The notes under the pieces were generated by a model that saw only the letters and a program-made list of their open reading frames with translations, was not told the origin of the DNA and ran no database searches. Shown piece after piece: positions 1 through 64,000 of a stretch of 64,000 nucleotides of DNA. This DNA comes from Corynebacterium epidermidicanis (GTDB taxonomy: Bacteria; Actinomycetota; Actinomycetes; Mycobacteriales; Mycobacteriaceae), in assembly GCF_001021025.1 (NCBI RefSeq), contig NZ_CP011541.1, forward strand, positions 2,046,001-2,110,000, given 5' to 3'. Made by a program: the position numbers and the translations under genes. Position 1 is the first letter of the stretch; each line of letters begins with the position of its first letter.

Positions 1-1087
<1,087 letters not shown>

Positions 1088-1816
1088 GTGAATATGTCAT
1101 CCCACGAGGAAGCGAGCGTATCGACGCGCAAAGTCGTAGAAATCGCGCTGATGCGCTTTTCTATCGACGGTTTCGACGAAACCCGGCTTGAGCCCATCGC
1201 GCAGGAGTCGGGGATGTCCAAGCGCATGATCCACTACCACTTTGGGGATAAGCGCGGGCTCTACCTGGCTGCGCTCAAGCTGGCTATCGCGCAGCTTCGT
1301 CCGGAACCCCAAGACATGGAGCTGGAGTCGACTGTTCCGGTGGAAGGGGTCCGCAAGGTCGTTGAGGTGATCTTCAATCAGATCATGGCTCATCCGCACG
1401 CCGTGCGCCTGATGGTGCTGGAGAATCTATTCAACTACGGCGGGCTGAAAGACAGCGCTCCCCTAGCCGACCAATCCGCGGTACTGCTCCAGATGGACAA
1501 GCTACTCATGCTCGGGCAAGATGCCGGCGCTTTCCGCCCGGGGATCTCAGCGCTCGATATTTACACGATCATCACGTCCCTGTGCTTCCACCGCACGATC
1601 TACCATGCTTCGTTTAGCAACCTCTACAACATGGACCTGCTTGACGACGTCAACCTGGCCGGAAGCCGAAACTTGGCAGTAGACACCGTGCTGGCGTTTC
1701 TGACGTCCAACCTCAACTCACAGCACGAGATCAGCTATCTACAGCCACGATCCGATGCGGACGAGGACCGCAGTTCATCCGTGTACGACCTCGATACGGA
1801 TGTCTTCAGCGAATAA
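1088..1816 (+). CDS. TetR-family transcriptional regulator
   Basis: DNA-binding repressor or activator of the TetR family, 242 aa. The N-terminal helix-turn-helix is clear around residues 15-60: STRKVVEIALMRFSIDGFDE, then LEPIAQESGMSKRMIHYHFG and DKRGLYLAAL, the usual recognition helix followed by YHF. The C-terminal ligand domain is long and ends in an acidic, Ser/Asp-rich tail (DADEDRSSSVYDLDTDVFSE), longer than most TetR proteins. The start is taken as GTG at 1088; ATG at 1094 is equally possible. It diverges from mdh. In C. glutamicum, as I recall, a TetR gene occupies the same place next to mdh, close to the vanillate and protocatechuate genes. Those catabolic genes are absent here, so its ligand and targets are unknown. 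Confidence 0.9.
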   Translation: MNMSSHEEASVSTRKVVEIALMRFSIDGFDETRLEPIAQESGMSKRMIHYHFGDKRGLYLAALKLAIAQLRPEPQDMELESTVPVEGVRKVVEVIFNQIMAHPHAVRLMVLENLFNYGGLKDSAPLADQSAVLLQMDKLLMLGQDAGAFRPGISALDIYTIITSLCFHRTIYHASFSNLYNMDLLDDVNLAGSRNLAVDTVLAFLTSNLNSQHEISYLQPRSDADEDRSSSVYDLDTDVFSE

Positions 1817-1839
1817 CACCGAGGTTCGGTAACGCGACA

Positions 1840-1863
1840 CCCGCGCTGGGCGGTCAGCGCGGG
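1840..1863. terminator. Inverted repeat between convergent TetR and clpX genes
   Basis: CCCGCGCTG (1840-1848) and CAGCGCGGG (1855-1863) form a perfect 9-bp stem with a 6-nt loop between two convergent genes. There is no clear T-tract, so termination is inferred from position and stem strength. Confidence 0.45.
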
Positions 1864-1881
1864 CTAAGTGGCTAGCGCGGG

Positions 1882-3150
1882 TTAGGCGCTCTTTTCCTCC
1901 ACGATGAGTTCAGGATCAGCCTCACCGCGCGCCACGTCCGCGGTAATGACCACTTCTTGTAAGTCATCCCGGTCGGGGATGTCGTACATGATCGGCACGA
2001 GAATCTCTTCCATGATGGAACGCAACCCGCGCGCGCCCGTCTTGCGTTCCAGTGCCAGATCGGCGATAGCGTCCAAGGCGTCCGGGGTGAAGCGCAAGGA
2101 AACACCATCCATCTCAAAGAGGCGTTCGTACTGCTTGACCAGCGAGTTGCGTGGCTCGGTGAGCACTCGGACCAGGGAAGCCTGGTCAAGATTGGTCACC
2201 GTAGCAACCACCGGCAGGCGACCAATAAATTCTGGAATCAGACCGAACTTGACCAAGTCTTCTGGGCGCACCTCGGAGAAGATGTCCACTAGGTCGCGCT
2301 CGGCAACCGAGCTCACCTCAGCGCCGAATCCCAGCCCTTTCTTACCGCGACGAGCCTCAATGACCTGCTCAAGCCCGGCGAAAGCGCCCGCCACGATGAA
2401 CAAGATATTGGAGGTATCCAACTGGATGAATTCTTGATTAGGGTGCTTGCGCCCGCCCTGCGGTGGGACCGCAGCCACCGTTCCCTCCAGGATCTTCAAC
2501 AATGCCTGCTGCACGCCTTCACCCGATACGTCGCGGGTAATCGAAGGGTTCTCCGACTTCCGCGAGATCTTATCAACCTCATCGATGTAGATGATGCCAC
2601 GCTGGGCGCGGGCCACATCGAAATCTGCTGCTTGCAGCAGCTTCAACAGGATGTTTTCCACATCTTCACCGACGTAGCCTGCCTCCGTGAGTGAGGTGGC
2701 GTCGGCGATGGCGAAGGGGACGTCGAGAAGCTTGGCGAGCGTCTGCGCCAAGTAGGTTTTTCCGGATCCGGTCGGCCCGAGCATGAGGATGTTCGACTTG
2801 GCGAGCTCAACGTCATCATCACGCTTACGGCCCAGCTGACGAGTTTCCTCCGCGCGAATGCGCTTGTAGTGGTTGTAGACCGCAACCGCGAGCGTGCGCT
2901 TTGCGCGATCCTGCCCGATCACGTACTTATCGAGAAACGCCGAAATCTCCTTCGGCCGTGGCAACTTAGCCTCTTCACGTTCCTCGTTGGCGGCCGTGTT
3001 GAGTTCTTCTTCGATGATCTCATTGCACAGCTCGATGCATTCATCACAGATATACACACCGCCACCGGCGATGAGCTTCTTCACCTGCTTCTGACTCTTG
3101 CCACAAAACGAGCATTTCAGCAGGTCAGCGCTTTCTTGCATGCGTGCCAT
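1882..3150 (-). CDS. clpX: ATP-dependent Clp protease ATP-binding subunit ClpX
   Basis: AAA+ unfoldase that recognises, unfolds and threads substrates into the ClpP1P2 chamber encoded just upstream on the same strand. The 422-aa length is normal. The N-terminal zinc-binding domain has Cys13, Cys16, Cys35 and Cys38 (CSFC...CDEC). The AAA+ core shows Walker A GPTGSGKT, a pore loop GYVG, Walker [11 protein letters not shown] and the sensor region EFIGRLP. The ClpP-docking loop reads KGLGFGA, an LGF variant of the IGF motif. The C-terminal small domain includes [13 protein letters not shown]. It is separated from clpP2 by the oppositely oriented pcaD-like gene, so it is probably transcribed on its own. 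Confidence 0.98.
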
Positions 3151-3340
3151 TAGTGTTTCGTATCTCGCAATCTTGACGTGTCGAAGGCCGGACTAGATGC
3201 CTTACCTTACCGCATTCGGTTCGTTGCTTGGTTGCGCACCGCCGAGCGCCTAGCCTATCGACGCCCGGACCTTATTCGCTCGTTCCAACGCTATCCTAGA
3301 GGCCACTATTCCCCATTCCACAGAGAGGTTTTCACTCACA

Positions 3341-4099
3341 ATGACTCGCTTACATTCCGTCACTTACGGCCCATCTGAGGGAATCCCACTTGTGTTCGTG
3401 GGCTCGCTCGGCTCCAGCGTCAAGATGTGGCTACACCAGCTGGACCACTTTGCTGCGACGCGTCCGGTTATCGCAATCGACTTGCCCGGCCACGGCCACT
3501 CGGACGTCATTGCTGGCTCGCCGAGCATGGCGGATTTTGCCGAAGCGGTGCTGAAGGCCGCACCGCAAGGACAGTTCGACCTCGTCGGATTATCGCTCGG
3601 CGGGGCAATTGCCCAGCATATTGCGTTGCATTACCCGGATCGCGTTCACCGCTTGGCTTTGGTTTCTACGGCCGCTGTCTTCGGTGAGCCGGAGGCGTGG
3701 GTGCACAAGGCTGCAGACGTGCGCGCAGGCAAACTTGATCAATTCTCCCACGGCACTCTCGAACGCTGGTTCTCCCCCGGTTGGCGCGAGTCGCATCCTG
3801 CTTCACTTGAATACTGGCGCTCGATGGTCGCTCGCACGGACGCCGAAGGTTACGCGTCAGCATGCATGGCGTTGTCCACGTTTAATTCCCGCGCGGAACT
3901 GCCAGGATTGTCGGTGCCTACCCTGGTGGTCGCCGGCATCCAGGACACGTCCACCCCACCGGAGGTTGTGCGTGAGCTCGCTGAACTCATCCCGGGCGCC
4001 CACTATGTGGAGCTCGATCCTGCAGCACACCTACTCAACGTCGAGCGAGCGGAGGATTTCAATTCACTTCTGGCAGATTTCCTTGACCAGAAGAGCTAA
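3341..4099 (+). CDS. pcaD: Alpha/beta hydrolase, 3-oxoadipate enol-lactonase-like (PcaD)
   Basis: A 252-aa alpha/beta hydrolase that best resembles PcaD, the enol-lactonase opening 3-oxoadipate enol-lactone to 3-oxoadipate in the beta-ketoadipate pathway. Visible features are the oxyanion region FVGSLGSSVKMW, the HGHSD turn, the nucleophile elbow GLSLGG with Ser85, an acidic residue in VVAGIQDTSTPPE, and the catalytic His in DPAAHLLNVE. The start at 3341 is preceded by AGAGAGG at a somewhat long spacing. No other pca or cat gene is present in the window. In C. glutamicum the whole pca/cat cluster sits between clpX and clpP, so this looks like a surviving member of a lost cluster. It may now act on a different ester or lactone. 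Confidence 0.8.
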   Translation: MTRLHSVTYGPSEGIPLVFVGSLGSSVKMWLHQLDHFAATRPVIAIDLPGHGHSDVIAGSPSMADFAEAVLKAAPQGQFDLVGLSLGGAIAQHIALHYPDRVHRLALVSTAAVFGEPEAWVHKAADVRAGKLDQFSHGTLERWFSPGWRESHPASLEYWRSMVARTDAEGYASACMALSTFNSRAELPGLSVPTLVVAGIQDTSTPPEVVRELAELIPGAHYVELDPAAHLLNVERAEDFNSLLADFLDQKS

Positions 4100-4117
4100 G
4101 AGGCACTATTCACCGAA

Positions 4118-4178
4118 GCCGATTGCCTTCGAGATGGCCAGAATCCGCACGAAGCGAGCCATCTTGAAGACAATCGGC
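4118..4178. repeat. Palindromic intergenic repeat, copy a
   Basis: Left arm 4118-4138 (core GATTGCCTTCGAGATGGC) and right arm 4158-4178 match in inverted orientation at 19 of 21 positions. It lies between the convergent pcaD-like gene and clpP2. It belongs to a family of five related palindromes in this window (see 39863, 43535, 48368 and 57817). Confidence 0.75.
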
Positions 4179-4198
4179 GAGCTGGAACAAGTAAAGAA

Positions 4199-4813
4199 CT
4201 AGCCGTTCAGCTTGCGGTAATCGAAGACCTGGTCAATGATCCCGTACTCGACTGCTTCCGCAGCGGTAAGAATCTTGTCACGGTCGGTATCGATCCGGAT
4301 CTGCTCCGCAGTCTTTCCGGTGTGGTGAGCTAACGTGGATTCCATCAGGGAACGCATGCGTTCGATCTCACGGGCCTGGATCTCGAGGTCCGAAACCTGG
4401 CCCTGGACGCCACCGGTCGCCGGCTGGTGGATCAGAACACGAGCGTTTGGCAGAGCTGCACGCTTACCTGGGGCACCCGCCGCGAGGAGCACGGCAGCAG
4501 CCGACGCGGCCTGACCGAGGCAAACGGTCTGGACGTCCGGACGGACGTACTGCATCGTGTCGTAAATCGCCATCAACGAGGTAAACGAGCCACCTGGCGA
4601 GTTGATGTACATCGTGATGTCGCGGTCCGGGTCCATGCCTTCAAGAACCAGCAGCTGAGCCATGATGTCGTTGGCGGTAACATCGTCAACCTGGTTTGCC
4701 AGGAAGATAATGCGCTCTTCAAAGAGCTTGTTGTATGGGTCCGTTGTCTTCGTGCCGTAAGCGGACTGCTCTACGAACTGTGGAAGGACGTAACGGGAAG
4801 TAGGCATCTGCAT
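4199..4813 (-). CDS. clpP2: ATP-dependent Clp protease proteolytic subunit ClpP2
   Basis: Serine peptidase subunit (204 aa) that assembles with ClpP1 into the mixed ClpP1P2 tetradecamer typical of actinobacteria. The catalytic triad is visible as Ser104 (GQAASAAAV), His129 (LIHQP) and Asp179 (IDTDRDKI). The YINSPGGSF strand is also present. The start is ATG 4813 (MQMPTSRYVL), preceded by GGAAGGA; ATG 4807 is a close alternative. A longer open frame reaching 4915 runs back into clpP1 and is not used. It lies 17 bp behind clpP1, so the two are co-transcribed from the ClgR-controlled promoter at about 5.45 kb. Confidence 0.97.
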   Translation of the reverse strand: MQMPTSRYVLPQFVEQSAYGTKTTDPYNKLFEERIIFLANQVDDVTANDIMAQLLVLEGMDPDRDITMYINSPGGSFTSLMAIYDTMQYVRPDVQTVCLGQAASAAAVLLAAGAPGKRAALPNARVLIHQPATGGVQGQVSDLEIQAREIERMRSLMESTLAHHTGKTAEQIRIDTDRDKILTAAEAVEYGIIDQVFDYRKLNG

Positions 4814-4830
4814 GAGAGGTGTAGTCCTTC

Positions 4831-5412
4831 CTAGTTGGTGATCTCGCCGTGCTTGGCGTGCTCGATGACGTGGTCGACGAAGCCGTATTCCTTCGCCTGC
4901 TGGGCGGTGAACCACCGGTCGCGGTCAGAGTCCTTGGTGATCTGCTCAAAGGACTGGCCGGTGTGCTCCGCAATAAGTTCAGCCATTTCGCGCTTGGTAT
5001 GCGCGAACTGCTCTGCCTGGATTGCGATGTCAGAAGCCGTACCACCGACACCTGCGGATGGCTGGTGCATCATGATGCGGGCGTGTGGCAGCGCGTAGCG
5101 CTTGCCCTTCGTGCCAGCGGACAGCAGAAACTGACCCATGGAAGCTGCCAGACCCATGCCATAGGTAGCGATGTCGCACGGCGAGTACTTCATCGTGTCG
5201 TAGATAGCCATACCTGCGGTGACCGAGCCGCCTGGCGAGTTGATGTAAAGGGAAATATCGCGAGTTGGATCCTCTGCAGAAAGCAGCAAGATCTGGGCGC
5301 AAAGTTTGTTGGCGATGTCATCGTCAACCTGGGTGCCCAAGAAAATGATGCGCTCACGCAGGAGGCGCTCGTAGACCGAGTCGCTCAAGTTCATTCCATT
5401 TGGAGAGGTCAT
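4831..5412 (-). CDS. clpP1: ATP-dependent Clp protease proteolytic subunit ClpP1
   Basis: First gene of the clpP1P2 operon, 193 aa. The catalytic Ser91 lies in GMGLAASMG, His116 in IMMHQPSAG, and Asp165 in [20 protein letters not shown] is the conserved beta-strand and handle region. ClpP1 forms one ring of the heteromeric protease that works with ClpX (this window) and ClpC. The start is ATG 5412 (MTSPNGMNL). Upstream at 5485-5502 is a perfect match to the ClgR operator, which indicates stress-responsive activation. Confidence 0.97.
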
Positions 5413-5484
5413 GTATTCCTACCCTACTAATCGTCGAATGTTGATTCACCCAATCTAACGCACTTCGGGCAGCAATCATGCCCG

Positions 5485-5502
5485 TGTTCGCTCACAGCGT
5501 TG
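5485..5502. promoter_or_regulatory. ClgR operator upstream of clpP1P2
   Basis: The 18-mer TGTTCGCTCACAGCGTTG matches the corynebacterial ClgR consensus WNNWCGCYNANRGCGWWS, as I recall it, at every position. It contains the inverted half-sites CGCT and AGCG. It is 73 bp upstream of the clpP1 start, a position suited to activation. In C. glutamicum ClgR is known to activate clpP1P2 and clpC. Confidence 0.85.
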
Positions 5503-5582
5503 GCAAGATGGACGTCTCCGGACACCGGGCGTCGATAATCGGGCCCCCACCCGGACGGGGTGAAACTAAAACTTATGGTGTC

Positions 5583-7025
5583 ATGATTTGGCGTCTCAAG
5601 ATATTTCGGCAAGCTGCAGAACGTAAACTGGAAATTGTGCCCTTCGCTAATTTGCCCTCAACCCCTGCTCGCGCCCGGAAACGGCTGCTTGAGTCGGGTT
5701 TAGGGCAATGCGTTGGACCGTTTGGTCGACGCGCGAATTTAGCGACGGCGGCAGCCCACGCTGAGATCCCGTTGCCTGTGGCGGAATCCATTTTTGGCGA
5801 CGAGGCTGGATTTTCAGATGCGCTGCGCCAGCAGGTGCTCGATGTTTTCTATGGTTTCGTACACCCGCAGCTCAACGGGACGGATCCGGAAGATGGGCTC
5901 ACCAAACGAATTCGGGCAATCGCTCTTGGTTTTCTCCGCTTCGCGATCTCCGAACCAGTGCATATGGGCGCCTATTTCAACGTCTTCAATACCCATCGGC
6001 TCCCGGACTCATGGGACTGCAACCTGGGTGACTTCGGCTTGGACCCGCTGCTCAAACTCGTCTTAATCGAAATACAGCGCGACATGGCGCGTCATTCCAC
6101 AATCGACGACGAGGATCGGCGCAACTGGGTTTGGCTCACCCAATCGCTGTCGATCTATTCCGGGATGATCGGAATGGTTCACTTGAGTACGTTTGGCATT
6201 ACTCGCCACTTGAGTGATGCCGCCAAGAACCAACTCATGCGGGCTGTCGTCAATCATGTTGTCATCGCGACTGAGGTCACTCGCAACGAGGGGCTCGAAC
6301 TAGACATCAAACCCGATGGCTTTCTGCCCTCCTCCCCACCCGCAGTTCAAGGTGGCAAGGGCCCCGAGGCTACTTACGCAGCCATCATGTCCTCCGCCAT
6401 CGCTTGCATCGGACAGCAGTGGGTGGAGGAAGTCACCTTGGATGAGGTCCTGCAGGGCACACCGATCACCCGTACCGAAGCGGTAGCGCTTCTCGACGCC
6501 GAAAAGTCCCTCACTCGTCAAGTTGAGGAATACCTTGACCTTGCCACCGCAGAGCATATGCAGGCGATGATGGCGGAGCTTCCTGCTGATTCTTTACCAG
6601 TGAACCTCACGAAGGCTGTTGGGTTCGCTTACGTGGAGACGGCGATGGATAACCCCGTTGCTTTTGATGTCCACATTTGGGTCTCGTCTCGCTCGATTGT
6701 GCCCGCGTCCTTTGACAACGGCGACGAGAATTTCGAGATGGGCGCATCCTTTTCCATGTTGCAGGACTTGGTCCGCGCGAGTATCGCTTTGGGTGGTGGC
6801 GAACGAGACTCGTGGCCATTATTCGAGCAGACCATGAATTTGTGGATGAACGCCCATGGCTTGGCCAAAAGCTTTGCTAACGGCCCGCTGAGCCAACTAC
6901 CCATCGAGCAGCGGCGCCAGCTAGCTGTTCCAGTGATCGGTGCGACGATCGGGGGTATGGTCACCCAACTCGGGCTGCATCTACCTGGGGTATCCGACGT
7001 TTTGGTGGTTGCCGAACGGCCGTAG
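5583..7025 (+). CDS. Large TetR-like protein of unknown function, apparently two-module
   Basis: A 480-aa protein from ATG 5583 (MIWRLKIFRQ). An open frame reaches ATG 5478, but that segment covers the clpP1 promoter and ClgR operator, so I prefer the later start. The N-terminal third resembles a decayed TetR helix-turn-helix (ARKRLLESGLGQCVGPFGRR, LATAAAHAEIPLPVAESIFG). It is followed by a helical TetR-C-like region with WVWLTQSLSIYSGMIGMV. The second half (residues about 310-480) again looks like an all-helical ligand domain. The protein is twice the usual TetR length and lacks the standard YxHF motif after the recognition helix. Function is unknown. It diverges from clpP1 and converges on tig across a terminator. 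Confidence 0.7.
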   Translation: MIWRLKIFRQAAERKLEIVPFANLPSTPARARKRLLESGLGQCVGPFGRRANLATAAAHAEIPLPVAESIFGDEAGFSDALRQQVLDVFYGFVHPQLNGTDPEDGLTKRIRAIALGFLRFAISEPVHMGAYFNVFNTHRLPDSWDCNLGDFGLDPLLKLVLIEIQRDMARHSTIDDEDRRNWVWLTQSLSIYSGMIGMVHLSTFGITRHLSDAAKNQLMRAVVNHVVIATEVTRNEGLELDIKPDGFLPSSPPAVQGGKGPEATYAAIMSSAIACIGQQWVEEVTLDEVLQGTPITRTEAVALLDAEKSLTRQVEEYLDLATAEHMQAMMAELPADSLPVNLTKAVGFAYVETAMDNPVAFDVHIWVSSRSIVPASFDNGDENFEMGASFSMLQDLVRASIALGGGERDSWPLFEQTMNLWMNAHGLAKSFANGPLSQLPIEQRRQLAVPVIGATIGGMVTQLGLHLPGVSDVLVVAERP

Positions 7026-7048
7026 TTCTTTACAGACCCCAACACAAA

Positions 7049-7083
7049 AAGGGCGACCCCACCAAAGTGATGGGATCGCCCTT
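7049..7083. terminator. Bidirectional rho-independent terminator
   Basis: AAGGGCGA (7049-7056) pairs with TCGCCCTT (7076-7083), and CCC/GGG extends the stem inward. A-runs on the left and a T-run on the right allow termination from both sides, serving the convergent 5583-7025 gene and tig. Confidence 0.8.
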
Positions 7084-7095
7084 CGCGTTTTTGAA

Positions 7096-8436
7096 TTACT
7101 CGGCTTCGGTTTCCGTAGCCTCTTCTTCGATGCCGAAGTACTCGGAGGCATCGATGTTGTTGCCGTCGGTGTCGGTTACGGTGACCTTGCAGATTGCCGA
7201 CGCAAGCGCCTTGCCGCGACGTACATCGGCCCACAGGTTCGCAATCTGGCCGGACTGGCTCAGCTGAGAAACGAACTGGTTTGGATCCATGCCGTAAGAC
7301 TGTGCGGTGAACAGAATGTGGTCGGACAGCTCCTGCTGGGATACCTCTGGGTTCTCTTCCTCAGCGAGGACGTCCAGGAACAGCTGGGTACGCACTGCCT
7401 GCTCAGCGTTTTCGCGGGAATCCTTATCGAACTCCTCGCGGGAAGTGCCCTGTGCCTGCAGCAAGGACTCGAAGATCTTCTCGTCGCCACCAAACTGGCC
7501 GAGCAGCTGCTGAAGCTGGCCCTGGACCTGCTCTTCAACGATGCTCTGTGGAAGTGCGAATTCCGACTTGTCGAGGGCTTCCTTCAGCACCGCGTCGCGA
7601 ATTGCAGAAGCCTGCTGTGCCTTTGCGTTCTCCTCGACCTGCTTTGCCAGGGACTCACGCAGCTCTTCGATGGTGTCGAACTCGGAAGCCATCTGAGCGA
7701 ACTCATCGTCAGCTTCTGGGAGTTCACGCAGCTTCGTGGCGGTGATTTCTGCCTTGATGTTGCCCTTGTCGCCGGAAGGGAGGGTGGTTTCGAATTCCAC
7801 GGTCTCGCCGTTCTTGGCGCCGAGAAGGGCGTCGTCCAGGCCGTCGATAAGCTCACTGCCACCGATCTGGTGGTTGAGGCCCTCGGTGCCGAGGTCCTCA
7901 ATGGTCTCGCCGTCTGCGTCAGTTGCGGTGATGTTCAGCGTGACGAACTCACCCTTCTTCAGCTTGTGGTTGTGGTCCTTCAGTGTGCCGAAGCGCTCGC
8001 GGAGGTGATCGAGCTCGTGATCAACGGCATCGTCGCCCACCTGCAAAGGCTCGACCTCGACCTTGAACTCGGAGAAATCCGGGAGGGTGATCTCTGGGCG
8101 AACATCAACGTCAGCGGTGAACTCGACGAGCTCGCCGTCCTCCAACTTGGTGATATCGATGACTGGCTGCCCAATAACCTTCAGCTCATGCTCATCGACA
8201 GCCTGGGAGTAGCGAGAAGGCAGCATGTCATTGACGACCTGCTCGAGAACTGGGCCGCGGCCAATGCGCGCCTCCAAAAGCTGGCGTGGCGCCTTCCCCT
8301 TACGGAAACCCGGAATGGAAACTTGCTGAGACAAAGCCTGGTATGCCTGATCGAACTCTGGCTTGAGTTCATCAAAAGGAACCTCAACGGTGATCTTGAC
8401 GCGGGTGTCATTCAGCTGTTCTACGGAACTCTTCAC
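7096..8436 (-). CDS. tig: Trigger factor (ribosome-associated chaperone, PPIase)
   Basis: Ribosome-bound chaperone that receives nascent chains; 446 aa. The N-terminal ribosome-binding signature is [14 protein letters not shown]. The middle FKBP-type PPIase domain includes [15 protein letters not shown] and [11 protein letters not shown]. The C-terminal helical chaperone arms follow and end in an acidic tail ([10 protein letters not shown]), typical of actinobacterial trigger factors. The start is GTG 8436 (VKSSVEQL), preceded by AGGAG at 8-nt spacing; the ATG at 8460 lies before that Shine-Dalgarno and is rejected. Placement near clpP and clpX is the usual tig-clpP-clpX neighbourhood. Confidence 0.97.
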
Positions 8437-8570
8437 GAGTAATTCTCCTGGGGTGTTCAAGTGACTATTTGCCCAACACTCTACCTGTGTCGATTTTTGA
8501 CGCTCGGCAAGAGGGGGCCTTAACGCGCTTATCGACGACCAGTTGCCAGATCGGGGATCAATCGAAATAC

Positions 8571-8605
8571 AAAAAATGAGGTATCACCAGAAGGTGATAC
8601 CTCAT
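8571..8605 (-). terminator. Rho-independent terminator of tRNA-Pro
   Basis: ATGAGGTATCACC (8576-8588) and GGTGATACCTCAT (8593-8605) form a perfect 13-bp stem with an AGAA loop. The A-run at 8571-8576 becomes the U-tract on the minus strand. Confidence 0.9.
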
Positions 8606-8612
8606 TCACTTG

Positions 8613-8686
8613 TCGGGGCGACAGGATTTGAACCTGCGACCCTCTGCTCCCAAAGCAGATGCGCTACCAAGCTGCGCCACGCCCCG
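8613..8686 (-). tRNA. tRNA-Pro (anticodon UGG)
   Basis: The minus strand gives a 74-nt cloverleaf. Acceptor CGGGGCG pairs with CGCCCCG and the discriminator is A. The anticodon stem CTGCT/AGCAG encloses loop TTTGGGA with anticodon TGG. The T-arm is GCAGG-TTCAAAT-CCTGT. CCA is not encoded. Confidence 0.95.
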
Positions 8687-9200
8687 ATGTACTGCTGTGC
8701 GGTACGAAAAAGAACTCTACATTGAGAACTCACATAAACGCAAAACAGGACGTAGATCGCACTTTTTCCAACACGGCGAGGTGCTGGGGCGATCTGTGAC
8801 GCTTAGGGGCGGGGCGCCATTGCGGTGACTCAAAGACAGATGGGCGAAGCGATGAATCATGCTGATTTGATAACTGTTCTCCGCGAGGAATGCCGGAGGA
8901 GTCAGCTGTTTACTCATCCCGAGTCGCGATGCACGTCGTGAGCCGGAGCCTCCTTCAAGATGCGCCCGGTCTCGAGATGGCTGCTGCAGAATTGTCATGA
9001 CGGGCAAGCTTCACACGTGCTAATCAGTACTTCCGTGGTAGTACTCCTGCCCAGAATGGCGAAAAAGGCCCGAAAATTGGGCTGCTGCGTAGGAGTACTA
9101 CTTCGGAAGTACGACCTGGCATATGTGCAGCCCTAAATTTCGGTCGAAAGCCGGTCCCAGCCAACACCACCATCTGGATAGGGCAAAACACCAACTAGAT
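8687..9200. other. Gene-free region between tRNA-Pro and a MITE
   Basis: About 510 bases hold no supportable gene; short open frames show no recognisable domain or ribosome binding site. The region contains a long imperfect inverted repeat (9027-9112, listed separately) and ends at the target duplication of MITE copy 1. Confidence 0.6.
9027..9112. repeat. Long imperfect inverted repeat
   Basis: Left arm 9027-9050 begins GTACTTCCGTGGTAGTACTC. Right arm 9089-9112, reverse-complemented, begins GTACTTCCGAAGTAGTACTC. An inner GCCCA/TGGGC pair (9049-9053, 9078-9082) extends the fold. It could be a small decayed mobile element or a structured RNA. No flanking duplication was identified. Confidence 0.6.
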
Positions 9201-9208
9201 ACAAAACT

Positions 9209-9471
9209 GGGTTAAGTAAAGAGAAGTGTGTCTCTGATGCGTGTTTTCCGCAGCGTAGTGGCCCTAAACTCGGTTGTTATTGTTCGTTGGGAGCCGTAGC
9301 TCGCTCGATGTCGTCGCTTCGGTGTAGTCGGACTACCGCTGCGGGATTATATTCATTAAAAAACGCTGCTCTACGTAGTCGGACTACGCCGAAGCGACGA
9401 CATAGCACTTGTGCAGCACACCCGCACGGCCAGCGACACACCGACGAAACACACTGTTCTTTACTTAACCC
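9209..9471 (+). mobile_element. 263-bp MITE, copy 1
   Basis: A non-coding element with terminal inverted repeats. The left end is GGGTTAAGTAAAGAGAAGTG and the right end, reverse-complemented, starts GGGTTAAGTAAAGAACAGTG. It is flanked on both sides by the 8-bp direct repeat ACAAAACT (9201-9208 and 9472-9479), a perfect target-site duplication. Internally, 9308-9336 and 9375-9403 form a second inverted repeat (27 of 29 positions) containing GTAGTCGGACTAC. The centre is AT-rich. It encodes no transposase, so it must be moved in trans. Two further copies of identical length lie at 29815 (inverted) and 35333. Confidence 0.92.
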
Positions 9472-9508
9472 ACAAAACTACCCAGCCAGATCAACGCGAC
9501 AAACAACA

Positions 9509-9542
9509 AAAGCCTCGAAGCACAACCGTGCTCGAGGCTTTA
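9509..9542 (-). terminator. Terminator of tRNA-Gly
   Basis: AAGCCTCGA...GCAC/AACC/GTGC...TCGAGGCTT forms a strong hairpin directly downstream of tRNA-Gly on the minus strand, with A residues on the left giving a U-rich tail. Confidence 0.85.
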
Positions 9543-9549
9543 AAATTGG

Positions 9550-9621
9550 AGGGAATGACGGGAATCGAACCCGCGTCACCAGCTTGGAAGGCTGGGGTAA
9601 TAGCCACTATACGACATTCCC
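9550..9621 (-). tRNA. tRNA-Gly (anticodon UCC)
   Basis: A 72-nt cloverleaf on the minus strand. Acceptor GGGAATG pairs with CATTCCC. The anticodon stem CCAGC/GCTGG encloses loop CTTCCAA with anticodon TCC. The T-arm is GCGGG-TTCGATT-CCCGT. Confidence 0.93.
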
Positions 9622-9832
9622 ATTCGCAAATTGCTTATGCAACTATAGCGCAGATCATTCATTGGGCCAAAACTGCCGGTAGATCAATTTTGAAACCAGC
9701 GACCCGTTGCTGCCCATTCATGTATATCCACGACAGGCGCCAGTTATTAAATACCAAATGAATCCGTTCTGTTATCTAAATGTGTCATTTTTGATGCAAG
9801 ATTCGAAGATGTGGCCACTAAAATCGGAGGTC

Positions 9833-10054
9833 ATGCAACCGAAAATCATCGACGCCGATTCCGGTCACGAACTATGGACTGCCACCGAATGCGCAACGTT
9901 CTCGGAAACAGCCCGGGGCACGTTTACTAGTTACGCTGGGCGAGGCCGGGCACCGAAACCCGTCGCGAAGCTGCACGGCCTGACTTTGTGGGACTGTGAA
10001 GACGTCAAAAACTGGAGCGCCGAGCGTAAAGCCAACAAGTCGGGGCAAGATTAG
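9833..10054 (+). CDS. Small helix-turn-helix protein
   Basis: A 73-aa protein starting MQPKIIDADSGHELWTATEC. The segment ELWTATECATFSETARGTFT followed by VAKLHGLTLWDCEDVKNW resembles the small MerR/excisionase-like DNA-binding helix-turn-helix family (HTH_17 type): 'W.AtEcA.f.g.....T...Y..RGRAPKPV.......W...dV..W'. The start is ATG 9833 because TAAAAT (9819-9824) sits 8 nt upstream, suiting a leaderless transcript; in-frame starts exist further upstream. A hairpin terminator follows. It could be a free-standing regulator or a relic of an integrated element. The exact function is unknown. Confidence 0.65.
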   Translation: MQPKIIDADSGHELWTATECATFSETARGTFTSYAGRGRAPKPVAKLHGLTLWDCEDVKNWSAERKANKSGQD

Positions 10055-10079
10055 CCCGGCGAAAACACACCGTTTGTTT

Positions 10080-10113
10080 GGAGAAGGAACTTTTCCTTCT
10101 CCTTTGTCGTTTT
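10080..10113 (+). terminator. Rho-independent terminator
   Basis: GGAGAAGGAA (10080-10089) and TTCCTTCTCC (10093-10102) form a 10-bp stem followed by TTTGTCGTTTT, downstream of the small HTH gene. Confidence 0.8.
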
Positions 10114-10156
10114 GAAGGTGTTGAACTATCCACTCTAAAACCGGGAGCCACACTCG

Positions 10157-10966
10157 ATGATCGGCCTAGTCCTCATTTTCCTCGCCATAGGCCTTGGCGT
10201 TTTTGCTATCAACAAGCTGTCTGCGGGCAACTCAAAGAAGCAACAAGCGGCTCAGTTTGCGGACGCGATCGCTGACGCTCGCCGCTGGAATGAACGCCTC
10301 GGCTCCCAGGTTCTGAGCCTCGCCGGCTCCGACCAGGCCTCCTCACAAGCGCTTGCCGACGCCTCCGAACGCTTCAACGCTTCATCCTCCCAGCTGAGCA
10401 CCGCTCAGACTGTGAAGCAGGCCGAACTCGCCCGCGAGTCGGCACTCGAAGGCCTGCATTACGTTAATGCCGCGCGGGAAATCATGGGGATGCCAGCAGG
10501 TCCTGAGCTGCCTCCACTCGAAGGCCAACGCGCGGCCGGCAAAGTCACTGAGCAGCGCACAATCGAGTTTGAGGGTAAGCAAATCACCGCTTCCCCACAG
10601 GCAACTCCTTATGCCAACCACTACTACCCTGGCGGCATGGTGGCGGGCCGCCCCGTTCCCGCTGGCTGGTACTCCGAGCCGTGGTGGGCATCGGCACTGC
10701 GTTCCGGCCTGTGGACAGCCTCCAGCGTGATGATGTTCTCGATGATGTTCAACGGCATGTCCGGCGTCGGCTACAGTGCCCAAGCCTTCGAAAATGGCTA
10801 CGGAGACGGGTACCAAGATGGCCTGGAGGCCGCTGGTGGCGATGCTGCCGGTATCGAAGGCGGCGATGTGGGAACTGGCGAAGTCGACGGTGGCGATGGT
10901 GGCCTCTTCGATTTCGGTGGCGACTTCGGTGGCGGAGACTTCGACCTCGGCGGATTCGACTTCTAA
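10157..10966 (+). CDS. DUF1542-like membrane-anchored protein with Gly/Asp-rich tail
   Basis: A 269-aa protein with one N-terminal membrane segment (LVLIFLAIGLGVFAIN, residues 4-19). A helical Ala/Gln/Ser-rich region follows (residues 25-120), then a proline- and tyrosine-containing stretch. A second hydrophobic patch (SALRSGLWTASSVMMFSMMF) precedes an acidic, glycine-rich tail (GGDFGGGDFDLGGFDF). This architecture matches corynebacterial proteins annotated as DUF1542 family. The function is unknown; the tail pattern suggests surface exposure or a low-complexity interaction region. It starts at ATG 10157 and converges on rpiB, with a hairpin between. Confidence 0.7.
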   Translation: MIGLVLIFLAIGLGVFAINKLSAGNSKKQQAAQFADAIADARRWNERLGSQVLSLAGSDQASSQALADASERFNASSSQLSTAQTVKQAELARESALEGLHYVNAAREIMGMPAGPELPPLEGQRAAGKVTEQRTIEFEGKQITASPQATPYANHYYPGGMVAGRPVPAGWYSEPWWASALRSGLWTASSVMMFSMMFNGMSGVGYSAQAFENGYGDGYQDGLEAAGGDAAGIEGGDVGTGEVDGGDGGLFDFGGDFGGGDFDLGGFDF

Positions 10967-10985
10967 GCCCTCACCGATACGACAA

Positions 10986-11017
10986 GACCCCATGCCCTGG
11001 ATCTAGGGCATGGGGTC
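10986..11017. terminator. Hairpin between convergent genes
   Basis: GACCCCATGCCCT (10986-10998) and AGGGCATGGGGTC (11005-11017) give a perfect 13-bp stem with a 6-nt loop between the DUF1542-like gene and rpiB. The T-tract is weak on both sides. Confidence 0.75.
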
Positions 11018-11035
11018 AAGCTTTGCTAAAAATGT

Positions 11036-11509
11036 CTACTCTGCCGGTAGTGCAGGAGCGATGCCGGTCTTTTCGTAATCGGCAAGGATATCGATGCGAC
11101 GCTGGTGACGTTCCGCACCAGACCATTCCTGATCCAAGAAGGCGTCGACAATAGCCAGCGCTTCTTCTTTCGAATGCATACGGCCTCCGAGACCGATGAG
11201 CTGTGCATTGTTGTGCTCGCGAGCTAGTCGAGCAGTTTCCGGCGACCAGGCCAGCGCGCAGCGCGCACCCTTGACCTTGTTGGCGGCGATCTGCTCACCA
11301 TTGCCGGAGCCACCTAGCACGATCCCTAGCGAACCCGGATCGTTGACGGTGCGAGACGCAGCCTCAATGCAGAAGGCAGGGTAATCGTCGTCGGCATCGT
11401 ACGTGTGAGCACCGCAGTCGATAACTTCGTGTCCATTGGCTTTGAGGTGCTCGGCAATAACGTTCTTCATTTCGAACCCAGCATGGTCCGCTCCAAGATA
11501 TACGCGCAT
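11036..11509 (-). CDS. rpiB: Ribose-5-phosphate isomerase B
   Basis: Interconverts ribose-5-phosphate and ribulose-5-phosphate in the non-oxidative pentose phosphate pathway; 157 aa. LacAB/RpiB family features are MRVYLGADHAGFEMKN at the N-terminus, HEVIDCGAHTYDADDDYP, and the phosphate/base region GGSGNGEQIAANK. In that region the actinobacterial type uses Glu as catalytic base, as in M. tuberculosis. LAREHNNAQLIGLGGRM follows. The start is ATG 11509; a longer open frame to 11584 has no homology. TAGACT (minus strand, 11517-11522) ends 7 nt before the start, consistent with a leaderless mRNA. Confidence 0.95.
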   Translation of the reverse strand: MRVYLGADHAGFEMKNVIAEHLKANGHEVIDCGAHTYDADDDYPAFCIEAASRTVNDPGSLGIVLGGSGNGEQIAANKVKGARCALAWSPETARLAREHNNAQLIGLGGRMHSKEEALAIVDAFLDQEWSGAERHQRRIDILADYEKTGIAPALPAE

Positions 11510-11631
11510 GGCTCCCAGTCTAGCCGACGTCGAAAAGTTGGCATTAGTCACAAAATCAAACTTTAGTTGGACTCCGTACCCCACCCCTCGCTAACGTGAG
11601 CTTCATCAGCAAACAAAGGAAGTAGTTAGCT

Positions 11632-12852
11632 ATGTCACATGCGCCAGTCGTGCGCACCGTTCGGCACGACATCAATACGAAGCCGTTCATCGTGATTTGG
11701 GAGGTAACCCGGGCGTGCGCCCTGGTCTGCAAGCACTGTCGCGCAGATGCCCAGCACAAGCCGCACCCCAACCAGCTCAGCACCGAACAAGGCAAGGCCC
11801 TGCTTGCCAACTTGGCAGCCTACGACAAGCCCAAACCACTGGTCGTACTCACAGGTGGTGACCCGTTCGAGCGTGATGATCTCGTGGAACTCACCCAATA
11901 CGGCACAGAGCTCGGCCTGAACATTTCCCTCTCCCCCTCGGTGACACCTCGGCTCACTCCAGAGCGCATCCACGCCCTGCGGGAAGCAGGTGGAAAGGCC
12001 ATGTCGATGTCGCTGGACGGCGCAACCGCAGCAACCCACGACGCCTTCCGTGGTTTTTCCGGGACGTTTGATCAAACGCTAGCCACCGCACCGATCATTA
12101 ACGAGGCTGGATACCGCCTCCAGATCAACTCCACGCTCACCAAAACAAACATCCACGAGGCCCCGTCCCTACTCAAAACGGTCATCGAAATGGGTGCGAA
12201 AATGTGGTACGTGTTCTTTCTCGTCCCTACCGGGCGCGGGGCGGCCCTCAACGCCCTCGACCCGCAGGAGCGCGAAGACGTGTTGCATTGGCTTGCCGAC
12301 GTCTCCGACCGTATCGCCATCAAGACGACAGAAGCACCGCAATACCGACGCGTCGTCATCCAGAACCAAAATGGGGTTGCTTACGAAGGTAGTCCGCTCT
12401 ACCACGAGTTGACGGCCAAAACGACCGAATTATTAGGCGAACGCCCGGCGCGTCCCCGCCCGCCACGTGCACCAATGGCGGTGAATTCGGGTTCAGGGTT
12501 CGCGTTCATTGACCACGTGGGCGATGTCTACCCCAACGGTTTCCTACCACTGCACTGCGGAAACGTCACTAAGCAGGACTTCCACGACATCTATACACAT
12601 TCGCCTGTCTTTAAGCTGCTGCGCGATCCCGATCACTGGCACGGAAAGTGTTCGGTGTGCGAATTCCACGATGTTTGTGGCGGTTCTCGGTCCACCGCGT
12701 ACGCTCTCACCGGCGACATCAGCGCGTCCGACCCCACCTGTGTGTATGTTCCACCTGCTTGGAGCGGAACCGAAACAACTGGGACAGCTCGCACTGTGGA
12801 GATTCCGCTCTCCTCGCCGCGGTCTGCGGAGGCGACTGCGGCCACCCAATAG
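11632..12852 (+). CDS. Radical SAM/SPASM protein, TIGR04053-like
   Basis: A 406-aa radical S-adenosylmethionine enzyme. The [4Fe-4S] motif is the CX3CX2C set in TRACALVCKHCRA (residues 29-41). VLTGGDPFERDDL provides the GGxP-type SAM motif. A C-terminal SPASM-type auxiliary cluster region is marked by the cysteines in LPLHCGNV and HGKCSVCEFHDVCGGS, with a further Cys in DPTCVYVPP. The pattern fits the TIGR04053 group, related to the haem-modifying NirJ/AhbD type and to peptide-modifying enzymes. No small precursor peptide gene or haem gene is adjacent, so the substrate is open. The start is ATG 11632, preceded by AAGGAAG. Confidence 0.85.
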   Translation: MSHAPVVRTVRHDINTKPFIVIWEVTRACALVCKHCRADAQHKPHPNQLSTEQGKALLANLAAYDKPKPLVVLTGGDPFERDDLVELTQYGTELGLNISLSPSVTPRLTPERIHALREAGGKAMSMSLDGATAATHDAFRGFSGTFDQTLATAPIINEAGYRLQINSTLTKTNIHEAPSLLKTVIEMGAKMWYVFFLVPTGRGAALNALDPQEREDVLHWLADVSDRIAIKTTEAPQYRRVVIQNQNGVAYEGSPLYHELTAKTTELLGERPARPRPPRAPMAVNSGSGFAFIDHVGDVYPNGFLPLHCGNVTKQDFHDIYTHSPVFKLLRDPDHWHGKCSVCEFHDVCGGSRSTAYALTGDISASDPTCVYVPPAWSGTETTGTARTVEIPLSSPRSAEATAATQ

Positions 12853-12914
12853 CAGATGCGCTAATATGAGCTTCTTCCCTGCCCCATCAGCAGCCATGTG
12901 AGGAGCTCATCAGC

Positions 12915-13640
12915 GTGCGTCGCACCGTTATTTCCCTGCTCACCGTCGTTTCGGTAACCCTAGTGGGAGGCACGCAGGCCTGCGCCAGCGCCCTGAGTTC
13001 GCAGGGCACTATCCCTGCCAGCGTCGGCACTGGCGACGCCCCTGGCATCACTCCTAGCGCCAGCCCGGCGTCGCAAAGCATGGCGGCACTCAATGCTTTG
13101 CCTGTGAAGGGTCGGGCGCCGAAAACCGGTTACAGCCGCGAGAAGTTTGGGCAGGCGTGGAGCGACGACGTTGTGGTGGAGTTTGGGCACAACGGTTGCG
13201 ATACTCGCAACGATATTTTGCGCCGCGATCTGACTGGCACCATCCTGAAGGAGGGCACGCGCGGGTGCGTGGTGCTCAGCGGCATCCTGCATGACCCGTA
13301 CACCGCCACCGAGATCGCTTTTACCCGCGGAAAGGCCACGTCCAGCGCCGTTCAAATTGACCATGTGGTCGCGCTTTCCAATGCGTGGCAGACCGGAGCA
13401 CAGCAGCTGAGCGACGACCAACGCCGAAACCTGGCCAACGATCCACTCAATCTACTAGCAGTCGACGGGGCTGCCAACCAACAGAAGGGCGACAGAGATG
13501 CCGCCACGTGGCTCCCTCGCAATAAGGCGTTTAGATGCACTTACGTAAGCCGCCAGGTCGAGGTGAAAACCAAGTACCAGCTGTGGGTCACTGCACCAGA
13601 AAAGGAAGCTATCGGCCGGATTCTGGCACAGTGCCCGTAA
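12915..13640 (+). CDS. Secreted HNH-family nuclease (DUF1524/GmrSD C-terminal type)
   Basis: A 241-aa protein with an N-terminal signal peptide (MRRTVISLLTVVSVTLVGGT, cleavage near ACASA). After a Ser/Pro linker, residues 70-241 form the nuclease domain. The HNH-type signature is VQIDHVVALSNAWQTGA, followed by LANDPLNLLAVDGAANQQKG and a terminal Trp-rich region. This is the DUF1524 fold seen in extracellular nucleases and GmrSD. Four cysteines in the mature part (CDTRND, GCVVLS, FRCTYV, AQCP) could form two disulfides. The start is GTG 12915 with AGGAG upstream. It probably degrades environmental DNA. No immunity gene or DNA-uptake gene is next to it. Confidence 0.88.
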   Translation: MRRTVISLLTVVSVTLVGGTQACASALSSQGTIPASVGTGDAPGITPSASPASQSMAALNALPVKGRAPKTGYSREKFGQAWSDDVVVEFGHNGCDTRNDILRRDLTGTILKEGTRGCVVLSGILHDPYTATEIAFTRGKATSSAVQIDHVVALSNAWQTGAQQLSDDQRRNLANDPLNLLAVDGAANQQKGDRDAATWLPRNKAFRCTYVSRQVEVKTKYQLWVTAPEKEAIGRILAQCP

Positions 13641-13647
13641 AAGTTAC

Positions 13648-14262
13648 CTAGTCGAACTTCGGCGACTCGGTACGGCTGCGCTTGATTTCGAAGAAAGAAG
13701 GGAAACTTGCCAGCCCGACGGCGTGGTCAAAGATTCGACCGGCTTCCTCGCCACGTGGGATTCGAGTAAGCACCGGGCCAAAGAAAGCGGTATCCCCAAA
13801 TTTCAGGACCGGTGTTCCGACATCGTCGCCCACCTCAGCCATGGCGCTGCCGTGGAACTCACGCAGCGCGTCATCCCACTCAGTAGTGTTAGCAACTTCA
13901 GCTAACTCTGCAGGTAGCCCAACTTCAGCGAGCGCTGCTGGGATGAGATCGTCATAGCCACCAAAGCCGGAACGTCCGCCGTTTCCACCAGGATGGATAG
14001 CGGTTCCCAGTGCAGTGTAGAGCGCATCGACTTTGTCTGGATGTTCGGTGGCGACAGCCGCGAACACGCGCGCGGGACCCCAGTTCGCTTCCATCTTCTT
14101 CATGTAGTTGGGGTCGAGGTCACGGCCGTCGTTGAGCACAGCCAGCGACATAGGTACCCATTGCACCTCCACGTCACGAACTTGCTCGACCTCTTTGATC
14201 CATCGTGAGGTGACCCAGCAAAATGGGCAGGACACGTCGAACCAGAACTTAACCTTTTCCAC
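13648..14262 (-). CDS. DsbA-family mycothiol-dependent oxidoreductase (Rv2466c-like)
   Basis: A 204-aa thioredoxin-fold protein. The active site CPFC in FWFDVSCPFCWVTSRW matches the position of CPWC in M. tuberculosis Rv2466c, a mycothiol-dependent nitroreductase of the DsbA/FrnE group. The conserved GDDVGTPVLKFGDTAFFGPV (cis-Pro loop) and RIPRGEEAG are also seen, and the C-terminus FFEIKRSRTESPKFD closely resembles Rv2466c. The start is GTG 14262, preceded by AAGGAG at 7 nt. It diverges from pepN, as in C. glutamicum. It is cytosolic, with no signal peptide. It converges with the HNH nuclease gene with only 7 bp between. Confidence 0.9.
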   Translation of the reverse strand: MEKVKFWFDVSCPFCWVTSRWIKEVEQVRDVEVQWVPMSLAVLNDGRDLDPNYMKKMEANWGPARVFAAVATEHPDKVDALYTALGTAIHPGGNGGRSGFGGYDDLIPAALAEVGLPAELAEVANTTEWDDALREFHGSAMAEVGDDVGTPVLKFGDTAFFGPVLTRIPRGEEAGRIFDHAVGLASFPSFFEIKRSRTESPKFD

Positions 14263-14457
14263 GCGGTACTCCTTAAGGTAGATGTGCGTTTTCCGGCCCC
14301 ATTGTAGGCCCGCCCACACAAAGTTGTGCGCGCTTTTCTCTTCGCAAAACTCCCAGCACTTGCGGCAGCAACGGGTAGTAGTTTCGTGTTCGTGCCCACA
14401 CTAGTAAGTTTGCAGTAGGCAAATCACATTTCTTTTCCATTTGAAAGGACCCTTAAC

Positions 14458-17037
14458 TTGACGTCGATTAATTTGACCAGGGCCGAAGCTCAAGAACGTT
14501 CTGCCATGCTGCGCACGCAGCATTATGACATCACCCTCGATCTCACCCAGGGAGAGGAAAGCTTCGGCTCCCGGACCGTCGTAAAGTTTGAGGTTACTCA
14601 GGCTGGCGATACTTTCATTGACCTGCGGGCGTCGGAAGCTACGGCCGCCCTCAACGGTGCCGAACTGCAGTTTTCCTATGACCCCGAAACTGGAATTCCA
14701 CTCACTGGCCTCACTCCGGGCGAATACGAGCTCGTCGTAGACGCCACCATCCCCTACTCGCACACAGGTCAGGGGCTCCACCGTTTTACTGACCCAGCGG
14801 ACGGTAAACCATACCTGTACACACAGTTTGAAACCGCAGACGCTAAGCGAATGTTCGCCTGCTTCGATCAGCCAGATCTCAAGGCAACCTACTCAATTTC
14901 TGCGTTGACGCCAGCGGACTGGAAGTTCATCACCAACGCGGCGGCAACTAGCTCCGTGGAAGGTGGATACCTTCACCACACCGCCGAGGTTGACTACCTG
15001 CTCTCCACCTACCTCGTTGCCGTATGCGCTGGACCTTACTTCGAGGTGCGCGACGTATGGCGTGGCCAGCTGACTCACCACCCGGAGACCCCAGGTGACC
15101 AGCCACACGAGGTGGAAATCCCGATGGCGATCTACTGCCGCGAATCCATCGCGGAATCTCTCGATGCGGACCGGCTCTTCACCGAGACGAAGCAGGGCTT
15201 TGATTGGTACCACCGCAACTTCGGCTACGCCTACCCGTTCGGCAAGTATGATCAGCTTTTCGTTCCGGAATTCAACATGGGCGCGATGGAAAACGCCGGT
15301 TGCGTGACCTTCCGCGATGAGTACGTGTTTACTTCCAAGGTCACGCGCTACCGCTACGAACGTCGATGCGACACCGTGCTGCACGAAATGGCGCACATGT
15401 GGTTCGGAGATTTGGTCACCATGCAGTGGTGGGATGACCTCTGGCTTAACGAATCCTTCGCAACCTGGTCTGCCGCGATCTCCCAAGCCGAGGAAACCGA
15501 GTACGACACCGCTTGGGTCACTTTCGCAAACGTAGAGAAGTCCTGGGCATACCAGCAGGACATGCTGCCTTCGACCCACCCCATCACAGCTGACGCCACC
15601 GACATCGAAACTGTCGAGCAAAACTTTGACGGCATCACCTACGCCAAGGGGTCTTCGGTGCTCAAACAGCTGCAGGCCTATGTTGGACGCGAGGCATTCT
15701 TGGCCGGGGTGCGACGTCACTTCGCTCGTCACGCTTTCGGCAACGCTACTTTCGATGACCTGCTCGGCGCGTTCGCGGAAGCCTCCGGCCGTGATCTTTC
15801 CGGCTGGGCAGATCAGTGGCTCAAGACCACCGGCGTCAACCGGTTGTCCCCGCAGTTTAGCGTCGAAAACGGCAAGTACACGTCGTTCGCAATCACACAA
15901 TCCGGCGCACAGCCCGGCGCGGGAGAGCTGCGCACGCACCGCATTGCAGTCGGCCTCTACAAGCTTGTCGACGACCAGGTGGTACGCGTCCACCGCGAAG
16001 AGCTCGACGTTGCTGGTGAATTAACCGAAGTCGCCAACCTGATTGGCAAAGAAGCCGCTGACCTGGTTCTGGTCAATGACGACGACCTCACCTACTGTAT
16101 CCTCGGCCTCGATCCGGCATCCCTAGATTTCGTGGTGGAAAACATTGGCCGCATCGCGGATCCCATGCCACGCACCTTGTGCTGGTCCGCGGCATGGGAG
16201 ATGACACGCGCCGGCGAGATGAAGGCCCGCGACTTCGTCGCCTTGGTAGGCGCTGGTGCTCTGGCTGAAACCGAGATTGCAGTGCTGGAGCGGGTGTTGT
16301 TGCAGGCGACAACAGCAGTTTCTGCCTACGCGGATCCAGTGTGGGTAGATGCGACCGGCCGAGACATGCTGGCTGATATCTTGCTCGATGGTGTGGAGAA
16401 CGCCGAGCCAGGATCGGACTTCCAGTTGGCGTTTGCACAGGCACTGGCCAAGGTACGTCCGAACGCCCGGGCTATTTCCTACTTCGAGTCGATTCTGGCT
16501 GGCCAGGCACCTGCTGGGCTGGTTGTCGACGCTGACCTGCGTTGGTGGGCGCTGACCGCCCTGATCGCGGCCGGTGAGATCGCCAATCCAGCTGAGGCTA
16601 TTGCTGCCGAGCAGCAGCGTGATCCTTCCGCTGCCGGCCAGAATTCCGCTTGGCGAGCCACCGCGGCCATCAAAACCGAGGAGAACAAGGCATCCGTATT
16701 CGCTGAGCTCACCGATCTATCGAAGCCGCTGTCAAATCTGGCAACTCGCCACAAAATCGAGGGCCTCAACTTTGCCGGTGCTGCCGACAGTTTGCAACAG
16801 TTCAACGAGCGCTACTTCGCCCTCGCTGACAAATTTTGGGCACAGGCCTCCTCCGAGGTGGCGCTGGCAACGCTGAACGGCATTTTCCCAAGCTGGGATA
16901 TTTCCGAGGAAGGCCTGCAGCGTGCCGACGACTTCTTGGCATCAGACCACGTCTCCGGTTTGGTGCGTGTGGTCTCGGAGAACCGTGACCGCATTGCCCG
17001 CGCGCTGCGCAACCGCAAGATCGACGCAGCTGGCTAA
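14458..17037 (+). CDS. pepN: Aminopeptidase N (M1 family)
   Basis: Cytosolic zinc aminopeptidase that trims N-terminal residues from peptides produced by Clp and other proteases; 859 aa, normal for actinobacterial PepN. The exopeptidase motif GAMEN appears near residue 278. The zinc site is HEMAH with Glu in WLNESFATW 18 residues later. The N-terminal beta domain includes FACFDQPDLKATY. The C-terminal ERAP1-like helical domain follows. The start is TTG 14458 (protein MTSINLTRAEAQERS), with AAAGGA upstream. A strong hairpin follows the stop. Confidence 0.97.
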   Translation: MTSINLTRAEAQERSAMLRTQHYDITLDLTQGEESFGSRTVVKFEVTQAGDTFIDLRASEATAALNGAELQFSYDPETGIPLTGLTPGEYELVVDATIPYSHTGQGLHRFTDPADGKPYLYTQFETADAKRMFACFDQPDLKATYSISALTPADWKFITNAAATSSVEGGYLHHTAEVDYLLSTYLVAVCAGPYFEVRDVWRGQLTHHPETPGDQPHEVEIPMAIYCRESIAESLDADRLFTETKQGFDWYHRNFGYAYPFGKYDQLFVPEFNMGAMENAGCVTFRDEYVFTSKVTRYRYERRCDTVLHEMAHMWFGDLVTMQWWDDLWLNESFATWSAAISQAEETEYDTAWVTFANVEKSWAYQQDMLPSTHPITADATDIETVEQNFDGITYAKGSSVLKQLQAYVGREAFLAGVRRHFARHAFGNATFDDLLGAFAEASGRDLSGWADQWLKTTGVNRLSPQFSVENGKYTSFAITQSGAQPGAGELRTHRIAVGLYKLVDDQVVRVHREELDVAGELTEVANLIGKEAADLVLVNDDDLTYCILGLDPASLDFVVENIGRIADPMPRTLCWSAAWEMTRAGEMKARDFVALVGAGALAETEIAVLERVLLQATTAVSAYADPVWVDATGRDMLADILLDGVENAEPGSDFQLAFAQALAKVRPNARAISYFESILAGQAPAGLVVDADLRWWALTALIAAGEIANPAEAIAAEQQRDPSAAGQNSAWRATAAIKTEENKASVFAELTDLSKPLSNLATRHKIEGLNFAGAADSLQQFNERYFALADKFWAQASSEVALATLNGIFPSWDISEEGLQRADDFLASDHVSGLVRVVSENRDRIARALRNRKIDAAG

Positions 17038-17061
17038 CTCAAGCTGGTTAGTCACATAATT

Positions 17062-17104
17062 AATGGCTCCGTCTCCGCTCGCATTGAGCAGGGTCGGAGC
17101 CATT
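17062..17104. terminator. Hairpin downstream of pepN
   Basis: AATGGCTCCG (17062-17071) pairs with CGGAGCCATT (17095-17104) between the convergent pepN and surface-protein genes; the loop is long. Confidence 0.7.
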
Positions 17105-17127
17105 TGTGTGGAGTGCTGCGTGACTGC

Positions 17128-19770
17128 CTAGCGGCGGCTACGCACCATGCCGAGGGAGATCGCTGCGAAACCTGCACCAAGCAGGAGCATCGCAAGACCA
17201 CCTAGCAACATTGCGTTGGCACCGGTGGCCGCTAGCTGCCCCCTTTTTCCCGAGGTTGCCTGTGCTGCTGGGCCTGCTTTGGCATCAACATTTGCCTTAT
17301 GTGCTGCTGGTTTCTGCCCATTCTTCGGCTCCGGTTGTTGGTCCGGCTTCACAGGGTTGTGCTGCATGGAGTCCTTGTGTGCTGGGTTGTTAGCCCCGGC
17401 GGAACCACGGGAGTCCGACGATGTTGTGGCGTCGTCATGTCCCAACCGCAGAATACCTGGTAGCAATGCTGCCGCACCCAGGCCCCACCCGAGCAATTCC
17501 AAGCGGTTGTCCGAGCCGGGTTTCTGGGTACCACCAGCTTCGCTCGGCGCTGGTGTCACAGTGGTCGGGCTTGGTTCCACTGTCGTAGTCGGCTCGCTCG
17601 GTGCCGGCGCAGCGGTGGTCAGTTCGCTCGGCATAGGTTGTGGCTCAGCGGCCTCCCCCACGACAAATCGAACGAATGCTTCTGGTGTTTCAAACGACCC
17701 ATCTATAGCGCGCACCCGCATCTGCATGGTGTACGTGCCTGGCTTGGAAAACACCCAGTTGTTGTGCAGGTGGATCGCCCCGGTACGCGTGAAAGAATGC
17801 TTGTCCGTGGAGTTGACCAGCATTTCTTGCAAGCCACCAAGTCCTGTGGTGAATGCCCACCATTGCGCCCCGTCAGGCATTGACTCCGGCAACAACTCAA
17901 ACTCCAGCTCCTTGCCATCGACATCCGGAAGCTTCTCGGAAGAAAATCCGGGCCACGGCAGGCCCTGTTGCTGGGTTTGCGACAGCGTCCACACTTCCCC
18001 TCCGGCTGCTTTCAAGAACGGCAGCTTTTCGACGACCTTCGGTTGCTTTGCCAGGTCGACCCGGGCGGAATCACCAATCACAATGTCAACAGCACCGGGG
18101 TCTCGCAATGTATGAGTTTTGGTGATGAGGCCAGTGTCGTCGCCGAGGGCTATGCGCACCGCGTCGTCGATAAGCACGGGCCCAAGGTCTATGTGGCCAC
18201 TGCCAAGTTGGACGCGGGTGACATCCAGGCCCATGGGCGTCGGCTCCACGGATGGTGCCGCAGTGCTGGTCGCTGGCGGGGTGGTGCTGGAGGATGTCGA
18301 AGGGACTACGGGCGCGGCTGCCGCGACAGCGAATTCGGCATCTCCGTCGGCTTCCATGGATTCGCTGAGATGGTGCACGAATTCGGTGGCGCCGGCGTCC
18401 GTAAGCGAATCCGGAACGAGGCGCATTTTGAGCACACCAGCTGGGGAATCACAGAAGTCGCGGGATTCGATGCTGCTGCGTTTGCCTGGCACAGAAACGA
18501 AGTCGAAGACACACGAAGGGTATTCATCAGTTTCGGAATCGTAGTAGCCACCGACCACTCGGAAAGAGATGCGATCATCGGCAGGTACTGCAGAGATCTC
18601 CACCATGCTCTCGCCTACCGGGTAGGGCTGCGTGTGGATGAGGACGCTGCGGTCGTCAAGCTGTTTGAATGCGTCGTCGAACGCCGGGGCCGGATCTTCA
18701 GTCTTCGGCTCTGGGAACGTGCCTTCATCAGTGGTACTTGCTGAGCCAGTGGTAGCTGCATAGGCGACCGGGCTGGATACCCACCGTGGACTTTCACTAC
18801 TGGAATCTGGGACGAATACCACCTGGAAGTTCGATTGAGCGGAACCAATCATCTCGCTCCACGTTGCCGTCCCTGCATTCACGGGCACTTCGGCAAGGTA
18901 GAAACCGTCTATGTAGAAGACAGCGGTGCCAGAATCTTTGGTGTTTCCCGTGCTGAAGATGAGATCAGTGAGGTGCGCTGCTTCGTCGCCCGGTGCGATC
19001 CGCAGCTCAGACTTCATTGGTGAGCCAGTTGCGGGTGCTGCGTCGAAGGCTGCTCGGACATCGCCCAACCCACTTTTGCTTGGTTGGGTGCCACCGACTT
19101 GCCAAGTTACGGTCTGAGGTTCGGAAGCCACGATCGCGCCGTCGGTGGTGCGTGCGGAGGCACGGTAGGTCAACCGGTAGTTACCTGGTTTGGTGAAGGT
19201 AGTCGCATTGTGAGTGTGCGTACCCGGCGCAATCCACGTGCTCCGACGGCCAGCATCGTGGCTAGACAGCAACCGCAACACGGGAAAGTCTGCATCGCTG
19301 TAGTTAAATTGTTCCATTCGACCTGGGCCATCGAAGCCCACGAGATCGAGGGTGAAAGAGTTGTCGCGGAACTTTTCTGTCGGAATGCCGATGTCCGCGC
19401 CGAATCCCAGCCAAATAGGGTATTCTCCGCTCGGCGTTGCAGGGCCGAGGTAGAGCAGATCGCCCGGTTTGCCCAGGAAATCCAGCCGGGGGTCGTCGGC
19501 CACTTGGTACACATATTGGATGCCGTCGTCAGGGTTGCCTTTCCCGAACCAATTGACGGTTTCTTCAACAGGGAGTTCTTGACCCTTGAATTCTGACTTC
19601 AACGAAAACGTGTTGCGGGACGGATCCCAGTACACCTTTGGGGAGTCGATGTGACCAGCCGTGGCCACAGTGAGTTGATCGTTGGGCCCCGCAACCGCGG
19701 GAGCCTGCGAAAAGAGGAGAGCTACCGAAGCTGTGGTGGCAGCCAGCGCACTGCTTATTGTTTTCAACAC
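17128..19770 (-). CDS. Cell-wall-anchored surface protein with actinobacterial wall repeats (LAXTG sortase signal)
   Basis: An 880-aa secreted protein. A signal peptide (residues 1-28, ending VAG) is followed by a domain of the choice-of-anchor M / TIGR03769 type, marked by GHIDSPKVYW and THTHNATTFTKPGNYRLTY. A second copy lies near residues 520-720 (GSGHIDLGPVLIDD, IHLHNNWVFSKPGTYTMQM). The two are joined by an acidic Ser/Thr/Pro linker. The C-terminus has a Pro/Glu/Thr-rich stalk, the motif LAATG, a hydrophobic segment and the basic end RSRR. LAXTG is the signal read by class E-type housekeeping sortases. Such proteins often accompany metal ABC transporters, but none is adjacent here. Start GTG 19770; TTG 19767 is an alternative. 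Confidence 0.85.
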   Translation of the reverse strand: MLKTISSALAATTASVALLFSQAPAVAGPNDQLTVATAGHIDSPKVYWDPSRNTFSLKSEFKGQELPVEETVNWFGKGNPDDGIQYVYQVADDPRLDFLGKPGDLLYLGPATPSGEYPIWLGFGADIGIPTEKFRDNSFTLDLVGFDGPGRMEQFNYSDADFPVLRLLSSHDAGRRSTWIAPGTHTHNATTFTKPGNYRLTYRASARTTDGAIVASEPQTVTWQVGGTQPSKSGLGDVRAAFDAAPATGSPMKSELRIAPGDEAAHLTDLIFSTGNTKDSGTAVFYIDGFYLAEVPVNAGTATWSEMIGSAQSNFQVVFVPDSSSESPRWVSSPVAYAATTGSASTTDEGTFPEPKTEDPAPAFDDAFKQLDDRSVLIHTQPYPVGESMVEISAVPADDRISFRVVGGYYDSETDEYPSCVFDFVSVPGKRSSIESRDFCDSPAGVLKMRLVPDSLTDAGATEFVHHLSESMEADGDAEFAVAAAAPVVPSTSSSTTPPATSTAAPSVEPTPMGLDVTRVQLGSGHIDLGPVLIDDAVRIALGDDTGLITKTHTLRDPGAVDIVIGDSARVDLAKQPKVVEKLPFLKAAGGEVWTLSQTQQQGLPWPGFSSEKLPDVDGKELEFELLPESMPDGAQWWAFTTGLGGLQEMLVNSTDKHSFTRTGAIHLHNNWVFSKPGTYTMQMRVRAIDGSFETPEAFVRFVVGEAAEPQPMPSELTTAAPAPSEPTTTVEPSPTTVTPAPSEAGGTQKPGSDNRLELLGWGLGAAALLPGILRLGHDDATTSSDSRGSAGANNPAHKDSMQHNPVKPDQQPEPKNGQKPAAHKANVDAKAGPAAQATSGKRGQLAATGANAMLLGGLAMLLLGAGFAAISLGMVRSRR

Positions 19771-19808
19771 GCATCCTTAATGACAATGTTTATTTATAGC
19801 AGCTCCCA

Positions 19809-19837
19809 AATTAATCCCAGGTGGAAATTATTGTCAA
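19809..19837 (-). promoter_or_regulatory. Predicted sigma-A promoter of the surface-protein gene
   Basis: The minus strand shows TTGACA (19832-19837) and TTAATT (19809-19814) with a 17-nt spacer, about 40 nt before the surface-protein start. Confidence 0.5.
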
Positions 19838-19952
19838 TTTAAGTAGCCGTGATTTTCCTTCCTACCCCCGCACCCAGTAGTTTCATAGATAAACGAACAT
19901 GCCTTACCAGCCGCACAAGTTCTACGTGCTCTCACCGCACCCGAAGGAACCC

Positions 19953-20435
19953 ATGCCACGCCACGTTGCCGTCACAGCCCTCGTCGTCTCCGCTACTGCT
20001 CTCTCCCTCACCAGCTGCAGTCAATCATCGGACGACCCCAGCACCAACGCGGTCGAAACCACCACCCCAGCAGTCCCCATTGTCGAGGTTGATACCAAGA
20101 ACACCTCCGGCTATGCCATGCTCAACGGGTTCGAAATCCTCCCAGCGAACTCCCCAGCAATTTGCACCAGACAACAAGAGCGCATGACCGTCATCCTCGG
20201 CAACATTGGCTCCAAAACCGTGGCCAGCGCAATTATCGACGCCGGGAAGGTCACCGACGTGACCATCTCAGATCCTGAAGACACACTGACGCTCACTGCT
20301 GGAGCTGGCACGGCGACGCTCACCCAGCAAGGGCCCGTGTTCACCTTGGAAGGCCAAGCTCCAGGTGTACGCAAAGCCAATACCCAATCTGGAGAAATGC
20401 CCATGACCTTCCTGATGACATTCGAGTGCCCATAA
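19953..20435 (+). CDS. LpqH-like (19-kDa family) lipoprotein
   Basis: A 160-aa lipoprotein precursor. The signal peptide ends at the lipobox LTSC, so lipidated Cys is near residue 22. A Thr/Ser-rich linker leads to a globular domain. Its layout resembles mycobacterial LpqH, with one Cys early (PAICTRQQERMTVILGN) and one at the end (MTFECP), suggesting a disulfide. The start is ATG 19953 (MPRHVAVTALVV), preceded by GAAGGAA; an in-frame ATG at 19899 adds a hydrophilic stretch incompatible with a signal peptide and is rejected. The function is unknown; the family is surface-exposed and antigenic in mycobacteria. Confidence 0.75.
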   Translation: MPRHVAVTALVVSATALSLTSCSQSSDDPSTNAVETTTPAVPIVEVDTKNTSGYAMLNGFEILPANSPAICTRQQERMTVILGNIGSKTVASAIIDAGKVTDVTISDPEDTLTLTAGAGTATLTQQGPVFTLEGQAPGVRKANTQSGEMPMTFLMTFECP

Positions 20436-20578
20436 GTTCATTTACTGCCACGTTGCGCCACCGGAAGTCAGGGCTGTGCAGAGCGATGGGCGACTAGCTG
20501 TTCACGACTCGAAAAGCCCGCCAGCCCCAGCGCCTCCGCATCTGCCAGAACCAAAGGTTTGGACTATCTTAGACGCTG

Positions 20579-21520
20579 ATGGTTGACACAAGCATGATAA
20601 AGACAGGTACTACCGATATCAGTTCCTGGTGGGATAACCCCACCACCCAAATGTGGTTGGTTGACCGACCTCTACACATCGTGTTAACGCTGGTGGTCGC
20701 GCTGGCGCTGCATTGGGCGTCGAAAAGGCTGGTGGACAAATTCGCCCAGCATGCCATTGATTCGCCACCTCGTCTGCCAAGTTTTGGTCCCACCCGCCAG
20801 CAAGAAAAGGCGGTAACCGCGACTGTCGACGTGCGGCGTGAGGCACGCATCCGAACGCTGGCAGGAGTGTTTAAATCTGCGGTCAATATTGTGATTTGGT
20901 TGTGGGTCCTCATAGACGTACTCGCCACCATTGGGATCAATGTCGCCCCACTGATCGCCTCGGCGGGCGTGGTTGGCGTAGCCCTAGGTTTTGGCGCTCA
21001 AAGCCTGGTCAAAGACTTCCTTTCCGGCGTGTTTATGCTGCTAGAGGACCAGTACGGCGTGGGTGATGTCATTGACGTCGGCAAGATTTCCGGCACTGTT
21101 GAGGATGTCAGCCTACGCCTAACCACGATTCGCGATCTCGACGGCACCGTCTGGTTCGTTCGCAACGGGGAAATACTGCGGATTGGTAATTTCAGCCAGG
21201 GTTATGCTTTCGCCCGCATCGATATCCCAATCGGCCTGGACAATGACGTGGAAACCGCAAAACAGGAGATCATGGCGGCCACCGAACGCGCAGCAGCTCT
21301 CGAAGACATCGCTCCGCTATTGCAGGCAGAACCGGTCATGGACGGCGTTGCCAAAGTCGACGTCGACTACCTCACCATTCGCGTGCGCGTAAAGACCGAG
21401 CCTGGCCAGCAATGGCACGTTCAGCGCACGATGTACGAACACATCGTTTCCAACCTCCACACTGCAGGAATCAAGCCCGCGTTCACCCTGCGCAATTCCC
21501 AACCCCAACCAAACGAATAA
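20579..21520 (+). CDS. MscS-family mechanosensitive channel
   Basis: A 313-aa inner-membrane protein. Hydrophobic segments lie at about residues 32-50 (LHIVLTLVVALALHW), 100-120 (VNIVIWLWVLIDVLATIGI) and 125-150. The last holds the pore-lining helix VVGVALGFGAQSLVKDFLSG, the MscS signature. The cytoplasmic beta domain follows (DQYGVGDVIDVGKISGTVED, LDGTVWFVRNGEI). It releases solutes on hypo-osmotic shock. The start is ATG 20579, with TATCTT 8 nt upstream, so probably leaderless. glbO follows after 10 bp, suggesting an operon. It lacks the long C-terminal extension of MscCG, so it is a second, smaller channel. Confidence 0.93.
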   Translation: MVDTSMIKTGTTDISSWWDNPTTQMWLVDRPLHIVLTLVVALALHWASKRLVDKFAQHAIDSPPRLPSFGPTRQQEKAVTATVDVRREARIRTLAGVFKSAVNIVIWLWVLIDVLATIGINVAPLIASAGVVGVALGFGAQSLVKDFLSGVFMLLEDQYGVGDVIDVGKISGTVEDVSLRLTTIRDLDGTVWFVRNGEILRIGNFSQGYAFARIDIPIGLDNDVETAKQEIMAATERAAALEDIAPLLQAEPVMDGVAKVDVDYLTIRVRVKTEPGQQWHVQRTMYEHIVSNLHTAGIKPAFTLRNSQPQPNE

Positions 21521-21530
21521 GCTGGCAGAC

Positions 21531-21911
21531 ATGACGTTTTACGACGAGGTTGGTGGCCAACCTACTTTCGATGCAATTGTCGACGGCTTCTACGCACAGA
21601 TTCCCGACGACGACATCCTCGGCCCAATGTATCCCCCAGAGGACATGGCGGGAGCTCGCGACCGCCTCGCCTGGTTCCTCGCCCAATACTGGGGAGGGCC
21701 ACAAACCTTTTCCGAGCAACGCGGACACCCGCGCCTGCGGATGCGCCACGCACACTTCCACGTGAATAGAGACGCAGCAATCCGCTGGCTCGAGCTGATG
21801 AAGAATTCCCTCGACCAGATCCCAGAAACCACGCTTGACGACACCCACCGCGCCGCCATGTGGGAGCACATGGAACGGGTGGCTGCGATGCTCATTAACC
21901 GCCCCGACTAG
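21531..21911 (+). CDS. glbO: Group II truncated haemoglobin (GlbO-like)
   Basis: A 126-aa haem protein with a 2-over-2 globin fold. TFYDEVGGQPTFDAIVDGFY starts the family pattern, YPPEDMAGARDRLAWFLAQYWGG carries the TrHb2 region, and RMRHAHFHV includes the proximal His. The Trp and Tyr residues typical of TrHb2 ligand networks are present. It binds oxygen and may act in redox or peroxide chemistry. Its 10-bp distance from the MscS gene implies co-transcription. It converges with the next gene, 19 bp away. Confidence 0.93.
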   Translation: MTFYDEVGGQPTFDAIVDGFYAQIPDDDILGPMYPPEDMAGARDRLAWFLAQYWGGPQTFSEQRGHPRLRMRHAHFHVNRDAAIRWLELMKNSLDQIPETTLDDTHRAAMWEHMERVAAMLINRPD

Positions 21912-21930
21912 TGAGCTCTGGTTGCGGCTC

Positions 21931-22536
21931 CTAGATCAGCAGGCTTAGCCCCTGGGATTGATACACCGAGCCGAACGGTGCGTCGAGCCGCACCCAACGC
22001 CCAGCTACGGCAACACGAACATGACGTGGAATCTCTGGACGGGCAGCACGCCCGGGAATGAGACCTAAAGAATTACAGGCAAAAATCATCCGCATGGTCA
22101 CCGCGGCGGTTTTCCCACCGCCACTGACCTGCAATACCTCTTGGTCCAGGAGCGACTTCGGCGGGCCCAACGGCCCGGAGAAGCTGCGAGCAAGGTCTTT
22201 GCCTTGGTCCAGCAACTGATGCACGACATCCACGGGGATGATGTCGAGCTGTTCGAATTTCCCCACCGGTGGCAACGCTCCGGGCCAGGAATTCGGGATC
22301 GACTTAGTGAGCGCGCCGGCCAGCAGCTCACTTGCAGGAAAGATCGATTCTTGCCCGGTTAGTTCCGCTGTGACACGCCTCGACGCAATAACGTCGAAGG
22401 GCGTAGTGACAAATACCTCACAATCGCCATTCGGCAAGAGTTGTATCCGAGCAACAGCATCACTTTGCAGGGCTACAGCCCGGGTTAGCAGAGCGTGTAA
22501 ACCATGCTGACCCGAGGTGATATTGAAAACGGTCAT
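21931..22536 (-). CDS. Conserved hypothetical protein of corynebacteria
   Basis: A 201-aa protein I do not recognise. The N-terminus MTVFNITSGQHGLHALLTRA is followed by a mixed beta region (GDCEVFVTTPFDVIASRRV). A central stretch IPVDVVHQLLDQGKDLARSF leads to a C-terminal region with two short basic segments. There is no signal peptide or membrane segment. Its ATG overlaps the TGA of the upstream thioesterase gene by 4 bp, so the two are translationally coupled and probably functionally linked. Confidence 0.7.
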   Translation of the reverse strand: MTVFNITSGQHGLHALLTRAVALQSDAVARIQLLPNGDCEVFVTTPFDVIASRRVTAELTGQESIFPASELLAGALTKSIPNSWPGALPPVGKFEQLDIIPVDVVHQLLDQGKDLARSFSGPLGPPKSLLDQEVLQVSGGGKTAAVTMRMIFACNSLGLIPGRAARPEIPRHVRVAVAGRWVRLDAPFGSVYQSQGLSLLI

Positions 22537-23036
22537 TCTTTAATATCTGTGGTGTCGTCAGTTCCCTCGGCAGCAGGCTCCCCTGCCGCGAGCGCTGCAT
22601 CCGGCGTGGAAACGCTAATGAGAACTTTTCGCTCGTGCTCCGCAATGGGACGAGGAGAACCACTAACCAAATCGACCACGATCTGCACGCATTCAATGAT
22701 GCAAGCGATGGTGCCATGACGGTCTTTGAGCTGCTGGACCGTAGTAAACGACGTCCGCCCAATATGAATCACTTGCGTTTCGACGATCACTTCTGCCGTA
22801 TCCGGCATGATGGAGCTAACGTAATCGATTTTCATGGATCGCACGTAGGCGGCCGGCATGGCATGGCCACGCTCCACAAACTCTTCCATGGCGAAGACTG
22901 CGCGTGCTTCTTGTGCGATTTCAATGTAAGAGGCGTTGTTGATATGGCCGAATCGGTCGAAGTCACCCCACCGGACTGGAATTTTGGTGATGTGGATCGG
23001 GCCGTTTCCTAACCGGCTCTCAGTGCTCTCAGACAA
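22533..23036 (-). CDS. Acyl-CoA thioesterase, hot-dog (4HBT) family
   Basis: A 167-aa hot-dog fold thioesterase. The motif VRWGDFDRFGHINNASYIEI is the 4HBT catalytic region with the conserved Asp and the HxNN turn. It hydrolyses acyl-CoA thioesters in the cytosol, relevant in a mycolate-producing cell. The start is TTG 23036 because GGAGG lies 6 nt upstream; a longer frame from 23057 begins ahead of that ribosome site. The C-terminal Ala/Glu/Thr tail is probably disordered. It is coupled by a 4-bp overlap to the next gene. Confidence 0.88.
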   Translation of the reverse strand: MSESTESRLGNGPIHITKIPVRWGDFDRFGHINNASYIEIAQEARAVFAMEEFVERGHAMPAAYVRSMKIDYVSSIMPDTAEVIVETQVIHIGRTSFTTVQQLKDRHGTIACIIECVQIVVDLVSGSPRPIAEHERKVLISVSTPDAALAAGEPAAEGTDDTTDIKE

Positions 23037-23142
23037 GTCATTCCTCCGGTTTCCCAAAGCGTAATTTTCAACACGTCTAGCCTAGTGACTTTTGAACCCA
23101 AGCGCGCAGGCTAACAACCTTTGGGGTTAGTCGGTTTTAAAC

Positions 23143-23187
23143 CAAAAAGGATTCGCCACCAGCCTGTGTTGGTCAGCAGCGAATCCT
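23143..23187 (-). terminator. Terminator downstream of ettA
   Basis: AGGATTCGC (23148-23156) pairs with GCGAATCCT (23179-23187). The AAAAA on the left side gives a U-tract for the minus-strand ettA transcript. Confidence 0.8.
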
Positions 23188-23205
23188 CTATATATCGGTC
23201 CGGCA

Positions 23206-24876
23206 TTAGCGGGTCAGCTTGCGGTGCGTCACACGAGACGGACGGGCTGCATCTGCACCGAGGCGCTCAACCTTGTTCTTTTCGTAATCCTCGAAGTTTC
23301 CTTCAAACCAGAACCACTGTCCTTCTTCGATGTTGCCTTCCCACGCCAGGATGTGGGTACAGGTACGGTCTAGGAACCAGCGGTCGTGCGAAATGACCAC
23401 GGCACAACCTGGGAAGTTTTGCAACGCATTTTCCAGGGAAGACAGGGTCTCCACGTCCAGGTCGTTGGTTGGCTCGTCCAGGAGGATCAGGTTTCCGCCC
23501 TGCTTCAGGGTCAGCGCTAGGTTGAGACGGTTGCGCTCACCGCCGGAGAGCACCTTCGATGGCTTCTGCTGGTCCGGGCCCTTGAACCCGAACGCTGACA
23601 GGTACGCGCGGGATGGCATTTCGTTCTGGCCAACGACGATGTAGTCCAGGCCGTCGGAAACAACTTCCCAGACAGTCTTTTCTGGATCGATGTTTTCACG
23701 TCCCTGGTCCACGTAGGACAGCTGTACGGTCTGGCCAACCTTGACCTCGCCGGCATCCGGTTGTTCCAGGCCCACGATGGTCTTGAACAGGGTGGACTTA
23801 CCCACACCGTTCGGGCCAATCACGCCGACGATGCCGTTACGAGGCAACGTGAAGGAAAGATCCTTGATCAGAACGCGACCATCGAAACCCTTGTCCAGAT
23901 CCTTGACCTCAACAACCTGGTTGCCCAGGCGAGGTGGCGTCGGGATCTGAATTTCTTCGAAGTCAAGCTTCTTGTACTTCTCAGCTTCGGCTGCCATCTC
24001 TTCGTAGCGATCCAGACGAGCCTTGTTCTTAGCCTGACGAGCCTTGGCACCAGAACGCACCCAGGCCAGTTCTTCCTTCAGGCGCTTTTGCAGCTTCTGG
24101 TCCTTCTTACCAGCAACCTCAAGGCGCTCTGCCTTCTTCTCCAGGTAGGTGGAGTAGTTGCCTTCGTATGGGTAGAGCTTGCCGCGGTCAACTTCACAGA
24201 TCCAACCGGCCACGTGATCGAGGAAGTAACGGTCGTGGGTAACGGCAAGGACAGCGCCCTTGTAGTCAGCGAGGTGCTTTTCCAACCAGAGCACCGACTC
24301 CGCATCCAAGTGGTTCGTAGGCTCGTCGAGAAGCAGCAGGTCAGGCTCAGAAAGCAACAGCTTGGCCAGGGCTACGCGACGACGCTCGCCACCAGAAAGG
24401 TTAGTAACCGGCGCATCGGAAGGCGGGCAACGCAGCGCGTCCATTGCCTGCTCAATCTTGGAGTCGATTTCCCACGCGTCAGCTGCGTCGAGTTCTTCCT
24501 GCAACTTGCCCATTTCTTCCATGAGCTCGTCGGTGTAGTTAGTTGCCATTTCCTCGGCGATGGCCTCGAAGCGCTGCTTCTTTTCGAAGATTTCTCCCAG
24601 GCCCTCTTCGACGTTCTCGCGGACCGTCTTTTCCTCGTTCAGAGGTGGCTCCTGCAGCAAGATGCCGACAGTTGCGCCTGGATCCAGGAAAGCCTCGCCG
24701 TTGGAAGGCTGATCAATGCCGGCCATAATCTTCAGGATCGAGGACTTACCAGCACCGTTAGGTCCAACAACACCAATCTTGGCACCTGGGTAAAAGGCCA
24801 TTGTCACGTTATCGAGAATGACCTTCTCGCCATGTGCTTTGCGCACGTTCTTCATCGTGTAGATGAACTCGCCCAC
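23206..24876 (-). CDS. ettA: Energy-dependent translational throttle protein EttA (ABC-F)
   Basis: A 556-aa ABC-F ATPase that binds the ribosomal E site and gates the first elongation step according to the ATP/ADP ratio. Two nucleotide-binding domains are present. The first has Walker A GPNGAGKSS and signature LSGGERRR; the second has GPNGVGKST and LSGGERNR. Walker B motifs LLLLDEPTNHLD and LILLDEPTNDLD are intact. The linker (P-site tRNA interaction motif) region between them is rich in Lys/Arg. No membrane domain exists. The start is GTG 24876. It is monocistronic with its own terminator. Confidence 0.97.
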   Translation of the reverse strand: MGEFIYTMKNVRKAHGEKVILDNVTMAFYPGAKIGVVGPNGAGKSSILKIMAGIDQPSNGEAFLDPGATVGILLQEPPLNEEKTVRENVEEGLGEIFEKKQRFEAIAEEMATNYTDELMEEMGKLQEELDAADAWEIDSKIEQAMDALRCPPSDAPVTNLSGGERRRVALAKLLLSEPDLLLLDEPTNHLDAESVLWLEKHLADYKGAVLAVTHDRYFLDHVAGWICEVDRGKLYPYEGNYSTYLEKKAERLEVAGKKDQKLQKRLKEELAWVRSGAKARQAKNKARLDRYEEMAAEAEKYKKLDFEEIQIPTPPRLGNQVVEVKDLDKGFDGRVLIKDLSFTLPRNGIVGVIGPNGVGKSTLFKTIVGLEQPDAGEVKVGQTVQLSYVDQGRENIDPEKTVWEVVSDGLDYIVVGQNEMPSRAYLSAFGFKGPDQQKPSKVLSGGERNRLNLALTLKQGGNLILLDEPTNDLDVETLSSLENALQNFPGCAVVISHDRWFLDRTCTHILAWEGNIEEGQWFWFEGNFEDYEKNKVERLGADAARPSRVTHRKLTR

Positions 24877-24988
24877 GTTTTCCCCTTATATAGAGAGTCC
24901 AGAATTTAAGTCCCCTAAAGGGTACATGACGACTCTCTGGAGTGGGCGCCGACCGTGCTTTATCGACGCCCACCTTCCCCGAACACCA

Positions 24989-25567
24989 CTAGGCGGAGTG
25001 CTGCGCCATCTCTGGCGAGTCCTCCCCCAGGCAATCCTGGTGTTCGGGATCGTCAAAAGGGGGCTCTTCCTCCGGCAGATCAGTCGCGGGTGCAGCTGCA
25101 GCCGACTCATTGACCGGTTCCGAAGCAGCTCCTTCCGCTGCCGTCGTAACCGTTACCAATTGGGCCTTGAACTTGGCGTCGAGCTCCTCCAGCATTTGTT
25201 TGCGTCGCTGTGGCCCGAATTCCGTCGCTACCACCATGTACTTATTCAAGTCCAAACCAATGTGGGTTGCTTTGACATAGGTCTTGAATTGGCGCTGCCC
25301 GTCTTGCATCCACTCGCTGGACATCAGGAATCCGGAAACGATAACGCTGCTGCCTTTCGCAGCAGACATGAAGGTGTTCATTCCGAGGTTGTTCCAGGCC
25401 TCAACTTCGATAAAGAGCTGGTTGTAGTTCTGCCAGTTTCCATTGCCATCCTGGCGCGCGCTGGAACAGGCCAAGCGGAACCGAACTACCTCGGCATCTT
25501 CGCTCACGCGTCGCTTAATGGGCTCGCTGACAATGTTGCCGGTCAAAGTGATTGGATATTGTGGCAT
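24989..25567 (-). CDS. Single-stranded DNA-binding protein paralogue
   Basis: A 192-aa OB-fold protein. MPQYPITLTGNIVSEPIKRR, VVRFRLACSSARQDGNGNWQ and FIEVEAWNNLGMNTFMSAAK match the SSB core. The C-terminus is unusual: the acidic run LPEEEPPFDDPEHQDC resembles the SSB tip (acidic-PPF) but is followed by 16 more residues. It lacks the Gly-rich linker of the main corynebacterial SSB, which I expect to be encoded next to rpsF elsewhere. The start is ATG 25567 with AAGGAG. Two perfect inverted DnaA boxes lie about 110 bp upstream. It may serve recombination, repair or competence. Confidence 0.88.
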   Translation of the reverse strand: MPQYPITLTGNIVSEPIKRRVSEDAEVVRFRLACSSARQDGNGNWQNYNQLFIEVEAWNNLGMNTFMSAAKGSSVIVSGFLMSSEWMQDGQRQFKTYVKATHIGLDLNKYMVVATEFGPQRRKQMLEELDAKFKAQLVTVTTAAEGAASEPVNESAAAAPATDLPEEEPPFDDPEHQDCLGEDSPEMAQHSA

Positions 25568-25676
25568 GGTTGTTCTCCTTTTGTGTGGTTGATGAGGCCG
25601 CAGCGAAAGCACGCGCTGCAGCCGTTGTCACCATGCCAGAAAGCAAGAAACCCGCCGCTGCTATCGACTCCGAGAA

Positions 25677-25700
25677 TGTGGATAACCGTGGTTATCCACA
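25677..25700. promoter_or_regulatory. Paired inverted DnaA boxes
   Basis: TGTGGATAA (25677-25685) and TTATCCACA (25692-25700) are two exact DnaA-box consensus sequences in inverted orientation separated by 6 bp. Together they form an almost perfect 24-bp palindrome. They lie between the SSB paralogue and the CopD-CtaG gene. Confidence 0.75.
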
Positions 25701-25753
25701 GAGGTTCTTCCCAGGGACGCGGAGGGCAGGGGCGGGCGTCGACAAGCTTTGCT

Positions 25754-27820
25754 TTAATCGAAGGTTTTGCCGTAGTAGTCGGCTTGAGGGTTCTTTCCGG
25801 ATTGGTAGGCTGCGAGCTGCGCATTGTAGTCGTCGAGGTCTACTTCACCGGTTTCGGCTGCCTTCCGGTCATAGACACGAGCTTGGCGGGCATCGTCGGT
25901 GTACCAGTTCCAAATCAACACCGCCCACACGATGAGCAGCGGGAACTGGCCAGAACCCCAACCGATGCCGCCGCCGACCTGCTGGTCACGCAACAAGTCA
26001 TCGGTCCACGGCAGTCCAAGGTTGAGGTAGAAGTCGTAGCCGAGGACTTCCCGGAGCATCATCAGGTAGACGCCGAAGAACAGGTGGAACGGCATGGAGC
26101 CGGTCAACCAGGCAGCCCGGGCTACCGGCGAGGTGGGCTCTGGGACGGGGTCTACCCCGATCAACTCCCAGAAATAGAGCGTGCCGGACCAGAGGAACAC
26201 CACGTTCATGATGAGGTGGCCTGCGTGTTCGGAGATCATCAACTCATACAGTGGCGTGACGTAAAGGATGTAGAAGAACACCACGAATTGGATTGTGTTG
26301 ACCGCCGGCTTAGTGAGGAACCTGACCGCAGGATTGTCCACTGCTACCTCGAGCCATTCGCGGGGGCCTGGGTTTTCCGGGGATGGCTTCAGCGCCTGCA
26401 AGAACAAGGTGACAGGCCCGCCGAGCACCCAGCCGAGTGGCACGCCCATCGACAAGATCATGTGCCCGATCATGTGCATGGAGAACATTGCCGGGATCGT
26501 CATCCCGATGCCTGAGCACATCGTAATCAGGAGTGTCAGGCAGCCCAACAGGAACCACACTGTACGTATGATCGGCCACTGTCCACCTTGACGATGCACG
26601 CGCCATACCGCCCAAAGGTAGCCAGCTGCGAAAATCAGGGCGGCGGCGCCGAAGACGATGTCGAAACGCCACATGGTCCACACGTTGGTGATGGTGGGGC
26701 GCTCGTAGAGCTCATACCCCAGATCAATCACCATTTGGTTGAGCCGGATATTGCGTGGCGGCGGCGGGGGCGTGCGGCCCAGCGAGATCGCGACACCCGT
26801 AATCGCCCCCATCACCAGTACTTCCACTACGGCTATCTGCCGAAACAGCCCCGGTTGCGTCGCGAGTTTCGGAATCGTGAGCTTTCGATGCACAAACCCA
26901 AACAAAGCCAAAACCACCACGCCGATTGTTTTCGCGGTGATGAGCCAGCCGTAGCTTGTGGTCAGCAGATCCGAAAGGTTCATGCGGATGCTGGCGTTAA
27001 TCACGCCGGATGCCGCCATGACCAGGACCGAAACCAGGGCGAGCGCCGAGTAACGACGCACCGCCACAGCCATGCCAGGGCCTTTTCGACGCCCGTGCGC
27101 AATCAAGGCCATCAGCCCGCCTACCCACAGCGCCATGAACATCAAGTGCCACAGATAAGAATTGGTTCCGAAGTCGTGGTCGCCACCCGTCGCAGAGTGC
27201 CCCTCCAACCCAAGAGGCACCAGGGAAAGCAAGGCTCCCACCAGGAAGACGGGCTGCCACATCCACCGGTAGGTAGTCAGCGCGGCCACCCCCGTCACCA
27301 GCGCAAACACCGCAGTAACCTGCCAGGCCAAGCTTGTAGATACCAGCTCAATCGCCGCCGGCCACCGAGCCGGATTCAGCGTATTCGCCAAGGGCTCGCC
27401 AGACACATCCGACAGGTACATCGGCACCATCAACTGGCTGATCAGCGCAAAGCACAACATGGACACCGCGGCCGTGCGGGCAGCCAGAGTTCCATCCGCG
27501 CTTAGCGACGTCCGAGCCAAATCAGAATCTTTAGGCTTCAGTAAGAAGGCCGACGCTACAAAAGACCCCACCCCCAACGACGCCACCATCAGCCCCGCCG
27601 AACGGAAGAACGGCAAGCCTGCCGTCGTCAAAGGCCCAGGATCGGGGATGCCTAGTGCAGCGAGGGACTCGCCGAGATACACCAGCGAAATCCACGCGCC
27701 CACCACACCAGCGGTGACTGCGAAAAACACATACAACCACATCGAGCCACGCGCTTGGCCAGACAGCACAACCGGGTAGCTTGTAGGGGTACGTTCGCCA
27801 CTTACCTGAGGATTAACCAT
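25754..27820 (-). CDS. CopD/CtaG-type fused copper transport and cytochrome oxidase assembly protein
   Basis: A 688-aa polytopic membrane protein. The N-terminal half resembles CopD (copper import), with LWHLMFMALWVGGLMALIAHG and several membrane helices, preceded by an extra actinobacterial bundle. The C-terminal half (about residue 390 on) resembles caa3-type CtaG, with MCSGIGMTIPAMFSMHMIGHMI and SEHAGHLIMNVVFLWSGTLY. Conserved His residues lie in the predicted helices. It is likely to supply copper to the CuA/CuB sites of the aa3 oxidase. The fused form is common in corynebacteria and mycobacteria. The start is ATG 27820. The C-terminus ends in a short hydrophilic tail. Confidence 0.92.
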   Translation of the reverse strand: MVNPQVSGERTPTSYPVVLSGQARGSMWLYVFFAVTAGVVGAWISLVYLGESLAALGIPDPGPLTTAGLPFFRSAGLMVASLGVGSFVASAFLLKPKDSDLARTSLSADGTLAARTAAVSMLCFALISQLMVPMYLSDVSGEPLANTLNPARWPAAIELVSTSLAWQVTAVFALVTGVAALTTYRWMWQPVFLVGALLSLVPLGLEGHSATGGDHDFGTNSYLWHLMFMALWVGGLMALIAHGRRKGPGMAVAVRRYSALALVSVLVMAASGVINASIRMNLSDLLTTSYGWLITAKTIGVVVLALFGFVHRKLTIPKLATQPGLFRQIAVVEVLVMGAITGVAISLGRTPPPPPRNIRLNQMVIDLGYELYERPTITNVWTMWRFDIVFGAAALIFAAGYLWAVWRVHRQGGQWPIIRTVWFLLGCLTLLITMCSGIGMTIPAMFSMHMIGHMILSMGVPLGWVLGGPVTLFLQALKPSPENPGPREWLEVAVDNPAVRFLTKPAVNTIQFVVFFYILYVTPLYELMISEHAGHLIMNVVFLWSGTLYFWELIGVDPVPEPTSPVARAAWLTGSMPFHLFFGVYLMMLREVLGYDFYLNLGLPWTDDLLRDQQVGGGIGWGSGQFPLLIVWAVLIWNWYTDDARQARVYDRKAAETGEVDLDDYNAQLAAYQSGKNPQADYYGKTFD

Positions 27821-27941
27821 GGCTTCTACCCTAACCGCTCATCAAGTTAATGCCGAAGTGGCACCACGAATACGATCTCCGCAAGGCTATGCGCTAGAAT
27901 TTTCTTGCTTGGTTACCGCTTCAACGGGCCAACCAAGAAGA

Positions 27942-28015
27942 CCCTCCTTAGCTCAGCGGATCAGAGCAGACGGCTTCTACCCGTAAGGTCGCAGGTTCGA
28001 ATCCTGCAGGGGGGG
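27942..28015 (+). tRNA. tRNA-Arg (anticodon UCU)
   Basis: A 74-nt cloverleaf. Acceptor CCCTCCT pairs with AGGGGGG and the discriminator is G. The D-arm is GCTCAGCGGATCAGAGC. The anticodon stem ACGG/CCGT encloses loop CTTCTAC with anticodon TCT. The T-arm is GCAGG-TTCGAAT-CCTGC. The IS30 element begins only 21 bp after its 3' end, leaving just CTTTTT as a downstream signal. Confidence 0.93.
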
Positions 28016-28036
28016 CTTTTTCATGAGAGGGTTTCA

Positions 28037-29698
28037 GGGCGGATTCTAGTGGTCGTGGAAACACCTGATTGTTGTGAGGTGTTTTCATGGGGTCGGTATG
28101 GGATCCTGATCCGGTTGTTGTTGACAGGTTTTCCAGCTTGGTACGAGCTGGTAGCTCGGTTCGCGCGGCAGCGCGTAGTACTGGGTTGCCTGATAGCGTG
28201 GCGTATGCGTTGGCGCACCGGTTGGCGCTACCTGTTCGTTCACGGGTTACTACGTCGTCTAAACAATACGAGCAGATTGCTTCGTTGTGGCTTCGAGGCT
28301 GGGCGCCGATGGATATAGTCCGTCACTGCCAGCTGGGCAGCTCGGTTGTCTACCGAGTGGGCATCGATCTGGGGTTATGGACGCGTAATCCTCATGGGCG
28401 GCGTGCTGCGGCAACCTCGCGCCGGTGTGCTTATTTGCAGCTTCGAATTGGTGCGTTAGGGCGAAAAGATGCCGCTGATGCGTGTGGAATTCATCTACGT
28501 GATGCGCGTGATATCGACAAAGGCGTCATCAAGGTGGGGCGGCAGCGTGTAGCGTTCATCCCGGATGGGCCGGATGCGGCCTTGTATAACAGGCTTATGC
28601 AGTTGCTTGACTATGTTGACGGCCGGCAGTCGTTGCCGATTGCTATCGTCCCCCAATCGCGTATTGATCAGCGGATTTCACCGCGTTATCTCTGTATTGA
28701 AGAACGTGAGCTTATTTTCGACTTGCATCGGCAAGGCTTCGGTGTGCGTGCCATCGCCCGGCGGTTAGGGCGCGCACCGTCAACGATCAGCAAAGAGCTA
28801 CGCCGTAACCAGGATGATTTCGGCCTGTATTTACCCACCCATGCACAGCGCACATCAACGCTTCGCAGATTCCGGCCGAAAAAACGCAAGATCGACCTCG
28901 TCCCAGGTTTATGGGAGACCATCTTTGCCATGCTGCGTGACAAGCTCTCTCCGGAACAGATCGCAGGGAGGTTGCGCAAAGACTATCCAGACGATGACAC
29001 TATGCACGTGTGTGCTGAAACTATCTACCAAGCATTGTTCTTCCAGGCTAAAGGCGAGTTAAAGAAAGAAATCGCAGCATGCCTGCGACAAGGGCGCACA
29101 GTGCGTAAACCTCGCGGGCAGCGTATCCCTCGGCGGCGATTTGTTGACCCTATGGTCATGATTTCCGATCGGCCAGCCGACGTAGAAGATCGAGCTGTCC
29201 CAGGGCATTGGGAAGGTGACCTCATCTTAGGTAAAGGAAACACATCAGCTATCGGCACCCTCGTGGAAAGATCCACCAGGTATGTCATGCTATTGCACCT
29301 ACCCGATGGACATGACGCCGTAGCAGTAAGAAACGCACTGGTTACAGCGATCAATGGGCTACCTGAGCATCTCAAAGGCTCGTTAACCTGGGATCAAGGA
29401 AGTGAAATGGCAGGACATAAATCGTTTACCATCGCCACAGATTGCCCGGTGTATTTCTGTGACCCAGCCTCACCCTGGCAACGCGGCAGCAACGAAAACA
29501 CCAACGGGCTCCTACGCCAGTACTTCCCTAAAGGCACAGACTTAAGCGTCCACACCGCCGAAGACCTGGAATTCGTTGCCATGCAGCTCAACAGACGACC
29601 ACGAAAAACACTCAACTTCGATACCCCCGCAGAACGCATGGCACAATTGCTAGACAAAGAAACCTAGACCGTGTTTCCACGACCACTAGAATCCGCCC
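28037..29698 (+). mobile_element. IS30-family insertion sequence, complete
   Basis: A 1662-bp element bounded by perfect 28-bp terminal inverted repeats (28037-28064 and 29671-29698; outer end GGGCGGATTCTAGTGGTCGT). It carries one intact transposase. GTTTC-like sequence flanks both ends in inverted orientation. No convincing 2-3 bp target duplication is seen. It is inserted just downstream of tRNA-Arg. Confidence 0.92.
28087..29667 (+). CDS. IS30-family transposase
   Basis: A 526-aa DDE transposase, apparently intact. IS30 signatures are the helix-turn-helix FGVRAIARRLGRAPSTISKE, the catalytic Asp in VPGHWEGDLILGKGN, the second Asp in LTWDQGSEMAGH, and the Glu in GSNENTNGLLRQYFPKG. It is longer than many IS30 transposases because of an additional N-terminal region (residues 1-190) with its own putative helix-turn-helix (SSVRAAARSTGLPDSVAYAL). 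The start is taken as ATG 28087, inside the element 23 bp from the left repeat. The stop is 4 bp before the right repeat. Confidence 0.95.
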   Translation: MGSVWDPDPVVVDRFSSLVRAGSSVRAAARSTGLPDSVAYALAHRLALPVRSRVTTSSKQYEQIASLWLRGWAPMDIVRHCQLGSSVVYRVGIDLGLWTRNPHGRRAAATSRRCAYLQLRIGALGRKDAADACGIHLRDARDIDKGVIKVGRQRVAFIPDGPDAALYNRLMQLLDYVDGRQSLPIAIVPQSRIDQRISPRYLCIEERELIFDLHRQGFGVRAIARRLGRAPSTISKELRRNQDDFGLYLPTHAQRTSTLRRFRPKKRKIDLVPGLWETIFAMLRDKLSPEQIAGRLRKDYPDDDTMHVCAETIYQALFFQAKGELKKEIAACLRQGRTVRKPRGQRIPRRRFVDPMVMISDRPADVEDRAVPGHWEGDLILGKGNTSAIGTLVERSTRYVMLLHLPDGHDAVAVRNALVTAINGLPEHLKGSLTWDQGSEMAGHKSFTIATDCPVYFCDPASPWQRGSNENTNGLLRQYFPKGTDLSVHTAEDLEFVAMQLNRRPRKTLNFDTPAERMAQLLDKET

Positions 29699-29814
29699 AG
29701 GAAACGGTTTGAGATTGTTCAGGAAACCTTGGTGTGCTCTGTTACAACATCAGTTCAACTAATGGGGAGCAGTTCACGTGAGCAGGGCTTTTGTTCTACC
29801 TCGGGGACATTCCC

Positions 29815-30077
29815 GGGTTAAGTAAAGAAAAGTGTGTTTCGTCGGGGTGTCGACGGCCGTGCGGGTTTGCTGCACAAGTGCTATGTCGTCGCTTCGGCGT
29901 AGTCCGACTACGTAGAGAAGCGTTTTTTAATGAATATAATCCCGCAGCGGTAGTCCGACTACACCGAAGCGACGACATCGAGCGAGCTACGGCTCCCAGA
30001 CAACAGTAAATACTGGCTTCGGGCCTACAACGCTGCGGAAAACACGCATCAGAGACACACTTTTCTTTACTTAACCC
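29815..30077 (-). mobile_element. 263-bp MITE, copy 2 (inverted)
   Basis: Same family and identical length to the element at 9209, in the opposite orientation. The left end is GGGTTAAGTAAAGAAAAGTG and the right end, reverse-complemented, starts GGGTTAAGTAAAGAAAAGTG. It is flanked by a perfect 8-bp target duplication ACATTCCC (29807-29814 and 30078-30085), so the insertion looks recent. It sits 116 bp after the IS30 element. No coding capacity. Confidence 0.93.
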
Positions 30078-30092
30078 ACATTCCCAGACATG

Positions 30093-30132
30093 CCGACTAC
30101 ACGGACCGGGTGTCTGCTGTCCGTGTAGTCGG
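30093..30132 (+). terminator. Strong hairpin, probable terminator
   Basis: CCGACTACACGGAC (30093-30106) and GTCCGTGTAGTCGG (30119-30132) form a perfect 14-bp stem with a 12-nt loop, followed by GTTCTTTCTCTG on the plus strand. Its parent gene is unclear because the region is rearranged. Confidence 0.6.
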
Positions 30133-30161
30133 GTTCTTTCTCTGTAGTTTTTGACTGTTTT

Positions 30162-30550
30162 CTATGCCACGAGCGGTGGGGCTCCTGGTCTACGCTTCGG
30201 GCTCCAGTCCGGCTGCTCTTCAGGAACCACATCGGGTTCTAGGCGGGTCCGCCGACCACCGTCAGGCGGGGTCGGGTCCGGGCCCTTGATAGGTGTGTTC
30301 GCCTCCACGCGGTCGAGGTAGGAACTGATCTTGGCCAGATTGGACGCGATCACGCCCAGGGCCGTCATCGCCCAGTGAGCGGCGAAGCCACGCACCAGGC
30401 TCCGGGTCCGGTTTCCGATACCGGCGGACAGATTCTTGATGTTGCTGTTCGAGCCCTCGCATACGTTTCGGAGGGTGCCGTAGATGTGGTCCCACTCCGG
30501 GGTTCCGAAGTCGGGCCTGCCCTGTCGGAACTTCTCCCCCTTAATGCTCA
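30162..30550 (-). pseudogene. 3' fragment of a transposase-like or conserved hypothetical gene
   Basis: The coding-like part reads GEKFRQGRPDFGTPEWDHIY, GTLRNVCEGSNSNIKNLSAG, then GNRTRSLVRGFAAHWAMTAL and an Arg/Pro-rich tail. This looks like the C-terminal end of a larger protein, plausibly a transposase or integrase-type nuclease (the E in CEGSNS could be the last acidic residue of a DDE set). The open frame continues upstream only into the A-rich promoter of the next gene (residues such as FLSFLFFLKL), which is not homologous coding sequence. No ribosome site or sensible start exists. I treat it as a truncated remnant. Confidence 0.55.
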
Positions 30551-30574
30551 TTCGACACGAACATCGCAGATCAG

Positions 30575-30624
30575 CGAGTTTTAAAAAAAATAAAAAAGAT
30601 AAAAAACAATACAAAAGGTAGAAT
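30575..30624 (+). promoter_or_regulatory. A-tract and -10 element upstream of the AAA ATPase
   Basis: A run of about 40 nearly pure A residues (30579-30616) precedes TAGAAT (30619-30624), 6 nt before the ATG. Such a tract is unlike the surrounding GC-rich DNA and would be strongly bent. Confidence 0.55.
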
Positions 30625-30630
30625 GGAGAC

Positions 30631-31797
30631 ATGCCAAACAAAAACCCATTCAAAGCAAGCTCCGGAACCACCCCACCACTTCTTGTCGGCAGGGACGACT
30701 ATATTGAGGACTTCACATATGCGCTGGACAACGGTCCGGGGACACATGAGCGAACTACCCTCATTACGGGTACACGAGGAATTGGAAAGACCGTATTGCT
30801 CAATCATTTTGGAGACAAAGCGCGGGAGCGCGGGTGGTTCCTGTTCGAGGAAACAGCCACACCCGGCTTTGTAAATCGCCTACGCGACCAGGTTTACCAA
30901 CAGATACGAACACTAGGAGAAGGTTCTCGCAAGACCTTAAAAGCGCTTAACCTCAACATAGCGACACTTGGGGGCGTGGGTGCAACCTTTGACACACTTC
31001 CAGATCACCTGCCAAATTACACACTGCGAATGGCGCTACAAGACCTACTCAACTTTCAGAAACAGCAGGCCACGCACATTCGACAAGAACCCAGCGGCAT
31101 TCTCATTACCGTCGATGAGCTCCACTACAACGTACTGGCAGAGACTCGTGACTTCGGAGCCGTCCTACAACATCTAACCCGCGACAATGAAAATATCGCT
31201 GTCGCGGTTGCAGGCATCCCTTCCTCAGTAAAACCCATTCTGGCGAGTAAAGAGGGTGAGAACCCGGTTACTTTTCTTCGGCGCACCAATAGAGTCGAAC
31301 TCGATAAGGTATCTACAGACGAGGTGCGGCGCGGCTTAGTTATACCTTTAGACGCCACTGATAAAAGCTGGGACACTGTCGCATTAAAAATGGCGATAGA
31401 CGCGTGTGGCGGGTATCCTTTCATGATCCAGCTAGTGGGCGACTGGTGTTTCCGATACTCAGAAACCAACACCATCACACCTGACGTGGCTCAAAAAGGC
31501 ATCGCAAAGGCACAACGAAAGCTAGGGCAGCTTGTACACGAGCCTGCACTCAACGACCTCTCGGACATTGACCGTACATACCTGCTTCACATGGCACAGA
31601 ATGAGGGAGAATCCTCAACTTCGGAAATCGCCGCGAAGCTAAAGAAAACAGTCCAATATGCAAATACCTACCGCACCCGCCTGCTTGAAGCTCAGCTAAT
31701 TCATCAGACTCGCCAGGGCTATGTAGACTTTGAGCTCCCATATCTCCGTGAATACCTCAGGGAACATGAAGCAAGTATGATACTCGATTACATATAA
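30631..31797 (+). CDS. Orphan AAA/Orc1-like ATPase
   Basis: A 388-aa ATPase of the AAA_16/Orc1-like group. Walker A is GTRGIGKT (residues 47-54), and Walker B is ILITVDELH (about residue 155). A sensor-type region follows (AVAVAGIPSSVKPIL). The C-terminal third looks like a winged helix: SDIDRTYLLHMAQNEGESST then SEIAAKLKKTVQYANTYRTR. It is shorter and more AT-rich than its neighbours and sits in an insertion zone with an IS and a MITE, so it was probably acquired horizontally. No partner gene is adjacent. Related solitary ATPases are found on actinobacterial plasmids and islands. The function is unknown; DNA binding or a defence/regulatory switch are possible. Confidence 0.85.
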   Translation: MPNKNPFKASSGTTPPLLVGRDDYIEDFTYALDNGPGTHERTTLITGTRGIGKTVLLNHFGDKARERGWFLFEETATPGFVNRLRDQVYQQIRTLGEGSRKTLKALNLNIATLGGVGATFDTLPDHLPNYTLRMALQDLLNFQKQQATHIRQEPSGILITVDELHYNVLAETRDFGAVLQHLTRDNENIAVAVAGIPSSVKPILASKEGENPVTFLRRTNRVELDKVSTDEVRRGLVIPLDATDKSWDTVALKMAIDACGGYPFMIQLVGDWCFRYSETNTITPDVAQKGIAKAQRKLGQLVHEPALNDLSDIDRTYLLHMAQNEGESSTSEIAAKLKKTVQYANTYRTRLLEAQLIHQTRQGYVDFELPYLREYLREHEASMILDYI

Positions 31798-32002
31798 AAC
31801 TATATTCCCATCTAAGAAATGACCTGCACATTAGAAGTAGGTAGAGCTCACCAACCGTATCCCTGCCCCACTCACATGGGATAAATCCGCCGGCCCCGTG
31901 GGATAGGCAGGTGCGCCGGGCGCGGTGGCTGGTGGTTGGTGCGCTGGGTCAAGCCCTCCATGACGAACCTTCACTTCGACTGTGTTCCCCCGGTGAGCTC
32001 AA

Positions 32003-32820
32003 CTACGACATTCCAACTGTCTGAGGCGCGTGGCGCTCTCCCCGGCTCACCAAAACCAACACCACCACGGCCACGGTGGCCATCGCCAAAAGCTTGCCCC
32101 ACAGCACGCCGGCAGTGTCACCAGAGGAATAGCTGGTCAGTGAGTCCAGGATGATTAGTGACACATTAGACGCCCCGTGCAGCACCGCGCTGCCAATGAT
32201 CGATTGCATCCGATTTGCCAGCAGAGCCAGCACTGCGCCAGAGGCGAGGTGGTTCACCCACATCAATCCATCAGCGGGCGCATGTATCGCGCCAAACAAG
32301 GGCACCGTCAGAGCAAATGCAATCACGCCGGACTTGACCCACCGACCAAAAGAACTGCGGCAGCCAAGCACGGAACAAAAGCTCCTTCCGCGAATGACAT
32401 CACCGGCGTGACCAGTAGGAAGCCGACCAGCATCCACATAGGAGTGTCCATGACCTCGGTGCCTAAGGGCTGCCAAGTCACCAACACGAATACTGACATT
32501 GTGGCCAGGGAAACCTGCAAGGAAATAATCAGCTGCCTGTTACGGGTACTCGGGATGGTGGGCGCCCACAATGGTTGGGGTATTGGGCGTCGGCCAGCGA
32601 CGCGAACCGCGAGAAGTACGGCCGGAACGATCGAAATGAAAGCGATGGCACCGCCTACCTGGTCAGAGTACTCGCCCGTCAGGGCATCGATACCGATCAT
32701 AAGCACGATCAGTGACAGCACGAACACCGCTAACAGCATTGCCAGTTCGGCGAAGGGACGCCACCACTGCCCAGGGTGAGAATCGCGAGCAAGCAAATGA
32801 AATTCTTCTTGAGCGTTCAC
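32003..32820 (-). pseudogene. CPBP-family intramembrane metalloprotease, frameshifted
   Basis: The gene starts at ATG 32820 (MNAQEEFHLLARDSHPGQWW) with hydrophobic helices, and breaks around 32385-32350. Removing one G from GAAGGAGC (near 32384) restores AEELLFRAWLPQFF, the EExxxR catalytic motif. Removing one T from the TTTT run at 32348-32351 then restores QFFGRWVKSGVIA. After that the frame continues to the other motifs, LFGAIHAPADG (FxxxH) and VLHGASNVSLI (HxxxN). Two single-base insertions about 35 nt apart therefore inactivate the gene at its active site. CPBP proteases process membrane proteins or act in self-immunity. Confidence 0.8.
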
Positions 32821-32841
32821 ATTTGTCGAGGCTCACAATAG

Positions 32842-33564
32842 TTAAGCCATCGCGCAGTGGCGCAGGCCCTCCACGATGTGTTCATTGCCCATCGGATCGC
32901 GGAGAATGTGCTGGGTGGCGTTCAGTTCGGCGAGTCGCCACCCTGGTTCGGTGTCAACAAGCCCCTCGAGTGATGCGAGTGGGTCGAAAGAATCGCCGAG
33001 CACCTGGTCAAGGCGCGCGGAAATCTCTTCACTCGTCGGCATTGGCGGTTCTTCATCGTCGAATTCCAAGATGAAGAGCCCGATGGAGCCGTCCGGGCCA
33101 ATCGGCACCTCATAGGCCAGGTATTCCCGACCCAGCAAACTGATTGCAGCGAAGCACACCTCGGTGCCGATGCGCGAAAGATCTGCACCGGAAACATCCA
33201 AGATCGGCGCATCGAAAGCCTGCAACCCGCGTTGCACGCCGGCAGCGCGGAGGGCGTGTGCGAAAGATGGTTCCACATTCCCCAGCGGTTTTTCAAGGGC
33301 CCAGGCCCACGTGAGGGTGTGACGATTGGCGTCGATAAGCGCCAGAGCATGGGCCGCAACCTTGAGCTTGCCTCGTGACCCTCGGAACACAATGTGGCTG
33401 CGCCGAGGCTTGAACTTGGCGGAGATGTCAGTACCAATGCGATCTTCAAACCAGCTCTTGAGCAGCTCGCGACGGACGCGATTGAACAGGCAGGTTTCGT
33501 GCGCGGTGTCCGAAATTTGGGATAACAGGGGGTCAGGGTCAGGCATGGCCTTAGTATGCTCCAT
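32842..33564 (-). CDS. Conserved protein, DUF6882-like
   Basis: A 240-aa cytosolic protein. The pattern LALIDANRHTLTWAWALEKP resembles the 'W.W.WA' core of DUF6882-type proteins. An acidic region (FILEFDDEEPPMPTSEEIS) and a C-terminal stretch with HILRDPMGNEHIVEGLRHC follow. The start is taken at ATG 33564 (MEHTKAMPDPDP) with GGAAAAG nearby; ATG 33546 is also possible, and the longer frame to 33651 is not supported. The function is unknown. It diverges from cmrA. Confidence 0.6.
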   Translation of the reverse strand: MEHTKAMPDPDPLLSQISDTAHETCLFNRVRRELLKSWFEDRIGTDISAKFKPRRSHIVFRGSRGKLKVAAHALALIDANRHTLTWAWALEKPLGNVEPSFAHALRAAGVQRGLQAFDAPILDVSGADLSRIGTEVCFAAISLLGREYLAYEVPIGPDGSIGLFILEFDDEEPPMPTSEEISARLDQVLGDSFDPLASLEGLVDTEPGWRLAELNATQHILRDPMGNEHIVEGLRHCAMA

Positions 33565-33697
33565 TTCTTTTCCCACAGCATAGCAAGCTGGCCGGAAAAC
33601 AGTAACTACTTTTCTGGCGATGCGGATGCGGCACGGGCGTCGAGAAGCCAACTAAGGTAGGACACGTCGATGAAATCAACCTTTTTAAGGAGCCGTC

Positions 33698-34501
33698 ATG
33701 GCACTGCCTCTCCCCTCCATGCACGCCCGCGCGCTGGTCACCGGCGCCAGCCAGGGCATTGGGCGCGCGATGGCCCGCGACCTCGCCGAGATGGGTCACA
33801 ATCTGATTCTGGTGGCGCGTCGCGAAGACGTCCTCAACTCGCTCGCTACCGAACTCGAAGAGCGTTTTGGCGTGACGGTGGAGGTCCGCGCCGTGGACCT
33901 GGCCGAGCACAACGCTCGCCGCGCGCTTATCGACGAGATCAGCTCCCGAGAAATCAACATTCTCATCTCCTCGGCTGGCATCGCCTCCTTCGGCCCCTTC
34001 AAAGATGCGGACTGGAACTACGAGCTCAACCAGTTCCATCTCAATGCCACCGCGTGCTTCGAACTCACCCACGCCGTGCTGCCAGGGATGCTTTCCCGAG
34101 GCCAAGGGGCGATTTGCAATGTCGGCTCGCTGGCCGGCGACATGGTGATTCCTAACAACGCCACCTATATCTTCACCAAGTCGGGCCTGAACAAGTTCAC
34201 CGAGGCGCTGCACTACGAACTGCGTGGCACAGGTGTGACCTGCACTCTGCTTGCCCCTGGCCCAGTTCGAGAGGCAGTTATTCCCGAGTCCGAGAAAACC
34301 ATTGTGGATCGGGTGGTCCCGGACGCCGTATGGACCACCTACGAATCCTGCTCCCGCGAGACCCTCGAAGCCATGGCCGCTGGACGACGTCGCGTCGTGC
34401 CCGGCCCGCTGGCCAAAGTGATGGAAGTGGTCACCAACGTCGCCCCGACACGAGTGATCGCACCGATCATCGGTAACTTCTACCGAAAGATGGGTGCCTA
34501 G
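33698..34501 (+). CDS. cmrA: Corynomycolate reductase CmrA (SDR family)
   Basis: A short-chain dehydrogenase (267 aa) that reduces the beta-keto group of newly condensed corynomycolate (on trehalose) to the mature hydroxyl form. Family features are the cofactor motif TGASQGIG (residues 15-22), NILISSAGIASFG, and the catalytic Ser in NVGSLAGDM with Tyr and Lys in NATYIFTKSGLN. Synteny is decisive: orn follows immediately, as with C. glutamicum cmrA (cg2717) and M. tuberculosis Rv2509-Rv2511. AAGGAGCC precedes the ATG. Loss in C. glutamicum leads to unreduced mycolates and envelope defects. Confidence 0.92.
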   Translation: MALPLPSMHARALVTGASQGIGRAMARDLAEMGHNLILVARREDVLNSLATELEERFGVTVEVRAVDLAEHNARRALIDEISSREINILISSAGIASFGPFKDADWNYELNQFHLNATACFELTHAVLPGMLSRGQGAICNVGSLAGDMVIPNNATYIFTKSGLNKFTEALHYELRGTGVTCTLLAPGPVREAVIPESEKTIVDRVVPDAVWTTYESCSRETLEAMAAGRRRVVPGPLAKVMEVVTNVAPTRVIAPIIGNFYRKMGA

Positions 34502-35137
34502 TTGACCGACGCCATCCCCCTCAAAAACGACCGGCTGGTCTGGATCGACCTGGAAATGACCGGCCTCGATCCGAAGCGACACGTCATTGTTGAAGTAGCA
34601 GCCCTCGTCACCGACGCTGAGCTGAACATCCTCGGCGACGGCATCGACCTCGTCATCCATGCCACGGAGGCAGAACTCGCGGAAATGGACGACTTCGTCC
34701 GCACCATGCACACCGACAACGGACTCCTCCCCGAAATCGAAGCCTCCACACTGTCGCTACAGGATGCCGAAGACGCCGTGCTCCAGCTCATCGAGGAACA
34801 CTGCCACCCCGATCACCCAGCACCACTGGCAGGGAACTCGATCGCCACAGACCGAACCTTCATCCGAGCCCACATGCCCCGCCTCGACGAAGCGCTGCAC
34901 TACCGCATGGTCGACGTCTCCTCAATCAAGGAACTAGCCCGACGCTGGTACCCGCGGGTGTACTTCGCACAACCGGAAAAGGGCATGTCACACCGAGCCC
35001 TCGCCGACATCGTCGAGTCAATCCGCGAGCTCGACTACTACCGACGCGCCATTTTCGTCCCGCAACCAGGCCCCACAACGAGCAGCGCGAACTCAGCTGC
35101 GACAGCCGCAAGCAAGGCCTACCAGCGGTTTTTGTAA
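34502..35137 (+). CDS. orn: Oligoribonuclease
   Basis: A DEDDh 3'-5' exoribonuclease that degrades 2-5 nt RNAs to mononucleotides; 211 aa. The exonuclease motifs are [10 protein letters not shown] (first Asp/Glu), [11 protein letters not shown] (second Asp), and [11 protein letters not shown] (His and last Asp). The start is TTG 34502, directly adjacent to the cmrA stop, so the genes are translationally coupled. The C-terminal extension ([20 protein letters not shown]) is Ser/Ala-rich and probably flexible. A tRNA-His gene follows 48 bp later. Confidence 0.97.
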
Positions 35138-35185
35138 AACGCGCACAGTGAGTTAATATGAGTTCCGCTGCGTTACCGCAGCAAT

Positions 35186-35259
35186 GGTGGCTGTAGTTCA
35201 GCTGGTAGAGCACCAGGTTGTGATCCTGGGTGTCGCGGGTTCGAGCCCCGTCAGCCACC
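35186..35259 (+). tRNA. tRNA-His (anticodon GUG)
   Basis: The cloverleaf includes the extra G-1 (35186) paired with discriminator C (35259). Acceptor GTGGCTG pairs with CAGCCAC. The anticodon loop TTGTGAT carries GTG. The T-arm is GCGGG-TTCGAGC-CCCGT. Confidence 0.95.
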
Positions 35260-35265
35260 CCAAAG

Positions 35266-35310
35266 AAACACCTCTTGAACTGCACTTTGTGTGAGTTGAG
35301 GGGTGTTTTG
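35266..35310 (+). terminator. Terminator of tRNA-His
   Basis: AAACACCTC (35266-35274) pairs with GAGGGGTGTTT (35298-35308) and is followed by TGTTTTG. MITE copy 3 begins 23 bp further on. Confidence 0.75.
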
Positions 35311-35332
35311 TTTTGCGCTGGTTTGTAGGTGC

Positions 35333-35595
35333 GGGTTAAGTAAAGAAAAGTGTGTCTCTGATGCGCGTTTTCCGCAGCGGAGTGGGCCTGAAGCCGTTAT
35401 TTATTGTGGTCTGGGAGCCGTAGCCCGCTCGATGTCGTCCCTTCGGTGTAGTCGGACTACCGCTGTGGGATTTATTTCATTAAAAAACGCTGCTCTACGT
35501 AGTCAGACTACGCCGAAGCGACGACATAGCACTTGTGCAGCACACCCGCACAGCCGGCAACACACCGACAAGACACACTTTTCGTTGCTTAACCC
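35333..35595 (+). mobile_element. 263-bp MITE, copy 3
   Basis: Third copy of the family, same orientation as copy 1 and again exactly 263 bp. The left end GGGTTAAGTAAAGAAAAGTG is intact; the right end carries two substitutions (GTTGCTTAACCC instead of TTTACTTAACCC). The flanking 8-mers are GTAGGTGC (35325-35332) and GCAGGTGC (35596-35603), a target duplication with one mismatch. This copy therefore looks older than copies 1 and 2. Confidence 0.9.
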
Positions 35596-35603
35596 GCAGG
35601 TGC

Positions 35604-36055
35604 ACTCTTGGGTGAGATTACGCACCGTGTTGTGTGCTATCGGGCGCTGGGCGCTGGGCGCCGGGCATTGTTCAGGGCTGCACACCTGCTAGGTCATGCT
35701 TTTGAAGCTCCAGTAGAGGATGACTTCCAGAGGTGTCAGGGGCGTTTCGAGCCGAAACCCGAACCTTCTTTCCATCTCAAATCCAGGAGAAACCTGCAAC
35801 GTTTGTGGCTGCTGATAGTTTTCCTGCAATGCTCCGTGCGTGCGATTCCGCAATAGCCAAACGTGTCCAAGCAAGTGCCCTCAACATCCCAAGCTTATGA
35901 AGTCATATTCCCTACCAGCGCAAATGCGGCACAAGACATCAACAGTTGAGTGCCACACGCACCGCTACTCTCTCCCCGTTATTCGCACCAGCCAGCCGGT
36001 CCCAGTCGAAAGCTGAATTTGTTCAAAATGCGATTAATAAAACATAATTAGCCCC
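35604..36055. other. Gene-free region between MITE copy 3 and the POT gene
   Basis: About 450 bases with only short open frames, none with a recognisable domain. A short GGGCGCTGGGCGCTGGGCGC tandem patch occurs near 35642. The POT promoter lies at its right end. Confidence 0.55.
36019..36048 (+). promoter_or_regulatory. Predicted promoter of the POT gene
   Basis: TTGTTC (36019-36024) and CATAAT (36043-36048) with an 18-nt spacer. The -10 ends 7 nt before the ATG at 36056, so the transcript is probably leaderless. Confidence 0.55.
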
Positions 36056-37573
36056 ATGTCCCTATCTTCCTCGGCCGAAGCGCCGAACGACCAGTCGCCG
36101 AACAACCAAGCGGGCGAGCATAACGATCAAGAACGACAGTTCTTCGGCCACCCTTGGGGTCTCGCCAACCTCTTTGGTGTGGAGATGTGGGAGCGATTTA
36201 GCTTCTACGGTCTGCAAGGATTGTTGCTGTACTACCTCTACTACCAAACCACCGAAGGCGGTTTGGGGATGGATAAGCCGTTAGCTTCAGCAATTGTCGG
36301 AGCTTACGGTGGCACTGTCTACCTTTCTGCCATTGTTGGTGGTTGGGTCGCTGATCGCATCCTTGGCGCAGAGAAGACGTTGTTCTATTCCGGGATCTTG
36401 ATCATGTTTGGTCATGCTGCGTTGGCCGTGGTCCCTGGTTACACCGGGATGATCGCCGGACTTATCGCGATCGCGCTGGGCGCCGGCTGTCTGAAAACCA
36501 CGGCCGGCACTGTGTTGGGCAACTTGTACAGCAAGGAAGATCCGCGTCGCGATTCAGGCTTTTCGATTTTCTACATGGGTATTAACATCGGTGGGTTAAT
36601 CGGCCCGTTGGTGACGGGTGCGTTGTGGAAGTTCGGCAATTTCCATCTCGGTTTCGGAGCTGCGGCCGTCGGCATGGCGCTGGGCTTGATCCAGTACATG
36701 ATTGGCCGCAAGCACACGATCACTCCGGAGACGCACGCTCCCACGAACCCGCTGCCCAAGAAGTACTACTTGCCGATTCTCGCCGGTGTTGCGGCCGTGA
36801 TTGCTGTGGTGTGGTTGTTGTTCCAGAGACAAATTTTGGTGCCGAAGAATCTCTCCGATTACATTGCGATCATCGCGACGTGTGCCGCCATCATCCTGTT
36901 CACCGAAATGATGCGTTCGCCGTTGACTGAGCCGCATGAGAAGCGACGTCTCATCGGCTTTATCCCCATGTTCTTGGGTTCGGTGACGTTCTTCACCATT
37001 TTCAAGCAGCAGTTCACGGTGTTGGCGGTCTACACCGACCAGCGACTGAATCGTTTCGTTGGCGGTTTCGAGATCACTCCGACGTGGATCCAATCGATCA
37101 ACCCGGTGTTCATCATCGTTTTCGCGGGGGTCTTCGCCACGCTATGGTCCAAGATGGGGTCGAAGCAGCCGTCGTCGCCAATGAAGTATGCGCTGGGCAC
37201 CCTGATCATCGGTGTAGCTCCGCTGCTATTCCTCCCGTTCGCTGGTGGTGCCGACAATTCCACGCCATTTTGGGTGATCGTACTGGTGCTGTTCGTCTTC
37301 ACGATGGCCGAACTACACATCTCCCCCGTCGGCTTATCCATGGCCACCAAGGTTGCCCCTGATTCTTTCAAGGCGCGCGCGATGTCGCTGCACCTGCTGT
37401 CGCTGTCGATCGGCACCGCACTCTCGGGCACGTTCGCAGGATTCTACGACCCGACGTCGGCAACCGCAGAGCGCACCTACTTCATCGCACTAGGCGGCTC
37501 TGCGCTGATCATCGGCGTGATTCTTCTCTTGCTGGTCAAGCCAGTGCTGAAGGCGTTCGGCGGGGTCCGCTAG
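36056..37573 (+). CDS. POT-family proton-dependent oligopeptide transporter
   Basis: A 505-aa polytopic membrane protein that imports di- and tripeptides with protons. After a hydrophilic N-terminus, the proton-coupling ExxER motif occurs in VEMWERFSFYGLQGL (residues 42-56). The PTR2 signature region GGWVADRILGAEKTLFY and FSIFYMGINIGGLIGPLV follow, and about 14 membrane helices can be traced. The start is ATG 36056, without a Shine-Dalgarno but with a -10 element just ahead. It converges on the L,D-transpeptidase gene with a shared hairpin. Confidence 0.95.
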   Translation: MSLSSSAEAPNDQSPNNQAGEHNDQERQFFGHPWGLANLFGVEMWERFSFYGLQGLLLYYLYYQTTEGGLGMDKPLASAIVGAYGGTVYLSAIVGGWVADRILGAEKTLFYSGILIMFGHAALAVVPGYTGMIAGLIAIALGAGCLKTTAGTVLGNLYSKEDPRRDSGFSIFYMGINIGGLIGPLVTGALWKFGNFHLGFGAAAVGMALGLIQYMIGRKHTITPETHAPTNPLPKKYYLPILAGVAAVIAVVWLLFQRQILVPKNLSDYIAIIATCAAIILFTEMMRSPLTEPHEKRRLIGFIPMFLGSVTFFTIFKQQFTVLAVYTDQRLNRFVGGFEITPTWIQSINPVFIIVFAGVFATLWSKMGSKQPSSPMKYALGTLIIGVAPLLFLPFAGGADNSTPFWVIVLVLFVFTMAELHISPVGLSMATKVAPDSFKARAMSLHLLSLSIGTALSGTFAGFYDPTSATAERTYFIALGGSALIIGVILLLLVKPVLKAFGGVR

Positions 37574-37580
37574 CTTTTCG

Positions 37581-37630
37581 ACGCCTAACTCTCCGTACCG
37601 TGTATTCCACCGGAATGTCGAGTTAGGCGT
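37581..37630. terminator. Hairpin between POT and L,D-transpeptidase genes
   Basis: ACGCCTAACTC (37581-37591) pairs with GAGTTAGGCGT (37620-37630). The right arm includes the transpeptidase stop codon, so the hairpin overlaps the end of that gene. Confidence 0.6.
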
Positions 37631-38792
37631 TACCCTTGCCCCATTCCGACCATGGGATCTGCCAGTCGCCGAGGCCATCGTATCCGGAAAGCTGGCCACC
37701 AATCGTGCCCTGAACTTCGACGATGTCACCGCGTTTGAAGTTTTCGAGGAACCACTGCGCATTCTCGGGAGATACGTTGATGCAGCCGTGGGAGGTGTTT
37801 TGGCTGCCTTGTGCCCACACTGACCATGGGGCCGAGTGGACGAAAATGCCCGAGTAGCTCATCTGGGTGGCGTATTGGACCTTCGTCTTGTATCCGCCGT
37901 TTGCGAGCGAGAGACCAAACGACTCCGAGTCCATGACCATTTCGGTGTGCTTGTCGCCGATAATGTAGGTTCCGTTTGGCGTTGGCCACCTATTTGAACC
38001 CATCGAGATCGGCATGGTTTTCACAACCGTGTCTCCGTCGTAGATCGTCATCGTTTTGGTCGCGTCGTCGGCAAGTGCACGGTAGCCACCGGCCACGGTG
38101 AAGTTAGTGGCGTTGTCCTCGCCACCAAATACCCCGCCACCGAGGTTTGCTCCGTAAATATCAGCCTTGACGCTAACCGTCGTACCTGGTTTCCAGTACT
38201 CTTTGGGGCGCCAGCGCAGCTCGTAATCGTTGAGCCAGTAGAAACCGCCCTCCTGCGGCGGGGAAACCGTGACTTTGATCGCATCCTGCGCCGCTTTGCG
38301 ATCCGTGATCGGTACGCCGAAACGCATGCTAATGGTTTGAGCGACACCAACGGTCGAGTCGGCCAGTGGCCCCAGAGCAACTGCCGTCGTACCAGCAGGC
38401 GAAGCTGTTTGGAAGGTGTGCGTGGTGCTCATCCCGTTGGTCCCCTCGGCCACGACCGTGTAGGTGCGGTAGAAGCCCAGCACTTCGGCCGTCTGCCAGG
38501 ACTTGCCGTCAGCAGCGAGCTTCCCCTCAACGACCTTGCCGTTTTCGTTGGTCATAGTGACCTTCGCCAGGCCATCCTCCAACGCCTTCACAGTGACAGC
38601 CTGGCCAGGGTTAATGTCTTTGGCTCCATCCGCAACTGAGATGGCTGGGGCTAGCTTTTCTGCAGGCTGTGTTTCAGCCTGCTGCTCGACCTGAACGACT
38701 TCTTTGTTCGGTTGCGGACGATCAATGGTGCAGCTCACCAACAACGCCGACGCACTGATTACGCCAACGAGCGCCACAACCGACCTTTTCAT
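37623..38792 (-). CDS. Lipoprotein L,D-transpeptidase (LppS/LdtMt2-like)
   Basis: A 389-aa lipoprotein that forms 3-3 cross-links in peptidoglycan outside the membrane. The signal peptide ends in lipobox LVSC (Cys21). Two Ig-like domains follow (residues about 45-250). The YkuD catalytic domain contains [13 protein letters not shown] and the active-site [12 protein letters not shown], with Cys near residue 336. The layout is that of mycobacterial LdtMt2 and C. glutamicum LppS. The start is ATG 38792 with GGAGG upstream. It lies close to cmrA and orn, grouping two envelope functions. Confidence 0.94.
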
Positions 38793-38950
38793 TTATCCTC
38801 CGGAGACAGCCAAGCCAAAGTCTTACATCCATTGAACATATACTTCACGGCTCCAAAACTGTTACTAAATCACCCGCATAAACGATAACAAATCGATAAA
38901 CGGTTTCTGCCCAGCTTCTCGACGCACTTTCCCCAACCTGACCAGGCGAT

Positions 38951-38979
38951 TTTACAATACTTCGGCAACCCTGTTATAT
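38951..38979 (+). promoter_or_regulatory. Predicted promoter of tRNA-Lys
   Basis: TTTACA (38951-38956) and TTATAT (38974-38979) with a 17-nt spacer, about 40 nt before the start of the mature tRNA. Confidence 0.6.
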
Positions 38980-39027
38980 TTTTGTTCGTTGCCAACGAGG
39001 CCCGCGAGGTTCCAAGGCATACAGTAA

Positions 39028-39100
<73 letters not shown>

Positions 39101-39107
39101 CAGAACC

Positions 39108-39140
39108 ACCCCCGACCGGTCCCCCGGTTCGGGGGTTTTT
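39108..39140 (+). terminator. Rho-independent terminator of tRNA-Lys
   Basis: ACCCCCGA (39108-39115) pairs with TCGGGGGT (39129-39136) and is followed by a T-run. Confidence 0.9.
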
Positions 39141-39245
39141 CGTCTTTGCAATTATATCGCAACTGGATCACACTTCGACATCAATGCTCTTAAAGCCCCC
39201 ATTTTCACCCCGGCCCCAGCAAAGAGTGAATTACACTCGGCGGGT

Positions 39246-39842
39246 ATGACTATGAACCGAGCACTCATTATTGTCGATGTCCAAAATGATTTCTGTCCCG
39301 CCGGAGCGCTGGCCACTCGCGAGGGCAGCACGGTAGCAAAGAAAATCGTTGCCTATCTAGAAGACACCAAGCCTAACTACGCGAAAGTAGTCACCACCCA
39401 GGATTGGCACATAAATCCAGGTGACCATTTTTCCTCGGAGCCCGACTTCAAAGACTCCTGGCCCCCGCACTGCGTTGCTGGAACTGACGGAGCGAAGCTG
39501 CACCCCGCATTCCAAAACTTCACCCCCGATGCCCAATTCCGCAAAGGACAGAATTCAGCGGCCTATTCGGGCTTTGAAGGGGTTGAGGCTACCACTGGCC
39601 AGCCATTGCTGGAATATCTCACGGACAACGCCATCACCGCAGTGGATATCGTCGGCATAGCCACAGACCATTGCGTTAAGGCCACTGCCACCGACGCCCT
39701 CAAGAATGGCTTCACTGTGCGGGTTCTCTCCGAGTTTTGTGCGGCGGTTGATGAGTCGGCGGGTGAGAAGACTCTCGCCGAACTGGATAAGGCCGGTGCG
39801 TCGATCATCCGCCATGCCGACGACTGCGATCCGTGGAATTAG
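39246..39842 (+). CDS. pncA: Nicotinamidase (pyrazinamidase)
   Basis: Hydrolyses nicotinamide to nicotinate in NAD salvage; also the enzyme that would activate pyrazinamide. It has 198 aa. The catalytic Asp is in ALIIVDVQNDFCPAG, metal ligands are in VVTTQDWHINPGDHF, the Lys lies in the KGQN region, and the Cys is in VDIVGIATDHCVKATATDA. The start is ATG 39246 (or 39252); TACACT ends 8 nt before it, which suits a leaderless mRNA. An open frame extending back into tRNA-Lys is rejected. Confidence 0.95.
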   Translation: MTMNRALIIVDVQNDFCPAGALATREGSTVAKKIVAYLEDTKPNYAKVVTTQDWHINPGDHFSSEPDFKDSWPPHCVAGTDGAKLHPAFQNFTPDAQFRKGQNSAAYSGFEGVEATTGQPLLEYLTDNAITAVDIVGIATDHCVKATATDALKNGFTVRVLSEFCAAVDESAGEKTLAELDKAGASIIRHADDCDPWN

Positions 39843-39862
39843 CCGCACCACCCTGCAACGCC

Positions 39863-39912
39863 GATTGTCTTTCAGATTGCGCCGCGAAAAGTGAGCAATC
39901 TCGAAGACAATT
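39863..39912. repeat. Palindromic intergenic repeat, copy b
   Basis: Arms 39863-39880 (GATTGTCTTTCAGATTGC) and 39895-39912 (its near inverse) flank a 14-nt loop between the convergent pncA and DUF3618 genes. Related to the palindromes at 4118, 43535, 48368 and 57817. Confidence 0.75.
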
Positions 39913-39929
39913 AACGCACCACAAACACT

Positions 39930-39967
39930 AAGGAAGGGGCTCCTCTCATGAGAGGAGCCCCTTCCTT
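39930..39967. terminator. Perfect 38-nt palindrome, terminator of the DUF3618 gene
   Basis: AAGGAAGGGGCTCCTCTCA (39930-39948) is directly followed by its exact reverse complement (39949-39967). It lies 17 bp after the stop of the minus-strand DUF3618 gene. It has no loop; a U-rich tail is poor. Confidence 0.75.
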
Positions 39968-39984
39968 GATTAACGTGTTGCGTT

Positions 39985-40263
39985 TTAGCGACGCTCAGCG
40001 AGCATCCGCTGGATCTCTTTCAGGTCATTAGCCTTCTTGCGAGACCGCACCACGGAAAGCGCAACCAATCCGACGACTGCTGCTGCCACGCCACCGAGAA
40101 TGGCTTGCACCTTTGGCTCTTGTAGCTTCACGGTCGCTTCGCGCTTTGCATCGCCGACGAGTGCCTGTGGACGGCTACGCTCGGCCAGCTGATCGAGGGT
40201 GCTAGCTAGCTGACGGCGAGTGCGCTCGATTTCGCGCTGAATGTCATCAATGTTGCGTGCCAT
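39985..40263 (-). CDS. DUF3618 small membrane protein
   Basis: A 92-aa protein. The N-terminal motif NIDDIQREIERTRRQLASTL with LDQLAERSRPQALVGDAKRE is the DUF3618 signature, an amphipathic helix. One membrane segment follows (AILGGVAAAVVGLVALSVV), then a short basic/acidic C-terminus (RSRKKANDLKEIQRMLAERR). The role is unknown. ATG 40263 is preceded by GGAGAA. It diverges from bcp, as is common in corynebacteria. Confidence 0.9.
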   Translation of the reverse strand: MARNIDDIQREIERTRRQLASTLDQLAERSRPQALVGDAKREATVKLQEPKVQAILGGVAAAVVGLVALSVVRSRKKANDLKEIQRMLAERR

Positions 40264-40392
40264 TGTCGTTCTCCACTTCGTTGCCTAAATCGTTTAACCA
40301 CATCAACGGTAGTCGAGTCTTGCGTTCTCTGCACGTAGGCTTGGCGGCCGACCGTGCGTCGCAAAGCTGGCCCAGCCGGTATTGTGAGTGCT

Positions 40393-40872
40393 ATGTCTGA
40401 ACAAATTCGCCTTGAAGTTGGCGACTCCGCCCCTGCTTTCGCGCTGACCGATGATGCGGGCAACACAGTTCGGCTCGCGGACTTTGCAGGTGAGCGCGTC
40501 GTCGTGTTCTTCTACCCACGCGCTAACACCCCTGGGTGCACGAAAGAGGCCTGTGACTTCCGTGATTCGTTAGCGCCGCTTAACGACATCGGAATCAAAG
40601 TGGTGGGCATCTCCCCGGATCAGCCGGAGAAACTCGCCAAGTTCCGTGCCGACCACGACCTCAATTTCCCGCTGATTTCGGACCCCTCAAAAGAAACACT
40701 CAAGGCCTACGGCGCATTTGGCGAGAAGAAGAATTACGGCAAAATCGTCGAAGGTGTCATCCGATCCACCTTCCTCGTGGAGGCCGACGGCACCATCGGG
40801 CTGGCGCTTTACAACGTCCGGGCCACCGGCCACGTCGCCCGCGTCCTGCGTGAGTTGGGCGTAGCCAGCTAG
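40393..40872 (+). CDS. bcp: Thioredoxin-dependent peroxiredoxin, BCP type
   Basis: A 159-aa peroxidase that reduces H2O2 and organic hydroperoxides. The peroxidatic site is YPRANTPGCTKEACDFRDSL, with the peroxidatic Cys and a resolving Cys five residues later (atypical 2-Cys). VVGISPDQPEKLAKFRADHD is typical of BCP/PrxQ. The start is ATG 40393 (MSEQIRLEVGD), with TATTGT 7 nt upstream; the earlier open frame is rejected. fasR begins 3 bp after the stop, so the two are co-transcribed. Confidence 0.94.
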   Translation: MSEQIRLEVGDSAPAFALTDDAGNTVRLADFAGERVVVFFYPRANTPGCTKEACDFRDSLAPLNDIGIKVVGISPDQPEKLAKFRADHDLNFPLISDPSKETLKAYGAFGEKKNYGKIVEGVIRSTFLVEADGTIGLALYNVRATGHVARVLRELGVAS

Positions 40873-40875
40873 CTC

Positions 40876-41502
40876 ATGTCCGAAATCCTCGTCCCCCGGC
40901 GCCGGCCCGCGCAGCAGCGCAGTCGCGAGCGATACAACCGCATCCTCGCCACTGCGCGCACTGTGCTTGTCGACGTCGGTTTCGAATCATTCACCTTTGA
41001 CGAGGTCGCGAAGCGCGCTGAGGTGCCGATCGGCACGTTGTATCAATTCTTCGCCAACAAGTATGTGCTCATCTGCGAGCTGGACCGGGAAGACACGGTC
41101 GCCATTGTGGCGGAGCTGCACAACTTCTCCAAACGGGTCCCCGCCCTGCAATGGCCGGACTTCCTCGAGGAATTTATCGATCACCTCGCCTCACTGTGGC
41201 GAGAAGACCCGTCGCGACGCGCTGTGTGGCACGCAGTGCAGTCCACCCCAGCTACCCGCGCCACGGCGGCCGCCACGGAAAAGGAAATGTTGGAAATCAT
41301 CGCGGAGGTCATGACTCCGCTTGCTCCGGGCGCCCCGCTAGAGATGCGCCTCGGGTTGGCCGGGATCCTCGTTCACACGGTCACTTCCCTGCTCAACTAC
41401 GGAGTGCGGGACGGCGAGATCGACGAGTTTGCGTTCACCGCGACCGTCGCGGAAATTAAACGCATGCTCGTGGCTTACCTCTTTGCCGTGGCTACGGTGT
41501 AG
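40876..41502 (+). CDS. fasR: TetR-type regulator of fatty acid synthesis FasR
   Basis: A 208-aa TetR protein. The DNA-binding domain is RSRERYNRILATARTVLVDV then FDEVAKRAEVPIGTLYQFFA (recognition helix and YQFF). The C-terminal half binds an acyl-CoA-type ligand in C. glutamicum, where FasR (cg2737) represses fasA, fasB and acc genes. Synteny supports the call: bcp upstream, acpS overlapping convergently by 11 bp, and the type I fas about 7 kb downstream. The ugp operon has been placed between acpS and fas in this genome, unlike C. glutamicum as I recall it. Confidence 0.88.
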   Translation: MSEILVPRRRPAQQRSRERYNRILATARTVLVDVGFESFTFDEVAKRAEVPIGTLYQFFANKYVLICELDREDTVAIVAELHNFSKRVPALQWPDFLEEFIDHLASLWREDPSRRAVWHAVQSTPATRATAAATEKEMLEIIAEVMTPLAPGAPLEMRLGLAGILVHTVTSLLNYGVRDGEIDEFAFTATVAEIKRMLVAYLFAVATV

Positions 41503-41872
41503 GCGACACCAGACAAATCGCGGTGGCGTAGTCACCGTCGTGGGAGATTGAGATTTCCGGATGCAAATTATCGGGGAGATCACCGTGCAGTTGTAGTTTT
41601 ACCCGCCCCCACGCATCGGGTACTACCTCGATATCCGCCCACACAACGGCGTCGGCTGCTATGAGCGGCGCTTGGCCATAACGAGATTGAGACCACGCCT
41701 TAATGAAGGCTTCTTTCGCCGCCCAAAGCCCAGCGAGGTGTTCTGCACGGCGCGGCTTTGCCGAGGCACGGCGTAGTTCTGCAGGGTGAAACACTTCAAG
41801 GAATCGACTGCCTGGGATCTCAAGCTGGTCCGAGAACGCGGACACGTGGACTACGTCGATACCTACAAACAT
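41492..41872 (-). CDS. acpS: Holo-ACP synthase for FAS I
   Basis: A phosphopantetheinyl transferase (126 aa) that converts the ACP domain of the type I FAS to its active form. Motifs are MFVGIDVVHVSAF (first Mg ligand), LWAAKEAFIKAWSQ (WxxKE) and ISISHDGDYATAIC. The start is ATG 41872. Its 3' end overlaps fasR by 11 bp in convergent orientation. Its proximity to fasR and fas links modification, regulation and synthesis. Confidence 0.94.
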   Translation of the reverse strand: MFVGIDVVHVSAFSDQLEIPGSRFLEVFHPAELRRASAKPRRAEHLAGLWAAKEAFIKAWSQSRYGQAPLIAADAVVWADIEVVPDAWGRVKLQLHGDLPDNLHPEISISHDGDYATAICLVSPTP

Positions 41873-41947
41873 GTCTTACCTGTCGCTCAAGGGGATTCTC
41901 TCGCTGCAATTCTAGCCCCGCATTAGAGCGAACAGAGGCAACGGGCT

Positions 41948-43255
41948 TTAGTGCTTGGGAAGGGCGTGGAATTCATGCTCGGAGCGGTCAAAGTCCTCGG
42001 CGTCGAAGTCGATTGAATCATCTTGATGGAGGTCCTGAGCGACTTCGTCAAGGACATCGTTATACAGCTGCTCGTCGTCAAGGTTCGAGGCAGAGACAGC
42101 CTTGCCGATCTCCCTATTCTTGGCCGCATCAAATTTCCGGTCCGGACGCAGTTTCAGGCGCAGTAAGGACTTGATCCGCTCGCGACGCTCGGCTTCGTCG
42201 TGGATGTCTTTGAGCGAGGTAAACCACGAATACACCAGAATTACGACCATGAACATGCCGATGTAGCCAATAACCGGGTAAACATACGCCATCAGCGCGC
42301 GAAAGCCCACGAAAGACACCGCGAATCCGGCGAGGCAACCCGCCACGAAAATGGGAAAGTAGCGATCTTCATGGCCTGCGGAGAGTCGCTTGCCCAAGGC
42401 GTAAAACATGCCGATGGCGGTGTTGAAGATCATCAAGAAGATGATCAACGCCATGATGGTGCCGAGTACCGGGTGAATTGACGTCAAAATCACCAGCATC
42501 GGAATATCGGTGCCTTGGATAACGTCGGCATGCATCAGCAGCGCGAAGAAAGCCAGTCCCATCATGATGGTGTAAATCAACCCGCCCCACAGTCCCCCGC
42601 GGCCGGCTTCCCGGGGATCTAAGTGGTCTCCGCCGATCACCAGACTCATCGACACTGCCAGGATCAGGGCCAATCCATCGTAGTTCAGTGCGGACACCAA
42701 CCAATGCGACACCGGCGTCTCGGTTTGCCCAGCGAGCTCCATCATCGCCACTGGGTCGTCCGGCATGTGAAACATCGTGTAAATCCCAATGAACAACACC
42801 GCGATGATCGTGGTCGGAGTTACCGCGCCGATCACTTTAGACACCTTATTGACATCAAGCATCCCGCAGGCCAACACCAAAACCAGCATCAACAGCGAAC
42901 CAGCCCACGTTGGCCAGCCGAATTGTTGCTCCATGTTTGAGCCAGCGCCCGCCAGCATCACAAACCCGATGGCGAAAAGAGTGATAATCACGGCGACGTC
43001 GAGAAGCTTGGACACCACCGGGTGAGTTACCTGTCGAAACACCGTGTTGTGTTCGCTGGCGTGAAAGTAGCTGCCCAGCTGAAGAAATACCGTCCCAGCG
43101 AGCGTCATGATGGCCCCCGCAACCATCACACCCCAAATGCCGGACACACCGAAAGACGTAAAGTACTGCACCACCTCCTGGCCTGTCGCAAAGCCTGCCC
43201 CGACGAGCAAACCGACGAACGACATCGCGATGCCGAAAGATCGAGAGGTGGTCAC
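41948..43255 (-). CDS. YkvI-family membrane transporter
   Basis: A 435-aa polytopic membrane protein of the APC superfamily, YkvI-like. SFGIAMSFVGLLVGAGFATGQE is the first helix with the unwound GAGFATGQE motif. About ten helices follow, then a long hydrophilic acidic cytoplasmic tail (residues about 360-435) rich in Asp/Glu. The start is GTG 43255 (VTTSRSFGIA) with GGAAAGG upstream; the open frame to 43321 precedes that ribosome site. The substrate is unknown; the related superfamily transports amino acids and other organic solutes with sodium or protons. Confidence 0.85.
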   Translation of the reverse strand: MTTSRSFGIAMSFVGLLVGAGFATGQEVVQYFTSFGVSGIWGVMVAGAIMTLAGTVFLQLGSYFHASEHNTVFRQVTHPVVSKLLDVAVIITLFAIGFVMLAGAGSNMEQQFGWPTWAGSLLMLVLVLACGMLDVNKVSKVIGAVTPTTIIAVLFIGIYTMFHMPDDPVAMMELAGQTETPVSHWLVSALNYDGLALILAVSMSLVIGGDHLDPREAGRGGLWGGLIYTIMMGLAFFALLMHADVIQGTDIPMLVILTSIHPVLGTIMALIIFLMIFNTAIGMFYALGKRLSAGHEDRYFPIFVAGCLAGFAVSFVGFRALMAYVYPVIGYIGMFMVVILVYSWFTSLKDIHDEAERRERIKSLLRLKLRPDRKFDAAKNREIGKAVSASNLDDEQLYNDVLDEVAQDLHQDDSIDFDAEDFDRSEHEFHALPKH

Positions 43256-43614
43256 AATATTGCCTTTCCGACGACCGTCCCTGGACCAGGCACGGCTCCC
43301 TTTGCTAACTATGAATTTCAAGGGTAATCATGTGAAAAGACTTTCTCACGGTGCGAAGACACCAGTGAGCAGCAAAAACGTTATCAAACAGTGACCTGAT
43401 TTGTGGGTTTCCCGCGGTACCCTGCCTGGGGCGGCCAGTAGAACATGACGTGCGTCACGGTATCTGGGCAGGTTTTTGTGGCGAATTTGTTACCTGGAAA
43501 GCGTTGATTCGCTCCCCGGTCCCAGCAACGTCGAATGCCTTCGAGATTGCTCACAATTCGCAAAAGTGGGCAACCTCGAAGGCATGTGCGCGTTCGCTGT
43601 GGTTACCGACGAAG
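43256..43614. other. Intergenic region between YkvI-type gene and ugpC
   Basis: About 360 bases with no supported gene. It holds the YkvI promoter at the left, a TGACGTGCGTCA palindrome near 43448, and palindromic repeat copy c at 43535-43585. Confidence 0.6.
43535..43585. repeat. Palindromic intergenic repeat, copy c
   Basis: Left arm ATGCCTTCGAGATTGCTCAC (43535-43554) and right arm 43566-43585 are inverted repeats with two mismatches and an 11-nt loop, just downstream of ugpC. Confidence 0.8.
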
Positions 43615-44703
43615 CTAGATGCGCTCGCCGGTTGCCGTAGAGAACATGTGGATCTTCTCGCGCAGCGGGCAGATCACGAAGGTATCCCCCACCGATAGGC
43701 CCCGGGAGTGCGGGGCATGGACCGCGATTCGGGACATATCGCCGCTACGCGCAACGACGTCTTCCGAGACCGGGGCGCAATAGCCGTAGGATTCGTGGCC
43801 GAGTTCTTCGACGTGTTCCACCCGCACTTTGAGGCCCTCGGGCGCGTTGATTTCCCAGTCCTCAGGGCGGACACCAACGATGATCTCAGAATCCGAACGG
43901 ACATCCTGGGTTGGGGTGAGCGCAATCATGGTGTCGCCAAGAGATACACCTGACCCGCTGAGTGGCAGGGTGAACAGGTTCATCGCCGGGGAGCCGATAA
44001 ACCCGGCTACAAAGGCGTTAGCGGGGTGATCGTAGATGTCCCGGGGCGTGGCGCATTGCTGCAGGACGCCGGCGTTTAGCACGGCTACGCGGTCCCCCAT
44101 CGTCATGGCCTCCACCTGGTCGTGGGTGACATAGACCGTGGTGGTGCCCAGGCGGCGCTGGAGTGAAGAAATTTGGGATCGGGTGGAGACACGAAGTTTT
44201 GCGTCCAAGTTAGATAGCGGTTCGTCCATGAGGAAGACTTTGGGGTCGCGGACGATGGCGCGCCCCATGGCTACGCGCTGGCGCTGGCCACCCGAAAGGT
44301 TGGCAGGCTTGCGGTCGAGGAACTCCTCTAGCTGCAGGATACGGGCAGCTTCCTGGACCTTTTCCCCGATGGTCGCTTTGGCGACACCCGCGTTGCGCAG
44401 CGCGAATCCCATGTTCTCTGCGACAGTCATGTTGGGGTAGAGCGCGTAGTTCTGGAACACCATGGCAACGTCACGGTCGCGGGGCGCGATACCGGTAGCG
44501 TCATCGCCACCGATGAGGATGCGTCCGGCATCGGTCGGTTCCAAGCCGGCCAGCATGCGGAGGCTGGTCGACTTTCCGCAGCCGGACGGGCCAACCAAGC
44601 AGATGAACTCGCCGTCTTGAATATCCAAGTTCAACGAATCAACTGCAGGGCGAGCGCCTTTGGAATAGATCCGACTGACGTTATCGAAGGTAACGGTTGC
44701 CAT
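43615..44703 (-). CDS. ugpC: ABC transporter ATPase UgpC (glycerol-3-phosphate)
   Basis: A 362-aa ATPase of the MalK/UgpC/MsmK type energising the UgpAE permease. Walker A is GPSGCGKST, signature LSGGQRQRVAMGRAI, Walker B VFLMDEPLSNLDAKLR, and H-loop VYVTHDQVEAMTMGDR. The C-terminal regulatory TOBE/OB region follows (MIALTPTQDVRSDSEIIVGV). It is the last gene of ugpA-ugpE-ugpB-ugpC, with a 30-bp gap from ugpB. In C. glutamicum the operon is induced by phosphate starvation. Confidence 0.93.
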   Translation of the reverse strand: MATVTFDNVSRIYSKGARPAVDSLNLDIQDGEFICLVGPSGCGKSTSLRMLAGLEPTDAGRILIGGDDATGIAPRDRDVAMVFQNYALYPNMTVAENMGFALRNAGVAKATIGEKVQEAARILQLEEFLDRKPANLSGGQRQRVAMGRAIVRDPKVFLMDEPLSNLDAKLRVSTRSQISSLQRRLGTTTVYVTHDQVEAMTMGDRVAVLNAGVLQQCATPRDIYDHPANAFVAGFIGSPAMNLFTLPLSGSGVSLGDTMIALTPTQDVRSDSEIIVGVRPEDWEINAPEGLKVRVEHVEELGHESYGYCAPVSEDVVARSGDMSRIAVHAPHSRGLSVGDTFVICPLREKIHMFSTATGERI

Positions 44704-44733
44704 GGTGTGTGTTCCTTGTGTGAGAGGGGAATG

Positions 44734-46065
44734 CTACTTCTTCAGCCGTGGCCTGACCTGAGCATCGAAGATGGACTGGACTTCCTTTTGCAGCTTGTCC
44801 ATCTCTGGCTGTACCTCAGCGTTGCCGTTGAGGATGGTCTCGAAGGCGCCGCCGATCTTGGTGTCGGCACCTGGGATGAACACGCGGGCGTAGTCCTGCG
44901 GGCGTGTCTGTGGCAGCTGCTTGACGGCGGTAGCGAAATTCGGGTTTTCCTCCATGAACTTCTTTTGCTCCGCATCTTCCTGCGCAGTGGTACGCACTGG
45001 CATGTAGCCCACGTTGCGGGACCAGTAGGCAGTGTTGGTGGCATTGGTGATGAAGTCAATGAACTTGGCTGCTGCGATCTGGCGATCTTCCGAGATGCCG
45101 GATGGAATCGCAAGTCCTGCGCCACCGGTTGGGCAGCCGCCATCGCCCTTTGGGTTTGGTAGCGGTGCGGTCCCGAATTCGAACTTCGCGTCCTTCTTAA
45201 CACCGGTAAGGTCGCCGGTAGACATGATCGCGGAAGCTACGAGCCCAGCGGTAAAGTCTGCGGAGATCTTCTGGGACACACCAGCGTATGCCTTGTCGCC
45301 CTTCACGGTTGCTTTCAGCCACTCAACGGCCTTGACGGTCTCCGGCGTGTTGAACTTCAGGTCCCACTTGTCGGAGTATGCGCCACCCATCGTCCACATC
45401 GGTCCTTCAAAAGTCCAGGCCAGGTAATCCACTGCGTTACCCCAACCGTGCGCCTTCTGCTTGCCGTCGAGGACCGCCTGGATCTTGGTGCCCCACTCGT
45501 CCATTTCGGCCCAGGTCTCTGGGCCACGGTCTGGCAGGCCAGCCTTAGCCCATACGTCTTTGTTGTAGTAGAACAGCGGGGTGGAACGAGCGAATGGGAA
45601 GGCGTAGTTGGCGCCGTCCAGCTCGTAGTCCTTGTACAGGGCTGGGACGTAGGTGCTTGGGTCGATGCCGGCCTTCTTGGCTACCTCGTTGACCTTGGCA
45701 ATTTGCCCGTTGATGGCAAAGTTGAACCACCAGACGTCGGAAAGCACGACGATGTCTGGGAGATCCTTACCCGTGAGTGCAGCATTGAATTTCTGGGCGG
45801 TCTCTTCATAGTTCTTGCCAGCATCGATCAGGTTGATCTTGATGTCCGGGTTCTTCTCGTTGAAACGCTTGATCAGTTCCGTTTCTACGTCCTTGGACTT
45901 GCCAGGGTGGTTGGACCACCAGGTCAACTCGGTGACTTTGCCGCCTTCGGACTTGGACTTTGCTTCAGAGCCGGAACCAGCGGTGGAACCTGTGCCAGCG
46001 CAGGCCGCCAGGGAGGCACCAGCGACTCCGAGGCCGGCTAGCGCGAGGAAATTGCGACGCTTCAT
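44734..46065 (-). CDS. ugpB: Glycerol-3-phosphate-binding lipoprotein UgpB
   Basis: A 443-aa extracytoplasmic solute-binding lipoprotein. The signal MKRRNFLALAGLGVAG is Tat-like (KRRNF) and ends in lipobox SLAAC. The mature domain starts LTWWSNHPGKSKDVETELIK. Ligand-pocket features of the UgpB group are VLSDVWWFNFAINGQ, GWGNAVDYLAWTFEGP and CPTGGAGLAIPSG. UgpB captures glycerol-3-phosphate or glycerophosphodiesters such as glycerophosphocholine. The start is ATG 46065 with AAGGAG; the frame to 46116 is too long. It is third in the operon. Confidence 0.93.
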   Translation of the reverse strand: MKRRNFLALAGLGVAGASLAACAGTGSTAGSGSEAKSKSEGGKVTELTWWSNHPGKSKDVETELIKRFNEKNPDIKINLIDAGKNYEETAQKFNAALTGKDLPDIVVLSDVWWFNFAINGQIAKVNEVAKKAGIDPSTYVPALYKDYELDGANYAFPFARSTPLFYYNKDVWAKAGLPDRGPETWAEMDEWGTKIQAVLDGKQKAHGWGNAVDYLAWTFEGPMWTMGGAYSDKWDLKFNTPETVKAVEWLKATVKGDKAYAGVSQKISADFTAGLVASAIMSTGDLTGVKKDAKFEFGTAPLPNPKGDGGCPTGGAGLAIPSGISEDRQIAAAKFIDFITNATNTAYWSRNVGYMPVRTTAQEDAEQKKFMEENPNFATAVKQLPQTRPQDYARVFIPGADTKIGGAFETILNGNAEVQPEMDKLQKEVQSIFDAQVRPRLKK

Positions 46066-46099
46066 TGTTGCTCCTTGAATGGTTTTCAGTTGTCCCCGG

Positions 46100-46951
46100 C
46101 TAGCCCTTGACGGCACCGGTGGTCAGACCCTTGATCATGTATTTCTGCAGACCAAGGAAGATTATGAGGATCGGGATCATCGTGAGAATGGTCGCCGCCA
46201 TGACGGGACCCCAGTTGGTCATGCCGTCGTTGTTTTGCAGCATCGTCAGGCCCACTGGCAGCGGTGCTACTGCCTCCGTATCGGAGATAATGAACGGCCA
46301 CAGGTAGGTGTTCCATTCGTTGACCAGCGTGATGACGGAGAAGGCAACCAATGTGGGCATGGAGATCGGCAGCAGTACCTTGTACAACAGCTTCAGTGGT
46401 CCGGCGCCATCCATCTGCGCTGCCTCGATCAGTTCATAAGGCAGCGACATAAAGTGGTTGCGCATGAGGAACGTGCCGAACGCGACTCCTGCCAGCGGGA
46501 TGATTATTCCCTGGAAGGTATTGCGCCACCCCAGGGCATTGACCAGCGCGAAGTTGGAGATGACGGTGATCTCGCTCGGAACCATCAGCGCGGAAATAAC
46601 CACGATAAACACCAGCTGCCGACCGGGGAATCGCAGGATCGCCAGGGCGTAGGCCGACAATGTCCCCAACACAATCTTGATGACACACAACGCCAGCGTG
46701 ATGATCACCGAGTTGCGCAGGTAGGTCCAATACGGCACCTCCGTGGTGGCAATTCGATAGTTGTCCTTGTTCCACGTCGGCGGAATCCAGCTAACCGGAC
46801 TGGTGTAGATGTCAGGTCGCTCCTTGAACGACGTCATCACAATCCAAAACAAGGGCAGGCCTACGAACAACAGGGCCACGACCATCGCCGCATAGCCCAC
46901 TACCCGCTTAGCGACGCGTGTCGCCTGCGAACCACCGTGAATGTCCATCAT
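46100..46951 (-). CDS. ugpE: ABC transporter permease UgpE
   Basis: A 283-aa inner-membrane permease with about six helices (the first near AMVVALLFVGLPLFWIVMTS). The EAA loop coupling to UgpC is YELIEAAQMDGAGPLKLLYK. It pairs with UgpA. The start ATG at 46951 overlaps the stop of ugpA by 4 bp, showing translational coupling. The MalG-like family and operon order identify it. Confidence 0.93.
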   Translation of the reverse strand: MMDIHGGSQATRVAKRVVGYAAMVVALLFVGLPLFWIVMTSFKERPDIYTSPVSWIPPTWNKDNYRIATTEVPYWTYLRNSVIITLALCVIKIVLGTLSAYALAILRFPGRQLVFIVVISALMVPSEITVISNFALVNALGWRNTFQGIIIPLAGVAFGTFLMRNHFMSLPYELIEAAQMDGAGPLKLLYKVLLPISMPTLVAFSVITLVNEWNTYLWPFIISDTEAVAPLPVGLTMLQNNDGMTNWGPVMAATILTMIPILIIFLGLQKYMIKGLTTGAVKG

Positions 46952-47862
46952 CGTGCGTTCCCCTTATCCATGTAGCGGACTTGAATCAGCGTGATCAGCA
47001 GCAGAATCAAGAAGAGGATGGTGGCCACTGTCGCACCATAGCCCGCCCGGAAGTTTCGGAAAGTCTCTTCGTAGACCTGGAATACCAAGGTCATCGTGCC
47101 GTCCCCCTGGGGGCCGCCACGGGTCATGACGTTGATGATGTCGAAGACCTGCACCGAGTTCAGTGTGACTGTAATCGAGAGGAAGAAAGTGGTCGGTCGC
47201 AGTTGCGGGAGCGTGACTTTGGTCAGGCGGGTCCACCAGCTGGCGCCATCGATAGCGCTGGCTTCTTCCAGGTCTTTCGATAGCCCCTGCATCGCAGCAA
47301 GGTAGATGACGAAGGTGTAGCCTAGGTTCTTCCACACGAAAGTGAACGTGACCATGAACATCGCCCACTTAGGCTGGCCGTAGAAATCAGGGCTGTCGAA
47401 TCCGACGCGCTGCAGGAGGTCCTGGATCAGCCCGTAGTTCGGATCAAAGATGAACTGAAAGGCGACGCCGATGGCAGCACCAGAGATCGCGAACGGCGCA
47501 AACACTGCGGACCGGGTGAAGTTTCGTCCTTTGAGCTGCTGGTCGAGCAACATGGCAAGCGCGAGCCCCAGCAGCATCGAACCGGCAACCGCGAACAGCG
47601 TGAAGATCAGGGTGTTGGAAACAATCGTCTTGGTATCTTCGCGACTGAACCATTCTTGATAGTTTGCAAAACCAACAAAAGTTGAGGTCGTGCTGGAAAT
47701 ATTCCAGTCAAAAAACGACAAGCGAATATTGTCGATCAGCGGCCGGTACGTAAACACCGACAGCAAAATCAAGTTCGGCGCAAGCAGAGCCGCTGCCAAC
47801 CACCACTCACGACGTTTGGCTCGCTGCGCCTTTCGACGCAGATTTACAACTGATTCAGTCAC
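46948..47862 (-). CDS. ugpA: ABC transporter permease UgpA
   Basis: A 304-aa permease, first gene of the operon. The N-terminus is basic (NLRRKAQRAKRREWW) before the first helix (LAAALLAPNLILLSVFTYRP). The EAA loop is SKDLEEASAIDGASWWTRLT. The usual RGGPQGDGTMTLVFQVYE lies near the end. The start is ATG 47862. Upstream are PHO-box-like direct repeats (47904-47936), in keeping with phosphate control of ugp in C. glutamicum. Confidence 0.93.
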   Translation of the reverse strand: MTESVVNLRRKAQRAKRREWWLAAALLAPNLILLSVFTYRPLIDNIRLSFFDWNISSTTSTFVGFANYQEWFSREDTKTIVSNTLIFTLFAVAGSMLLGLALAMLLDQQLKGRNFTRSAVFAPFAISGAAIGVAFQFIFDPNYGLIQDLLQRVGFDSPDFYGQPKWAMFMVTFTFVWKNLGYTFVIYLAAMQGLSKDLEEASAIDGASWWTRLTKVTLPQLRPTTFFLSITVTLNSVQVFDIINVMTRGGPQGDGTMTLVFQVYEETFRNFRAGYGATVATILFLILLLITLIQVRYMDKGNAR

Positions 47863-47903
47863 AAAGGGTCATGTTTCCCCGCGATTGTGTCCGAATTCCA
47901 ACA

Positions 47904-47936
47904 TTTGGGTTAACAGAACTCTGGGTTTAGGTGAAC
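47904..47936 (-). promoter_or_regulatory. PHO-box-like direct repeats upstream of ugpA
   Basis: On the minus strand, GTTCACCTAAA (47926-47936) and GTTAACCCAAA (47904-47914) are two 11-bp units spaced by exactly one further 11-bp unit. The first matches the actinobacterial PHO-box unit GTTCAYYYR. They lie 42 bp upstream of ugpA. Confidence 0.55.
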
Positions 47937-48139
47937 ATTGCAAAACTTGATTCCCCGTTTATGTAGCCCCACCCTTGACGCTTGCACGAGAAGCCAACAT
48001 CGGTCTAAAAAGTGGACCCAGTTCGGACAATGCACCAAGCGCAGCCCAGACTTAATGCAAGCACTATGACTGTCCTCATCCTGTTGCATTGTGGCAGGCT
48101 TTTCGACGCCACCTCGCCTATCCCAGTGAAGCTCTATAT
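47937..48139. other. Intergenic stretch upstream of ugpA
   Basis: About 200 bases with no gene or repeat recognised, apart from one GCTTTTCGAC (inverse of the GTCGANAAGC motif) at 48098-48107. Confidence 0.5.
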
Positions 48140-48301
48140 TCAGGGCGAGTCATATCTGTGAGCTACGGCCAGGTAGATCCACAGAAACAACGCCAATACC
48201 AACACGATGGAAAACAAATGGAAATTACCGTCCTTTCGCCCCTGCTTGTCGGCAATCCATAGAGCACCAATGCTCAGCAAAACACGTCGAAAAGTATCCA
48301 C
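48140..48301 (-). CDS. Possible small membrane protein
   Basis: A 53-codon frame from GTG 48301 to TGA 48140. The product starts VDTFRRVLLSIGALWIADKQ and contains FHLFSIVLVLALFLWIYLAV, a strong membrane segment, ending HRYDSP. Polar ends and a single helix look protein-like rather than random. The ribosome site is weak (CAGGAG about 20 nt upstream), and the 5' part could be eroded. The function is unknown. Confidence 0.4.
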   Translation of the reverse strand: MDTFRRVLLSIGALWIADKQGRKDGNFHLFSIVLVLALFLWIYLAVAHRYDSP

Positions 48302-48367
48302 AGCCAGGCGGGACGTTGCCCACTCCTGAAAGCATCAGCACGGAACACAACTAGCCACAACCGCCGA

Positions 48368-48418
48368 ATGCCTTCGAAATTGCTCAAAATTTGCAAAACT
48401 GAGCAACTTCGAAGGCGT
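48368..48418. repeat. Palindromic intergenic repeat, copy d
   Basis: Left arm ATGCCTTCGAAATTGCTCA (48368-48386) and right arm 48400-48418 are inverted with two mismatches and a 13-nt loop. It sits about 40 bp downstream of the fas stop. Confidence 0.8.
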
Positions 48419-48458
48419 CTAGCCGACGCTTCGGCTATTTTGATTAAGCCTGCGAATC

Positions 48459-51400
48459 CTAAGCCCGCAACACTCCGTCAATCAGTCGCGCATTCTCCGA
48501 CAGCAGCACTGCTGCCTCACGTTCCTTAGCCTCGGAACCCGTACCACCAAGGTTGCGGTCAACCGGCTTTTCGTACAGGGCACCCCCGCCGTGCATCGCG
48601 GTGAGAATACGACGCAGACCAGCCACTTCACGCGCTTCGGCAGCGGCACGCCACTCGTCGGCACGCGCGCCCAGAGCTGCCTCGAACGCAGCTGGGTGCA
48701 CGATCGCGATCAGCGCTGAGACGTGGCCGAAGCCCAGCGAGGTCACCAAGCCGGCCTTAGGAGCACGAGATCCGAGATCCAGTGGCGAGCGTAACCAGAC
48801 GAGGTGCTCATTGTCAGCAAGTACTGGGTCAACGCAGTCCAGCGAGCGGTTCGGCGGCACCACGCCGGAGCGCAGGACCTGGGTCAGGCCGATCATCTGG
48901 AACGCGGCAGCGCCGCCCTTAGCGTGTCCGGTGAGAGTTTTCTGGGAGATGACATACATCGGGTTGCCCGGGGCGCGTCCGATCGCGCGAGCGATGCGAG
49001 TGTGCAGGTCAGACTCGTTCGGATCGTTCGCGGTGGTCGAGGTGTCGTGCTTGGAGACAATCGCGATGTCATCCGGAGTAACACCGAGCGAAGCCAAAGC
49101 AGAGACGAACCGGGAGGATGATCCACCACGAGCGGCGCCCAAAGCACCGAGCCCAGGAGCCGGGATGGAGGTGTGTGCGCCGTCCGCAAAGGACTCCGCA
49201 AATCCGAGCACACCCAGGACCGGCAGGCCGAGTTCCGCAGCCAGGGAACCACGCGCCAGCAGGATCGTGCCGCCACCAGCAGATTCTACGAAGCCACCAC
49301 GGCGACGATCGTTGGCGCGAGAGAAGAACTTATCCTCAATCCCCTTGGCCCGCATCTCGCCCGAATCAGCGGTCGCTGCCATATCACCGAAGCCGGTGAT
49401 GCCCTCCATAGACAGATCGTCCAGGCCACCGGCGACCACGAAGTCCGCCTTGCCGAGGCGGATCTTGTCCATGCCTTCTTCCACGGACACCGCGGCCGTG
49501 GCACAGGCCGCCACCGGGTGAATCATCTGGCCATAGCCACCGACATAGGACTGCATGACATGACCGGCCATCACGTTCGGCAGGGCTTCCTGCAGGATGT
49601 CGTTCTGGCGTGGCTCAGCAAGCAAGCCGTCGATGAACAGCGAGCGCAGGGACGCCATGCCACCCATGCCGGTGCCCTGGGTGGAAGACACGCGCGCCGG
49701 GTGCAGGGAACGCATGATCTCCGCCGGAGTGAAACCGCTGGACAGGAACGCATCGATCGTGCAAACCAAGTTCCAGACAGCCACGCGGTCAAGGTTGTCA
49801 ATCATATCGGCAGGAATACCGTACACACTCGGGTCAAATCCCTCCGGAATCTGACCTCCGACGAAGCGCGACATCGCCATGCGACGCGGCACGCGCACCG
49901 CCGACCCGGCGCGGCGGGTAACCACCCATTCTCCGGTTTCTTCATCGAGGTGAGCGGTTGTGTTGTCCGGTTCAGACTCGACGAAGGTGCGAGCGGCAGC
50001 CTCATCTGAAACCCCGAAGGATAGATCGCGGTCGAGGTAGACGGTGGTCAGTTCCGGCATCAAGTTGTTGACCATGCCGAAATCATCGTGGAACTGTCGC
50101 ACGCCCACCCGGGCGAGGACTTCGTCGTGGAAACGATCGAAGATCTCTTCTTCCGCGATGTCCTCACCTTCGGCGGTCACCCAGCCGTTATCCCAGGTAA
50201 TCAACCCCATCGTCCAGGCCAGTTCGGTGACGCCAGCCGCCGAGAGGGTGCCGGTCAGTTCGGCGTCGAAACGCGTGCGTGCCGAGCCATATGGGCCCAG
50301 TTCGCCAGCGCCTACGATGACGACCATGTCCTCCAGAGGCTGCGTGACCTCGAACTTCGGGGTCGTATGGGTGAGGCGTCGATAAGGCGTGGGCAGCGCC
50401 TGCAGCGTGCGGGGCTGCTCGTCATTGCTTGTCGACGTCTCCTGCTGGGCCGTGGCGTTGCGAGCCAGCTCAGCGAGGTTGATTTCGGCTTCGCCTAGTC
50501 CGCCGGTGAAGTCCACAGTGATTGGCGTTTGTGCGGCGACGGAGCGAACGTCAGGAGTGATTTGGGAAAGCAGCTCGTCGGCGATTTCTTCGGTGGCGTA
50601 GGTGCGCACCCCGGCGGCTTCGACCGCCGCGACGAGTGGGTCGTTGCCACCCATCAGTCCGGTGCCGCGCACCCAGCCGATCAAAGTGTGGACGAGGGAG
50701 GTGCGCTCACCCCACACCGGCTCGGCATGCCAGCGGGTAACCAGGGCGTCGAGGGCGGCTTTGGACTCGCCATATGCGCCGTCGCCACCAAAGCGGCCCC
50801 GGTTAGGCGAACCCGGAAGCACAACATGCAAACGCTTGCCGATCTCGGTATTCGTTCCGATCTCCGACAGCCCTGCGATGAGGCGCTCCACCGACCACAA
50901 CAGCAAACGCATTTGGTTTTCTGCCTGTGGGCCGGCGTCGGCGAGTGAACCCGAAACACGAGGAGCGGCGAATGGGAACAGCAACGTCGGCACCAGGGCT
51001 GGCTTGAGGACCTTCTTGGCGCCATTGACAGTGGCGGTTTGCTCGGTGCCTACCCACTCGATGAGAGCATCAAGATCGGCGTAGGAACTGAGGTTTGCTG
51101 GCGCGATCCAGAGGGCAGCGTAGCCGCGGGCGGCCCTGCGGTACAGATCCTTGTAGAACTCCAGTCGGCTGTGGTTCAAGCTTGAGGTAGTCACGATGAC
51201 CGTGGCACCCTCCGCGAGGAGCCCTTCCGTAACTGCCGCTGCGATCGAGTTAGGAGATGCACCCGTGACGACAGCGATGTCGTTCGCATAACGCAGTTCC
51301 TCAGTGCTGCGTGCCTGCGTTGCCAGTTCGGTCAAACCAAAGTATTCAGCGTGTTGAGCAGCGTTTTCTCCCGCGCCAGTGATGTCCAACTCGGTGAGTT

Positions 51401-54400
51401 CACCCAGGGAGTAGCGGGTGATGTCCTCACGGGCGGAGGCCCAGCGGTCGTCGAGAAGCACGGCCTTGTTCGCGTCGAATGCGGGAGCAACTTGACGCGG
51501 CCAGTCGGAACCGAGCTCGCGGGATACCAACTCGAAGAGCGCGGCGTCGTCATCGGCATCAGACAGCCCCCGCCCCTGCTGTTCTGTGAGACCAAGGGTG
51601 GACAAGATGGTGCGCGCCGTAGTTGCCAGCACGCCTTCGCGTCCAGTGACGGCTTCGGCGAACTCGCCCAGCGCGGCCGAATCGACGACCCCGCCGCCGG
51701 CTCCGCCAGCAGAAGGCAGCGCAACGGTCACTCCGCGACGTGCGGCGACAGATTGAACAGCAGCATCGATAAGCGCATCGAGTTCTGCGACGTTGCTCGG
51801 CGCAGCTGGTGTCAAGCTGGCGAGTTCCCCACCGCGCAGCGAAGCCCCTTCGCGGGCACCGATGACAACTTCGGCGGTGACGTGATCGGCCCAACCTTGA
51901 CCAAGCTGCCAGGTTCCGGTGACGCGTTCGGAAATGTAGTTTGGTCGTTTGCCTGTCGGCCCGGTGATGCGGCGCAGGGCATCGGCGGCAGCGTCGGAAA
52001 GCACGGGGCCGAAAGCGGAATAGTTCTTGGCCAGTCGGGTGACGGTGTTCTTCAGGTCGGCCAACTCGGCATCGGCGGCACCATCGATGGCACCCAAGCC
52101 GAACTCCACGCCCAGATCAAGCAACAGTTGGTTTCGACGCGAAGAGACACCTTCCACCAGCGTCTCAATGGAATCGGTGGTGGCCATTTGATCTGGCCGG
52201 ACCTTCGTCCAGATGGCAATGAGCATGTCGGTTGCGTCAGCAGGAGTAAAAGCGATGTCCTCCGGGCGCGGCCCCGAAGCAGCTGCCGCTGGCGCGGGCG
52301 CTGCGACGGTTTCGGTTGGGGCAGTTGCCACATTGTGCGTGGTAACTTCCGCTGCTTCCGACGGCTCCTCCGCTGGCACATCGCGAGTCAAAGCGTCGGT
52401 GGCGAACACAATAGCGGCATCGCGTTCGACGTTGAGCACTTCGATGTCTACCCCGGCATACTGTGGCAGGCGCAGCGTCTGGCCCAGCATGTTGGCAATG
52501 GTTGGCGCAGATCCCACGCCGACCTCAACGAATCGGTCTACGTCCAGGGAAGTCAGCGCCAAGTCTTGAGTTTCGATCCAACGCACTGGGGAGGCGAACT
52601 GCCAGGCCAGCAGTTCAATCAGCAGGGTTCGTGCTAGCTGTTGCGGTTCAGCTAAGGCGGCCTCGAAGTCTGCCAAGATGTCGTCGAGAATTGGGCTTGA
52701 CACTACCTCCGTCATGGATTCCACGAATGCGCGGTCCAGGGCGAAAGGACGAGCGACCAGGTTCGGAATGTAGCGGCCGACAAGTACGTCCAGGTCGATT
52801 TCATACGGCAACAAAGAGTCCAGGTGCTTACGGAACGCTCCAACTCCATCGCGCAAATGCGAGGAGTGGAACGGCACGTCAATGCCTGGGATCTGGATGA
52901 AAGCACGCTGGCCAGGAGCACGACGCTCCGCATCGGCAGCCAAGGCAGCAAGCCCAGCCCGGGTGCCGGCCACCGCGTACTGCACGCCAGCGATATTGTA
53001 ATTCACGATCTCCAGGAATTCACCGGTACGTTCGGCGATGGTGGCAACGTAGTCAAAGACCTCGGCAGCCGAAAGACCCATCTTGTTTGGCCTAAGTGCT
53101 GCTAGCCCGTAGTTGGACACGCCTCTTTCATCACGTTCAACCAGGCGGTGCATCGTCAATCCACGCTGGTAGACAATCTCTACGACGGCTTCCAGTGACA
53201 GCGTGTCTGCGTAGGCGGCCAGTGCGTTGTATTCACCAACGGAGTGGCCTGCGAAGAAAGCGCGTTGATTGAGAGCGGAGGCTTCGCGCATTTCTGCCAC
53301 CTGCGCGCAGCCGAGGGTCGCCATTGCTACCTGCGTGAACTGGGTGAGGTACAGCACGCCGTCTGGATGCTGGAATTTTTCGCCATGCACGGTGACTTCA
53401 AGCGGGTTACTACGGACGATCTCCAGGATGGAGTACCCCAACTTGGCCCGGGTGTGGGCGTCCGCACGATCCCAGATTGCGCGGGCTGCCGCGGAGGATT
53501 GGTAGGAAGCCATTCCCATACCTGGCGATTGGATGCCCTGGCCAGGGAAGGCATAGAACGTACGTGGCGCAGCCATAACAGCGGTGGCAGTAAGTACCAG
53601 TTCGCCATCGACCTTCGCGGTGATTTCTCGGACTTCGCCACAGCCTGGGCGGTTGTCCACCCCGGCGCGTTCCACGGTGAATTCCACTTCTTTGCCAGGC
53701 AGCACTGGTGCCAGCATCGTGGCGGTGTATTCAACAACCTTCACCGCGCGGCTGCCCTCATAGGAAGAGGACGCGAGTAGTTCAGCGATGGCTGAAGTCC
53801 ACATGCCGTGGACGATCACGCCATCTGACAGGCCAGCGAGTGCCGCTGCCGTGTTGGAGACGTGGATCGGGTTACGGTCGCCGGAGACTAGGGCGAACGG
53901 CAGCATTGAGTGTGGCGCGGTGACCTTGGCGTAGGCACGGAACGAACGAGGCGTGTCCACCACAGATGGGAAGACCGAGGTGTTGGTGCGTGCGGTGGCC
54001 TTGCCGTTTCGGCCGCGGATCGCAAAACGCTCAGAAAGCTGAGCTACCTGACGCTCGCCATCGGGGTAGGTCGCGAACACGCGAGCGCGGACAATCACGA
54101 CACGTCCCATGTCGGTGTCGCTGACTTCATCGGCGGTGGCTTCAACGCGAATGTCGACGCTGTCCGTCGGCAGCTCATCGGGCTGCGCTTCCACCAACTT
54201 GATGTGGTGTTCCAAGTGAACGAGGCTCAGCATTCCTTCAACCACGGAGGCGGCATCCGAGCCTGGGATGGTCGCGGACTTCACGGCAGCGAAAATCGCC
54301 GGCCAGGCCAATCCAACGAGGACATCCGGCGCGGTGCCAGCCGGGGTGAGGGTGGCTGGCAGGTAGGTTGCGGTGACATTGTTGTAGTCCGCAATGTGAT

Positions 54401-57398
54401 CGTAAGACAAGGTGGTGCGCCAGTGCGCCACGCCGTCGCTCAGCTCGGCCAGCTCTCCCCCGGCGGCGATGCGGGTGAGTTCCGACATCGCCACCTCGGC
54501 ATCTTCTTGGGTGACCTCTGGAACGCCCGGTCCTGCTGGCAACGTGAAGCGGATGTTCAGCTGGGCTGCGGTGCCAGCGACCGTCGAACCCACCAGCGGG
54601 ACGCTCAGTTGGGCGTGCGTAGCATCAAGGTCTGCCAACTGCGCACCGGTTGGGGCGTGCGTAGCTTGGCGACGGTCCTCGCTTAGTTCCCACGCATCCA
54701 TATCACCCAAGCGGGCGATCATGGACGTGGTGTTGCGCCCAGCCCAGAAGGTGCCCTGGGCTGCAAGCACTCGCTCGGTCGCCGTGGCTTCCGAGGCCGG
54801 GCTTGCCGGTAGTTCATCGATGACGGCCTGGTTGAAGCGCGCCAGCAGGTCTGCCACTGGCTCATCCTTGATAGTGATTCCGCCGACGGCAGCAGGACCT
54901 GGGATGATGCACACTTGATCGGCGTCGTAGCGGGCGTCGTGGGCCTGCCACAACGTGTCCGAACGCCACCAGCGGCGCACATCCTGGTCGATGACGGGGA
55001 CGAAGTTGACGGGCTTTCCTGGGGTGCGGCACAGCTTCAAGAACCAGGCCACGTCCGCTGGGTGCAGCAGGTCGTTGGTTGGGTACAGCTCGCTTAGCTG
55101 AGCGACGGCCGCTGCCGGATCCTCACCAAGCGCCACCTTCGGGGTGAAGGTGCCACGGTCCTGCGAGATCAAGCGCGCCTCGGCCCGCTCGAGCATGGAG
55201 GCGAAGCGGTTCTTCCAGGACACGTCGGTCCAGGAGCCTTGGTGCGGGCCCGATAGTTCAAGGTAGCGGTTGAGCCATTGTTCGTAGGTCATGTCTGCGA
55301 GGTCACCGAAGTAAACTTTGCAGGTCTGCGCCATGGCCGCGATGATTTCCTCACGGCGAGCCTCCACCTTGGCGGCGTCGCCGGCAACCTCGTCGAGCAC
55401 ACGCCCGCACCGCGCGAAAGAGTTGTCAATCTCATGGATGTCCGCGCCGAGCTGCGAACGTCCGGATGCCATGCCGAAGGCGCCTTGGCCGGCGCCCACC
55501 CACTCGTCTTGGCCAGCGGTCTCCACGAGAAGTTGCTTTACGGCGTCGGAAGTCTTAGCTTCCTTGGTCGCCATGGCGGCGGTGCCCACCAGGATGCCGT
55601 CGACCGGCATCTTTGGCAGCCCATAGCGTTGCGACCACGTGCCCAACACGTACTCGGCGGCCCGCTGCGGAGTGCCGATGCCACCGCCGACGCACAGCAC
55701 GGTGTTGGGGGTTTCTCGGATCGCGTCATAGGTTGCGATCAGGAGGTCATCGAGGTCCTCCCAGGAGTGGTGACCACCAGCCTTACCGCCTTCGACATGC
55801 AAAATGATCGGCACGTCTGGGACATCCTTGGCCACCGCCAACACATTACGCACTTGCTTGACGGCACCAGGCTTGAAAGCGATCCACGGGAACCCGTTGC
55901 CACGCAGTTCGCGGACCAATTCCACTGCCGCGTCGTGCTCTGGCATACCCGCCGTGATCACGATGCCATCGATTGGGGCGCCAGCTAGACGCGCCTTCGG
56001 GACGAGTCGCTTGCCACCAATCTGCATCTGCCACAGGTATGGGTCCAGGAACATCGAGTTGAACTGGGCATTCACCCCTGGATTGAGCAGCTTAGCGAGC
56101 TTGGCGATGTTGCCGTCCAGAATCTCCGGAGTGACCTGCCCGCCACCTGCGAGTTCCGCCCAGTGACCGGCGTTTGCCGCTGCAGCGACAATCTCCGGGT
56201 CCACGGTCGTAGGAGTCATCCCGGCCAGCATCATTGGGGAACGCCCGGTCAGCTCGGTGAACTTCGTAACAAGCTTGCCACCCTCAACTCGCGGTGCGAA
56301 TTCTTCGTAGTTCAGCGCGGGCTTCGGTGCCGAACCAGCGTCGAAAAGCGCTGCCTGACCGTCGTGATCGGCGACTGCCAACACGCCTACGCCCCGGCCA
56401 ATGCTCGCCCCTCGCGTGAGCTTTACGACGCCCGTCCCTGGCCCCACGTCCAACAACCACCGCGCGCCTGCCTCCAACGCGCCGTGAACCTCAGCCGGCC
56501 AATCGACTGCATCGACCATGACGGCCCGCGCCAAATCTCCCACGAGCTGCGCATCGAGCCCGCAGCGAGCAGCAAGATCCTCCACGCGTTCCACCCCAGG
56601 ATGAAGCGCAGAGTGATGGAACCCAACCGTGGCATTGATCGGCTGGAAAACCGGGCTAAAAGGCTTACCGCCGGTACGCTTCTCCTCGCGAAGGCGCGCC
56701 TGCTTTTCGGCGACCTTTGCCAGCGCTTCCTGCAGCTGCAGCAGCTCAGCGGGCTTGCCCACGACGACGAAACTGTCCCGGCTGTTACGCAAACCAATTT
56801 CCATGCCGGTGCCCTTGATCGCCTGGGCTAGTTGCTCACGATCGATGCCAGACACCGACAGCATGGGTGCGTTCTCCCCTTGCTTAATCAACCCGGCCAT
56901 GCGAGCTTGCTTCGCGACTGCAGCCCCGATCAGCTGCGCAATCGCCAAAATCTCGGCTGCCGCGGAGAGATCTTTAGTAGCAGCCACCGCCAGAGCCCCC
57001 TGGGAGTGCCCCACAGCTGAAACAGCATCTTCAATCTGCAGCCCCTGCGCTTCCAGGTTCATCAGCGTAGCCAGCTGGGCAGTGAGGATCCCCGGAACGG
57101 AAATCGCCGCTTGCGAGGCATCAAGCAGTGGAGGCTGTTCCGCGTTTGCCCAAGCGACCGGATCGAAGCCATACGGTTGCGCCGCTGCGATGTCGTCGCT
57201 GACCGGACCCAGCATTTCAGTGGCGGCACTAAGCAGCTCGACGATGTGGCGTTGCGCTCCACTTGCCAGCGCGGTACGCAAAGTAGCCAACCAGTCATAA
57301 CCTTGACCTGCAAAAACTAGTGCAAAAGGCTGCTGCCCCTCCTTATTGCCCAGGGTGTCGACGAGTCGTGGCTCAATCTGAAAACGCTGCTCAGTCAC
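48459..57398 (-). CDS. fas: Type I fatty acid synthase
   Basis: A 2979-aa multifunctional FAS I making acyl-CoA precursors of membrane lipids and corynomycolates. Domains in order: acyltransferase (GHSQGALAVA, Ser near 133); FMN enoyl reductase (HVEGGKAGGHHSW near 541, CVGGGIGTPQRAAEYVLGTW); hot-dog dehydratase (SGDRNPIHVSN near 1175); malonyl/palmitoyl transferase (FFAGHSVGEYNALAAYA near 1385); ACP with the phosphopantetheine Ser in GVSSRRNQLLLDLG near 1751; ketoreductase (VVTGASPNSIAAAV near 2045); ketosynthase with Cys in AACATAAVSVEEGMD near 2631 and His in SKHDTSTTANDP and TLTGHAKGGAA near 2785-2824. All active sites are intact. AcpS and FasR are encoded nearby. Length and layout match C. 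glutamicum FasA; whether a second fasB exists cannot be seen. Confidence 0.98.
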   Translation of the reverse strand: MTEQRFQIEPRLVDTLGNKEGQQPFALVFAGQGYDWLATLRTALASGAQRHIVELLSAATEMLGPVSDDIAAAQPYGFDPVAWANAEQPPLLDASQAAISVPGILTAQLATLMNLEAQGLQIEDAVSAVGHSQGALAVAATKDLSAAAEILAIAQLIGAAVAKQARMAGLIKQGENAPMLSVSGIDREQLAQAIKGTGMEIGLRNSRDSFVVVGKPAELLQLQEALAKVAEKQARLREEKRTGGKPFSPVFQPINATVGFHHSALHPGVERVEDLAARCGLDAQLVGDLARAVMVDAVDWPAEVHGALEAGARWLLDVGPGTGVVKLTRGASIGRGVGVLAVADHDGQAALFDAGSAPKPALNYEEFAPRVEGGKLVTKFTELTGRSPMMLAGMTPTTVDPEIVAAAANAGHWAELAGGGQVTPEILDGNIAKLAKLLNPGVNAQFNSMFLDPYLWQMQIGGKRLVPKARLAGAPIDGIVITAGMPEHDAAVELVRELRGNGFPWIAFKPGAVKQVRNVLAVAKDVPDVPIILHVEGGKAGGHHSWEDLDDLLIATYDAIRETPNTVLCVGGGIGTPQRAAEYVLGTWSQRYGLPKMPVDGILVGTAAMATKEAKTSDAVKQLLVETAGQDEWVGAGQGAFGMASGRSQLGADIHEIDNSFARCGRVLDEVAGDAAKVEARREEIIAAMAQTCKVYFGDLADMTYEQWLNRYLELSGPHQGSWTDVSWKNRFASMLERAEARLISQDRGTFTPKVALGEDPAAAVAQLSELYPTNDLLHPADVAWFLKLCRTPGKPVNFVPVIDQDVRRWWRSDTLWQAHDARYDADQVCIIPGPAAVGGITIKDEPVADLLARFNQAVIDELPASPASEATATERVLAAQGTFWAGRNTTSMIARLGDMDAWELSEDRRQATHAPTGAQLADLDATHAQLSVPLVGSTVAGTAAQLNIRFTLPAGPGVPEVTQEDAEVAMSELTRIAAGGELAELSDGVAHWRTTLSYDHIADYNNVTATYLPATLTPAGTAPDVLVGLAWPAIFAAVKSATIPGSDAASVVEGMLSLVHLEHHIKLVEAQPDELPTDSVDIRVEATADEVSDTDMGRVVIVRARVFATYPDGERQVAQLSERFAIRGRNGKATARTNTSVFPSVVDTPRSFRAYAKVTAPHSMLPFALVSGDRNPIHVSNTAAALAGLSDGVIVHGMWTSAIAELLASSSYEGSRAVKVVEYTATMLAPVLPGKEVEFTVERAGVDNRPGCGEVREITAKVDGELVLTATAVMAAPRTFYAFPGQGIQSPGMGMASYQSSAAARAIWDRADAHTRAKLGYSILEIVRSNPLEVTVHGEKFQHPDGVLYLTQFTQVAMATLGCAQVAEMREASALNQRAFFAGHSVGEYNALAAYADTLSLEAVVEIVYQRGLTMHRLVERDERGVSNYGLAALRPNKMGLSAAEVFDYVATIAERTGEFLEIVNYNIAGVQYAVAGTRAGLAALAADAERRAPGQRAFIQIPGIDVPFHSSHLRDGVGAFRKHLDSLLPYEIDLDVLVGRYIPNLVARPFALDRAFVESMTEVVSSPILDDILADFEAALAEPQQLARTLLIELLAWQFASPVRWIETQDLALTSLDVDRFVEVGVGSAPTIANMLGQTLRLPQYAGVDIEVLNVERDAAIVFATDALTRDVPAEEPSEAAEVTTHNVATAPTETVAAPAPAAAASGPRPEDIAFTPADATDMLIAIWTKVRPDQMATTDSIETLVEGVSSRRNQLLLDLGVEFGLGAIDGAADAELADLKNTVTRLAKNYSAFGPVLSDAAADALRRITGPTGKRPNYISERVTGTWQLGQGWADHVTAEVVIGAREGASLRGGELASLTPAAPSNVAELDALIDAAVQSVAARRGVTVALPSAGGAGGGVVDSAALGEFAEAVTGREGVLATTARTILSTLGLTEQQGRGLSDADDDAALFELVSRELGSDWPRQVAPAFDANKAVLLDDRWASAREDITRYSLGELTELDITGAGENAAQHAEYFGLTELATQARSTEELRYANDIAVVTGASPNSIAAAVTEGLLAEGATVIVTTSSLNHSRLEFYKDLYRRAARGYAALWIAPANLSSYADLDALIEWVGTEQTATVNGAKKVLKPALVPTLLFPFAAPRVSGSLADAGPQAENQMRLLLWSVERLIAGLSEIGTNTEIGKRLHVVLPGSPNRGRFGGDGAYGESKAALDALVTRWHAEPVWGERTSLVHTLIGWVRGTGLMGGNDPLVAAVEAAGVRTYATEEIADELLSQITPDVRSVAAQTPITVDFTGGLGEAEINLAELARNATAQQETSTSNDEQPRTLQALPTPYRRLTHTTPKFEVTQPLEDMVVIVGAGELGPYGSARTRFDAELTGTLSAAGVTELAWTMGLITWDNGWVTAEGEDIAEEEIFDRFHDEVLARVGVRQFHDDFGMVNNLMPELTTVYLDRDLSFGVSDEAAARTFVESEPDNTTAHLDEETGEWVVTRRAGSAVRVPRRMAMSRFVGGQIPEGFDPSVYGIPADMIDNLDRVAVWNLVCTIDAFLSSGFTPAEIMRSLHPARVSSTQGTGMGGMASLRSLFIDGLLAEPRQNDILQEALPNVMAGHVMQSYVGGYGQMIHPVAACATAAVSVEEGMDKIRLGKADFVVAGGLDDLSMEGITGFGDMAATADSGEMRAKGIEDKFFSRANDRRRGGFVESAGGGTILLARGSLAAELGLPVLGVLGFAESFADGAHTSIPAPGLGALGAARGGSSSRFVSALASLGVTPDDIAIVSKHDTSTTANDPNESDLHTRIARAIGRAPGNPMYVISQKTLTGHAKGGAAAFQMIGLTQVLRSGVVPPNRSLDCVDPVLADNEHLVWLRSPLDLGSRAPKAGLVTSLGFGHVSALIAIVHPAAFEAALGARADEWRAAAEAREVAGLRRILTAMHGGGALYEKPVDRNLGGTGSEAKEREAAVLLSENARLIDGVLRA

Positions 57399-57613
57399 GC
57401 GATCTAGCTCTTTTCTCTAGTGGGCACCTGCTGCCGTTTTCACGACAACGGACGCACGTGTGCAATATCAACGTGCCAAATATGCCACAATCATGAGGAA
57501 ACAGTCATGTTTTGGTTTCGCGAGTCTAAGTAATTAGTTTCGTAGGCAAACAAAAGTGCAGGACGGTAGGTTTTAGCAGGCGGCACCCCACCCCCAATAT
57601 GGGGCTAAACCCC

Positions 57614-57778
57614 TTAGCCCAGCAAATCCTTCAGGAGCTGTTCCGCAGCTCGCAAACCCTCGTCTCCAGCTACGACATCTTTCTCGAAGACCTGACAGGC
57701 ACTCTCCGGCACCACTTCCGCCTTCTCGACGATCCCCTGCTCGTCGAGGTATTCCTCAATGTGTCGCGAAATGCTCAT
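57614..57778 (-). CDS. Small conserved hypothetical protein
   Basis: A 54-aa acidic protein, MSISRHIEEYLDEQGIVEKA followed by EVVPESACQVFEKDVVAGDE and GLRAAEQLLKDLLG. It looks mostly helical. The ATG at 57778 is preceded by TACACT ending 7 nt upstream, fitting a leaderless transcript. The longer frame to 57913 is not supported. The function is unknown. Confidence 0.6.
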   Translation of the reverse strand: MSISRHIEEYLDEQGIVEKAEVVPESACQVFEKDVVAGDEGLRAAEQLLKDLLG

Positions 57779-57816
57779 AGGCGCGAGTGTAGTTGGGCAG
57801 CCCAAGACTCGCGGAA

Positions 57817-57858
57817 TGCCTTCGATCTTGCTTACTTTTGGCGGCAAGTTCAAAGGCA
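57817..57858. repeat. Palindromic intergenic repeat, copy e
   Basis: Left arm TGCCTTCGATCTTGC (57817-57831) and right arm 57844-57858 (reverse complement TGCCTTTGAACTTGC) with a 12-nt loop. The most diverged copy of the family, between a small gene and tRNA-Leu. Confidence 0.65.
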
Positions 57859-57893
57859 GACGGCGAGCGCAACTCGGCCAACCAAAGCACAAA

Positions 57894-57926
57894 CCCGCAG
57901 CTAGAGCTTTCAACTCTAACTGCGGG
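57894..57926 (-). terminator. Terminator of tRNA-Leu
   Basis: CCCGCAG (57894-57900) pairs with CTGCGGG (57920-57926), and inner TAGAG/CTCTA extends the stem. It lies directly after tRNA-Leu on the minus strand. Confidence 0.8.
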
Positions 57927-57939
57927 TGAAGTTAATGTG

Positions 57940-58021
<82 letters not shown>

Positions 58022-58121
58022 GGGTGAAACTTTTTTAGAGTTTACAATCCATTACCCCGATTTGGCGAATCGCCACCCTAGCAGGCCAAACGCTCAACAC
58101 TACCGAGTACAATGGCCTAGC

Positions 58122-58514
58122 GTGACCGATCCAATCCACACTCCGCCCCGCGCTAGGAAGAAGGTGCGCTTTTCGCACGTCGTCTTTATCCTGCTTGCCG
58201 TGGCAGCCACCCTTGGGCTGGCTTATTGGCAGTGGACTCGGTTCAGATCAGGCAGTGGCACCTTTCAGAACCTCGGATACGCGATCCAGTGGCCGGCGTT
58301 TGGCGCGTTCATCGTCTATGCGTATCGGCGCTATATCCAGCTGGAAAACGAGTATTACGATACCGGCGTCGCCCCCGTCGAGCTCGAGAAGCAGCGCGCC
58401 CAAGAACGAGGCGTGATGACAGAGATCTCCGAGGAGTTCCTTCCCACCCGGATGAACACTGATGTGGAAGAATTCAACCGTCGCAACCAACCCAAACGCA
58501 GGAGAAGTGAGTAA
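58122..58514 (+). CDS. Small two-helix membrane protein, conserved in corynebacteria
   Basis: A 130-aa protein starting VTDPIHTPPRARKKVRFSHV. Membrane segments are VVFILLAVAATLGLAYW and FQNLGYAIQWPAFGAFIVYA. A charged C-terminal tail (LEKQRAQERGVMTEISEEFL and RRNQPKRRRSE) follows. The start is GTG 58122, with TACAAT (58108-58113) 8 nt upstream. It is coupled to the DUF3817 gene by a TAATG overlap. Genes of this pair are neighbours in other mycolic-acid bacteria. The function is unknown. Confidence 0.8.
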   Translation: MTDPIHTPPRARKKVRFSHVVFILLAVAATLGLAYWQWTRFRSGSGTFQNLGYAIQWPAFGAFIVYAYRRYIQLENEYYDTGVAPVELEKQRAQERGVMTEISEEFLPTRMNTDVEEFNRRNQPKRRRSE

Positions 58515-58861
58515 TGACATCCCCTCAGATCCATCCAGAACGTCAAGCTCGGGTTCGCAACGCACTCAAGCTCTTTTCCTTTGCAGCTTGGGTCACCGGC
58601 GTTTGGCTCCTCGTGCTGACCACCCGAATGGTTTTGGATTACGGCTTTGGGGTCGAAATTCCATCGTGGGCAATGATCATCGGTCAAATCCACGGGTTCT
58701 TCTACATGCTTTACCTGGTGACCACCGTTAACCTGGGCATCAATGCTCGTTGGCAGCCAGCGAAGTGGATCACCACCGCGCTGGCTGGCACGATCCCATT
58801 TTTGTCTTTCGTCGTGGAGGCTAAACGACGCAAAGAAGTTACTGCCCAGTTCCAGCTCTAG
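58514..58861 (+). CDS. DUF3817 membrane protein
   Basis: A 115-aa protein with three or four membrane helices ([57 protein letters not shown]). The [12 protein letters not shown] motif is characteristic of DUF3817. It shares the TAATG junction with the preceding gene. The 3' end overlaps nagB by 4 bp in convergent orientation. The role is unknown. Confidence 0.9.
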
Positions 58862-59628
58862 AAAGACTGTCCGGGTAGCCGGTGGTCGTAGGCGTATTGG
58901 TAGTATTCCCGGAACTTGAGTTTGCTGGCAGCGGCTTCGTCGATAAGCACGGTGGCGTGGCTATGCAGCTGCAGCACCGAGGCTGGGCAGAACGCCGATA
59001 CTGGACCTTCAACCAGCGCGGCAACGGCGTCGGCCTTACCGGCACCGGTTGCTAGCAACAGCAGGTGGCCGGCCTCGAGAATCGTGCCCAGCCCTTGCGT
59101 CAGCACATGGTGGGGAACCTGGGATTCATCGCCGTCGAAGAATCGCGCGTTGTCTTTGACGGTTTGCGGGTGCAATGTCTTCAAGCGGGTGCGCGAGCTG
59201 AGCGAAGATCCGGGCTCGTTGAATCCAATGTGGCCGTTGGTGCCCACGCCGAGCAACTGCAGGTCGACGCCCCCTGCTTCCTCGATCGAACGGTCATAGG
59301 TCTTGGCGGCCTCGTACGGATCCTGCGCCATCCCGTCGGGGCTGTGCACTGCCGCATCTGAGATGTCGATTGCGCGGGTGAATTCTCGGCGGATCGTCTC
59401 GTAGTAGCTCTGCTCGTGGTCGGTGGGCAGCCCTACATACTCGTCGAGCAGGAAGGCTTCGCAGTTTGCGAAGGACAGCCCTTGTTCCTGATGGCGGCGC
59501 ACGAGCTCTTGGTACGTCTTCAGTGGGGTGGAACCGGTGGCTAACCCTAGGGTTTTGCCGGCTTCAGCATAGGTTTGGATGATGTCGGCTGCGATGAGTT
59601 CCGGCCGCTCAGTGATGACGACTTCCAT
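58858..59628 (-). CDS. nagB: Glucosamine-6-phosphate deaminase
   Basis: Converts glucosamine-6-phosphate to fructose-6-phosphate and ammonia; 256 aa. Motifs are [16 protein letters not shown] (phosphate loop), [18 protein letters not shown] (catalytic Asp and substrate loop), and [18 protein letters not shown] (catalytic His). The last gene of nanR-nanK-nanE-nagA-nagB. Its ATG lies 2 nt from the nagA stop, so it is translationally coupled. It feeds amino-sugar carbon into glycolysis. Confidence 0.96.
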
Positions 59629-59630
59629 GA

Positions 59631-60767
59631 CTACCCTACTTTCTTTCCATCCCGATACACTCGGGCGATTTCCAAAAACTGATTACACACCACGAAACTT
59701 GCCGGGGCACCCACCGCAATCTCGCCCCGCTCCGCCTTGCCGATGAGCCGGTGTCCACTCACCGCCGCCGGCAGCACGCTCGGCAGCGACAACCCCCGTT
59801 GTTGGCAGCGACGAACCTGATCAATGACTCGTGAAGTTCCCCCGGCGATCGCACCCTGCGAACCATCAGTAGTGGTCAAGCGCGCCACTCCACCGGCAAC
59901 AGTGACGTCGAGCGCACCTAAGGTATAGGTGCCATCCGCTTGCCCGGCAGCTCCCATAGCGTCGGAGACAAGAGTGACCTGCTCCGCGCCGACGCTGTGC
60001 AGCACCATATCCACAGTTTCATCGGCTAGATGCACGCCATCGGCGATCAGTTCCACGGTGGCATTTCCGCCAGCCGCAGCAGTTAAGAAGGCAGCGACCG
60101 CCCCCGGCGCGCGGTGATGCAGCGGGGGCATCGCATTGAACAAGTGAGTTGCCGTCACCGTGGCGTCAGCTTGCACTGCGTAGGCGATAGCCTCGGTAGT
60201 TTCGCTTGCCGAGGCATCCGTATGCCCGAAAGACACAATGATGTTGTGCTGCGCGCAAAGATCAACGAGTTCTCGCACATGTTTCGTTTCTGGTGCCAGC
60301 GTCATCGCACGCAAGTGCCCCCGAGCAGCTGAGATCATGCGCGAAAACAGCTCGGGGTCGCCGTCGATAATGGCCGCGGGATCTTGTGCCCCGCATCGGC
60401 ACGCGTTGATGAACGGTCCCTCAGCGTGGATCCCATCAATCTCGTCTTCGTCAGCGAGCTGGGCCAACAACTCGAGTTGAGGCAGCAACCTGTCTTCGGT
60501 GAGCGACACCGTGGAAGCCAACAATGTCGTCGAGCCATGCACCCGGTGATGTCTGGCGGCCGCCCGGCACCCGGCTAGGTCGGAGCTCGGGAAGGATCCA
60601 CCGACAGCCCCGTGGGTGTGCAAGTCCGCGAAGCCGGGGAGCACTATGTCTGAGGCAGGCTTATCGACGCTATCCAGACGAGTAATTACCCCATCCGTTA
60701 CTTCGATGAGCTGGGTTCCCAGATCGGCACCAGGCACCAAGACGCGGGCGAAAAGTTGCTCACTCAT
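59631..60767 (-). CDS. nagA: N-acetylglucosamine-6-phosphate deacetylase
   Basis: Removes acetate from GlcNAc-6-phosphate; 378 aa, amidohydrolase family. [12 protein letters not shown] carries the first metal/His motif, [17 protein letters not shown] the metal-binding Glu, [10 protein letters not shown] a further His, and [17 protein letters not shown] the substrate/metal His region. [16 protein letters not shown] has the catalytic Asp. The start is ATG 60767 ([13 protein letters not shown]), overlapping nanE by 8 bp. The frame back to 60836 is rejected. Confidence 0.95.
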
Positions 60768-61452
60768 CAGCAGCCGCCACGAACTGTTCGGTAATCCACT
60801 TGGTATCGGTGATTGCGGTACCAACGATGATCGCATCGGCGCCCGAGGCTCGTCCTTGGCGGACGTGCTGTGGATTGTGGAAGCGGCCCTCTCCGATGAG
60901 GAAAACCTCGTTACCCAGGCGTTCTCGAATTTCGCGGATGAGTGCGAGGTCCGGACCGACAGTCTTTTCGCGATGCTCGGTGTACCCCGCGAGAGTGGTC
61001 GAGATCAAATCTGCTCCGGCTGTGATTGCTGCCTCAGCTTCCTCAGCTGTGGCAATATCTGCCATAGCCAAAGCCCCTTCGGCATGGACAGCAGCGACTT
61101 GCTCCGCAAAAGTGGAGCCATCTTGTCGTGGGCGCAAGGTAGCGTCGATGGCCACGACTGTGGCTCCGGCCCGCGCTACCGCAACTGCCGAGTGCACCGA
61201 CGGAGTGATGTAGACCCCGGTGTCGCCTTCTTTGGTCAACCCGATGACGGGGACATTCACGGCGTCGACAATCGCGCGGACATCATCGAGCCCACCGTAG
61301 CCGCCACAGCGAATGGCAGTGCTTCCTCCGGCTTCGGCAGCCCTGGCGAGAAAAGTTAACGTATGACGATCGCGCAGCGGGTGTCCATCCGGGGCCTGTG
61401 CAGAGACGATGAGGCTGCCGCGCACCTGGTCAAAGAAAGTTTGGTTATCCAT
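60760..61452 (-). CDS. nanE: N-acetylmannosamine-6-phosphate 2-epimerase
   Basis: Converts ManNAc-6-phosphate to GlcNAc-6-phosphate in sialic acid breakdown; 230 aa, TIM-barrel. Signatures are RGSLIVSAQAPDGHPL, IGLTKEGDTGVYITPS (catalytic Lys region), VVAIDATLRPRQDG, DLISTTLAGYTEHR and LIGEGRFHNPQHVRQG. It sits between nanK (3-bp gap) and nagA (8-bp overlap), matching the order of the reactions. Confidence 0.95.
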   Translation of the reverse strand: MDNQTFFDQVRGSLIVSAQAPDGHPLRDRHTLTFLARAAEAGGSTAIRCGGYGGLDDVRAIVDAVNVPVIGLTKEGDTGVYITPSVHSAVAVARAGATVVAIDATLRPRQDGSTFAEQVAAVHAEGALAMADIATAEEAEAAITAGADLISTTLAGYTEHREKTVGPDLALIREIRERLGNEVFLIGEGRFHNPQHVRQGRASGADAIIVGTAITDTKWITEQFVAAADE

Positions 61453-61455
61453 ATG

Positions 61456-62361
61456 TCATTGTCCTTTCCACGCCTGGGCGGCGAGGTATGCTGCGCCAAC
61501 GAGGGGCGCGTCGGTGCCCAGCTCTGCGGGCTTGATTGGGATGGTGTCGATTGGGGCCAAGGCGTGTTGGCGGAATCCCTCGGTGAGTGGCCGCATGATT
61601 GGCTCACCAATTTTGCTGACACCACCACCGACGATGAGTGCGTCGATGTCGATTGCGGAGGCAAATCCAGCGAGGGCTTCGCCAAGGTTGCGCAGATTGC
61701 CATCGAGGACCGCGATTGCGGTGGAATCTCCGGCATGATAGCGCTCCATGATCTCAGGCAATTCGATTTTTTCCCCGCTCAATTCGAAGAAGCTACGTGC
61801 CAATCCGGGGCCGGAGGCAAACTCTTCGATGGGCGCCACCGCACCATCGATCCGTCGACCAAGAATATTGCGCAATTCACCGGCCGTATGGTGCGGAGAT
61901 TCAATGAGCTTCCCAGAGTAAATCAGAGCACCACCAACCCCGGTGCCCAGACTAAGGAACAGGGGTCGGGTGTATTCCCCGCCAGCGCCGTAGACGGCCT
62001 CACCGAGCCCCATGATCCGAACGTCATTGTGCACGGCGGTGGGAAGACCGAATTCAGCAATTACGCTTGCTTTGATTGCGGTTCCGGCCCAACCAGGCAT
62101 CGTCGGTCCGGCAGAAACAACGTAACCCTCGTGAGGATCCACTACGCCGGGCGCGCCGATACCGACGGCAACAAGTTCTCCGCCGAGCTGCTGCGCTTGT
62201 TCCTTCAGGGTGCGGATCTCGCGGAGCACTTCGACCATCACATCGGTACGGGGGGTTGCTGTGCGATGGCGGAAGACGATTTTGGTGGGCTGGGTGGCGT
62301 CGATAAGCGCGGTGGCGATCTTGGTGCCGCCGATGTCTACGCCGGCTAAAAAATGCGTCAT
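61456..62361 (-). CDS. nanK: N-acetylmannosamine kinase (ROK family)
   Basis: A 301-aa ROK sugar kinase producing ManNAc-6-phosphate. GVDIGGTKIATALID is the ATP phosphate motif, VGIGAPGVVDPHEGYV and VHNDVRIMGLGEAVYG hold the catalytic Asp, and LSLGTGVGGALIYSG is the second phosphate motif. The ROK zinc-binding Cys motif (CxCGxxGC) is missing, as in some NanK enzymes; the His in ESPHHTAGELRNI remains. The start ATG overlaps nanR by 4 bp. Confidence 0.9.
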   Translation of the reverse strand: MTHFLAGVDIGGTKIATALIDATQPTKIVFRHRTATPRTDVMVEVLREIRTLKEQAQQLGGELVAVGIGAPGVVDPHEGYVVSAGPTMPGWAGTAIKASVIAEFGLPTAVHNDVRIMGLGEAVYGAGGEYTRPLFLSLGTGVGGALIYSGKLIESPHHTAGELRNILGRRIDGAVAPIEEFASGPGLARSFFELSGEKIELPEIMERYHAGDSTAIAVLDGNLRNLGEALAGFASAIDIDALIVGGGVSKIGEPIMRPLTEGFRQHALAPIDTIPIKPAELGTDAPLVGAAYLAAQAWKGQ

Positions 62362-63062
62362 GACAGCTTCTCATCAATCATTCGTTTGAGTGGACCATAA
62401 TGTGTTTCAAAAGTGCGCAGCAGCTGGGCTTCATCGCCTGCTTCCAGAGCTTCCACCATGCTCAAATGGGCATCGACGGTGTCTTGGAAGTCCTTTTCCC
62501 AGTTCAACTCGAGCAGGGGCACGGCCCGGGTATGCACTTCCCACAGCGCCATGTAGAGCTCTTGGATGAGCTGGTTCGAAAGTTTGCTGTTGAGCTCTTC
62601 GTGGAACTTGCCATCAGCCTCGGTGATAGGTTTGCCAGCGTCAAAGCAGCGCTGCATCTCGACGACCAATTCACGCAAGCGGGTCGTGGGCTTTCCGCGA
62701 TAAGCCTCAATGAGCAACGGGGCATTGAACTGATCGAATGCGATGCGGGTATCAACTACCTGCTTGAGGTTCTCCAAGGCGCTGTGGCGGTCGAGGGTCA
62801 ACCGCAGTGTAAGCCCATTGACCAGTGGCGCGAGCGACATATTCCCCACATAGGTGCCGTGGCCGTGGCGAATCTCGACGACATCGAGGGAAGACAACAT
62901 TCGCATAGCTTCCCGGACCGAGCTCCGCGAAACGTCAAGTAGATCACACAGCGCTGCTTCTGACGGCATTAGTTCGCCCGGGCGCAACTCATTGTCCCGG
63001 ATATAGTTTTCGATCGCGCTTGCCGTCGGGTTGATTCTGTTGGGCGCAAAACCAATAGACAT
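62358..63062 (-). CDS. nanR: GntR/FadR-type regulator of the nan/nag operon
   Basis: A 234-aa transcription factor. The winged helix is near residues 15-75 (IENYIRDNELRPGELMPSEA, LCDLLDVSRSSVREAMRMLS, then VVEIRHGHGTYVG). The C-terminal FCD-type helical ligand domain follows (LELNWEKDFQDTVDAHLSMV). It is the first gene of the operon and diverges from the transporter gene at 63350. A 12-bp perfect palindrome between them is the probable operator. C. glutamicum NanR acts at the equivalent place on sialic acid genes. Confidence 0.85.
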   Translation of the reverse strand: MSIGFAPNRINPTASAIENYIRDNELRPGELMPSEAALCDLLDVSRSSVREAMRMLSSLDVVEIRHGHGTYVGNMSLAPLVNGLTLRLTLDRHSALENLKQVVDTRIAFDQFNAPLLIEAYRGKPTTRLRELVVEMQRCFDAGKPITEADGKFHEELNSKLSNQLIQELYMALWEVHTRAVPLLELNWEKDFQDTVDAHLSMVEALEAGDEAQLLRTFETHYGPLKRMIDEKLS

Positions 63063-63180
63063 TTTTCCTCTTTTCCCACCTAGTGCCCTAAATCACGGCA
63101 CCTAGTTTTCTGGGTTTTCATCACTGTTGGATACCGTGGAAACGTGTTCTGACTTGAGATTAGCAGAAAACCTGTACAAA

Positions 63181-63203
63181 CATCAGACGTCTGACGTATG
63201 ATG
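63181..63203. promoter_or_regulatory. Candidate NanR operator
   Basis: CATCAGACGTCTGACGTATG with the exact 12-bp palindrome TCAGACGTCTGA (63183-63194), plus an outer CATCA/TGATG pair. It is located in the middle of the divergent nanR/siaE promoter region. Confidence 0.6.
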
Positions 63204-63311
63204 TTGAGGAACGCAGAGTTAACGGCACATTAACTCACCGGGATTTCCCAGCTGAAAATTTCATATCGGAATTTCTACCTTCGCCGACTCCCGTCGGTGA
63301 CGTTTCACACT

Positions 63312-63329
63312 CCACCGGCTCGCCGGTGG
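63312..63329 (+). promoter_or_regulatory. Leader hairpin ahead of the binding-protein gene
   Basis: CCACCGG (63312-63318), loop CTCG and CCGGTGG (63323-63329) form a perfect 7-bp stem, 10 nt before the Shine-Dalgarno AAAGGA. It could tune translation or mRNA stability. Confidence 0.5.
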
Positions 63330-63349
63330 GATCTACCGAAAGGAACATC

Positions 63350-64000
63350 ATGACCTCCGCTTACTCCCGGCGTGACTTCATGAAGATCACCGGAGTCCTC
63401 GGCGCTGCCGCTGGACTATCGACCGTCGTCACCGCATGCGCCAAGCCAGCTCAAAATGGTGGCGCAGGCGCCCCAGCTGCCGATCCGAGCGCCAAGAAGG
63501 CAGACGGCACGATCACCGCCGCCATTTCTTACGAGCTCGGAACCAATGGCTACGACCCAATGTCCACCACCGCAGCGCTCACCGTGGCAGCCAACTGGCA
63601 CACCCTCGAGGGCCTGACCGAAATGGACCCAGCCACCGGCAAGACCTACGCAGCACTGGCAAGCGAACTGCCAAAGGCTACCGGCACCACCGCCGTCGTT
63701 AAGCTGCGCGACGGCGCCAAGTTCCACGACGGAACCCCAGTCACCGCCGACGACGTCGTGTTCTCCTTCGAACGAGTCCTGGACAAGGCCAACAAGTCCC
63801 TCTACGCTTCGTTCATCCCATTCGTCACCAAGGTCACGGCCAAGGATGAAAAGACCATCGAGTTCACCCTGGCTCACGAGACCGGCGTGTTCGCTGATCG
63901 TCTCGCAGTAGTCAAGATTGTGCCAAAGAAGGCAGTTCAAGCGGATGCCGCGAAGTTTGCTGCTCTGCCAGTAGGCTCCGGCCCATACAAGATGACCGAC
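63350..64000 (+). CDS. siaE: ABC transporter substrate-binding lipoprotein (family 5), sialic acid type, partial
   Basis: 217 codons are inside the window; the 3' end is cut off. The N-terminus MTSAYSRRDFMKITGVLGAA is a Tat signal (SRRDFM), followed by lipobox VVTAC. The mature part TITAAISYELGTNGYDPMST and LRDGAKFHDGTPVTADDVVF is SBP family 5 (dipeptide/nickel-type fold). Divergence from nanR and the nan/nag operon indicates the SiaEFGI-type sialic acid importer of C. glutamicum. The ribosome site AAAGGA precedes the ATG. Confidence 0.82.
   Translation, partial: MTSAYSRRDFMKITGVLGAAAGLSTVVTACAKPAQNGGAGAPAADPSAKKADGTITAAISYELGTNGYDPMSTTAALTVAANWHTLEGLTEMDPATGKTYAALASELPKATGTTAVVKLRDGAKFHDGTPVTADDVVFSFERVLDKANKSLYASFIPFVTKVTAKDEKTIEFTLAHETGVFADRLAVVKIVPKKAVQADAAKFAALPVGSGPYKMTD

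Follow-up and report, generated by a model that had tools for sequence, protein, structure and literature searches.

Multi-copy intergenic palindromes dispersed through a genome, much as the hairpin described here, are known as REP/BIME elements with RAYT transposases, and palindromic middles are frequent in MITEs. The closest insertion sequence (IS) is IS3503, a label in the record of C. jeikeium plasmid pB85766. No Corynebacterium MITE of the kind reported here was found in those parts of the literature that were searched. The window, a stretch of 64,000 bp from Corynebacterium epidermidicanis (NZ_CP011541.1, positions 2,046,001 to 2,110,000), holds three such MITE copies, each with a hairpin unit inside it, and one further hairpin unit. 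We consider it probable, at about 0.8, that the MITE is a non-autonomous IS3503-type derivative that carries a separate hairpin with selected arms and was mobilised in trans long ago. The features in window coordinates are as follows.

9209–9471, + strand: MITE copy 1, 263 bp (sequence comparison and genome search)
9201–9208 (left) and 9472–9479 (right): 8-bp target duplications of copy 1, ACAAAACT/ACAAAACT, 8/8
9293–9417, − strand: A-type hairpin unit within copy 1 (match of hairpin model R1 at genome 2055293–2055417; RNA fold z = −7.9)
9008–9131, + strand: B-type hairpin unit 77 bp left of copy 1, by eye without clear MITE ends (RNA fold z = −8.7)
29815–30077, − strand: MITE copy 2, 263 bp (sequence comparison)
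29807–29814 (left) and 30078–30085 (right): 8-bp target duplications of copy 2, ACATTCCC/ACATTCCC, 8/8
29869–29993, + strand: A-type hairpin unit within copy 2 (R1 match at genome 2075869–2075993; RNA fold z = −5.9)
35333–35595, + strand: MITE copy 3, 263 bp, with a degenerate right end, TTTCGTTGCTTAACCC
35325–35332 (left) and 35596–35603 (right): 8-bp target duplications of copy 3, GTAGGTGC/GCAGGTGC, 7/8
35417–35541, − strand: A-type hairpin unit within copy 3 (R1 match at genome 2081417–2081541; RNA fold z = −5.9)

A 263-bp MITE family and its target duplications

Sequence comparison bears out the preliminary description of this DNA as to the positions and strands of the three copies and the 8-bp duplications beside them, two of which are perfect as claimed. 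The genome-wide search for the 263-bp sequence that it proposed yields at least 51 copies with 200 or more aligned bp among the genome stretches retrieved, a lower figure because only 40 of 88 candidates were scored. The consensus has a terminal inverted repeat of 24 bp and, so far as seen, the family has no gene of its own, as had been proposed; the open reading frames that overlap copies 1 and 3 extend past the copy edges and are candidates only as to coding status. Duplications were counted in the 38 copies in which both 14-bp ends match at 11/14 or better, leaving out 13/51. Among these 38, the length is exactly 263 bp in 24, and the duplications match at 8/8 in 14, at 7/8 in 6 and at 6/8 or fewer in 18, where chance would give 0.014 copies at 7/8 or better; a 1-bp shift of the edge turns some of the non-8/8 copies, such as that at 208708, into 8/8. 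One copy (genome 1491036–1491298, duplication 7/8) is nested in a related element, and its flanks, joined minus one 8-mer, give the uninterrupted end of other copies and so an empty site within the same genome. Short, bounded by terminal inverted repeats and present in many copies with duplications, the 263-bp repeats are confirmed as true miniature transposons.

Plasmids and phages contain no full-length match, and neither do the remaining 241 genomes of the genus set, for each of which three candidates were scored; this is in keeping with the newness first claimed for the family. The claim of recent transposition is not supported, because pairwise identity among copies averages 85.7% and reaches 95.4% in the closest pair, and the only transposase of the group that was found is decayed. 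The preliminary description also missed the number of copies and the composite build, with IS ends around a separately dispersed hairpin.

Element ends and the probable parent insertion sequence

The outer 24–26 bp of the MITE consensus match the ends of IS3503 exactly (25/25 and 26/26 bp), which answers the proposed search for an IS with shared ends. The 17-base start of the MITE ends is present in 22 of 242 genomes of the genus, source genome counted, and in several of them it bounds elements of ~1380 bp whose transposase belongs to NF033544, the IS1249 family (E = 4.6e-153). The last 45 bp of the MITE show 93% identity to the right ends of the IS in genome G043 and of a remnant in the source genome. 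Judged by these ends, the driver of the MITE is an IS3503-type IS (IS1249 group, IS256 family). IS30 and Tn3 had been argued against as drivers, rightly, and IS256 stood among the enzyme families named in their place, which can now be narrowed to IS3503.

Duplications at related elements vary. Perfect 8/8 duplications flank two of seven IS copies, the other five matching at 3–6/8 only; they flank all three 406-bp MITEs of genome G027, and elements of other sizes in genomes G039, G073 and G183 include none with a duplication. A search of the source genome for an intact transposase of the IS1249 group found none, only a decayed remnant with stops at 739387–740122. Among the other weak transposase matches in that genome are two open frames, 452 and 254 aa long (30–31% identity), the former belonging to an IS256-type IS with different ends. 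The stops in the remnant, the five of seven IS copies that lack a full duplication and the elements of other sizes that have none speak against the parent reading.

The hairpin unit and its mutation pattern

The hairpin occupies MITE positions ~85–209 (~124 bp), with arms of 43 bp around a loop of ~39. Its length is 122–125 bp and its limits are constant in most copies. Up to 22 of the 77 places found with R1 are stand-alone hairpins without MITE ends. Two subfamilies, A and B, have stems that differ through compensated changes, and in each some members have IS ends and others lack them. The MITE is a composite that encloses this hairpin, a lineage-specific unit in its own right, found outside IS ends as well. 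R1 finds it in the source genome only among 242 (14 candidates scored per genome) and R2 in the source genome only among 41 (86 scored); plasmids hold no match, and exact A and B core patterns occur 0 times in genome_contigs and in viral_contigs, all searches in which diverged relatives could be missed.

Covariation over 37 hairpins is 0.220 versus 0.047–0.076 for slid structures, a value reached in 0/500 shuffles, with two of the five measures in this test not clearly above shuffles, and four of five when ten A hairpins only are used. Across the 27 stem pairs of the 51 MITE copies, 20 changes disrupt pairing, 7 result in a wobble pair and none is compensated; the one double change is unpaired. 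A structured RNA family, an alternative named in the preliminary description, was rejected: at the gathering score, the MITE copies in the window drew no Rfam match, and the hairpins of five loci drew only far sub-threshold matches at a relaxed threshold.

In the MITE copies, private mutations are about half as frequent in the arms as in the ends or the loop. With model-defined arms and 49 copies, they number 25 in 4212 cells in the arms versus 92/6320 in the ends (p = 2e-5) and 25/1910 in the loop (p = 0.006); with all 51 copies, the arms have 36/4381, the ends 91/6566 (p = 0.008) and the loop 31/1988 (p = 0.011). The protection amounts to 2.5-fold with 49 copies and to 1.7-fold with all 51, and earlier stem limits (103–129 and 166–206), chosen after the diversity profile was known, yielded a 3-fold effect. 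The arms are unequal, with 16 private changes in one and 9 in the other, and region 83–102 varies nearly as much as the ends. The transposon ends are decaying, whereas the hairpin appears resistant to mutation, a pattern from which we infer that arm sequence is held by purifying selection after insertion, more than loop or IS ends.

The same data bear on a plain MITE with an inert middle, in which the hairpin would have been born at a deletion joint and its low diversity would come from gene conversion among copies or from the choice of regions. The central palindromes common in MITEs and an internal palindrome seen by eye in the 406-bp element of G027 are in line with this, as is the weaker arm protection when model arms and all 51 rows are used. 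We regard it as improbable, since the hairpin is found repeatedly without MITE ends and the lower rate of private change tracks the arms and not the intervening loop, which argues against long conversion tracts, as these would not spare the loop.

The near-constant limits of the unit and its occurrence with and without IS ends in both subfamilies would also suit a small REP-like mobile element that inserted into the ancestral IS and thereafter travelled with it. This origin is somewhat doubtful, because the PF01797 profile of Y1 transposases has no match in the source genome (controls positive in 5/14), a result on which identity with RAYT/REP was rejected, and because no target duplication is seen by eye at the 22 stand-alone places. 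In addition, the IS256-type IS beside one hairpin came after it, because it interrupts the hairpin and is flanked by a 9-bp duplication, and its transposase was rejected as the driver of the hairpin.

The preferred reading, a non-autonomous IS3503-type derivative, would then run as follows. The IS ends were kept, the match to such ISs covering 25 bp on the left and ~45 bp on the right, and the whole left ~80 bp of the MITE would be the IS 5′ end, by comparison with a related element. The transposase gene would have been lost, with the ~124-bp hairpin unit in its place, and a transposase acting in trans would have recognised the ends and inserted the MITE with the 8-bp duplications seen today. 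This spread is presumably old, a transposase of the IS1249 group having been found here only as a broken remnant, and purifying selection on sequence would afterwards have kept the hairpin arms, as the mutation pattern suggests.

Placement, possible roles and known systems

Of 49 MITE copies, 20 lie between convergent genes, a class that accounts for 11% of intergenic bases (p = 1e-7) and for 16% of gaps (p = 3e-5), and 4 lie between divergent genes, which account for 25% of bases (p = 0.005); the gene calls come from a simple codon model, whose first version had one copy overlapping a called gene by 61 bp. The convergent bias could stem solely from loss of harmful insertions near promoters. 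It would also fit a bidirectional transcription terminator, possibly Rho-dependent, spread to gene ends by the MITE, as would the strong, symmetric stems in RNA folding and a strand that is C-rich beyond the stand-alone hairpin whichever direction it is read. We hold this terminator reading only tentatively, as no T-tract terminator lies in the three window copies and only 5 of 16 stand-alone A hairpins are convergent, with 8 co-directional, 2 divergent and 1 undecided. Intrinsic terminators and promoters inside the MITE were rejected, the three window copies having 0 terminator-like sites (intrinsic, T-tract) and a single promoter-like match, in copy 2 at 29913–29940.

Stand-alone hairpins mark a sharp switch from G+T-rich to C+A-rich sequence, with the left flank higher in G+T than the right in 19/19 tested, within ~150 bp. 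Convergent transcription was rejected as its only cause, because 10/16 stand-alone A hairpins lie at co-directional or divergent pairs. A Chi-like common motif was also rejected, the top 6- to 8-mers of the flanks occurring at shuffle frequency, and so was pairing between the two flanks, for which z ranges from 1.4 to −3.0 over 16 loci (five at −2 or below) and is therefore not general. The consistency of the switch, the lack of a motif commoner than in shuffles and, in most loci, of flank pairing beyond composition could point to breakage sites, where repeated cutting and resection would lead to C-to-T changes on 3′-ended strands. Such breakage is quite unlikely, however, as the switch is absent from the flanks of MITE copies and A is depleted along with C. 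The hairpin also shows a modest bias towards the replication origin.

The hairpin might be a new kind of genomic element, restricted to this lineage and serving a function in the cell, a possibility that we advance with reserve. Its near-fixed length, co-changing stems in two subfamilies, centred composition switch, modest origin bias and selected arms would be consistent with this, and the IS-derived MITE would then have spread ~50 functional copies, many to gene ends. In the preferred reading of the MITE, the most likely role of the hairpin would be to form a structure that acts in both directions at the 3′ ends of genes, for transcript end or RNA protection, and nearly as likely is a binding site for a putative DNA-binding protein.

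What the MITE carries appears to be under selection, whereas its own ends degenerate, and the ~50 insertions amount to an experiment within one genome by which selfish spread could be told apart from the dispersal of a useful part. An orphan MITE family is tied to a named transposase, and cross-mobilisation is therefore directly testable.

Compared with REP/BIME elements, the hairpin unit is long (~124 bp) and its genome lacks a Y1 transposase. IS1249/Tn5432, from pB85766, belongs to the same group as IS3503, and its ends begin with the same GGGTTAAG as those of the MITE, but end bases 9–14 differ (GGTCAA versus TAAAGA) and only a weak 27-bp match to the MITE is seen. The 406-bp MITE of G027 shares its ends and perfect duplications with the 263-bp MITE, yet has no similarity to it past 25–38 bp of the ends, and G027, unlike the source genome, has no hairpin-model match (14 candidates scored). 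IS3503 itself differs from the MITE in its length of 1380 bp and its 394-aa transposase, the match stopping beyond the ends, whereas it resembles the MITE in end sequence and, in some copies, in 8-bp duplications.

An old MITE family with IS3503-type ends

The genome contains an old family of IS3503-type miniature transposons (MITEs) carrying a hairpin that is also found elsewhere in the genome. The preliminary description located three MITE copies in the window; their positions, their length of exactly 263 bp and the 8-bp direct repeats at their flanks are all correct. Features of the window are as follows.

9008-9131, hairpin of subfamily B
9209-9471 (+), MITE copy
29815-30077 (-), MITE copy
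35333-35595 (+), MITE copy
39913-39984, 72-bp palindrome without a loop, arms of 36 bp, 81% complementary
48459-57398 (-), one open frame of 2979 codons

Across the genome (2,692,072 bp, a single contig, in which the window covers 2046001-2110000), the fetched stretches hold at least 51 copies with 200 or more aligned bp, a lower figure as the first genome search scored 40 of 88 candidates. Duplications were counted in the 38 copies matching at 11 or more of 14 positions at both ends, leaving out 13 of the 51. The length is exactly 263 bp in 24 of these 38, and the target duplication is 8/8 in 14, 7/8 in 6 and 6/8 or fewer in 18, where chance would give 0.014 copies at 7/8 or better. The 18 copies in the lowest class indicate that decay or loss has affected many of the duplications. 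One copy (duplication 7/8) is nested in a related element, and joining its flanks minus one 8-mer gives a sequence resembling the uninterrupted element end, providing an empty site inside the same genome. Two copies, at genome 740144-740429 and 1749714-1749976, lack the first 22 bp and have an inverted IS end directly before them. Transposition had been described as recent; the spread is instead old, since the closest pair of copies is 95.4% identical and mean identity is 85.7%.

Gene calls from a simple codon-based caller were available for 49 of the 51 copies. None overlaps a called gene by more than 60 bp (the caller's first version gave one 61-bp overlap); the neighbouring genes are convergent at 20 copies, co-directional at 25 and divergent at 4. 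Intergenic bases are 11% convergent, 63% co-directional and 25% divergent (384 kb sampled, window included), so that convergent sites are in excess (p = 1e-7; 3e-5 by gap number) and divergent sites in deficit (p = 0.005).

The hairpin unit and probable constraint on its arms

The left part of the MITE resembles a short element in a second genome of the 242-genome genus set (G073), with 78% match over positions 1-77 and 79% over 1-82; by eye, that element extends into the first part of a transposase gene. The rest of the MITE divides as follows.

between the left part and 219, middle, hairpin of about 124 bp
219-263, right part, matching the IS right end

Ten copies lacking MITE ends were used to build a hairpin model (R1), which hits 77 sites in the genome with strands merged and 150 of 1193 candidates scored. 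A MITE end lies within 160 bp at 55 of them, which by position are the 51 263-bp copies and four subfamily B hairpins beside MITE-end sequence. The other 22 have no such end and are termed stand-alone, an upper figure in that the right flank of one (432902) looks MITE-end-like by eye; three are of B type, three make up one tandem array and another is interrupted by an IS, which gives 17 independent loci of subfamily A. Subfamily B, with different core letters, was seen at 16 sites, including 7 of the 77, in part inside longer elements whose termini look by eye like decayed IS ends. Across 37 A and B hairpins, 80% of stem cells pair (29-46% when slid) and covariation is 0.220 (0.047-0.076 when slid), a value reached by 0 of 500 shuffles; pairs changed on both sides and the number of pair types show no excess over shuffles. 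In the ten A copies alone, the covariation score is the sole measure that stands out (3 of 500 shuffles).

The hairpin arms change less than the loop and the MITE ends. Among the 51 copies, difference from consensus is 3.9% in region 103-206 and 11.6% at the ends, and the middle is more conserved than the ends in 50. Private changes give a fairer count, as end differences may partly be old subfamily variation. With arms set by the hairpin model (MITE positions 85-127 and 167-209) and two very diverged rows removed, the arms of 49 copies carry 25 private changes in 4212 cells, the loop 25 in 1910 and the ends 92 in 6320; all 51 copies give 36/4381, 31/1988 and 91/6566. Arms differ from ends (p = 2e-5 for 49 copies, 0.008 for 51) and from the loop (p = 0.006 and 0.011), and loop and ends show no difference. 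A narrower stem, chosen post hoc, holds 15 changes in 3332 cells. Changes in the 27 stem pairs are mostly pair-breaking (20, with 7 wobble, 1 double and unpaired, and 0 compensated), which counts against repair of either arm from its partner and points to selection on the arm sequence; taken alone, these changes leave the role of structure undecided.

Stand-alone hairpins and a possible role

Stand-alone hairpins sit at a switch in base composition. In all 19 tested (the 22 without the copy split by an IS and two of the tandem repeats), the left 150-bp flank is richer in G+T than the right (means 0.64 vs 0.39), compared with 0.50 on both sides of 43 MITE copies, where the left is higher in 23. 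The drop exceeds 0.155 (rounded values) at 15 of the 19, and exceeds 0.15 at 1 of 38 control points in the middle of long gaps. The switch reaches about 150 bp at 16 A hairpins and about 100 bp at 13 B hairpins. Flanks such as those at genome 692036, 940132 and 2638699 consist of low-complexity repeats, G+T-rich on the left and C+A-rich on the right; no motif is shared among these repeats.

The 17 stand-alone A loci are biased towards the record start (mean relative distance 0.30, p = 0.014; p = 0.006 when the tandem array is counted thrice), and MITE copies are spread evenly relative to it. The record appears to begin at dnaA, judging from a sub-threshold Rfam match to dnaA antisense RNA at the first gene. 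One A-type hairpin (1548-1672) lies between the first two called genes, probably dnaA and dnaN. The tandem array (104955-105626) comprises three near-identical hairpins with start spacings of 298 and 249 bp. At 2038135-2039583, outside the window, an IS256-type IS with a 452-aa open frame interrupts a stand-alone hairpin; the 9-bp duplication is TAGTCGGAC, and the arms on either side of the IS are 28 nt long and perfectly complementary.

As to role, our preferred reading is a two-way structure located at the 3′ ends of genes, at a probability of about one in three, kept at that level because no T-tract was found in the three MITE copies scanned and because some stand-alone sites are co-directional or divergent.

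Relation to IS3503

In its own genome the MITE family is probably an orphan, because the IS1249-group transposase was found only as pieces with stops (739387-740122) and, of the other IS256-type transposases present, the one with a 452-aa open frame has different ends. That remnant and the MITE share 93% identity at their right ends. Among the 242 genomes, 22 (the MITE's own counted) contain the 17 bases that begin the MITE ends, and in several of them these bases bound both sides of an element of about 1380 bp. Perfect 8-bp duplications (8/8) flank two of seven IS-sized copies, the other five matching at only 3-6 of 8; no duplications were found at other-sized elements in G039, G073 and G183. 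A 406-bp MITE with IS3503-type ends in another genome (G027) has perfect 8-bp duplications in 3/3 copies (e.g. 209-614 of locus L220). In G080, IS3503-type ends occur in pairs spaced by about 4 kb (622377-626532, 1520789-1524867 and 1531749-1535817), which are possibly composite elements.

An IS3503-type transposase would act on the MITE in trans. MITE consensus ends agree with IS3503 ends across 25 and 26 bp, and the MITE right end matches the IS right end of a further genome (G043) at 93% over 45 bp. In one genome (G032) the 1380-bp element has a 100% identical counterpart on C. jeikeium plasmid NC_003490.1, where it carries the annotation IS3503. This IS match to C. jeikeium is the sole support obtained here for the genus name Corynebacterium, which comes from the preliminary description. 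The 394-aa protein of the IS3503 element scores against the IS1249 family model with E = 4.6e-153 and also matches Transposase_mut, and PMC8304765 tabulates IS3503 together with IS1249 and IS256.
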